A stretch of 32,687 nt of DNA, from NCBI GenBank assembly GCA_028288485.1, contig JAQBNO010000123.1, forward strand, positions 1-32,687, given 5' to 3'. The position numbers and the translations under genes were made by a program. The notes beneath the pieces were generated by a model. It had not been told where the DNA came from and did not search any database. It saw only the letters and a list, made by a program, of their open reading frames with translations. Below are positions 1 through 32,687 of the stretch, piece after piece; position 1 is the stretch's first letter; each line of letters opens with the position of its first letter. This stretch comes from Segetibacter sp. GTDB taxonomy: Bacteria > Bacteroidota > Bacteroidia > Chitinophagales > Chitinophagaceae.

Positions 1-43
1 AAACCCTCGGGTACCTTGAGCGTAGAACCTACCACGCAAGATT

Positions 44-115
44 GGAAAACCATCTTTGAACCGAGCGTGGCAACGATGATGCTATGGAATATGAATGCCG
101 GTATCATAAAAATAC
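44..115 (+). repeat. Dispersed intergenic repeat, copy A
   Basis: This segment shares the run CAACGATGATGCTATG with copy F near 24350 and the flank TTTGAACCGAGCGTGGCAAC with copy E near 13125. It ends in an AT-rich tail like the other copies (GGTATCATAAAAATAC). It lies just past the stop codon of the minus-strand lipoprotein gene that ends at 129. The preceding bases (TTGAGCGTAG near 16-25) resemble a second short motif also seen beside copies E and F. Confidence 0.7.
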
Positions 116-128
116 AACTTCAAATCTT

Positions 129-2285
129 CTAATTGTAAAGGCAAAGCAGCATGTCGAAATCGTGCAACTGTGGTACGTTGCATTCAACCCATCCATCTAC
201 CTGCTTAAAATTAAGTGTTGTACCGGACCTCATCAGCTTTAGTTCTTTTATAGGTTTTGTTGGTTTGAAACGAATATTGGTATTATGTATAGTAACGGGC
301 TCGCGTAATGAACCGCCGACCTGGCCGGAATGATTGATCAAACCGAGCCATTCAAAGGCGCCATTACGGTTTGCTAAATGTGTTATTTCGATCAGCGGCG
401 AAGCATCTGTTACCACTGTTCGTTCAACATTTAGCAGGTTTTGCAGTGCAGAAACAAACATTGCACGGTGCATATAATGTCCTTTGAAGAGATATTGTGA
501 ACCCAGCTCCCACGGAATAAAAACGGATCTTCCTTTACCATATGTATTACTGACGACGCCCGGAAAGTTGGTGATATTCTCCTGTGTGTAATACGATTTC
601 TCGGGAGGGCCGAACCTTGTGGCAGGTAAAAATTTCATATAACCTTTTGCGGCGCCGGAAGTTGTGCACTGTAGAAAATCGGAATAAGTCATCATGATGC
701 TGAAGTCTTTAAACTCCTTTTGCCCAAGGGAAGCCTTGTCGTTATCCGATACTTTAAGGTACGTTGATTTAGCACGTTTAAAAGTCTCGAAAGAAGGATT
801 TACACCGAACGATTTCAAGCGAATGCTGTTCAATGGTTTTCCTAAAGCATCTTTTGTTGAAGTAAATGCGGTCGACAATATTTTACCGCCGTTGTTTACA
901 TAGGTATCAATAGCAGAAACAAGCCGATCATCCATATCACTAACGTCGCCAAGAATAAGGGCTTCGTACTCTTCCAGTTGGCGTGGCATCCTGCTCGTGC
1001 CTATTACTGCAGGATCGATGATGTCGTACATAATATGTTCTTCAGTGAGTAACTTTATCATGCCTTCATATTCGTCGCGTGAGCCCCTTATCAATGCAAT
1101 TTTGTTTACCGCCTGCACATTCGTAAACAACTTCTCATTGGTTTTGTGGAAGCCGTACAGGTTGTTAAGTGTGGGAATAAAAATACGGTCTTCATAATTT
1201 ACCAGGGTACCTACAACTACAAAACCAAGCGGTGCGCCGTGCAGCATATTTTCAAGCATCCATACTTTTGCCATATTTGGAGAAGTACCAACATGCCGGT
1301 AGCCAATTGCCTGGAAGTAAATGAGGAGGTTGCCGGGCGACCTGTCTTTGTAAGAACCAAGTACCCGCTTAACATTATCGGTTGCCGAGTAATTCCATTC
1401 GTATTCAGGGGTGAGCTCTGCTCCTGATTCGCTGGCGATCATATCAACACCTGCATCGGCATAGGTATTGATCATTATTTTAGGATTCAAAGTTTTAATA
1501 TGATTTCCTATTTGCTTAAAAAGCTTGTCGGCGGTTGTTTTTTTAAATGCGTTGTATTCCCTGAAAACCGGATCGTTCATATCTGCTTTTACCGGTAAAG
1601 TATGACCGGTAGAATCGTGAAATTTCTTTTTACAGTTCTCGCATTGACAAATGCCATAATAATTTCCACTATAATCAGAAGTTGTATAACCGATCATGTT
1701 GAAGAAAATACCATCGAGCGGGTAAGTTGTAATGGCTTCTTTCAATATTTCCATGCCATATTCCTGCTGGTAACCGCCATTCGGACACGTATGTACCTGG
1801 CCATTATAGTTTACATTTTTGCCTGCCGTTGATACATAGAGCCATTCCGGTTTTTTAGCTGCAAGTGTTTCATTGATCTTACTAAAATCAAAACGACCAA
1901 TCACTTTTATGCCTTTGGAATGAAGTCCCCTAATCAGGTCGCCTACAAGGTCGCCTTTCATAAAGGGGTTCCTGTAATGATATGGAAGTTTTGTAGGGTA
2001 GTTACCAACAATACCACCAACATTTATCAGGACAATATTAGCCGATGCATCTACCATTGATTGCACGTAAGCATCAACGTCCATAGTCGCATCAATTTCA
2101 CGCAAATTCGTTTGCACTAACCGGTAAGGTGCCCGGTTCCACCAGGTAGTATCGTAACGGCCCGGATCAATTCCTGAAAGGTCAACCCCGGTATTGGTTG
2201 TTGATTTAGCGGAATGATTGGCGGAATTACAGGATGCCACAATGATGGCTACACAAAAAATTAAAAAGGACGAAATTTTTCTCAT
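129..2285 (-). CDS. Lipoprotein, GHL6-like putative glycoside hydrolase with C-terminal trimerisation-type region
   Basis: The 718-residue product starts with a lipoprotein signal ending in VASC, with the acylated Cys at 19, so it should be membrane-anchored and face the periplasm or outside. Residues about 45-340 look like a TIM-barrel of the GHL6 type (hypothetical glycosyl hydrolase 6), with DGIFFNMIGY at 191-200 followed by a Cys cluster C213-x-C215-x2-C218 that could bind zinc. Residues about 395-500 look like the glutamine-amidotransferase-like fold of GH42 trimerisation domains, and the C-terminus is beta-rich. The protein is clearly paralogous to the 722-residue protein at 10741-12909 (same barrel, same CxCxxC motif, same C-terminal layout). 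It is the last gene of the minus-strand locus, 332 bp after the propeller gene. Substrate and activity are unknown. The gene call is certain; the enzyme role is inferred from family resemblance. Confidence 0.75.
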   Translation of the reverse strand: MRKISSFLIFCVAIIVASCNSANHSAKSTTNTGVDLSGIDPGRYDTTWWNRAPYRLVQTNLREIDATMDVDAYVQSMVDASANIVLINVGGIVGNYPTKLPYHYRNPFMKGDLVGDLIRGLHSKGIKVIGRFDFSKINETLAAKKPEWLYVSTAGKNVNYNGQVHTCPNGGYQQEYGMEILKEAITTYPLDGIFFNMIGYTTSDYSGNYYGICQCENCKKKFHDSTGHTLPVKADMNDPVFREYNAFKKTTADKLFKQIGNHIKTLNPKIMINTYADAGVDMIASESGAELTPEYEWNYSATDNVKRVLGSYKDRSPGNLLIYFQAIGYRHVGTSPNMAKVWMLENMLHGAPLGFVVVGTLVNYEDRIFIPTLNNLYGFHKTNEKLFTNVQAVNKIALIRGSRDEYEGMIKLLTEEHIMYDIIDPAVIGTSRMPRQLEEYEALILGDVSDMDDRLVSAIDTYVNNGGKILSTAFTSTKDALGKPLNSIRLKSFGVNPSFETFKRAKSTYLKVSDNDKASLGQKEFKDFSIMMTYSDFLQCTTSGAAKGYMKFLPATRFGPPEKSYYTQENITNFPGVVSNTYGKGRSVFIPWELGSQYLFKGHYMHRAMFVSALQNLLNVERTVVTDASPLIEITHLANRNGAFEWLGLINHSGQVGGSLREPVTIHNTNIRFKPTKPIKELKLMRSGTTLNFKQVDGWVECNVPQLHDFDMLLCLYN

Positions 2286-2617
2286 TATGGCTCGGTTTAA
2301 TCGCTACAAATTTTATTATTGGTTCGTTTTATTTGTTTCTGGTGTTAGTTTTTTAACGTACCATCATTTGTTCTTTAAAGAAGCATTTGCGGCCCGCCGG
2401 GATGAATAATCCGTTCGAACGGGCGTGGGGCACACTTGTACTTTTATGTATTCTTGCGGCTCGACCTCATCCCGGGCTCAATGAATTTATCCGGGCAGGC
2501 TCGGTCATTCTCCTTTACCAGAAGGAGGCCAGCCGGTACTCGAGAATTTGTCTATGGTTCTAACACATCTTCATTTCAACATTAACTATCATTCGCATTC
2601 CAGTATGCACCTCGAAT
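2286..2617. other. Intergenic gap with degenerate repeat pieces
   Basis: These 332 bp separate the propeller gene (stop at 2618) from the lipoprotein gene (start at 2285). I see no convincing gene. The run GCACACTTGT near 2430 also occurs in copy B of the dispersed repeat (near 6570), so this may hold a decayed copy. A small palindrome, CTCCTT-TACCAG-AAGGAG, lies near 2510-2527 but has no T-run. The lipoprotein promoter, if separate, should be here, but I could not identify it. Confidence 0.4.
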
Positions 2618-2660
2618 TTAGTTCTTTAAGCCCCCTTTACGGGGTTTGGGAGTTTGGCTA
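2618..2660. repeat. C-rich palindromic repeat, copy 1
   Basis: The plus strand reads TTAAGCCCCCTTTACGGGG and then GTTTGGGAG. A similar segment (TTAAGCCCCTACAGGGGG) is at 6617-6636. Both copies sit in the same orientation at the 3' end of a minus-strand gene. This copy encodes the last codons of the propeller protein. Confidence 0.6.
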
Positions 2661-3730
2661 AACCAATACAACAGCAACCCGTGTCCCATTCCCGGGGGAT
2701 CTGTAGACTTTGCCGCCTGGAAAGCCATGAACTTTCCATCTGTAGAAACAACAGGATTGGCCGCCTTTCCGCCTTCATAATCGTTGAAGTAGGTAAGCCG
2801 TACAAGATCTTTTCCTGTACCGTCCAGCTTCATTTTCCAGATATCCAAATTGCCCGAGCCCCGCAGTCCTCCCAACCATTCACACTGCCGGTCCATTTCA
2901 ACCGTTGTGTATTTACCGCCCGGAAAAATACCTTCAGGCTCATTAAAAGCATCTGGTTTGTTGGAAAAATTAGTTACCTGTTTAGTTGAAAGATCAAGGC
3001 CTTTTACATCGAAAGCACCATTAGGAACATAACAAAAGAAAATCAGCCTGGTATCATTTTCGTAGAAGTCCTGCGCTTCCACTGTACATGTTTTATCGGA
3101 ACTTTCTATTACTGTTTTTCTGTTGACGAGCTTTGGCGTTCCATTTGAAAGATCAAGATCTGCCATCACTATTTTAGAAAATACTTCCGGGTTTCCGGGA
3201 GAAGACATTTCGGTGAACGCTATTTTCATACTTGTTTTTGAAAGGGCCACTCCCTCGCTTACCTTCTGCCCTATCTTAACAGGTTTCGAACCTTCAGCTT
3301 TGCTCAAATAATATAAGTCGCTGTTCTTTTTGCTAACCTGTGTGTTTTCAAACTTGTCAGGCCCGATTAATAAATAATCTCCGTTTGATAAATGCATCAC
3401 CCGCAAAAACGCAGCGGCCGGAATGTTGCAGGTTAAACAGGTGATGGCTTTTGTTTTCACATCAACCACCATCGCATCCCCAAACGTTTTGGCCATATAG
3501 GCAACCCTTTTATTATCGGGTGAAATATCTGCACGTTCTCCAAACAAAGTCAGCACTTCAATATTCTTTGGAAGGTTCGCAAGCGGGTCTCCAATTTTTC
3601 GCTTGTTAAGCTGACTTCCATTTTTAGCCATTGTTGTTTGCTGCGCAAATCCTTCATCTAGGCTCGTTGCAAACACAACAACGAACAACAATAAGTATAA
3701 TATGACCGCTTTTAGTTTCATGACTGGCAT
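2618..3730 (-). CDS. Secreted TolB/PD40-type beta-propeller protein
   Basis: The 370-residue product has a signal peptide (about residues 1-29, ending in FAQQ) and then repeats of the PD40/WD40-like TolB type, such as ISPDNKRVAYM near 68-78 and VSTDGKFMAFQAA near 333. Such propellers in glycan loci are usually periplasmic and bind ligands or partner proteins; no catalytic residues are evident. It starts 8 bp after the stop of the GH67-like gene, so the two are almost certainly co-transcribed and perhaps translationally coupled. An alternative start is Met4. The last dozen or so codons (ending QTPKPRKGGLKN) run into a C-rich repeat also found near 6617, so the native C-terminus may once have been elsewhere. 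Family assignment is good; function is unknown. Confidence 0.75.
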   Translation of the reverse strand: MPVMKLKAVILYLLLFVVVFATSLDEGFAQQTTMAKNGSQLNKRKIGDPLANLPKNIEVLTLFGERADISPDNKRVAYMAKTFGDAMVVDVKTKAITCLTCNIPAAAFLRVMHLSNGDYLLIGPDKFENTQVSKKNSDLYYLSKAEGSKPVKIGQKVSEGVALSKTSMKIAFTEMSSPGNPEVFSKIVMADLDLSNGTPKLVNRKTVIESSDKTCTVEAQDFYENDTRLIFFCYVPNGAFDVKGLDLSTKQVTNFSNKPDAFNEPEGIFPGGKYTTVEMDRQCEWLGGLRGSGNLDIWKMKLDGTGKDLVRLTYFNDYEGGKAANPVVSTDGKFMAFQAAKSTDPPGMGHGLLLYWFSQTPKPRKGGLKN

Positions 3731-3738
3731 AAACGTTT

Positions 3739-6450
3739 TTATTGACCGGAAGAGACAGTACTTTTTTCCAACTCTTCTTTTGAAAGTTTTATGGACCGAA
3801 TTTCGAGCACCGGGTATCCTACAGGTTTTTCAATTGATACACCTATTCCTAGAACTTCGTCCAGGGGAACCGGTGCATAAGCAGCTTCTTTGTAAGTAGT
3901 TACCAGATTTTCGGTTTTCGCCATCCATGGTTTGAATGTTTCTATTGGAACAACTATCCTCGTCCAACCCTTTTCAACAGGTTTAATACCTTTCTTAATA
4001 AGTGTATCATTGCCTGTTCCTACAATTAGATCGAAGGGTTGTTGGCTGGTGGCAAACACTTGCAAAACCACGTATTTATAGGACGACCAGTTTGCCGGCA
4101 GACCTAATTTGTCGAGGTGCCAGAAGTAATAGTTGGAATGATTAGAAAAAACCACTTCTAATTGTTGTAAAGGTGGTTTCATGTCTAACCCGCCTTGCGG
4201 AAGCCGGGTGTTTAACATCGTTACTTCTTTGTCTACATGCGCCTGCATTGCTTTGAAATCTACAGTAAAATGCATGCGGGTTAAGTGTTGAGGTATGTAT
4301 GAACTGCTTACCTGGCTTGCGTACTTTCTCCAGTTGCTGCTGGCATCCTGCAGGTGTTTAATTGCGGCGGCTTTGTATTTCATTTTCTGCGCCCGGCTTG
4401 CAGCATTATCATAAAGATGTTTATGGGTAGCACCGAGTATCTTCTTCGAATAATACTGTCCCAGGAATGCCATTGCTTTAATATCCCCGATCGTTTCCAG
4501 CAATTCCTTGTCTTTCACATTAGTCATCCCTGTTACCAACGTTAAAGCTTCGTCGCTTGCCTTTTGCAAGTTTGCCGCAACCTGTACCGGCGTTGTACCC
4601 GCCATTGTTTTACCTCTAAGCACCGCATCGGCATATTCGGGAATACTGATCAGCCCCTCGCCTTTTTGTGGTTTGCTGTTAATGAAATTATTAATATCAC
4701 GGAAACCATAAAAGCTGGTGCAGCCTTCGGGGTACCATTGAAAATCATTTTGTGATCTTTCATTGTGAAACCTATTCACCCACGGCATAACCTGTGAAGC
4801 TTTTGCCCATGCATCGTGCAGTTTTTTCCCATTAGTACCGGGGAAACGATCTGCAAGCAAGTCTGCAAAATGAGAATCAGGGGTCGTTGGGTCGTAAGAC
4901 AGTTTGCCCAAAATCTTGAAACTATACCAACGTTTTTTAATAACCAACTGGTTCGGCGTTTGTGGCGCTTTACTGAGATACTCTCTCCCCCACGTGTACC
5001 CGTCCGGACCTACATAAAATCCTTCAAAGTTCTTTTGTGGTATATTCTTAAAATATGCTCTTGCAAACGCAGGATCACTTCCTCCACGCAGGTTGTACCA
5101 TGCATCATCCCGAACGGTTAAATAAAACTTTGAATTACCAATATGCTCCAAAAACTGTGACTCATGAATATACTGAGGCGCTATAGAAGAATACATTTGA
5201 GCCACCGAATATTTGTAGCTAAAGTCCATAACACATTTAGGGTTCAGTCCTGAAAAGGCTGTTTTGATAATGGTTATATCAGCCTGGTGCGCCCGGTGAA
5301 TTAATTTAAATGTGCGGTCCGGATCTGCTTCAAGTGCTTCATTAATACCCTCTCCATACGATTCATACAAGAACTTTTCTTTATCAGCCTCCCGTAACCG
5401 GTACATGTTCTCGCCGGCTGTTAGACCTATCCCTTTTAATAAAGGGTACGTTTTTACCAAAGCCTTGGTAGCTTTTCTTATATAGTCTTTGGTTTTTGCG
5501 TCCGTTATTTTATCGGTCAACCCATAGCCTGAGTTTTCGGCTCCATATACGAATAAGTTCCAGGTAAATAAATAACAGTCTATTCCACGGTCACCGGCAT
5601 ATTGCATAATTTCATTCCAGAATTTTATTTTTTCAGCCAACGTTATTTTCTTAACGGTAACCAGGTTTGCAAGGCTCGCCGGTGTAGACATAAACCAGGC
5701 ATCCGTTGTAGGCAATAATTTACTGGTTGTCTTCTTTACATCCTGTAATCCCGCTTCCGGGTATTCAGGTACATCTACTAATGAAGGAAAGGGCGAAAGG
5801 CTCCACAACGAAAGCATATTGAAACGATCCCTTGCCATTTCATCGATAAACTCATGCCAGAAGTCCACATCCCACATGTTGGCAATGTTTTGTTGTGCGG
5901 CATCGGCATTATCAGAATAACTGGGGGTACGAGCATCCAAAGGGATATTAAACTTTATTCCCCGGTTAGTAATAAATGGCGTTTTGTCTACTTCATTCAA
6001 AGCATCAAATCCCTTTAACTTAATTGTTTCACTTACATCCAGCCCCCCATACAATACGCCTTTCGCATCATAACCTATAATGTACCAGTCTTTAAAACCA
6101 ACATATGTTTGTTTCCTAACCGAATATCCTTGAGACTGTGATGGTGGCAGCGAAGAAACACCGGCTTTGTTTAAAAACGAATCAGACGTAGTCGTACCTC
6201 TTGTTGTTAATACAATGCGGTATTGTGCTTTCGTTTTTGCAAGATCGCCGATATCTGAAAGAGTTACTGTATTCCCTCCCTTTTCCAACTCTTTCTTCAT
6301 CTCATTAGCAGTAAAATGGAAGGTTTTATTCTCTTTGTTATAAATTATGGCCACCTTCCCTTTTATGGCAAAAGAAAATGAGGGAGTAATCGTCGGGCCG
6401 ATAAAAATCAGGCAAAACGATAACAATAAAGGCAGTTGTACTCTTCTCAT
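3739..6450 (-). CDS. Large secreted GH67/GH115-like putative glycosidase
   Basis: The 903-residue product has a signal peptide (about residues 1-28). Residues about 30-150 resemble the N-terminal alpha/beta domain found before the barrel of alpha-glucuronidases and related enzymes. Residues about 160-500 look like a TIM barrel. GIKFNIPLDAR sits at 164-174, and possible active-site acids are Glu347 in GLTAGENM and Asp448/Asp449 in TVRDDAWYN, followed by a segment (GGSDPAFARAYFKNIP) reminiscent of the GH67/GH115 core. Helical segments follow, then a beta-rich C-terminal region (about 745-890) that could be a carbohydrate-binding domain. The gene heads a pair with the propeller 8 bp downstream. 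Similarity to alpha-glucuronidase-type enzymes suggests action on uronic-acid-bearing glycans, but I cannot confirm that the catalytic pair is conserved, so activity is inferred. Confidence 0.7.
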   Translation of the reverse strand: MRRVQLPLLLSFCLIFIGPTITPSFSFAIKGKVAIIYNKENKTFHFTANEMKKELEKGGNTVTLSDIGDLAKTKAQYRIVLTTRGTTTSDSFLNKAGVSSLPPSQSQGYSVRKQTYVGFKDWYIIGYDAKGVLYGGLDVSETIKLKGFDALNEVDKTPFITNRGIKFNIPLDARTPSYSDNADAAQQNIANMWDVDFWHEFIDEMARDRFNMLSLWSLSPFPSLVDVPEYPEAGLQDVKKTTSKLLPTTDAWFMSTPASLANLVTVKKITLAEKIKFWNEIMQYAGDRGIDCYLFTWNLFVYGAENSGYGLTDKITDAKTKDYIRKATKALVKTYPLLKGIGLTAGENMYRLREADKEKFLYESYGEGINEALEADPDRTFKLIHRAHQADITIIKTAFSGLNPKCVMDFSYKYSVAQMYSSIAPQYIHESQFLEHIGNSKFYLTVRDDAWYNLRGGSDPAFARAYFKNIPQKNFEGFYVGPDGYTWGREYLSKAPQTPNQLVIKKRWYSFKILGKLSYDPTTPDSHFADLLADRFPGTNGKKLHDAWAKASQVMPWVNRFHNERSQNDFQWYPEGCTSFYGFRDINNFINSKPQKGEGLISIPEYADAVLRGKTMAGTTPVQVAANLQKASDEALTLVTGMTNVKDKELLETIGDIKAMAFLGQYYSKKILGATHKHLYDNAASRAQKMKYKAAAIKHLQDASSNWRKYASQVSSSYIPQHLTRMHFTVDFKAMQAHVDKEVTMLNTRLPQGGLDMKPPLQQLEVVFSNHSNYYFWHLDKLGLPANWSSYKYVVLQVFATSQQPFDLIVGTGNDTLIKKGIKPVEKGWTRIVVPIETFKPWMAKTENLVTTYKEAAYAPVPLDEVLGIGVSIEKPVGYPVLEIRSIKLSKEELEKSTVSSGQ

Positions 6451-6519
6451 TGTATTGATGTCTTTAAGTTTTGTTTTCAGTAGAATGCATGATTGTACTT
6501 CACACTATTAAACACGTAA

Positions 6520-6590
6520 TATTTCTTATGAACCCGGCATTGCGGCTACTATGATTCATCGTTGCGTCGCACACTTGTGCTGCAACAAAA
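6520..6590 (-). repeat. Dispersed intergenic repeat, copy B
   Basis: Read on the minus strand this segment gives GTGTGCGACGCAACGATGAA followed by TCATAGTAGCCGCAATGCCGG, matching the core and tail of the other copies with small changes. It lies between the D-2-hydroxyacid dehydrogenase gene and the GH67-like gene, about 70 bp upstream of the latter's start. Confidence 0.65.
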
Positions 6591-6616
6591 ATGTCAGCAA
6601 GAATAGCTTTAGGCTC

Positions 6617-6636
6617 CTTAAGCCCCTACAGGGGGT
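6617..6636 (+). terminator. Terminator-like C/G palindrome, C-rich repeat copy 2
   Basis: The plus strand reads TTAAGCCCCTACAGGGGG and is followed by TTTTTT. The stem is short (CCCC/GGGG, 4 nt loop), but the T-run is good in the plus direction. It sits just past the stop of the minus-strand dehydrogenase gene, where its T-run is on the wrong side, so it may block antisense transcription or simply be a copy of the repeat at 2618-2660. Confidence 0.45.
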
Positions 6637-6648
6637 TTTTTCGCTTTT

Positions 6649-7608
6649 TTATATATTTACCACATTAACAGGATTTCCATTTACAAAAGCAGCAAGATTA
6701 CTAACCGTAATATCCATCAGCCTTGCCCGGGCCTCTTTTGTTGCCCACGCTATATGAGGAGTGATAATGCAATTTTTTGCACCAAAAAGCGGGTTTTCTT
6801 TTGAAGGTGGTTCAGCGGATAAAACATCAATTCCTGCACCGGCAATAACATCGTTGTTTAAAGCATCGGCCAGGTCTTCATCCACTATAATCGGTCCCCT
6901 TGAAGTATTTATGAGGAATGCTGACCTCTTCATACTTTGTAAGCTCTCTTTATTTATCAGCCCTTTTGTTTCAGGAAATAAGGGGCAATGAATGCTTACC
7001 ACATCTGATTGTTCCAGCAGCTCAGGAATTTCAGCCCAGCGAAAATTCGGGCGATGAGACTGATCGCTGCGGTTCCTGCTGTTCCCGATAATATTCATTC
7101 CGAATGCAGTGGCTACATTGCCAACTTGCTGGCCAATTCTTCCAAAGCCGATAATACCAATGGTTTTACCTAATAGTTCAACCAGGGGATAATCCCAATA
7201 ACACCAGTCGGCGGATTTTGCCCATTTTCCTTCCATTACCGTGTCGCTGTGCCGTTGAACGTGCAGGCATAGTTCGAGCAACAAGGCAAAAGTCATTTGA
7301 ACAACCGACGTTGTTCCATAACCAGGTACGTTGGCTACAATGATGCCCTTCGCTTTTGCTACATCAGTGTTTACTATATTATAACCGGTAGCAAGCACCC
7401 CAATATATTTTAATGAAGGAAGCTGGTTTATTGCGTCTTCGCTTACCGGCGTTTTGTTTGTAAAAATAACCTCTGCACCTTGTGCACGTTCAACTACCTG
7501 TTCGGCAGGTGTTCTGTCGTGAACAACTACATCCCCTAATTTCTTCAAGTCTTCCCAGCTTAGGTCGCCGGGGTTTAAAGTATATCCATCCAGTATTACA
7601 ATCTTCAT
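6649..7608 (-). CDS. D-2-hydroxyacid dehydrogenase (glycerate/hydroxypyruvate reductase-like)
   Basis: The 319-residue cytoplasmic enzyme interconverts a 2-keto acid and a D-2-hydroxyacid using NAD(P)H. It shows the full family layout: a Rossmann motif GFGRIG at 154-159, and the catalytic triad Arg237 in NTSRGPI, Glu266 in VLSAEPP and His285 in TPHIAWAT. Length is normal for the family. It resembles the glycerate dehydrogenase/hydroxypyruvate reductase branch more than D-lactate dehydrogenase, but that cannot be settled by eye. It follows the TIM-barrel isomerase gene by 135 bp. Its presence with an LctP permease and an isomerase suggests that the locus handles a 2-hydroxyacid such as glycerate, lactate or a sugar-derived hydroxyacid. 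Start ATG and family are secure; the substrate is inferred. Confidence 0.9.
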   Translation of the reverse strand: MKIVILDGYTLNPGDLSWEDLKKLGDVVVHDRTPAEQVVERAQGAEVIFTNKTPVSEDAINQLPSLKYIGVLATGYNIVNTDVAKAKGIIVANVPGYGTTSVVQMTFALLLELCLHVQRHSDTVMEGKWAKSADWCYWDYPLVELLGKTIGIIGFGRIGQQVGNVATAFGMNIIGNSRNRSDQSHRPNFRWAEIPELLEQSDVVSIHCPLFPETKGLINKESLQSMKRSAFLINTSRGPIIVDEDLADALNNDVIAGAGIDVLSAEPPSKENPLFGAKNCIITPHIAWATKEARARLMDITVSNLAAFVNGNPVNVVNI

Positions 7609-7689
7609 GTTTTGGTTTTGATTCAGTGAAATGGTGAATGGTCAAACGTGGTGAAATGGAAAAAGATGCACAATGGTTTGCCGATGAAC

Positions 7690-7741
7690 GAAATGCGACG
7701 CAACAATGACGCTATAACTACAAATGCCTGTACCAAAAAAA
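7690..7741 (+). repeat. Dispersed intergenic repeat, copy C
   Basis: The sequence GCGACGCAACAATGACGCTA followed by TAACTACAAATGCCTGTACC matches the repeat core and tail with a few substitutions. It fills the gap between the isomerase stop and the dehydrogenase start. A loose GTGAAATGG/GTGAATGG tandem lies just before it, around 7626-7658. Confidence 0.6.
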
Positions 7742-7743
7742 TA

Positions 7744-8655
7744 CTAAACCCTTGCCCACGCTTCGTTTAATGTACGTTTAGCATTCGCAATAACGATGTC
7801 GGGATCTTCATCTCCAAAAGGTTTAATCTCAAAACTTACGATAGGCGGTTTTTTATCATTTAAAAATCCTATTTGCAATAGAACGCGCAAATAATCCACT
7901 ACTTCATCCACATCGTTTTCACCATTTGGAAAACCGAAACGTGGGTGAAGGTCGCCGTAACCGGGCATCTCGGGGCTTTTAACAACGCAATTGCCGATAT
8001 GGGCATGAATAATATAATCTTTAACGGGCAAGAGAGATTCTTCAATCGTTTCATGAATTAAAGGAATGTGACTAAGGTCGACCATTAATCCAAAATGTTC
8101 ATGCTCTTCCCTGATCTCTTTGGCGTACCGCAGAGCAATATCAGCAGGACCAACCAGGCTTTTTTTATCGACGTCATAATCAAAAACTTCCAGTGCAACT
8201 GTCATGTTTCCTTTGCTCTTTACATAGGCGCAAATCTCTTTCGTCGATTTTATCAGCGCCTGGTATGAATCGTCTTTGGTGGCCTCTTCATACTTACCGC
8301 TTAAAAATGCAAAACCGGTGGCGCCGATCTCATACGCTTCGTCGATACCTTCTTTCAGGTTTTGTAACGCTTTGAGCCTGCCTTCTTCGTTCAGGTCGTT
8401 TATATTTAGTCCGGTTGTAAGTAACCGCGGCTGCGCTCCATAGGCTACCGTCATGTGCGATGTGTCGAGCATTTTCTTAACCGCCTTCCGCTCTTCAGGA
8501 TCTTTTATCGTGGTTATTTCAATTGCATTAAAATAATCATCGAGCGCTAATTTTCTGATGGTTTCCAAAATTGGTCCTTCACCTTTTATCGTGGCAGGAT
8601 AAGCCATAAAGTGAACGAGCCCAACTTTCATGTACTTGAATAACGAATCTTGCAT
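7744..8655 (-). CDS. Sugar phosphate isomerase/epimerase-like TIM-barrel protein
   Basis: The 303-residue protein belongs to the AP-endonuclease-2/xylose-isomerase-like TIM-barrel superfamily, whose members isomerise or epimerise sugars, inosose or hydroxypyruvate, or act as lyases, with a divalent metal. Candidate metal ligands in the usual order are Glu156 (VALEVFD), Asp193 (MVDLSH), His219 (HAHIGN) and Glu276 (SFEIKP). No signal peptide is visible, so it is cytoplasmic. Its start is only 7 bp after the LctP stop, which implies co-transcription and probable translational coupling. A second possible start is Met9, giving MKVGLVHFMAYP, the more typical family N-terminus. Next to a D-2-hydroxyacid dehydrogenase, a hydroxypyruvate-isomerase-type role is attractive but unproven. 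Confidence 0.8.
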   Translation of the reverse strand: MQDSLFKYMKVGLVHFMAYPATIKGEGPILETIRKLALDDYFNAIEITTIKDPEERKAVKKMLDTSHMTVAYGAQPRLLTTGLNINDLNEEGRLKALQNLKEGIDEAYEIGATGFAFLSGKYEEATKDDSYQALIKSTKEICAYVKSKGNMTVALEVFDYDVDKKSLVGPADIALRYAKEIREEHEHFGLMVDLSHIPLIHETIEESLLPVKDYIIHAHIGNCVVKSPEMPGYGDLHPRFGFPNGENDVDEVVDYLRVLLQIGFLNDKKPPIVSFEIKPFGDEDPDIVIANAKRTLNEAWARV

Positions 8656-8662
8656 ATAATTT

Positions 8663-10447
8663 TTATTTTACTACAGATAAATCCACTGCTTTTGTTTTAT
8701 AATTATTCTTTTTTGCCATTAACATAATTACTGCTACAAAGGCAACCACAACTGCCGACAATATGAACAGGTAGGTATAGCCTTTTGCGAAATCGGGAAT
8801 TGAAGCGGTTGTTTGTTGACTCAGCATTTCATACTCAGGAATTATCCAGCTAAATACATAAGCCTGGGCCAAAACGATGAAACAAATAAATATGAGCATA
8901 ATGAAACTATGCTTTACTGTAAACCTGAAAAGTTCCGATTCTTTTCCTACCAGGTGACCTGCCGCGGCTGCGACAGCTATTGATTGAGGCGAGATCATTT
9001 TACCCACAACACCACCCGATACATTGGCCGCAACCGTCACTACAGGATCAACACCAATTGAAGTAGCGGTGGCAGCCTGGAGTTTACCAAATAATGCGTT
9101 AGCCGAAGTATCGGAACCGGTAATAAATACACCCAGCCAACCCAAAACCGGCGCAAAGAAAGGAAACATGAAACCGGTGCCTGCTAATGCTTCGGCCATA
9201 GTTATTGTTATGCCTGAGTCGTTTACAATGTAGGCAAACCCTAAAACAGAGGCAATGGTGATTAACGGGTACTTGAGTTGTTTCAATGTTTTCAGGAAAA
9301 TTCTTGCTCCGTCAATGAATTTTAGACCAATTAAGGGGATTGAAATAAGTGCCGAAAGCAGTATGGCTGTGCCCGCTGCTGACAGGTAATTGAATTTATA
9401 AATGTGAGGGAGCGCTTTTCCGTTTTTATCAGTTATTACGTTGTGCAGACCCGGGAATTCGAATTGAACCTGCCCAACTGCATTGAACACTTCTTTAATA
9501 GGTTGCATGCCCCATGTGACAATCATTATCGTTAATAATATAAATGGCGACCAGGCGCGTACAATCTGGCCGGTTGAATATTTGGCCTCTGTATTGAACG
9601 TTGGCGGCGGTTCGTTGGCAAATCGCCAGGTAGTTTTAGGAGTCCAGAACTTAAGGAAAATGATCAGTGCTAAAATTGAACCGATACCTGCAATAACATC
9701 AGGAAGTGCGGGACCCATGAAATTAGAAGAAAACCATTGTATGAAGGCGAACGAACATCCGGACACCAAAATAGCAGGAAGTATTTCCATTGTTTTCTTG
9801 TAGCCCGACATTAGAATTACCAGGTAAAAAGGCAGTAACACCGATAAGATAGGCAATGTTCTTCCTACCATTTGGGAAATGGCCATTTCAGGAATGGAAG
9901 TTACCTGCGATGCGACGGTGATCGGAATACCAATTGCGCCAAATGCTACAGGCGCAGTGTTGGCAATAAGGCAGATACCGGCAGCATATAAAGGATTAAA
10001 TCCTAAGCCAACAAGCATGGCAGCAGTGATGGCGACGGGTGCCCCGAAACCCGCCGTACCTTCTAAAAAAGATCCGAACGAAAAAGCGATCAGCAGAGCC
10101 TGCAGCCTCCTGTCGGAAGTGATCGAAGCCATGAAATGTTTGATGACCTCAAACTGACCGCTGTCGACAGTCAGGTTGAACAGGAAAACCGCGCTGATAA
10201 CAATCCAGCCAATAGGAAATAATCCGTATAAAGCGCCATTAGCGGTCGACAGCAGGGCTAATTGAACCGGCATTCCATAAACAACAATGGCAATAACTAT
10301 GGCAATAGCTACTGCAATTAAACTTGCCTTATAACCCTTCATTTTTTTAATGATCAGTGCCCAGAATATAAAAAGTATAGGCACTACTGCCACCAAAGCC
10401 GACAAGGCGATGTTATTAAAAGGATCAATGACTTGTGTCCAGTTCAT
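8663..10447 (-). CDS. lctP: LctP-family lactate/glycolate-type permease
   Basis: The 594-residue polytopic inner-membrane protein is a member of the LctP family (L-lactate permease, TC 2.A.14), proton-coupled importers of lactate, glycolate and similar 2-hydroxymonocarboxylates. Many hydrophobic helices are visible along its whole length. Family-like segments include SFLEGTAGFGAPVAI near 130-144, ITGSDTSANALFGKLQ around 460-475 and the start MNWTQVIDP. It is somewhat longer than the roughly 550-residue E. coli LldP. It is encoded directly upstream of the isomerase gene (7 bp gap) within the SusCD locus, which is unusual: glycan loci normally carry a sugar MFS transporter. The family is secure; the substrate here could be lactate, glycolate, glycerate or another hydroxyacid. 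Confidence 0.92.
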   Translation of the reverse strand: MNWTQVIDPFNNIALSALVAVVPILFIFWALIIKKMKGYKASLIAVAIAIVIAIVVYGMPVQLALLSTANGALYGLFPIGWIVISAVFLFNLTVDSGQFEVIKHFMASITSDRRLQALLIAFSFGSFLEGTAGFGAPVAITAAMLVGLGFNPLYAAGICLIANTAPVAFGAIGIPITVASQVTSIPEMAISQMVGRTLPILSVLLPFYLVILMSGYKKTMEILPAILVSGCSFAFIQWFSSNFMGPALPDVIAGIGSILALIIFLKFWTPKTTWRFANEPPPTFNTEAKYSTGQIVRAWSPFILLTIMIVTWGMQPIKEVFNAVGQVQFEFPGLHNVITDKNGKALPHIYKFNYLSAAGTAILLSALISIPLIGLKFIDGARIFLKTLKQLKYPLITIASVLGFAYIVNDSGITITMAEALAGTGFMFPFFAPVLGWLGVFITGSDTSANALFGKLQAATATSIGVDPVVTVAANVSGGVVGKMISPQSIAVAAAAGHLVGKESELFRFTVKHSFIMLIFICFIVLAQAYVFSWIIPEYEMLSQQTTASIPDFAKGYTYLFILSAVVVAFVAVIMLMAKKNNYKTKAVDLSVVK

Positions 10448-10479
10448 ATTTTAGTTGAATTTATTAGTTTTCGTAACTA

Positions 10480-10536
10480 CCGGGAATTATAATACGGGCT
10501 TTGGTATTTCATAGCTTCATTCTTGCGTCGCAATCA
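10480..10536 (-). repeat. Dispersed intergenic repeat, copy D
   Basis: Read on the minus strand it gives TTGCGACGCAAGAATGAAGC then TATGAAATACC, matching the repeat core. It lies about 35 bp upstream of the LctP start codon, so it could overlap the promoter region of the permease-isomerase unit. Confidence 0.65.
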
Positions 10537-10678
10537 CTTTATCTGCAAAACATTTATCAGCTTCAGTATCCGTTTATACACGCTTAAAATTTTTATATAG
10601 CCTGATAAGCAAAAGAGAAAATAAGGTTGACGGGGTGTAATTGTACCTGCTTAAAGCGTTTTATTCCAAAGCATTTAC

Positions 10679-10701
10679 AAAAGGGGGGCTGCCCACCCCC
10701 C
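10679..10701 (-). terminator. Candidate rho-independent terminator after the Tat-exported glycosidase-like gene
   Basis: On the minus strand GGGGGG (10696-10701), the 7 nt loop TGGGCAG, and CCCCCC (10683-10688) form a six-pair all-GC stem, followed by TTTT. It begins about 40 bp downstream of the stop codon at 10741. The U-run is short, so strength is uncertain. It suggests that the permease and later genes have their own promoter. Confidence 0.55.
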
Positions 10702-10740
10702 AATTGAACCTTCCGGAAATCACCCTTTAAATACTATTTA

Positions 10741-12909
10741 CTAGGCTAAATCCAAAGCAACTATCTCATGGTCAAGTATCTTCGGCACATTCAGCGTTAT
10801 CATTCCTCCTTTGTTTTCAAATGTTGGCTTCGTACCGCTCATAAGTAAGCTAACCCCTGTTACTCTTTTATTTTCCGGAACCTTTATACGCACTTGTGCA
10901 TCTACGGGAATTAATTCTTTGAAAGGACCCTTCATCATCATAGGATTTGTCAGGTTAACAAGGTGGACAGTCATTGAACTTTTTTGATTCCAAACTGCAA
11001 CGTCAATAATTCCCGGGCTTTGTACCCCAACTATTGGTTCCTCGTTAAGTGCCCACCGAATTGTATTGCGAAGAAGTAAGCTATGGTCGGTACTCAACAT
11101 CTGCCAGAAAGACCGGTCCAGGTCGCCCGGAATATAGGCTATGCGTCCTTTTCCTACTTCACGCAGGTAAAGTTCCCTTGTATCTGTTTCAGGCACCCTT
11201 GCAAAAACGTCTTCCATTGGCAGGTCAGGATAAGTAGGAATTAAAGTAACAGGGCTGGGGAAACTTCCTTTAGGCGTTACTTTAACCCTATGCACAGTAT
11301 TCACAATCTTATATGCATCTTCCAGTCCTTTTACAACGGGGTGAAACTGCTTTGTACCGGCATCGGCTTTCAATCTGAGGTAACTGTTTCGCAGTGGTCC
11401 TTCAACACCATTATCATAAGAAACGCCAAATAAGTCAGATAAACCGAAGTTTGTCCTGGCCTTTCCTTCCTGGTCGTATAGTGATGTTTCGAAAGTAGCT
11501 ACGATGCTGCCGCCGCTTTCAACAAACTTTCTTAACTGGTCACATTGGGCATCTGAAAGGGCGGCAATGTTTGGCAGCACCAGCAGTTTGAATGGCTTCA
11601 AATGTTCTGCATCCAGCAATTTATCATTTACCATTTCAAACGGCATGTGATCTTCTACCAGGGCGTGGTACATTCCCAATGAATGTTCCCGGTTTCTTTC
11701 CTGCCACGGTTGACCGCCGTATTTGCTATCAGTCTGTTCGGAATATATCATTCCTACCCTTGCCACTGGTGACGTGTTGCGCAGGTACTTTTCGTTTTTG
11801 TAATACCCCTGGTACATTTTTTCAACTGCAGGCATCCACCGCTTATCAAGGATGTTTCCACCAAACTTTACAAAGCAAGGCTTCATACCGTTCGCAGTAC
11901 CTTCGGCTACCCAAATCCTGATTTCCGCGTCGCTTTGAACAGAATCTTTCCATCGGAATTCTTCTTCAATTCCCACACTAAAAATTCCAATCAGCGGTTT
12001 CATTCCAAGACCTCCCCGAAGCTCTTTTGCTCCCTTTGCATTCGACCATGGGGGTATTACTCCCCTCCTCGCCTGCTGATCGGCGAAAAAGAAATCAGAA
12101 TGTTTACCTGTCAACATTCTATCCGGAAAACCGTTCGGAATAAACCTTGCCGTTGGTTTTATTTTGCGTATTTCAGCATCCCACAGGAACCATAACTCTT
12201 TTAAACGGTCTGTGTGCCACGCATACCATTTCTGGTACACCGGGTCCAGCCGTTCGGTTTTTGTTGGCAGATCAAGTCCTGAGGCCGCTTTGAAGTTTTT
12301 CTTACAGTGCTCGCAATAACAAACACCGTGTCCATGCCAGCGGTTAGAGAAAATACCGTCGGGCTTGTAGCGCTCCATGATTTCATTATTAACTTTTGTC
12401 ATGAAGTCGAAATTGTAGGGGCCCAGCGCACACGTAACCCAGAGTTCAGGGTTGGCCCAATGTCGCCGTTTTTGGCCATCCGCAGTTACTGCAATATAAT
12501 CGGGATGAGCGTTGTACATGTCTTGCCTGGTAGCATGTGGGTCGGTACGCAGGATAATTGTTCTGTTCTTCTTCCGGCACTCCTTTACGAGGTAGCCAAG
12601 AGGATCAGTATTCTTCATCCAGTCACTTCTGTGATGTAGTGGTATATCGGTTGGATAAAATGCAACGATACCGCCTGCACTTAACAAAACTCCATCTGCA
12701 TGTATGCGGTTGAAGTAGTCGAGCCAGAAATCGGGATCGTAGGTGCCCGGATCATTTTCTACAAACGCGAGTTGCGCCCAACGCATTGACTTATCAAACC
12801 AAGGTTCTTCCTCGGCTGGAGTAAATACGCTGCCAAAGGCTGACGAACCGGCAACAGTAAGTGCACTTCCTAAGACGCTGGTATTCTTTATAAAATTTCT
12901 TCTGTCCAT
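10741..12909 (-). CDS. Tat-exported GHL6-like putative glycoside hydrolase
   Basis: The 722-residue product begins MDRRNFIKNTSVLGSALTVA, a twin-arginine signal (Arg3-Arg4, then hydrophobic residues, cleavage likely near 26-30), so it should be exported folded to the periplasm. Residues about 40-330 look like a GHL6-type TIM barrel, with DGIFSNRWHGHG at 184-195 and a Cys cluster C197-x-C199-x2-C202 that could bind zinc. Residues about 385-490 resemble the amidotransferase-like domain of GH42 trimerisation regions. The C-terminal part is beta-rich. It parallels the lipoprotein at 129-2285 along its length, so the two are paralogues sent out by different routes. It follows SusD by 368 bp. Substrate unknown; perhaps the two act on the same glycan at different steps. 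Confidence 0.75.
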   Translation of the reverse strand: MDRRNFIKNTSVLGSALTVAGSSAFGSVFTPAEEEPWFDKSMRWAQLAFVENDPGTYDPDFWLDYFNRIHADGVLLSAGGIVAFYPTDIPLHHRSDWMKNTDPLGYLVKECRKKNRTIILRTDPHATRQDMYNAHPDYIAVTADGQKRRHWANPELWVTCALGPYNFDFMTKVNNEIMERYKPDGIFSNRWHGHGVCYCEHCKKNFKAASGLDLPTKTERLDPVYQKWYAWHTDRLKELWFLWDAEIRKIKPTARFIPNGFPDRMLTGKHSDFFFADQQARRGVIPPWSNAKGAKELRGGLGMKPLIGIFSVGIEEEFRWKDSVQSDAEIRIWVAEGTANGMKPCFVKFGGNILDKRWMPAVEKMYQGYYKNEKYLRNTSPVARVGMIYSEQTDSKYGGQPWQERNREHSLGMYHALVEDHMPFEMVNDKLLDAEHLKPFKLLVLPNIAALSDAQCDQLRKFVESGGSIVATFETSLYDQEGKARTNFGLSDLFGVSYDNGVEGPLRNSYLRLKADAGTKQFHPVVKGLEDAYKIVNTVHRVKVTPKGSFPSPVTLIPTYPDLPMEDVFARVPETDTRELYLREVGKGRIAYIPGDLDRSFWQMLSTDHSLLLRNTIRWALNEEPIVGVQSPGIIDVAVWNQKSSMTVHLVNLTNPMMMKGPFKELIPVDAQVRIKVPENKRVTGVSLLMSGTKPTFENKGGMITLNVPKILDHEIVALDLA

Positions 12910-13100
12910 AATTATTTAGTTTAAAACCAAACTTGTTAAATAAAATTTCCTTCCGAAAGTCTTTGTGTTTCAATATTGCAAGTCGAAGACGAACAGCTGC
13001 CCAGGCGCATTGGGTACGCTCAGGCCCTTCGGCTACGATCAGGGACCTGATAACTTTGCTCATGGTGGCGGCATAACACTTCGAATACGCTTACGGCGCT

Positions 13101-13175
13101 GCTATGAAAAACCACCTTTGAACCGAGCGTGGCAACGATGTATGATAATAGCAATAATGTTGGAACCATAAAAAT
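13101..13175 (+). repeat. Dispersed intergenic repeat, copy E
   Basis: It contains GCTATGAAAAACCACC then TTTGAACCGAGCGTGGCAAC, the same flank as copy A, and an AT-rich tail (GTTGGAACCATAAAAATTG). The core is slightly changed (GGCAACGATGTATGATA). It lies in the gap upstream of the Tat-exported glycosidase-like gene. Confidence 0.7.
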
Positions 13176-13215
13176 TGTCGTGAGTTTTCCCGACAAAAGC
13201 GGTAATAGCGAGTTG

Positions 13216-13273
13216 CCGGTGGTGAATGGTGAGTGAGAGTTTTTGCTTCATTACTCACCACTCACTTCTCACA
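13216..13273. repeat. GTGAGTGG-type imperfect inverted repeat after SusD
   Basis: One arm reads GTGAATGGTGAGTGAGAG; the other reads ACTCACCACTCACTTCTCAC. They are imperfect complements around a T-rich centre. It begins 5 bp past the susD-like stop codon on the minus strand, so the RNA could fold as a 3' end structure for the susCD transcript, although there is no clear U-run. The same short words recur loosely near 7630-7660. Confidence 0.5.
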
Positions 13274-13277
13274 AATA

Positions 13278-14735
13278 CTAATTATATCCCGTATTTTGCT
13301 TAAAAACAGCCGGATTGTTCATTACCTGAACCTGGCTTAGCGGTACAGGGAAAACAGTCATGTAGTCCTTCATTCCAACAGGTGTCAATGCCTGTAATGC
13401 CTTCCCGGTTCTTACAAGGTCAAACCATCTGTGGCCTTCAAAGGAAAGTTCGAATCTTCGTTCATTGGCAATAATATCCCGTGCTTCCAATTGAGTTAGA
13501 CTTGTGAATGGTTGAAAACCTGCCCTCACCCGAACCTTGTTTAACGGGTTTAAGGCGTCTGCAGTTTTACCGTTTTCATTCATTGCCTCTGCCAGCATTA
13601 ATAATACATCGGCAAATCTTGTAACTTTCCAATTTGCGCGGCTATCATCCTGGTTTGCTACAGCTGTAATATACTTCTTTGTATAAGACTGGCTGGTGGT
13701 TGAACTAAAGGTTGTAACTGCCCCGGTAGTAGGATTTGTCCATGTACCGCAGCACTGTACACTCACATCCTTTCTTAAATCGCCCGGTTGCCACAAATTC
13801 ACAAATTGCCTGGTGGGAGAAAAAGACTCATTGAAACCACCTCTAATATTGTAGTAATTCAACAACGCCGTAACATTCGGCATAGAGTTTCTCGTGAATA
13901 CACTGCCTAAACCTCCCAATCCTTCTTCATACTCAATATCAAATATGTATTCACTATGGTGCTCGTTCTTCGAGTAGTCGAACAAGTCGTTATAGTTAGG
14001 TAAAAGCGCATAGGTGTAAGGGGCAGCAGTCAACTCTTGTAACACAGCTTCAGCCTTTGGAAAATCTTTAACTGTGAGGTACACTTTTCCTAAGATAGCT
14101 TTAGCCGCACCGCGGGTAGCTCTTCCTACTTCTACACCTGTATAGGCTATTGGCAATTTACTGCCTGCGTCCAACAGGTCTTTTATAATTACTTCAGAAT
14201 AAACAGTTGCAGCAGGTGTACGAGGGGTAGCACGAACTTCATCGATCGTTGGAATATTCGTAATCATTTGAACGTCGCCAAATATTCTTACTAAATCGAA
14301 ATAAGCTAAAGCCCTGAGGAATTTTGCCTCTCCCGTATAACGGTCTTTGTTTTTAATTACTGCCGGGTCTGCACTTTCAATTCTTGTCAAAATATTATTG
14401 GCCCTGTTGATAGCTATATAATAATTCGCCCATGTATTGTTTAACAGGGCATCGCTGCTGTTTATAGAAAAAACATCTACACCTGTTGAGCTGGGTTGAT
14501 TAGTTACCTGAATCCACACATCGTCTCCACGCAAATCGCCGAATTGCCACATATTTTGGTATGGAGTTCGCAATCCCTGGTAAACACCTACGACCGCATC
14601 CTGGTAATCTTTATCGGTTTTGTAAAGTGCATCAATTGTTACAGATGATACAGGTTGTTTTTCTATGAAACTTTTGCTGCATGAAGACATCATTAATACA
14701 CATGCCGCTGATGTAATGCTGAATATATTTTTCAT
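13278..14735 (-). CDS. SusD/RagB-family outer-membrane glycan-binding lipoprotein
   Basis: The 485-residue protein is the surface lid partner of the SusC channel downstream of which it is encoded (35 bp gap). It has a lipoprotein signal with acylated Cys at 19 (MMSSCSK), an N-terminal SusD-like region with TPR-type helices (YLRALAYFDLVRIFGDV-type segment near 140-156, seen here as KFLRALAYFDLVRIFGDVQ), and a C-terminal SusD/RagB region ending with the common RRFELSFEGHRWFDLVRTG block near 429-447. Length is normal for the family. Which glycan it binds cannot be read from sequence. It lies at the membrane end of the locus, and its transcript may end at the inverted repeat just past the stop. 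Assignment is secure. Confidence 0.95.
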   Translation of the reverse strand: MKNIFSITSAACVLMMSSCSKSFIEKQPVSSVTIDALYKTDKDYQDAVVGVYQGLRTPYQNMWQFGDLRGDDVWIQVTNQPSSTGVDVFSINSSDALLNNTWANYYIAINRANNILTRIESADPAVIKNKDRYTGEAKFLRALAYFDLVRIFGDVQMITNIPTIDEVRATPRTPAATVYSEVIIKDLLDAGSKLPIAYTGVEVGRATRGAAKAILGKVYLTVKDFPKAEAVLQELTAAPYTYALLPNYNDLFDYSKNEHHSEYIFDIEYEEGLGGLGSVFTRNSMPNVTALLNYYNIRGGFNESFSPTRQFVNLWQPGDLRKDVSVQCCGTWTNPTTGAVTTFSSTTSQSYTKKYITAVANQDDSRANWKVTRFADVLLMLAEAMNENGKTADALNPLNKVRVRAGFQPFTSLTQLEARDIIANERRFELSFEGHRWFDLVRTGKALQALTPVGMKDYMTVFPVPLSQVQVMNNPAVFKQNTGYN

Positions 14736-14770
14736 TATCTTTTAATAATTAGGTAGTAATAGCGAATGTT

Positions 14771-17700
14771 TTAGAAACCTACGTTTAATCCTACAACAAT
14801 ACTCCTGGGTAAAGGATAGTTGTTAGCATCAATGCCGGGAGTTAGCGCGTTTCCACTGTTGCTTACATCAGGATTGAATGAGCGGTTTTTGGTGAATACA
14901 AAGGCATTATTAGCAGTAGCATAAACCCTTAGAGAACCGAGGGAAAGGGCATTGGAAATTCTATTAGGCAGATTATAACCAAGAGTGATGTTGTTAATAC
15001 GGAGAAATGATCCATTGTCCATATATCGTGTACTTGCTAATCGAAGACCACCTCTTGGATTATCATTCGGCCTCACTGTATTTCCATCGCCGGGGTCAGC
15101 TTCAGATTTCCAATAATTTAATTCGGTTGTTAACGTTCTGCTTCGTGAACGGATAAGCCTGTAAATAACCATTGCATTGCTGTAAATCTGGTTTCCATGA
15201 GATCCGGCAAGATTAACGCTAAGACTTAAATTTCCGTAAGAGAACCGGTTGGTCATGCCGTAATAGAAATCGGGATAAGGTGAACCCATTATGGTCAGGT
15301 CACTATTATTAATTATCCCATCCGGTTTTCCGCCAGGGCCGCTAACATCTTTAAATCTTATATCACCTACTCTTGAATCATCGGCCAAGCCTTTGTTATA
15401 GATAGGACCGGCCGCCAGTTCTGCCGCATTTTTAAATATACCATCTGTTATAAACCCGTAGAACATTCCAATAGGCTCGCCTATTTTAGTAATATTATTT
15501 CCGACGATGATAGGATCACCTGAAGGTCCTAACTTAACCACCTCGTTCTTGTAAGTAGAAATATTAAAGTCTGTTGACCACTTAAACTTCCCGGTTGTAT
15601 TTATTGAACTAACAACAAACTCCCACCCTGTATTTTTTACTTCGCCTATATTCTGAAGGGCAGTTGCAAAACCGGAAGCCGTAGGTATGTTTACGTTTAA
15701 CAACAAATCCTTGTTGGTGGATCTGAAATGGTCAACCGTTACATTCACCCTACCATTAAACAGTCCCAGGTCTATCCCTCCGTTTACCTGCTGCTGTGTT
15801 TCCCAGGTTAAGTTAGGATTTGGAATAACACCGGGCGCAAAACCTCCAATCGCTACACCACCGGTAGTGTATTTAATATAATTGACAGTGGATAATGAAG
15901 CGTAATTTCCAATATTATTATTCCCGGTTTTGCCATAGCTTACCCTAAGTTTCATCTGGCTTATGACGGGAATCTTTTGCATAAAACCTTCATCAGAAAC
16001 ACTCCAGGCTACCGCGGCAGAAGGGAAAACGCCGTATTTATTATTGGCGCCAAATCGGGACGAGCCGTCTCTGCGGAAAGAAGCAGTAACCAAATACCTG
16101 CCATCATAATTATAGTTTACCCGGGCAAGCTGAGAAACAATTGACCATTCGGATCTTGAAGCGGTACCGGTTGTTATTATTCCACTCACCGCACTTAAAG
16201 TTGGAACAAGGTTGTTGGGAAAATTAGTACTCGTCATCGTGTTGTCGTCAAATACATCCTCCTGAACCGTATAGCCTGCCAATGCCGCTACGGCATGTTT
16301 GCCGAACTTTTTATTATAGTTCGCCGTATATTCTGCAAGCCAGTTATAACCTGCGCCGGCAAAGTCAGAGCCTTCAGCAGCACGGTTGAGGAATACGGGA
16401 AGTTGTGGCCAGAAAGTAGAACCTTTTGTATTGTTAGAAGTGGCTCCTAAGAGAATATTAAGTTTTAACCCTTCAAAAAGTTTATATTCTGCGTTTACAT
16501 TACCTAAAATCCTGGTTCTGTTTGACACATCTTTCTTTTCCAGGGCGAGTGCCAGGGGATTATAAAGGTCTGTAGACGCATCAATACCCGAATAAACGAA
16601 ATAACTTCCGTCAGGATTATACAGCGGATAATAAGGTTGAGCGGAGGTTGCTGAACCGATGATACTTGTAGAAGCACCGGCACCACCGCCCTGTGCAATA
16701 ACGTTATTATTAACAATGTACGATGGATTAATATTCATTCGTACAGTCAATCTCTTTGTTAACTGCGCGTCGAAATTGGCCCGTACTGAGTATCTTTTGA
16801 AATTACTGTTCAAAATGATCCCGTCCTGGTTAAAGTATTCTCCGCTTATTGCATATCGAAGCGCATCATTACCTCCTGAGATGGACAGGTTGTAGCTTTG
16901 TTGCCCTGCCGCTCTCAATACCGCATCCATTGCGCTAACATCGTTGGTGTTTTTTCCTGAAATAACATCCAATACCGTTTGAGGAACTCTTATTGCCCAG
17001 GTTGTAGGATCACCTGAAACGTTATTCCCCAGGTCCATATTCCTGTTCCTGATGGAATTATAATAATAGTTGGCCTGCTGGTTCGCGTTCATGAACTCGG
17101 GCTTCCTGGTTACTTCCTGTACACCATAATAAGTGTCAAAATTTATTCTTGCTTTGCCGGTAGAGCCTCTTTTGGTATTGATAATAACAACACCGTTCGA
17201 ACCACGCGATCCATAAATAGCGGTAGCCGAAGCATCTTTTAGTATGTCCAAACTTTCAATATCATTCGGGTTTAGAGTTTGAATATTATCTGTTGGAAAG
17301 CCATCAACAACAAACAAAGGATCGACCCCGGCAGAAATACTACCGATTCCCCTTATCCTAATCTGTGGCGCAGCTCCGGGTTGCCCGTCAGAAAACTTTA
17401 CCTGTACACCAGCCGCTCTTCCCGAGAGAGCCTGCTCAATACGTGTTACGGGCAAGTCTTTAATGTCTTTAGAACTTACCGAAGCCACAGAACCGGTTAA
17501 GTCCTTTCTCCTTTGTGTTCCATAACCTACAACTACTACCTGGTCTAATGAAGCAGCAGTTGAATTCAGTTTTATCGCTAACGATAAGGTTACATCTTCT
17601 TTTATGTTGTATCCCGATAAAGTTTGTGATTCATAGCCAACAGTAGAAAAAGTAAAGCTATACGGACCACCTGAAGTTATTCTTGAGAATGTAAAAACAC

Positions 17701-17914
17701 CCGAACTGTCTGTACTTGTACCAGACGTAAAGTTTGTACTAGTATTTCTAATGATAACTGAAACCCCGGGCAAGGGTTCGTTAGTGCTGTTGCGAACAAC
17801 CCCTTTTATAACAGTGGGACTTCCCTGCGCACTTACTTGTGCCGAATGCAGGATAAAAACGAGGAACATCAGGGCAATAGAATGCACCTTCGATTTAAAC
17901 AGGTTAAATCTCAT
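14771..17914 (-). CDS. SusC/RagA-family TonB-dependent outer-membrane transporter
   Basis: The 1047-residue channel imports the SusD-bound ligand using TonB energy. In order: signal peptide (about 1-29), a CarboxypepD_reg-like beta domain (about 35-115, KGVVRNSTNEPLPGVSV), a TonB plug (about 125-250, with VVVVGYGTQRRKDLTGSV and ILKDASATAIYGSRGSNG), then a beta-barrel ending in the aromatic residue Phe (VVGLNVGF). There is no N-terminal STN signalling domain between the signal peptide and the carboxypeptidase-like domain, although an ECF sigma/FecR pair lies upstream. It is co-transcribed with the SusD gene (35 bp gap). A 955 bp gap precedes it. Assignment is secure; substrate unknown. Confidence 0.96.
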   Translation of the reverse strand: MRFNLFKSKVHSIALMFLVFILHSAQVSAQGSPTVIKGVVRNSTNEPLPGVSVIIRNTSTNFTSGTSTDSSGVFTFSRITSGGPYSFTFSTVGYESQTLSGYNIKEDVTLSLAIKLNSTAASLDQVVVVGYGTQRRKDLTGSVASVSSKDIKDLPVTRIEQALSGRAAGVQVKFSDGQPGAAPQIRIRGIGSISAGVDPLFVVDGFPTDNIQTLNPNDIESLDILKDASATAIYGSRGSNGVVIINTKRGSTGKARINFDTYYGVQEVTRKPEFMNANQQANYYYNSIRNRNMDLGNNVSGDPTTWAIRVPQTVLDVISGKNTNDVSAMDAVLRAAGQQSYNLSISGGNDALRYAISGEYFNQDGIILNSNFKRYSVRANFDAQLTKRLTVRMNINPSYIVNNNVIAQGGGAGASTSIIGSATSAQPYYPLYNPDGSYFVYSGIDASTDLYNPLALALEKKDVSNRTRILGNVNAEYKLFEGLKLNILLGATSNNTKGSTFWPQLPVFLNRAAEGSDFAGAGYNWLAEYTANYNKKFGKHAVAALAGYTVQEDVFDDNTMTSTNFPNNLVPTLSAVSGIITTGTASRSEWSIVSQLARVNYNYDGRYLVTASFRRDGSSRFGANNKYGVFPSAAVAWSVSDEGFMQKIPVISQMKLRVSYGKTGNNNIGNYASLSTVNYIKYTTGGVAIGGFAPGVIPNPNLTWETQQQVNGGIDLGLFNGRVNVTVDHFRSTNKDLLLNVNIPTASGFATALQNIGEVKNTGWEFVVSSINTTGKFKWSTDFNISTYKNEVVKLGPSGDPIIVGNNITKIGEPIGMFYGFITDGIFKNAAELAAGPIYNKGLADDSRVGDIRFKDVSGPGGKPDGIINNSDLTIMGSPYPDFYYGMTNRFSYGNLSLSVNLAGSHGNQIYSNAMVIYRLIRSRSRTLTTELNYWKSEADPGDGNTVRPNDNPRGGLRLASTRYMDNGSFLRINNITLGYNLPNRISNALSLGSLRVYATANNAFVFTKNRSFNPDVSNSGNALTPGIDANNYPLPRSIVVGLNVGF

Positions 17915-18869
17915 ATGACACGCAGTTTTTTAATTTAAAAAATAAAATGACAACCGATACTATTACCTTCCTTTTAATTGAAGGAGATAACGGTATTCCT
18001 GTTTTGAAAAACAAGTAATAATTGAGGGTATTCTCTTAGGTATTTTAATTCAATTGCCGGTCCTGTTATAATTTTTTATCGTTTTAGCGCAGGCATAAGT
18101 CTTAATATCACGAAAAATGTCGTCAGCAGCTTTTTTGTGATACCAACTTCGATAACCCAGTGCGTCATCCTTGCTTCCGATGCATCGCAACAGTTCAAGG
18201 GCAACGCAATGATTGAACTAACGTAATAGTTGATTCCGAGCTAGTCGAAGGATTTACCCTGAGCACATTCGAAAAATTTACCTAATTGTAGTCGAAGGAA
18301 TGCGCTAAGCGTCGTCGAAGGGATTTTGTTCATTCACTACGCTTCATGCACTTCAGCCTTTCACGGCAAAATTTTTTAAAATTCTAACAGTTTCGTCACC
18401 ATTACCCTGGAGGTCCGGAAATTAAAGGAGGGAGATCAGGGCAAGACATGCGCCCGGAAGAACGTAGACGTGAATTCATATGGCTTCTTATTAAGGGTTT
18501 ATTTTTGCAATCTTATTTTATTCGGTAGACCGGGGAATATATCGTTACGGTTTTGCTGCTATTTTTAGCCCACACTTCATCTATTAAAGCTTAGTGTATG
18601 AAGACGAATTACGCTTTTATAGCTGCCTAAGCATACCGGTTTAAAAATATTTTCTCCTTACTCTTTACGTCTTTTATTTCCTCGAAACGTACGTTAGCTG
18701 GTTCCGGAGGACTATTATAAAAAAAAGAGGAAACGTGGGGACGTAAAATGAATTCAGACAGTTAAAATGATTGAATCGAATATGACGGCAGTTTTTGGTT
18801 TATAAAAATATGAAATGTAATACTTCTTCAGCCACTCTTGTTACAGGAACAAATTGTTATAATTAAGCA
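17915..18869. other. Long intergenic region between FecR and SusC genes
   Basis: This 955 bp stretch has no convincing gene. It contains a degenerate copy of the dispersed repeat (18131-18178, minus orientation), a cluster of GTCGAAGG words at about 18244-18330 that resembles a decayed CCCTGAGCGTAGTCGAAGGG-type repeat, and a tiny plus-strand frame at 18448-18528 (26 residues) that I do not accept as a gene. The susC promoter should be in its left part, but no consensus Bacteroidota promoter stood out. Confidence 0.5.
18131..18178 (-). repeat. Dispersed intergenic repeat, degenerate copy
   Basis: On the minus strand this reads GCAAGGATGACGCACTGGG then TTATCGAAGTTGGTATCAC and AAAAAAG, which parallels the core and tail of the other copies (GCAACGATGATGCTATG, then a GTTGGTAT-type tail) with several changes. 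The assignment is weaker than for copies A-F. Confidence 0.4.
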
Positions 18870-20030
18870 CTATTTCGTAATAATAAACGTGTTATCCTTT
18901 TTCAAAATTTTCAGGTTATTCAGATCAGCTATTTGCTTTATTATGTTTTCAAAAGATTCTGACCTATCGAACTTACCAATAAAATAAATTTTAGAAATAT
19001 CTTTTTTTGAATACCGGATGTCGACGTCATACATATTTTGCAGCTCATCAAACACGAAACTCAATGGTTGATTGTTGAACATGAACCAGGAGCCCGTTCC
19101 GTTTTCAGGAATTGTGAGGTTATCAATAACAGGTTTCTCTTTTTCAGGACGTTTCGTAATAAGTGCATTTGCGCCAAATCTCCTCACTTTTGCAATATTG
19201 TTTTCGTTGTTATATATCAATTCCTGTCCGGCAAGAAGGTAATAATTATTAACCACATTTTGCGTCACTTTGTTACCCGGTTTTACCACAACTTTACCTT
19301 CAAACAACCGAACTATTATGAAGTTCTGATTTTCGAAAGCAGTAACCGTAAACCTGGTACCTAATGCAGTAGTAGATAAACTACCGCTAAATACTGTAAA
19401 AGGTCGAATTTTATCTTTAGCTACCTTAAAATTAGCTTTGCCCTTTAATTTTATATCTCTCCTGTCGTCAATAAAAGGTTCATAAAAACTTATTTCACTT
19501 TTATCCGATAGGGTCACTTCAGTTCCATCTTGTAATACCAGCTTCCGTAACTTGCCCGAGGTATTCAGTTCATGCCTAAGAGAACTGAAAGCAGAACTTG
19601 ATTTTTTAGTTACCTTAACTTCAGCAACCTCCGTTGCTTTATTGTTGTTATTATCAAATAATCCTGCTAATCCCATAACCCATATCAACGAAGCTGCTAT
19701 TGCTGTTGAAATAATGATCTTATAGATCCTTGCATTCTTATTGCGGGTTTCATCTATACCTATTTCAATTACTTCTGCAATGTCCTGTTCATCTTCAATC
19801 TCCTTAAAGGAGATTTTTTGTTCAAGTTGTCGCCATTCGTGGTTGACGTTAATAGCGCCCGGTGTATTTTTAAGAGAGGTTAATCTCCAGGTATTCTTAA
19901 GTACATTAAAGCATTGGGTGTTTTCCTCACTCGAATTGATCCACTCTATAACAAAAGCTTCTTCCTTCCCCGTAAGCTCATTTAATAAATGCTTTATTAA
20001 TAGGTCCTCATATTGATCGCGATTCTCCAT
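18870..20030 (-). CDS. FecR-family anti-sigma factor
   Basis: The 386-residue inner-membrane protein holds the ECF sigma factor until a periplasmic signal arrives. The cytoplasmic N-terminus (about 1-100) is the sigma-binding part, a single transmembrane helix spans about 102-124 (YKIIISTAIAASLIWVMG), the FecR domain covers about 155-250 (LVLQDGTEVTLSDKSEI; TTALGTRFTVTAF), and a DUF4974 domain fills about 317-385 (FNNQPLSFVFDELQNMYDV). This layout and length are typical of Bacteroidota. It follows the sigma gene by 65 bp and precedes susC. In known systems the STN domain of a TonB-dependent transporter signals to FecR; the neighbouring SusC lacks one, so the signalling partner is unclear. Confidence 0.94.
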   Translation of the reverse strand: MENRDQYEDLLIKHLLNELTGKEEAFVIEWINSSEENTQCFNVLKNTWRLTSLKNTPGAINVNHEWRQLEQKISFKEIEDEQDIAEVIEIGIDETRNKNARIYKIIISTAIAASLIWVMGLAGLFDNNNNKATEVAEVKVTKKSSSAFSSLRHELNTSGKLRKLVLQDGTEVTLSDKSEISFYEPFIDDRRDIKLKGKANFKVAKDKIRPFTVFSGSLSTTALGTRFTVTAFENQNFIIVRLFEGKVVVKPGNKVTQNVVNNYYLLAGQELIYNNENNIAKVRRFGANALITKRPEKEKPVIDNLTIPENGTGSWFMFNNQPLSFVFDELQNMYDVDIRYSKKDISKIYFIGKFDRSESFENIIKQIADLNNLKILKKDNTFIITK

Positions 20031-20095
20031 GTACTTTTATTTATACGACCAGGAAGGATTTTACCCCTACAAGAATAAAAAAATATTTTTAGCGA

Positions 20096-20689
20096 TTAAT
20101 TGCTGAAAAAAGATGACAACAGAAAAAGTGAAATTAAGTAATGCGATAGCTTTTGTCTCAACTTAATTAAAGCCCTGCTCATTTGCGTTTCAACAGTTTT
20201 AACCGAGATATTTAAGTGCTGTGCAATAGCGATGTATTTTAAGCCCTCATACCTGCTTAATTCGAATATTTTTCGCATTTGTTCCGGTAATTCTGCAACT
20301 GCTTTATCTATTGCGGTTGCCATTTCCCTAATATCGACCTGCTCAAATTGAGCCGCGGATGCGTTTGTCGAACTTTCAAGGATCATCTTTTCATAGCGGA
20401 GTTTTACTTTCTCATGTTTAAGTATATCTAAACAGTTATTGGTGATGATCTTGTATAAATAAGATTTTGCGGAAACAGTTGATGATAGATTCGAACGGGT
20501 TTCCCATAATTTAATAAATCCGGTATGAACCACTTCTTTAGCCTCGTTGAGGTCGAAGCCGTATTTATACTGGCAAAAAGCACAAAGCTGGATAAAGTTG
20601 TTCTTGAAAAACGTCTCAAAATCCTGGTCGTCGATTTTTATGTTATTGCCTGAGTCGTTGTCTTGATCATATGTTTGTTTCAGGTTCAT
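20096..20689 (-). CDS. ECF RNA polymerase sigma factor
   Basis: The 197-residue protein has sigma region 2 at about 30-95 (EAKEVVHTGFIKLWETR, then the KSYLYKIITNNCLDILKH segment) and region 4 at about 125-178 with a helix-turn-helix (YIAIAQHLNISVKTVETQMS). Regions are arranged as in the Bacteroidota ECF sigma factors that pair with FecR. The C-terminus is unusually hydrophobic (ISLFLLSSFFSN). Alone at the head of the minus-strand locus and 65 bp from FecR, it most likely activates susCD and downstream genes, but the target promoters were not found. The upstream 305 bp separate it from selD. Confidence 0.95.
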   Translation of the reverse strand: MNLKQTYDQDNDSGNNIKIDDQDFETFFKNNFIQLCAFCQYKYGFDLNEAKEVVHTGFIKLWETRSNLSSTVSAKSYLYKIITNNCLDILKHEKVKLRYEKMILESSTNASAAQFEQVDIREMATAIDKAVAELPEQMRKIFELSRYEGLKYIAIAQHLNISVKTVETQMSRALIKLRQKLSHYLISLFLLSSFFSN

Positions 20690-20994
20690 TACGAGGCTTG
20701 CTTTACTTGAAAAGGGTATGACTCAAAAGACAGATCGATCATAGAAGCTTTGCAGCCACAAGTATTCAAAGGTCGTATTTTATCCGTTCAAACAATTTAT
20801 CAAATAACTTATTTCACACCTTAAGTGTTTCAGTTTAAATCCTTTAGCCTTCCTTCTGTTGCCCCTTATTCGAAAAAAAGCCGTGAGTTATGCAAGGATA
20901 TTCTTTTCACAGCCACAATTGTATTTGTTGTGCCTACTCCTTTTCACTCCGTTCGATAAGTACTTCGAAATGACCCAGATGAGGGTGTGTTTAA
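20690..20994. other. Gap between selD and the sigma-factor gene
   Basis: About 305 bp without a gene. It must hold the sigma-factor promoter and the end of the selU-selD transcript. No clear terminator or consensus promoter is visible. A short segment near 20945-20975 (CACTCCGTTCGATAAGTAC) looks like a fragment of a dispersed Bacteroidota repeat, but I could not confirm this. Confidence 0.35.
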
Positions 20995-22065
20995 TTAGTT
21001 GCTCTCAGGAGAATTTTTTACAATAACAATTTTCTCTGCCGGTTCAATCATTTTTCCGATTGGTTTCAAAAAATCCTCAAGTTTAAATTCTTTTAAAACC
21101 TGGATAACTGATTCAACCGATTGCTCATTTACTGAAATCAACAATCCCCCGTTTGTTTGGGGGTCAGGTAAAGTATTTATCGCTTCAGCTTCATCAACCT
21201 CTTTTTCAAACAGTACCTTATGTCCATAGCTATTCCAGTTTCTAACCGTGCCGCCAGGAATATGCTTTTGCGCCAAATACTCTTTTACACCCTCTATAAA
21301 TAGCAGGTCGTGGTACTGTAATTCTGCACTAATTCCACTTCCTTCTGCCATTTCAATTAAGTGACCCATTAATCCAAAACCTGTAACGTCGGTCATTGCA
21401 TTGACGCCGTCGATTTTCCCCAATGCTTCTCCTACCCTATTTAGTTGTGTCATTTGTTTTACCATCAACTGCAGATGTTCTGGTGTAAGTGCATTCCGTT
21501 TTTGTGCTGTAGACAAAATACCAACGCCTAAACGTTTGGTTAGAAATAATAAGTCGCCTGGTTTAGCTGTATTATTCTGCTTTAAGTTGCTGATGGCAGT
21601 AAGGCCACTTACTGCAAGCCCAAACATAGGTTCAATGGTATCTATACTATGCCCGCCTGCCAGCGGAATTCCTGCCTCCGAACAAATACTTCGGCTACCC
21701 TCTATAACTTTTTGCGCAACTTCCGGAGGTATTTTATTTACCGGCCACCCAAGTATTGCAATGGCTAAAACCGGCGTACCACCCATAGCATATACATCGC
21801 TGATGGCATTAGCCGATGCGATTCTTCCAAAATCAAAAGCATCATCAACAATAGGCATAAAAAAGTCGGTGGTACTTATAAGAACCTGGCCGTTACCGAG
21901 ATCATAAGCTGCAGCATCATCTTTACTATGATTACCAACAAGCAGTTTTTTATTATCTGGTTGGGCGAAATTGCTTTTTAATATTTCATCCAAAACTTTT
22001 GGAGCAATCTTACAACCACATCCTGCACCATGCGAAAATTGGGTAAGCTTTATTTCTTCAGGCAT
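20995..22065 (-). CDS. selD: Selenide, water dikinase (selenophosphate synthetase)
   Basis: The 356-residue cytoplasmic enzyme makes selenophosphate from selenide and ATP, the selenium donor for selenium-containing biomolecules. The N-terminus LTQFSHGAGCGCKIAPKV carries the catalytic pair Cys16/Lys19 (equivalent to E. coli Cys17/Lys20) with a second Cys at 18; the active-site residue is an ordinary Cys here, not selenocysteine. The AIR-synthase-type fold continues with DLGNGQVLISTTDFFMPIVDD and SISNAISDVYAMGGTP-like segments (here ASANAISDVYAMGGTPVLA), and the ending DPQTNGGLLISV is family-typical. Length is close to the E. coli enzyme (347). It overlaps the end of the upstream tRNA selenouridine synthase gene by 8 bp, so the pair is translationally coupled. 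Confidence 0.97.
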   Translation of the reverse strand: MPEEIKLTQFSHGAGCGCKIAPKVLDEILKSNFAQPDNKKLLVGNHSKDDAAAYDLGNGQVLISTTDFFMPIVDDAFDFGRIASANAISDVYAMGGTPVLAIAILGWPVNKIPPEVAQKVIEGSRSICSEAGIPLAGGHSIDTIEPMFGLAVSGLTAISNLKQNNTAKPGDLLFLTKRLGVGILSTAQKRNALTPEHLQLMVKQMTQLNRVGEALGKIDGVNAMTDVTGFGLMGHLIEMAEGSGISAELQYHDLLFIEGVKEYLAQKHIPGGTVRNWNSYGHKVLFEKEVDEAEAINTLPDPQTNGGLLISVNEQSVESVIQVLKEFKLEDFLKPIGKMIEPAEKIVIVKNSPESN

Positions 22066-23302
22066 TTAATTCTTTTGTAGTGTTTAAAATCTTTTCTGCA
22101 TTGGCTGCCGCATCCACTTTTTCAGAGGTGAGTTCCGTCACCAAATCCTTTACATTCTCCCGGCTTTGTAATCCCTTCAGGTATTGTTTGTCGTAGTATT
22201 GCAGTAATACTCTAAAGCTTTCTGTAAGGTTATCTTCCATTAAAAAGTTAATCGCTGTTTTCGTTTCTAAACCTCCAAGCCGCTTTTTAATCCGGTTAAC
22301 GGCGTCTACCAGTTTCCCGCGGTCGCCCTTGCCATAATCTTCCAGTATATACTTAAGCCGTTCTTCAAAGGGTATGTTTAAAAAGACGACAGGTTGTGTT
22401 CGGATTTGCCTCCATAACGGCATTGGAATATTTACGTTCCCTATCCGCTGGCTTTCGTCTTCCAGCCAAATGGGTGCAGTTGACGATGTTTTGAAAGTTG
22501 ACGATTGAATGTTTACGGATGACAAAGGGGAAGCTGAATTTGAATGATTCCTTTCATCGCTCTTTCCGTCATCCGTCATCCCAGATCTGTCATCTGCTCT
22601 CCCCAACTCAACCGCTAATTTGTTTTCAAACATTTCCTGTGTAGGTTGAACAGGCATATTAATGCCACCAAACGCTGATCCTTTATGATGCGCAAGGTTT
22701 TCAAGGTCAATTACAACCACCCCGTTTTTTTTCATTTCTGCTAATACCATTGTTTTGCCACTGCCGGTAAAGCCTCCAAGTATCTTAAAGGGATATTCCT
22801 TTTCAAATTGTTTTAATACCCATTGACGGAACACTTTATAACCGCCCACAAGGGTGTACACTTTAAAACCATACAAATCTAATAGCCAGGCAACGCCTGC
22901 ACTTCTCATTCCTCCCCGCCAGCAATGAACCAGCACTGTTTTAGAAGAAGTGTTCTTCCCATCATTAACGCCCTGGCCGGCCGCCCCCTGCCCTCTGTCA
23001 TCCCGCAACTCCTTCCCTTCCGTCATCTGACATCCGTCACCAGTCAACAACTTTTCCACCTCCTCAACCATCCTGCGCATTTTTACGCCAAAATATTCCA
23101 GGCCTTTTTTTATAGCGTTTTCACGGCTTTCCTGTTTATAAATTGTTCCTACTACTTTGCGTTCTTCATTTGTAAATAGCGGAAGAGAATAAGCACCGGG
23201 AATATGAGCATGCTCAAACTCGTCCGGCGAACGAACATCTATTACCGGATGTTCATTCGCCAGTTTTATGAATGCTTCAATGTTTAATTTTTGGACTGCC
23301 AT
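22058..23302 (-). CDS. mnmH: tRNA 2-selenouridine synthase with two repeat-like insertions
   Basis: Also called SelU or YbbB, this enzyme converts 2-thiouridine at the tRNA wobble position to 2-selenouridine with selenophosphate. The N-terminal rhodanese domain (about 5-165) has the active-site Cys127 in VHCWRGGMRS. The C-terminal P-loop domain has Walker A GGFTGSGKT at 176-184. The 414-residue length exceeds the roughly 364 of E. coli because of two low-complexity inserts: about 86-121 in the rhodanese domain just before the active-site strand, and about 233-276 in the P-loop domain. Both are coded by DNA rich in the words GTCATCC and GACGGATGA, which looks repeat-derived. The frame stays open and the catalytic motifs are intact, so the gene is probably functional. 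It is first in a selU-selD operon. Confidence 0.95.
   Translation of the reverse strand: MAVQKLNIEAFIKLANEHPVIDVRSPDEFEHAHIPGAYSLPLFTNEERKVVGTIYKQESRENAIKKGLEYFGVKMRRMVEEVEKLLTGDGCQMTEGKELRDDRGQGAAGQGVNDGKNTSSKTVLVHCWRGGMRSAGVAWLLDLYGFKVYTLVGGYKVFRQWVLKQFEKEYPFKILGGFTGSGKTMVLAEMKKNGVVVIDLENLAHHKGSAFGGINMPVQPTQEMFENKLAVELGRADDRSGMTDDGKSDERNHSNSASPLSSVNIQSSTFKTSSTAPIWLEDESQRIGNVNIPMPLWRQIRTQPVVFLNIPFEERLKYILEDYGKGDRGKLVDAVNRIKKRLGGLETKTAINFLMEDNLTESFRVLLQYYDKQYLKGLQSRENVKDLVTELTSEKVDAAANAEKILNTTKELNA
22475..22606. repeat. Repeat-derived in-frame insert 2 in mnmH
   Basis: The plus strand carries GTTGACGATG and GTTGACGATT as a near-direct repeat and then CCGTCATCCGTCATCC (22566-22581) and CTGTCATCTG. 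The corresponding residues 233-276 are polar and low complexity (SDERNHSNSASPLSSVN), unlike the conserved domain on either side. Confidence 0.6.
22940..23047. repeat. Repeat-derived in-frame insert 1 in mnmH
   Basis: The plus strand carries CTGTCATCCCG, CCGTCATCTGACATCCGTC and CAGTCAAC, sharing the words of insert 2. It encodes residues about 86-121 (for example MTEGKELRDDRGQGAAGQG), which interrupt the rhodanese domain between a helix and the strand leading to Cys127. Confidence 0.6.
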
Positions 23303-23395
23303 AGGCGGTGCAAACCTACAGGTTTTATGTTCTTTTTTTAAACTTAATTGCCGTGGTATACGAATTGCACTGGTATGCCTAAATAAACTACTTGT

Positions 23396-23569
23396 ATGAA
23401 AAATGTTTTAATTTTTGCCTGCCTTGCAGGTATTGCTGCTGCAGTTGCCATCTACTTTGTGAGCGAATCTAAATTAGGTCTTGATGAAGATAATGAGGAT
23501 TTTTTAACTGACGTAGATTACGAAGCCTATGATCTCGCAGAAAACACTGGCCGTCCTCAAAGCATTTAA
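23396..23569 (+). CDS. Small membrane-anchored acidic protein, unknown function
   Basis: This 57-residue frame starts ATG AAA AAT GTT and ends ATT TAA. The product begins MKNVLIFACLAGIAAAVAIY, a single hydrophobic helix (about 3-22), followed by a strongly acidic tail (LDEDNEDFLTDVDYEAYDL). It has no cleavage site or lipobox, so it probably stays in the inner membrane with the acidic part in one compartment. It is divergent from mnmH (93 bp between the starts) and 53 bp upstream of the next small gene. Codon use looks normal for the window. I do not recognise the family. Being short, it could be spurious, but the start, composition and spacing favour a real gene. Confidence 0.6.
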   Translation: MKNVLIFACLAGIAAAVAIYFVSESKLGLDEDNEDFLTDVDYEAYDLAENTGRPQSI

Positions 23570-23622
23570 AGTTCATCAAAACAACCTGTTTCACAAAATT
23601 TTAATCAGCAAAACAAGTATTG

Positions 23623-23847
23623 ATGACTGAGTACAGTATAAACGTTAGTGAAGTTGAAGAACTGCAAATGACCAGCAAATTAGTTGAACTGGAACAAATG
23701 TTTACAAGGGCACAAAGCACTATAATGCAAGGTGGATCGGTGTATTTGGTAAGGCAGAACGCCGATGGCAGCAAATATAAGTTTGATGAACTAACAACAG
23801 AAGACGAAATAGGAAATTATAAAGAAACAGTTTTCAAATATCTTTAG
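23623..23847 (+). CDS. Small soluble protein of unknown function
   Basis: The 74-residue frame is best started at the ATG at 23623; an in-frame TTG lies just before it at 23620. The product begins MTEYSINVSEVEELQMTSKL, with a predicted N-terminal helix (about 8-30) and then strand-like segments (GGSVYLVRQNADGSKYKFDEL). There is no signal peptide or membrane segment. It follows the acidic membrane peptide by 53 bp on the same strand, and a terminator-like hairpin is about 86 bp downstream, so the two small genes may be one transcript. I do not recognise the family, and no function is proposed. Confidence 0.65.
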   Translation: MTEYSINVSEVEELQMTSKLVELEQMFTRAQSTIMQGGSVYLVRQNADGSKYKFDELTTEDEIGNYKETVFKYL

Positions 23848-23933
23848 TTTTTGTTATTCAACAGCCTGCTTAGGGCGAAATTACTTCCCGATAATTATTC
23901 TTTCCTTTCAATTTTCCTTGCAACTCTTTACAG

Positions 23934-23950
23934 GTCCGCTTCGTGCGGAC
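23934..23950 (+). terminator. Terminator-like hairpin after the small genes
   Basis: GTCCGC (23934-23939) and GCGGAC (23945-23950) form a perfect six-pair stem around the loop TTCGT, followed by TTGATCTTTT. The T-run is interrupted, so termination is likely but not certain. It lies 86 bp past the stop of the 74-residue gene. Confidence 0.55.
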
Positions 23951-24318
23951 TTGATCTTTTAGGTGCCTTAGGTTAAAAGGCAAACTCATCCACGTTTACC
24001 AGCGATCTTTTTTTATTTTTTTCTAAGGTGTTATTTGAATTATCTTCACTTTGCTATTATACCATAAGCTCCCTGCTACAGCATTTATAATAAACTACTT
24101 CCTTCTGTCTTAACCATTTGTTCTTATATTGCAATCAGTCTGTCCAGCACTTAGGAACAAAACTGCGGAGAAGATATAAATGAAATGGGAAAGGCAATTC
24201 AAGCAAAGCAATAACATCTATTAATAAAAATGATCTGTGCTGAATGTTTTACAGCTGAAAGGATTGCGACCCTACAGCTTTGCTTGTGTACCCTTCGACT
24301 TCGCTCTCGATAAACGCT

Positions 24319-24388
24319 GCTATGAAAAGCTGCTTTTGAACTGAGCGTAGCAACGATGATGCTATGAAATGCGATGTTGGTATAACAA
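24319..24388 (+). repeat. Dispersed intergenic repeat, copy F
   Basis: It contains GCTATGAAAAGCTGC then TTTTGAACTGAGCGTAGC and the full core CAACGATGATGCTATGAAAT, with the tail GATGTTGGTATAAC. Copy A shares 16 contiguous core bases. It lies about 75 bp upstream of the Gfo/Idh gene. Confidence 0.7.
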
Positions 24389-24462
24389 CATCTTCCTGTC
24401 TCTAACAATTTGCTATCGATCTCAAAATGTAAAAGATCCCGTTTACTTCTAAAAACGATAAA

Positions 24463-25908
24463 ATGCCAGAAGAAAAAATCCCTACCAGCAGAAGAGCTTT
24501 TTTAAAGAATACCGTAAAGGCAACTGCGGGTACAATAGCTCTTGCTAATTTTCCTACTATTGTTCCCGCATCGGTATTTGGGAAAAATGCGCCCAGCAAT
24601 AAAATCAATATTGGCCAGATAGGCATCGGCCGAATTGCCCGCACCCACGATCTTCCTGAAACATTTAAATATGATACTGCCCGTATTATGGCTGTCGCCG
24701 ACGCCGACCGCAACCGGCTACAAAGCGGTAAACAAATGATCGAAGGCTGGTATGCAAAGAAAACCGGGCAGAGTAATTATATGGATGTAAAGATCTACGA
24801 CAATTACCATGCGCTGCTTGCCAATAAAGATATTGACGCGGTAATCATCAGCACTCCTGATCATTGGCATGCCCAACCTGCGATAGAGGCTGCACTTGCC
24901 GGTAAAAGTATTTACCTTCAGAAACCGACTTCGTTAACCATAGAAGAAGGCCGGCAAATGAGTGACATCGTACGAAAATCGGGTGTGGTTTTCCAACTCG
25001 GCAGCCAGCAACGTTCGATGAACCCATGGCCACAGTTTAAAAAAGCATGTGAACTGGTGAGAAACGGACGCATCGGTAAACTTCATACGGTGCGTGTGGG
25101 GCTTCCAAGCGATCCTTCAGGTGGAGATACCAAAGAAATGCCCATTCCTGAAAACCTGAATTACGACATGTGGCTCGGCTCTACTCCTTACGAATATTAT
25201 ACTGTTGACCGTGTTCATTCACAAACTGATCCAAATTCGCGTGGGGGCTGGTTACGTTGCGAACAATTTGGAGCAGGAATGATAACCGGCTGGGGCGTGC
25301 ATCATATTGATATCGCTCATTGGGGAATGAATACTGAACTTACCGGCCCAATTGAAATTGAGGCAACCGCTCAATTTCCTAAAAAAGGATTATGGAACGT
25401 ACATGGCGATTATGAAGCAAAGTTGCGATATGCGAACGGCGTCGATATGTACCTCAGCAGTAAAAATCCGAACGGCGTACGATTTGAAGGCACCGACGGA
25501 TGGATCTTCGTTACAAGAGGTAATGTAAGCGTAACTGCTTCCGATCCAACTTCGGGTGCTTCTGAAAAGGCTTTTGATGCCAGCAATCCTAAAATTTTAA
25601 CTTCAGTAATCGCCCCGGGCGAAGTTCATTTGTACGAAAGTATGGAGCAGCATGGTAATTGGTTGAGTTGTATTATAAGTAAAAAGCCTACCATTAGTCC
25701 TGCTGAAGTCGCTCATCGTTCGTGCAGCGCGTGCCTGCTGGCTCATGCCGCAATGAAAACCCCTGGAAAGTTATATTGGGATCCCAAAAAAGAAAGTTTT
25801 AAAAATAATATTGAAGCCAATAAATTGTTGTCGAGGCCACAGCGGTATCCTTACGGTACCAACTATGTTAACTACAAAGGTTTCTCAAAAGCAGTTGCCG
25901 TAAAGTAA
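24463..25908 (+). CDS. Tat-exported Gfo/Idh/MocA-family oxidoreductase
   Basis: The 481-residue protein starts with a twin-arginine-type signal (Arg10-Arg11 in TSRRAFLKN, hydrophobic to about 30), so it is likely exported folded with NAD(P) already bound. The Rossmann motif GQIGIGRIAR is at 51-60, the family lysine is Lys154 in IYLQKPTSLTIEEG (Gln in place of the usual Glu), and a conserved GWGVHHIDIAHWG block is at 276-288 with candidate catalytic His residues. Length is typical of the Tat-carrying members common in Bacteroidota, which act on sugars, often at C3. It is the first of four same-strand genes; the ThuA-like gene follows by 129 bp. Substrate unknown. The family is secure; sugar 3-oxidation or reduction is inferred from context. 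Confidence 0.9.
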   Translation: MPEEKIPTSRRAFLKNTVKATAGTIALANFPTIVPASVFGKNAPSNKINIGQIGIGRIARTHDLPETFKYDTARIMAVADADRNRLQSGKQMIEGWYAKKTGQSNYMDVKIYDNYHALLANKDIDAVIISTPDHWHAQPAIEAALAGKSIYLQKPTSLTIEEGRQMSDIVRKSGVVFQLGSQQRSMNPWPQFKKACELVRNGRIGKLHTVRVGLPSDPSGGDTKEMPIPENLNYDMWLGSTPYEYYTVDRVHSQTDPNSRGGWLRCEQFGAGMITGWGVHHIDIAHWGMNTELTGPIEIEATAQFPKKGLWNVHGDYEAKLRYANGVDMYLSSKNPNGVRFEGTDGWIFVTRGNVSVTASDPTSGASEKAFDASNPKILTSVIAPGEVHLYESMEQHGNWLSCIISKKPTISPAEVAHRSCSACLLAHAAMKTPGKLYWDPKKESFKNNIEANKLLSRPQRYPYGTNYVNYKGFSKAVAVK

Positions 25909-26037
25909 CAATCTTTAAATAAAACGACGACCGGTAATGGACGACAGAATAACCGCCTGTTCGTTCACGGTTCTTCTTTTTAACCGCATCTTCTCAACCG
26001 CTTATTATAATTACTTTAACCAATCCGCAAGTTTCTT

Positions 26038-26880
26038 ATGAGGCTATTCCACAATATTGTTCTTCTTTGTTTATTGATATCTACATCAGTAAGTGCAACT
26101 GCACAGGATAACGTGAACTGGAAAAAAGTGCGTGTGCTTGTATATACCAAAAATGGCAAAGGATATATTCACGACAACATACCAAGTGCTGTAATGAGTA
26201 TCCAAAAGTTAGGTCAGGAAAATGGCTTCAAGGTTGATACATCAAGCAGTGCTTCTGTAATGACTGAAGGCAACCTGAAACAATATAGATTGGTCATTTT
26301 TCCCAGCACGAATAATGATGTGTTTGATACAGACATTCAGCGATTGGCCTTTAGGCGGTATATAGAAGCTGGTGGCGGCTTTGTTGGAATTCATTCTGTA
26401 ACCGGAACCGAAAGAAACTGGAAATGGTTTAAGATGATGCTGGGGGGCACTTTTTCCTGGCATGCTACTTTCCAGAAGTTCACGGTTAAGGTTATTAACT
26501 CTAAGCATCCTTCTATGCAGGGCTTGCCCGAAGTTTGGGAGAAGCAGGATGAATGTTATTTTGCAAAGGAATTGTATCCTGGTCCGAAAGCTTTGTTAGC
26601 TCACGACATTACATCCTTAAATACCACGGATACTACGCAACAAAAACTCATCAAACAAAATGCAGGTGGTTATGCTGAATTATACCCGGCCGCGTGGGAA
26701 TATAATTACGATGGTGGATACACCTGGTGTACCGCTCTTGGTCACGATAAAAAAGATTATGCTGACCCCGTTTATGTAAAACACATTTTACAAGGTATTC
26801 GCTTTGTCGCAAGCCAGGTTAAGACCATCGATTTCAATAAAGCTTATGCTACTTCAAGAGATACCCCAGTGCGTTTTTAA
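26038..26880 (+). CDS. Secreted ThuA-domain protein
   Basis: The 280-residue product has a signal peptide (about 1-23, ending in ATAQ) and a single ThuA domain with an amidotransferase-like fold (about 31-275). It shows VRVLVYTKNGKGYIHD near 32-47, a GGGFVGIHSVTG segment near 112-123, LGGTFSWHATF near 138-148, and WCTALGHD near 230. ThuA proteins in rhizobia belong to trehalose/maltitol use together with the Gfo/Idh-type ThuB, where 3-keto sugars are made. Here it directly follows a Gfo/Idh gene in the same direction, matching that pairing, but both are exported rather than cytoplasmic. Exact reaction unknown. Confidence 0.9.
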   Translation: MRLFHNIVLLCLLISTSVSATAQDNVNWKKVRVLVYTKNGKGYIHDNIPSAVMSIQKLGQENGFKVDTSSSASVMTEGNLKQYRLVIFPSTNNDVFDTDIQRLAFRRYIEAGGGFVGIHSVTGTERNWKWFKMMLGGTFSWHATFQKFTVKVINSKHPSMQGLPEVWEKQDECYFAKELYPGPKALLAHDITSLNTTDTTQQKLIKQNAGGYAELYPAAWEYNYDGGYTWCTALGHDKKDYADPVYVKHILQGIRFVASQVKTIDFNKAYATSRDTPVRF

Positions 26881-27067
26881 AACAACAAGTTGCTTTGCCA
26901 AAGACGGTTTTGTCCCTGTAGTTACATAGCCGACGTTGCACGAAACGTTACTCCCAGACATAACATTTATTTATTTCTGAAAGTTTTTAATAAAAAAAAA
27001 TTACGGTTCGACTTATAATTATACATTTAAAGTTTCTTCTTATTTCTAATTGCTTACCAATTAATTT

Positions 27068-28807
27068 ATGGGCGACATTCAAATCAAAAAATCATCAAAA
27101 ACTTACGATGCAGTAATTGTCGGCTCTGGTGCAGGCGGCGGTATGTCTGCATTTGTTCTGGCCAATGCCGGTGCAAAAGTTCTAATACTAGAAGCCGGGC
27201 CTTTCTTTGATCCAATCAAGCATTCGCAACAATTAAAATTCTCTTATGAATCTCCGCGCAGAGGTGCAGGTTCTAAATTAAGGGCCTTCGGCGACTTTGA
27301 TGCAGCTTATGGTGGATGGGAACTGGAAGGTGAACCTTATACCAGGAAAGAAGATACCAAGTTTGATTGGTTCCGGGCGAGAATGCTTGGAGGCCGTACA
27401 AATCATTGGGGAAGAATATCATTACGGTTTGGTCCAAAAGACTTTCAGCCCGACGATGGCTACAGCGAAAGATGGCCTGTTACCTACGACGAAATTAAGC
27501 CATACTACGACAAAGTTGACACTCTTATTGGGGTTTACGGAACCAAAGAAGGTTTGGAAAACGATCCTGATGGTATCTTTCTCCCGCCGCCTAAATTACG
27601 CCTCGGTGAAATGTTTATAAAAAAAGGCGCCGAAAAGGCAGGTGTAAAAGTTATACCGGGAAGGGGTTCTGTTTTAACTAAGGCCTTGCCTAATAACAAA
27701 GACCGTGGTGCTTGTTTTTTCTGCGGACAGTGCAACAGGAGTTGTAAAGTATACGCCGACTTTTCTGCATCATCATGCCTCGTTATTCCTGCTTTAAAAT
27801 CGGGTAACCTTGAAGTTATTTCCAATGCAATGGTACGGGAGGTACTTACCGACGATAAGGGCCTTGCAGTCGGTGTTTCTTACGTGAACAAAGACGACAT
27901 GCAGGAATACCAGGTAAATGCAAAAACAGTAATCCTTGGAGCAAGTTCCTGCGAGTCGGCAAGGATCATGCTTAACTCAAAATCGAAAACGCATCCAAAC
28001 GGCCTGGCCAATAGTAGCGGGCTGGTAGGCAAATATTTACAGGATTCTACAGGCGCTTCTTTATCAGGCATGCTTCCGCAGCTGATGGATCGCAAGCGAT
28101 ATAATGAAGACGGCGCAGGCAGTATTCATTTATTAGGCCCATGGGTACTTGATAATAAAAAACTCGACTTTCCCCGGGGATACCATATAGAATTTGGTGG
28201 AGGAATGGGAATGCCGGGATACGGTTTTGGTGGAGATGTGCCAAGAGTTAACGGCCTCGTACCCGGTCCTGATGGAAAAATGAAAGAGGCGGGCGGTTTT
28301 GGTGCTTCGCTAAAAAATGATTATCGCCGTTTTTACGGTACAAACGTTGGGATGTCGGGCCGCGGAGTGGGACTGGCCAGGATTGACAATTATTGCGAGA
28401 TTGATCCGAATGTAGTAGACAGATTTGGTATCCCGGTATTGCGCTTCCATTACAAATGGAACAATGACGAGATAAACCAGGCAAAACACATGCAGGAAAC
28501 ATTCCAATCGATCATGCACGCTATGGGTGCTATAATTACCTCAGGCGAACGTAATGCCTCCAATGACTGGGGTTTGGAAGCACCTGGAAAAATAATTCAT
28601 GAAGTAGGAACCGCACGAATGGGCGACGATCCGAAAAAGTCGGTATTGAACAAATTCTGTCAGGCGCATGACTGTAAAAATTTATTCGTGGTAGATGGCT
28701 CATCGCAGGTACAACAATCCGATAAAAACGCAACGTGGACGATCCTTGCCTTTTCTATGAGAACGGCAGAGTATATTCTCGAGCAGAGAAAAAAGCAAAA
28801 CGTCTAA
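27068..28807 (+). CDS. GMC-family FAD oxidoreductase with Fe-S-type cysteine motif
   Basis: The 579-residue flavoprotein is of the type forming the catalytic subunit of sugar dehydrogenases (FAD-glucose dehydrogenase, glucoside 3-dehydrogenase). The FAD-binding motif GSGAGGG is at 19-25 with ILEAGP at 40-45. The C-terminal GMC domain has His511 in HEVGTARMG and Asn554 in KNATWT, the likely catalytic pair. Between them lies Cys216-x2-Cys219-x2-Cys222-x3-Cys226, a pattern like [4Fe-4S]/[3Fe-4S] sites; FAD-glucose dehydrogenase catalytic subunits of Burkholderia cepacia type are known to carry a 3Fe-4S cluster there. It has no signal peptide; export probably relies on the Tat signal of the next gene's product (171 bp downstream). 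Substrate inferred to be a sugar or glycoside. Confidence 0.92.
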   Translation: MGDIQIKKSSKTYDAVIVGSGAGGGMSAFVLANAGAKVLILEAGPFFDPIKHSQQLKFSYESPRRGAGSKLRAFGDFDAAYGGWELEGEPYTRKEDTKFDWFRARMLGGRTNHWGRISLRFGPKDFQPDDGYSERWPVTYDEIKPYYDKVDTLIGVYGTKEGLENDPDGIFLPPPKLRLGEMFIKKGAEKAGVKVIPGRGSVLTKALPNNKDRGACFFCGQCNRSCKVYADFSASSCLVIPALKSGNLEVISNAMVREVLTDDKGLAVGVSYVNKDDMQEYQVNAKTVILGASSCESARIMLNSKSKTHPNGLANSSGLVGKYLQDSTGASLSGMLPQLMDRKRYNEDGAGSIHLLGPWVLDNKKLDFPRGYHIEFGGGMGMPGYGFGGDVPRVNGLVPGPDGKMKEAGGFGASLKNDYRRFYGTNVGMSGRGVGLARIDNYCEIDPNVVDRFGIPVLRFHYKWNNDEINQAKHMQETFQSIMHAMGAIITSGERNASNDWGLEAPGKIIHEVGTARMGDDPKKSVLNKFCQAHDCKNLFVVDGSSQVQQSDKNATWTILAFSMRTAEYILEQRKKQNV

Positions 28808-28978
28808 TTCCGCCTGCACGCAACTCGGGTTGTTCGAATCGATCCCTTTGGTAATGTCAGTTACTTGTACTGTATCTTTTCATGCAGCCACTTGTGAAAA
28901 CAAGAACCTAAGGTTTCAACAAACAAACGATTTGTATTCAAGCAGGTTTAATAAACATCACTAATTAAAATATTATTT

Positions 28979-29626
28979 ATGAATAGGCGTGACTCATTAA
29001 AAGCGCTCACTATAGGCACCCTTTCTGCAGAGGTTTTATTAAAAGCATGTAAACCAAAAGACGAAAATGCCGCAGTCGTAAAAAAGGATGGCGAAGCTGA
29101 CCGGCCGCAGAATGAACTCGACAGGAACAAGGCATTAGAGGAAGAAAAATTTTTCACCGACCATGAAATGGCAACCATAACAGTGTTAGCGGACATTATC
29201 ATTCCAAAAGATGAAAAATCGGGCAGCGCATCAGATGCCAAAGTTCCTGAATTTATAGAGTTTATTGTAAAGGATATCCCCGATCACCAGTTGCCTATGA
29301 GGGGCGGTTTGCGGTGGTTAGATGTGCAAATGCTGAACCGTCATGAAAAGCCTTTCACAGATTGCACTGCCGAACAACAAATTGAAATTGTTAACGAAAT
29401 AGCCTACCCGGGTAAAGCAAAACCTGAAGTGCAGCAGGGAGTTGCGTTTTTTAACAGGATGAGAAGTCTTACAGCCACAGGCTTTTTTACCAGTAAAATG
29501 GGCATGGACGACATTGGCTATGTTGGAAACAAGCCAAATCAATGGAACGGTGTTCCTGACGATGTATTAAAGCAATACGGACTTTCCTACTCTGAAAGAG
29601 AACTGGCTGAAAGTGTTAGCTTTTAA
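28979..29626 (+). CDS. Gluconate 2-dehydrogenase subunit 3-like protein (small partner of the GMC enzyme)
   Basis: The 215-residue product has a twin-arginine-like start (MNRRDSLKALTIGTLSAEVL, Arg3-Arg4) and the subunit-3 domain (about 60-205), recognised by ITVLADIIIPKDE near 76-88, the GGLRWLDVQMLNRH segment near 109-122 and the FFNRMRSLTATGFFTSKMGM block near 156-175. Such small subunits chaperone and carry GMC catalytic subunits across the membrane by the Tat pathway and are needed for their activity. It directly follows the GMC gene, in keeping with a two-subunit enzyme. No cytochrome subunit is encoded in the window, so the electron acceptor is unknown. A hairpin lies about 60 bp past the stop. 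Confidence 0.9.
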   Translation: MNRRDSLKALTIGTLSAEVLLKACKPKDENAAVVKKDGEADRPQNELDRNKALEEEKFFTDHEMATITVLADIIIPKDEKSGSASDAKVPEFIEFIVKDIPDHQLPMRGGLRWLDVQMLNRHEKPFTDCTAEQQIEIVNEIAYPGKAKPEVQQGVAFFNRMRSLTATGFFTSKMGMDDIGYVGNKPNQWNGVPDDVLKQYGLSYSERELAESVSF

Positions 29627-29688
29627 GAACGTCGTCTTTAACCCTTGCACAACCGGGCAGGATCAGTTAATTACTTCTACGAAAATAT

Positions 29689-29720
29689 ATGGCCACACAG
29701 GACTATTTCTTTGTGGCCAT
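29689..29720 (+). terminator. Hairpin after the dehydrogenase cluster
   Basis: ATGGCCACA (29689-29697) and TGTGGCCAT (29712-29720) form a perfect nine-pair stem with a 14 nt loop, followed by TTCAATT and, a little later, CTTTTT. It lies 63 bp past the stop of the subunit-3 gene and is a likely transcript end, although the T-run is weak. Confidence 0.6.
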
Positions 29721-29876
29721 TTCAATTACTCAACTTTTTCCTGGCACTTCTTTTATTATTACCGTTCGCCTGAAGCGGTAGGTAACTAGCACCAGCTAAA
29801 CTCGTATAGCTTCGAAAAAGTCTCTTCCAATAAGTCGCTTCGAAACACACCTATTCGTTAACCTGCCTGTACAATT

Positions 29877-30242
29877 CTACGGTTTTTTTGATTTCCCGGT
29901 GCTACCACTTGTTGTTGTTTTACTTCCACTTGCTGCTTCCGTACCGTGACCTGCAGCCCCGCTTATACCAGTTCCGCTTCCGGTTGAACCCGTTTCCGTA
30001 CCACTTCCATATCCGGCGCCGGCGCCCGTTGTTCCTGGAGTGCCACCTTTGTCGGTTCCGGCAGGCGTCGTATCTGATCTTACAGATCCTGCGCCAGCGC
30101 CGCCAGGAATAGAATCACTGCTTGCATCGCCATGGCTGAAATTGGTAATACTATCATTATTGGTGGCGCTTTCCTGTTCGGCAGCACCGCCGCACGATAC
30201 CAAAGCAATGAGCAACGTGCAAGCAAAAATTACTTTTTTCAT
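29877..30242 (-). CDS. Small Gly/Ser/Thr-rich lipoprotein
   Basis: The best start is the ATG at 30242, giving 121 residues; the frame extends 19 codons upstream, but only MKKVIFACTLLIALVSC makes a sensible lipoprotein signal, with acylated Cys at 17. The mature part is low-complexity and rich in Gly, Thr, Ser and Ala (GSGTETGSTGSGTGISG and similar), ending in basic TGKSKKP. This resembles disordered surface lipoproteins common in this phylum. There is no enzyme motif. It lies alone between the dehydrogenase cluster and the large adhesin-like gene, transcribed on the minus strand. No function is proposed; it may be a linker-like or surface-spacer protein. Confidence 0.75.
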   Translation of the reverse strand: MKKVIFACTLLIALVSCGGAAEQESATNNDSITNFSHGDASSDSIPGGAGAGSVRSDTTPAGTDKGGTPGTTGAGAGYGSGTETGSTGSGTGISGAAGHGTEAASGSKTTTSGSTGKSKKP

Positions 30243-30648
30243 ATTTCGTCTTTTAGATATTTTAAGCATTTGGCTATAATTACTAAAAATGTTTGCCAAA
30301 CTCCTGCCAGCTATTTATACTAAAAAAACTTCAGAAAAGTGAGGAAAAGATCGATGGCACAAGTAATGCGAAGGCCGGTATTGCCGATGCCTGCAGGGCA
30401 TGTCGGCCGACGTTCTTATTTTATGAGTTTAGCAATAGTTTTTATGCATTGTTTTTCTTCCCGATTCCTTTTTTCATCATATTTGTTTTATTTGCTCAAA
30501 CGGAAAGCAACAGTACAAGGGAGTGACACAACGATGATTCCTGGAATTCCTGTTGTTGATCCAAAAGAAAAATTGGCAAGCACAACAAATGTAAAATGCA
30601 GGTATTCGCCGAAGAATATCTGCATTTTATTGGATAACTTTTTAACAG
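30243..30648. other. Gap between the small lipoprotein and the adhesin-like gene
   Basis: About 406 bp. It holds the upstream region of the lipoprotein gene, a hairpin at 30383-30407 (GCCGA-TGCC paired with GGCA-TG-TCGGC) and the strong palindrome at 30593-30628. A plus-strand frame through 30339-30731 crosses the palindrome and the end of the adhesin gene and is taken to be a shadow. Confidence 0.5.
30593..30628 (-). terminator. Strong terminator of the adhesin-like gene
   Basis: The arms AAAATGCAGGTATTC and GAATATCTGCATTTT pair over 15 positions (one G-T wobble) around a 6 nt loop, with A and T runs at the stem base that would work in both directions. It lies 21 bp past the stop codon of the minus-strand gene at 30649. 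It is the clearest hairpin in the window. Confidence 0.85.
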
Positions 30649-32687
30649 CTATTTCGCCACAATCATTTTTTTACTTTGAATTTTTTGTCCATCGGCAACG
30701 ATGGTATAGGTATAAGAACCAGCGCTTATAAACGAGGCATCGATGTTTACCGATGCATTAGTAGCGACCGGAAGCGATATTTCTTTTATAGTTTTACCGG
30801 CAGGGTCAGTTATAAGCAATAACGCTTTTTTATATCGGCCGGGAACGCTATAACTGACACGGGTAGTTGTAGCAAATGGATTAGGATTGTTCTGATCAAG
30901 CGAAATGTTGGTTAACGAAGCAGAAGTAGAAGCTTTTGCATTTAAAACCTTTGCTACCATTTCCGAAAGTTCTGCTACTTGATTCGCCAAATTTTCATTG
31001 CTGTTTTTTAATGTTGCTAAATCATCTTTCAATAGTGAATTTTCGCTGCTCAACTCCTGTACGGCTTTTACTAAGGGGACCACAAAGTCGCCATATCTTA
31101 AACCATAAAAATCTTTACTGTTTTTTGGTACATCTACCCCACTGAAGTCATAGTTTAGTTTTTTTGCTGTTTCCTGTACTTCCTGGGCAATAAATCCTGT
31201 GTACTTTATTGTTGATTTGTCCTGCTTTGCCTTTAACTCTTCTGCTGTTGCTTCCCGCCTTTTTCCTAACACGTCCGAGCCGTTTTCAACTCCGGCAGTT
31301 GTTGGTCTTAGGATTTTGTCTATTCCGTCTGGGTCGAGGTTGTAGGTAACGGCACGCAGTTTGTTAATGAAGTCGAGCCCCGGGACGTTTTCTTTGATAT
31401 TCTTCTTGAAACGGCCGTCAGAAAAAGCAGTCCAGTTGACCTGGCCACCAATGGAGGTAACAGAAGTATTACCCACTCTTACCGAATTAGATGCAGTAAC
31501 TGCAGCATTATATCCAATAGCAGTTGCGTTCGACACATTAACACCCGAAGGGCCATCGGCATAAGAACCTAAATAGGTATTATAATTTCCCGTAGGCAGG
31601 TTTGCACCGGCAAAATAACCTATTGCTGAGTTGGAGTTTCCTGCAGTCAAATTATTTAGCGCGGCTACCCCCATCGCGGAATTGCTTATGCCGGTAGTAT
31701 TGGAACCTAAAGCGAGAACGCCATTTGCGGTGTTGTAACTGCCGGTGGTGTTGGCTACCAGAGCCTCGAAGCCTGTTCCTGTATTGCTATAGGCATTATT
31801 GGTATTAGAGAGAGCTGTATATCCGTTTGCAGTATTCCAGTTTCCGTTAACATTGGTCGACAAAGCGCTGGCACCGGTGGCAGTATTATAGCTACCCGTA
31901 ACTGCCGGGTTACCGGCTAAAGTACCAAAAAAGCTGTTATTTCCCCTTGTGCTTATAAACCTGTTTCCCTGCAGGTTAATTTCCCCTGAAAAATAAATGT
32001 TCTTCCAGTTAAAGGAAGATGAACCTACATCATACAAACCAGAACTACCGGGAAGCAGGTCGGTATTAATTGCTGTTGCAGAAAGATTAGATAACGAAAT
32101 ATTTGCCTTGTCATAGATATATGGAGTCATTTGCTGCCATACGTCGTTAAAATAATAGAATCCTGAAACCCCGTCTGTTTGATAGATCAAAAGGCCAACG
32201 GCGGGGGATACAATCGAATCTCTTTGTGCCATTGTCATTCTCGAAAGCAAAACACCCTTGGTGGTAGAATTGATATCGAGAATAGAAGAAGCATTTGGAG
32301 TTACTGAACCCATACTTAAAGCCCCGGTCGATTGCTGCAAAAACAGTTGGGTGTTATTAAAGGTGAAGTTACCTGTGCTTCCTATCTTTAGACGTTCCTG
32401 CCGGTTACTGCTATTGGTTCCGGTTGAAAATGAAACTCTTCCCGGAACATTACCGGCTGCCCCCGCAGCGTCAGCGAAATAGTCAACAGCGGCAGTATTT
32501 TGAAAATTAGTACCGTCGTAGCCGGAAGCCAGCACCGAGCCAAGGTAGTCATTAGCTGCCACAACAGACGGTGCTGCCAATGTACCCCGTGACCGCCGGG
32601 TTATCATTACCGGCCTTGCATTAAAGGCATTAGATGCCATAGACAATATAAAGTCGGAGTTGCCCGAAGTGGTTTCGCCAAAACCAA
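30649..32687 (-). CDS. Adhesin-like protein with YadA-like head repeats, S74 autoprocessing domain and T9SS sorting domain (5' end outside window)
   Basis: The frame is open to the window edge, so the true start is missing; the visible part is about 679 residues. Numbering from the TTG at 32646, residues about 250-395 hold repeats like NTATGASAL and NTANGVLAL, as in trimeric autotransporter heads. Residues about 405-545 are a peptidase S74/chaperone-of-endosialidase domain with the cleavage-type motif SDGRFKKNI (Ser409) and YTGFIAQEVQ. A coiled coil covers about 528-568 (LSSENSLLKDDLATLKNSN). The last 80 residues match a type IX secretion C-terminal domain, with DQNNPNPF near 584-591 and an ending in SKKMIVAK. 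The protein should be secreted by T9SS to the surface as a trimer. No phage genes are near, so it is not a prophage tail fibre. The role in adhesion is inferred. Confidence 0.85.
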   Translation of the reverse strand, partial: GFGETTSGNSDFILSMASNAFNARPVMITRRSRGTLAAPSVVAANDYLGSVLASGYDGTNFQNTAAVDYFADAAGAAGNVPGRVSFSTGTNSSNRQERLKIGSTGNFTFNNTQLFLQQSTGALSMGSVTPNASSILDINSTTKGVLLSRMTMAQRDSIVSPAVGLLIYQTDGVSGFYYFNDVWQQMTPYIYDKANISLSNLSATAINTDLLPGSSGLYDVGSSSFNWKNIYFSGEINLQGNRFISTRGNNSFFGTLAGNPAVTGSYNTATGASALSTNVNGNWNTANGYTALSNTNNAYSNTGTGFEALVANTTGSYNTANGVLALGSNTTGISNSAMGVAALNNLTAGNSNSAIGYFAGANLPTGNYNTYLGSYADGPSGVNVSNATAIGYNAAVTASNSVRVGNTSVTSIGGQVNWTAFSDGRFKKNIKENVPGLDFINKLRAVTYNLDPDGIDKILRPTTAGVENGSDVLGKRREATAEELKAKQDKSTIKYTGFIAQEVQETAKKLNYDFSGVDVPKNSKDFYGLRYGDFVVPLVKAVQELSSENSLLKDDLATLKNSNENLANQVAELSEMVAKVLNAKASTSASLTNISLDQNNPNPFATTTRVSYSVPGRYKKALLLITDPAGKTIKEISLPVATNASVNIDASFISAGSYTYTIVADGQKIQSKKMIVAK

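Follow-up and report, generated by a model that had tools for sequence, protein, structure and literature searches.

A Segetibacter SusCD locus that joins glycosidase relatives to a 2-hydroxyacid permease and a putative route to D-glycerate

What lies at the locus?

The window, by which we mean the whole 32,687-nucleotide stretch of Segetibacter sp. DNA analysed here, holds a set of eleven genes at 129-20689, every one of them on the minus strand and with coordinates that coincide exactly with open reading frames. A sequence-only reading had listed a sigma/FecR pair, SusC, SusD, two GHL6-like proteins, an LctP permease, a TIM barrel and a dehydrogenase on one strand, and matches to Pfam and NCBIfam models bear that list out.

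20096-20689, minus: ECF-type sigma factor, 197 aa (Pfam PF08281, 60 bits; PF04542)
18870-20030, minus: FecR-type anti-sigma factor, 386 aa (PF04773, PF16344)
14771-17914, minus: SusC outer-membrane TonB transporter, 1047 aa (TIGR04056, 860.6 bits, cut-off 368)
13278-14735, minus: SusD surface glycan-binding lipoprotein, 485 aa (PF07980, 104 bits; PF14322)
10741-12909, minus: GHL6a, putative glycosidase, 722 aa (PF14871, 55 bits)
10683-10701, minus: terminator-like hairpin between GHL6a and LctP (pattern match only)
8663-10447, minus: LctP-family 2-hydroxyacid permease, 594 aa (PF02652, 611 bits; TIGR00795, 589 bits, cut-off 341)
7744-8655, minus: TIM, a xylose-isomerase-like TIM barrel, 303 aa (PF01261, 57 bits)
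6649-7608, minus: HADH, D-2-hydroxyacid dehydrogenase, likely a hydroxypyruvate/glyoxylate reductase, 319 aa (PF02826, 196 bits; PF00389)
3739-6450, minus: GH138L, GH138-related putative glycosidase with signal sequence, 903 aa (profile and fold match to GH138)
2618-3730, minus: prop, 370-aa protein with signal sequence (TolB/WD40-like by eye; no Pfam family)
129-2285, minus: GHL6b, putative glycosidase with lipoprotein-like signal, 718 aa (PF14871, 99 bits)
1-127, no strand: exact, full-length overlap with the end of contig C100 (34739-34865)

SusC and SusD are adjacent (35 nt apart) and have relatives of glycan-active enzymes alongside, which makes this a SusCD polysaccharide utilisation locus, and the permease belongs to the LctP family by its TIGR00795 score (589 against 341 bits). 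TIM follows LctP by 7 nt and prop follows GH138L by 8 nt; several other intergenic gaps in the set span 135-368 nt. The hairpin at 10701-10683, of a pattern found 26 times in the region against 20.0 expected in shuffles, may mean that there are two transcripts instead of one. Judged by eye and by hydropathy, signal sequences are present in GHL6a (a twin-arginine-like N-terminus), GHL6b, GH138L and prop, and absent from TIM and HADH. A NanU or sialic-acid type was ruled out for SusD at 94 of 425 bits, and a plus-strand GFO-ThuA-GMC-Gluconate_2-dh3 set at 24463-29626 was left outside the locus, its strand being opposite.

Exact 127-base contig overlaps carry the locus on into contigs C100 and C8, to about 66 kb altogether. 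For the first overlap, that of the window with C100, a genome-wide comparison scored 40 matches, of which these two contig ends alone are full-length. Both contigs together hold further SusCD, GH138-like, GHL6 and glycerate-kinase genes; C100 adds a GarR-like (tartronate-semialdehyde-reductase-like) protein, at 259 bits of a TIGR01505 cut-off of 341 and with an 88% identical relative in locus L106, and C8 adds Fe-ADH and malate-synthase-like genes. Genes for LctP, HADH and glycerate kinase turn up again in the window's genome, with GH138-like, GHL6 or prop genes as neighbours.

What are the glycosidase relatives?

GH138L had been described as GH67/GH115-like, a label that has to be given up, since the protein is nearer to GH138: its profile finds the GH138 alpha-galacturonidase BPa0997 at E=8e-42 in two stretches (10-207 and 228-671) that make up most of the chain, and Foldseek matches its model (pLDDT 82) to 6hzg (GH138) at E=4e-32, with GH67 next at 2e-15. 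In overall sequence and fold it is thus related to BPa0997, whose family, GH138, is an RG-II enzyme family according to PDB titles.

The catalytic residues divide differently. In an HMM alignment of 31 members, with residue numbers counted by hand, E294 of GH138 corresponds to E347 of GH138L and is kept in 31 of 31, whereas E361 is replaced by Ala in 30 members and by Gly in one, so that GH138L has only one of the two glutamates. We regard E361 as catalytic because E361S stands in the name of the deposited BPa0997 chain, and E294 we take to be the other catalytic glutamate. Against NF049878 (alpha-d-galacturonidase), a model that presumably stands for GH138, the protein reaches 80 bits of a cut-off of 1300. 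Its family was found at 83 places, by record titles in Bacteroidota, Planctomycetota, Verrucomicrobiota, Acidobacteriota, Firmicutes and others.

GHL6a and GHL6b, only 21-22% identical to each other, are on profile comparison probable relatives of the alpha-L-fucosidase 6TVK, which we take to be a member of family GH151. GHL6a alone matches it at E=4e-6 across 156-239 only and GHL6b at 2.4e-11 in two stretches, while a joint profile of 10 GHL6b rows and 3 GHL6a rows gives a long match (E=4e-28, residues 96-475 and 551-688). For prop, which the sequence-only reading had called a propeller, no Pfam family was found, and its best PDB match is at chance level (E=0.94); homologues occur in 5/395 Bacteroidota genomes at E<=1e-20, and near LctP also in loci L004 and L023.

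What might TIM and HADH do?

TIM is rare: among 395 sampled Bacteroidota genomes a single one, the window's own, carries it at E<=1e-40. Its fold model (pLDDT 80) matches the D-tagatose 3-epimerase/xylose isomerase class, at the level of the general superfamily only, and E156, D193, H219 and E276, invariant in 7 sequences, are presumably metal ligands. A xylose-isomerase-like fold with Glu/Asp/His/Glu in that putative role is what Hyi-type enzymes have, and yet the Hyi model TIGR03234 is absent from the matches at E<=0.001, where the models that do appear are those of IolO, psicose epimerase and Lsa27. The nearest named model is IolO 5-keto-L-gluconate epimerase, at 47 of 300 bits; Art22, IolO and psicose epimerase were all dropped as identities, their scores being weak. 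HADH has D-2-hydroxyacid dehydrogenase domains and, in alignment, the Arg, Glu and His residues, in what we take to be their usual roles; its best named model is PRK06487 (324.6 bits, under the cut-off of 448), and it matches GhrB too. Since none of HADH, TIM and the GarR-like protein reaches the curated cut-off for any named enzyme, the reactions proposed for them rest on family and context.

The same matches could be read to mean that TIM and HADH work on uronate- or ketoaldonate-type C5/C6 acids released by a GH138-like uronidase, as an IolO-like epimerase and a 2-ketoaldonate reductase, with glycerate formed only after a later cleavage such as that of an aldarate-derived acid into pyruvate and tartronate semialdehyde. 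GhrB, to which HADH scores, reduces 2-ketoaldonates, IolO is the named model nearest to TIM, GH138L has an alpha-galacturonidase among its relatives and comes next to GH67 alpha-glucuronidase in fold, and YhcH-type genes occur in loci L004 and L016. We nevertheless think this improbable, given that the IolO score lies far under its cut-off, that known LctP members carry small monocarboxylates, and that no uronate dehydrogenase, dehydratase or aldolase is present among the genes identified in the window and its two continuing contigs, where the identification covered the right part of C8 incompletely.

Is the gene order conserved in Bacteroidota?

All four Bacteroidota TIM loci that can be read on that side, including the window's, show the order SusC-SusD-GHL6a-LctP-TIM-HADH, and these come from four lineages; LctP-TIM-HADH is contiguous in 5/5. 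SusC is 58-76% and SusD 54-73% identical to the window's proteins in the syntenic loci L151, L152 and L216. Apart from the window these loci were found through GH138L (one through LctP too), which means that the presence of GH138L in them is no independent evidence. As a control, 15 other Bacteroidota LctP places in 14 genomes had a SusC homologue at one (21% identity) and SusD at none; the comparison reached at most about 9 kb per side (one contig only 6.7 kb) and relied on BLAST matches to the proteins of the window with E<=1e-10, which distant SusCD could escape. The window's own genome and five weak or broken matches (G173, G290, G166, G217, G261) were left out of it. Together, the recurrence and the control argue that the run from SusCD to LctP is more than chance.

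It had been proposed that the permease-isomerase-dehydrogenase block belongs with SusCD, and this stands in part: SusCD-GHL6a directly precedes LctP-TIM-HADH in 4/4 readable loci, but LctP-HADH is also used without window-type SusCD alongside, as seen in genomes G003, G005, G006, G009 and G304. Distant SusCD relatives lie about 4 kb (G005) and 11 kb (G009) from the pair, and G003 has a SusC relative at 20%; G304 reads GHL6a-LctP-HADH-glycerate kinase, with neither window-type SusCD nor TIM. G008 stands outside the HADH count, its contig stopping 137 nt past LctP, and broken LctP copies, found in C74 and G007:C314, were excluded.

Such arrangements raise the thought that the genus has a glycolate/L-lactate module, comparable to the E. 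coli glc/glx genes and made up of LctP, HADH, glycerate kinase, malate-synthase-like and LutA/LutB-like genes, which merely sits beside SusCD, the acid not coming from a glycan. S. koreensis (G006) is the clearest case, with LctP-HADH-glycerate kinase-LutA-LutB-209-aa protein-malate-synthase-like in a row and no SusC or SusD match across the 28 kb that were analysed; G009, G005 and G003 point the same way, and a malate-synthase-like gene is common to C8 and S. koreensis. What makes us judge it unlikely, while keeping it ahead of the larger-acid alternative, is that the SusCD-GHL6a order is found again in four lineages, that the window's own genome has LctP, HADH and glycerate kinase again with neighbours of the GH138-like, GHL6 or prop kind, and that the classical glycolate-to-tartronate-semialdehyde route is unseen at curated cut-offs: glyoxylate carboligase (TIGR01504, best 355 of 711 bits) and GlcD (TIGR00387, best 432 of 568 bits) each score over cut-off in 0/13 genomes, all 13 giving weaker matches to both. 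A glyoxylate carboligase plus GlcDEF route is to that extent unsupported as a local source.

Do the Firmicutes tell the same story?

We counted 24 Firmicute TIM loci, namely L107, L108, L132, L149 and 20 stretches from the order of Clostridium sp. MCC353, having set aside L150, which is a piece of TIM from G794, together with G911:C46 and G859:C97, both fragments at contig ends; L153 lies outside the annotated set. HADH adjoins TIM in 21/24, an adjacency which indicates that the TIM-HADH pairing is older than its SusCD setting. None of the 24 showed an LctP gene, and none of the 20 stretches reached by way of TIM showed GH138L, so GH138L is no obligate partner of TIM. Loci L107, L108 and L132 have an ABC-type solute-binding protein gene and a GH138L without signal sequence, which would explain the absence of LctP there. 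The idea of one joint pathway fares unevenly: the block is conserved with SusCD, in some loci with the addition of glycerate kinase and a tartronate-semialdehyde-reductase-like gene, but the Firmicute loci do without LctP.

Two transketolase-half gene clusters, named like all clusters in these loci from one Pfam-scanned representative each, occur in 11/24 and 10/24. With GH138 being an RG-II enzyme by PDB titles, they might hint at pectin sugars of the branched-chain or RG-II type, such as D-apiose, as the source, a transketolase-type cleavage of a C5 oxo-acid giving hydroxypyruvate and a C2 unit that the Fe-ADH and malate-synthase-like genes of C8 could take up. The identified genes of the window, C100 and C8 include no transketolase, apiose or apionate enzyme, and we consider this source very unlikely.

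Glycerate kinases bear on the product. PF02595-type relatives occur in L102, L105, L106, C100, C8 and 3/24 Firmicute TIM loci, and DUF4147-MOFRL proteins, which we take to be the other glycerate 2-kinase family, in both full-length Anaerocolumna TIM loci; together the two families reach only 5/24 Firmicute loci, and none was found in the annotated Dyadobacter bucti stretches (L098, L152). That two unrelated glycerate kinase families accompany TIM-HADH makes D-glycerate the likely product of the branch.

How would the locus work?

Given its gene content and order, their conservation and the relationships to solved structures, the best reading of the locus, to which we give an even chance, is glycan catabolism with a hydroxypyruvate-to-glycerate branch. 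The sigma/FecR-controlled SusCD system would take up and cut a glycan or glycoside that yields a small 2-hydroxy or 2-oxo acid, with secreted GHL6a and GHL6b, related to alpha-L-fucosidase, and the GH138-related enzyme working outside the cytoplasm, a placement suggested by signal sequences read by eye and hydropathy. LctP would import the monocarboxylic acid thus set free through the inner membrane, and in the cytoplasm TIM, of the hydroxypyruvate-isomerase/epimerase superfamily, and HADH, as hydroxypyruvate reductase, would produce D-glycerate, for which the glycerate kinases of C100 and C8 would provide phosphorylation to phosphoglycerate; the tartronate-semialdehyde-reductase-like enzyme of C100 may offer a second way into D-glycerate. 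The glycerate branch gains from the conserved order, the rarity of TIM, its pairing with HADH, the glycerate kinases, the GarR-like protein and the split in signal sequences. It loses from the missed cut-offs, LctP-HADH without SusCD or TIM, the hairpin between GHL6a and LctP, the gaps of 135-368 nt, the absence of GH138L on the TIM side, and glycerate kinases in only 5/24 Firmicute loci and in no Dyadobacter bucti stretch.

More tentatively, and on balance doubtful to us in its full form, the glycan residue might leave as a three-carbon acid, such as L-glycerate or a tartronate semialdehyde/hydroxypyruvate precursor, be imported by LctP and be isomerised by TIM and then reduced by HADH to D-glycerate. 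The GH138-related family, minus one glutamate, would cut by another arrangement or at another bond, and in Firmicutes the same TIM-HADH pair would stand behind an ABC-type binding-protein importer or TctABC.

How does it compare with known systems, and why does it matter?

In its SusC (TIGR04056), SusD (PF07980), sigma/FecR pair and secreted TIM-barrel glycosidase relatives, all on one strand, the locus resembles the sigma/FecR-linked SusCD loci of Bacteroidota, but 129-20689 has LctP, TIM and HADH in place of a recognised sugar importer or sugar kinase, and its continuation brings a glycerate kinase and a tartronate-semialdehyde-reductase-like gene. In kind, the LctP-type permease, malate-synthase-like protein, isomerase-like TIM barrel, GarR-like protein and PF02595 glycerate kinase are like the E. 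coli glyoxylate/glycerate genes (glcA, glcB, hyi, glxR and glxK); they differ in being joined to glycosidases and SusCD, with glyoxylate carboligase and GlcD not over cut-off in 13 genomes. Among the literature matches listed, as far as titles and the beginnings of abstracts tell and with subscription literature outside the scope, none describes LctP, hydroxypyruvate or glycerate kinase genes as part of a SusCD locus.

The analysis puts a name to a rare TIM-barrel family, found in two phyla and almost constantly accompanied by a dehydrogenase, and to a GH138-related family, at 83 places, whose 31 aligned members lack one of the GH138 glutamates. For testing there are records that carry no MAG label, those of Dyadobacter bucti QTA69 and Anaerocolumna sp. 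MB42-C2. The substrates of SusCD loci are usually guessed from glycosidase families alone, and an acid branch is an independent and testable clue to them. If the reading is true, SusCD loci would have a new metabolic ending, from glycan to glycerate, and the travelling together of glycan-uptake and acid-import genes points to an undescribed bacterial use of acid-yielding sugar material.

What does the locus contain, and how far does it reach?

The window is contig C94 within a 6.4-Mb genome, and the eleven-gene set reported at 129-20689 by the sequence-only reading is present as listed, with every gene on the minus strand in the following order:

20096-20689, minus: sigma
18870-20030, minus: FecR
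14771-17914, minus: SusC
13278-14735, minus: SusD
10741-12909, minus: GHL6a, putative glycosidase (PF14871)
8663-10447, minus: LctP, 2-hydroxyacid permease
7744-8655, minus: TIM, xylose-isomerase-like TIM barrel
6649-7608, minus: HADH, D-2-hydroxyacid dehydrogenase
3739-6450, minus: GH138L, 903-aa GH138-related putative glycosidase
2618-3730, minus: prop, 370-aa protein without a Pfam family
129-2285, minus: GHL6b, putative glycosidase (PF14871)

Some intergenic gaps are short (LctP-TIM 7 nt, GH138L-prop 8 nt, SusC-SusD 35 nt and sigma-FecR 65 nt), and the others measure 955, 368, 293, 135, 198 and 332 nt. Because of the long gaps, and of a GC-rich hairpin with a T-run between GHL6a and LctP (10701-10683), a single transcript for all eleven genes is not assured.

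We read the locus through about 66 kb in a single direction, from 20689 to 1 in the window, then through contig C100 and then contig C8 of the same genome. Window bases 1-127 are identical to the final 127 bases of C100, these being the sole two full-length copies among the 40 genome matches listed, and the first 127 bases of C100, reverse-complemented, match the start of C8 when those two contig ends are compared. The joining of contigs calls for caution, as part of a dispersed repeat (two full copies and at least 38 partial ones, 76-92% identical, across the genome) sits inside the overlap. In Ferruginibacter RYN_280 (L106) the genes that come after GHL6b are GarR-like, glycerate kinase, GH138L and GHL6b, which agrees with the order of joining. 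Within the window, copies of the repeat lie at 35-78, 13097-13140 and 24315-24358, outside the main ORFs. The continuation holds:

C100: GarR-like gene (TIGR01505, 259 bits against a cut-off of 341)
C100: glycerate kinase (TIGR00045, above cut-off)
C100: GH138L, GHL6b (69%), SusC (62%), SusD (55%)
C100: five more GH138L-like genes, one with a partial match only
C100: sigma/FecR and a second SusCD
C8: two prop genes, YhcH, LctP (65%)
C8: malate-synthase-like gene (249 of 594 bits)
C8: Fe-ADH, HADH (87%), glycerate kinase

Elsewhere in the window, consecutive plus-strand genes at 24463-29626 encode a GFO/IDH/MocA oxidoreductase, ThuA, a GMC oxidoreductase and gluconate 2-dehydrogenase subunit 3, a set known from 3-keto-glycoside metabolism, which we do not link to the locus. 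Adjoining the sigma gene, and unrelated to the locus, are AIR-synthase-type (SelD-like) and rhodanese-domain proteins (20995-23302, minus), presumably a tRNA selenouridine pair. An ORF open at the contig end (30649-32685, minus) encodes an endosialidase-chaperone domain (Peptidase_S74) and has a Por_Secre_tail match below cut-off.

What are the putative glycosidases?

By relationship to known enzymes, GH138L, GHL6a and GHL6b are all putative glycosidases. A GH138L profile of 31 homologues matches BPa0997, the GH138 alpha-galacturonidase of RG-II, over two segments (10-207 and 228-671, E=8e-42), and the predicted structure (pLDDT 82) finds the same GH138 entries first (E=4e-32) and a GH67 alpha-glucuronidase second. 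In the alignment, E294 of BPa0997 corresponds to E347 of the window protein, conserved in 31/31, and E361, which is Ser in a deposited mutant, aligns with A417 (Ala in 30/31, Gly in 1/31). With Ala or Gly at the E361 position, GH138L is therefore a GH138 relative that fails a GH138 residue test; on present evidence it would not be a member of that family. A joint GHL6 profile of 13 proteins (10 GHL6b and 3 GHL6a) matches the alpha-L-fucosidase structure 6TVK at 96-475 and 551-688 (E=4e-28); GHL6b alone gives E=2.4e-11, and GHL6a alone E=4e-6 over just 84 residues.

Is the gene set conserved in Bacteroidota?

TIM is rare in the window's order and phylum, being found in 1/396 sampled genomes of the order (E<=1e-25) and 1/395 of the phylum (E<=1e-40), the window's own both times. 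Scanning a species-genome collection for GH138L gave 83 confirmed places, of which 80 were retained; of these, 7 hold a TIM homologue, 7 an HADH (one at 31% identity), 4 an LctP and 3 a glycerate kinase. The Bacteroidota TIM loci thus far number five: the window, Chitinophagales 62-2 (L105, whose contig is G007:C111), Dyadobacter bucti (L098/L152), Ferruginibacter RYN_280 (L106/L151) and a Williamsia-labelled MAG (L102/L216). The contig of the last, recorded as Actinomycetota, is Bacteroidota-like, with SusCD 73-76% identical to the window's, and the record is probably contaminated or wrongly labelled. LctP-TIM-HADH is contiguous in all five, and SusC-SusD-GHL6a immediately precedes it in 4/4 readable loci, window included, the L105 contig stopping at LctP. 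GH138L content is not independent evidence here, because GH138L was used to find the other loci; their SusCD, LctP and HADH content is.

Evidence against a fixed link to SusCD comes from LctP places elsewhere. Within the genus (Segetibacter), LctP has HADH downstream of it at all 7 places where this could be tested, whether immediately, behind TIM, or with two genes in between as in C8; SusCD of the window's type (>50% identity) was seen beside LctP only in the window and genome G008. Genome G304 has GHL6a (68%), LctP, HADH and glycerate kinase in a row, and no SusCD or TIM was seen at that stretch. These places reduce the minimal conserved unit that includes a glycosidase to GHL6a-LctP-HADH(-kinase), to which a subset adds SusCD and TIM. 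Around 15 further LctP genes of the phylum, a BLAST search using the window's proteins as queries, which bounds the sensitivity, found SusC in 1/15 and SusD in 0/15. On contig C74 (L005:1-1177) a degenerate LctP copy with a broken reading frame lies near genes for prop, a GH42 protein, SusD, SusC, FecR and sigma; the SusCD there is more distant from the window's (SusC 35%, SusD 23%), and the stretch may be what is left of a related locus.

Where else does the TIM-HADH pair occur?

TIM is present in 20/295 genomes of the order to which Clostridium sp. MCC353 belongs. Of 24 Firmicute TIM loci, 22 have an HADH homologue on TIM's strand, and in 21 it adjoins TIM. Genes in these loci point to other entry routes, namely ABC-type solute-binding proteins, which in L107, L108 and L132 accompany a GH138L without a signal sequence, or TctABC (TctA in 5 loci, TctB in 4, TctC in 4). 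Transketolase halves occur in 11/24 and 10/24 and PdxA-like genes in 7/24, each cluster being named after a single identified representative. No GH138L was seen in the 20 stretches found via TIM alone, one of which (L184) includes GH42 and GH2 genes; GH2 also occurs in L149, together with three GHL6 relatives. Operons in L180-L199, from that same order, combine TIM-HADH with transketolase halves, an IolO-like TIM barrel, PdxA-like genes and TctABC, putatively for some carboxylate pathway.

In the TIM tree all five Bacteroidota sequences group together (100/100), inside a starred set of 13 that also takes in eight Firmicute rows (95/84). In the HADH tree the eleven Bacteroidota sequences are likewise a single clade (99/95), whose neighbour is Firmicute L184 (100/100). 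Under these trees, which have midpoint roots only, it is possible that TIM and HADH were acquired from Firmicutes by transfer.

Does the pathway lead to D-glycerate?

HADH is accompanied by a PF02595-type glycerate kinase at five places within the genus (C8, G005, S. koreensis, G007 and G009), and likewise in L102, L105 (G007 again), L106, C100 and 3/24 Firmicute TIM loci. Both full-length Anaerocolumna TIM loci have instead a DUF4147-MOFRL protein, which we take to be the other glycerate 2-kinase family; neither family was seen in 19/24 Firmicute TIM loci. That two unrelated kinases go with one TIM-HADH pair is the strongest indication of D-glycerate as the product of HADH, which would therefore reduce hydroxypyruvate. 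The cofactor loop (GNSR, GNAR or GSSR in 7/7 aligned Bacteroidota HADHs; YD in 5/6 aligned Firmicute ones, L149 having YSR) suggests NADPH for the former and NADH for the latter. Since neither glyoxylate carboligase nor GlcD gave a match above cut-off in 13 genomes, glycolate is not an obvious feeder; a C2 or lactate contribution is left open by the malate-synthase-like gene of C8 and the LutA/LutB-like genes of S. koreensis and L106.

The proposal that SusCD and the permease-isomerase-dehydrogenase block form a joint pathway for a glycan yielding a hydroxyacid is thus strengthened by synteny in four lineages, with its product better described as feeding D-glycerate.
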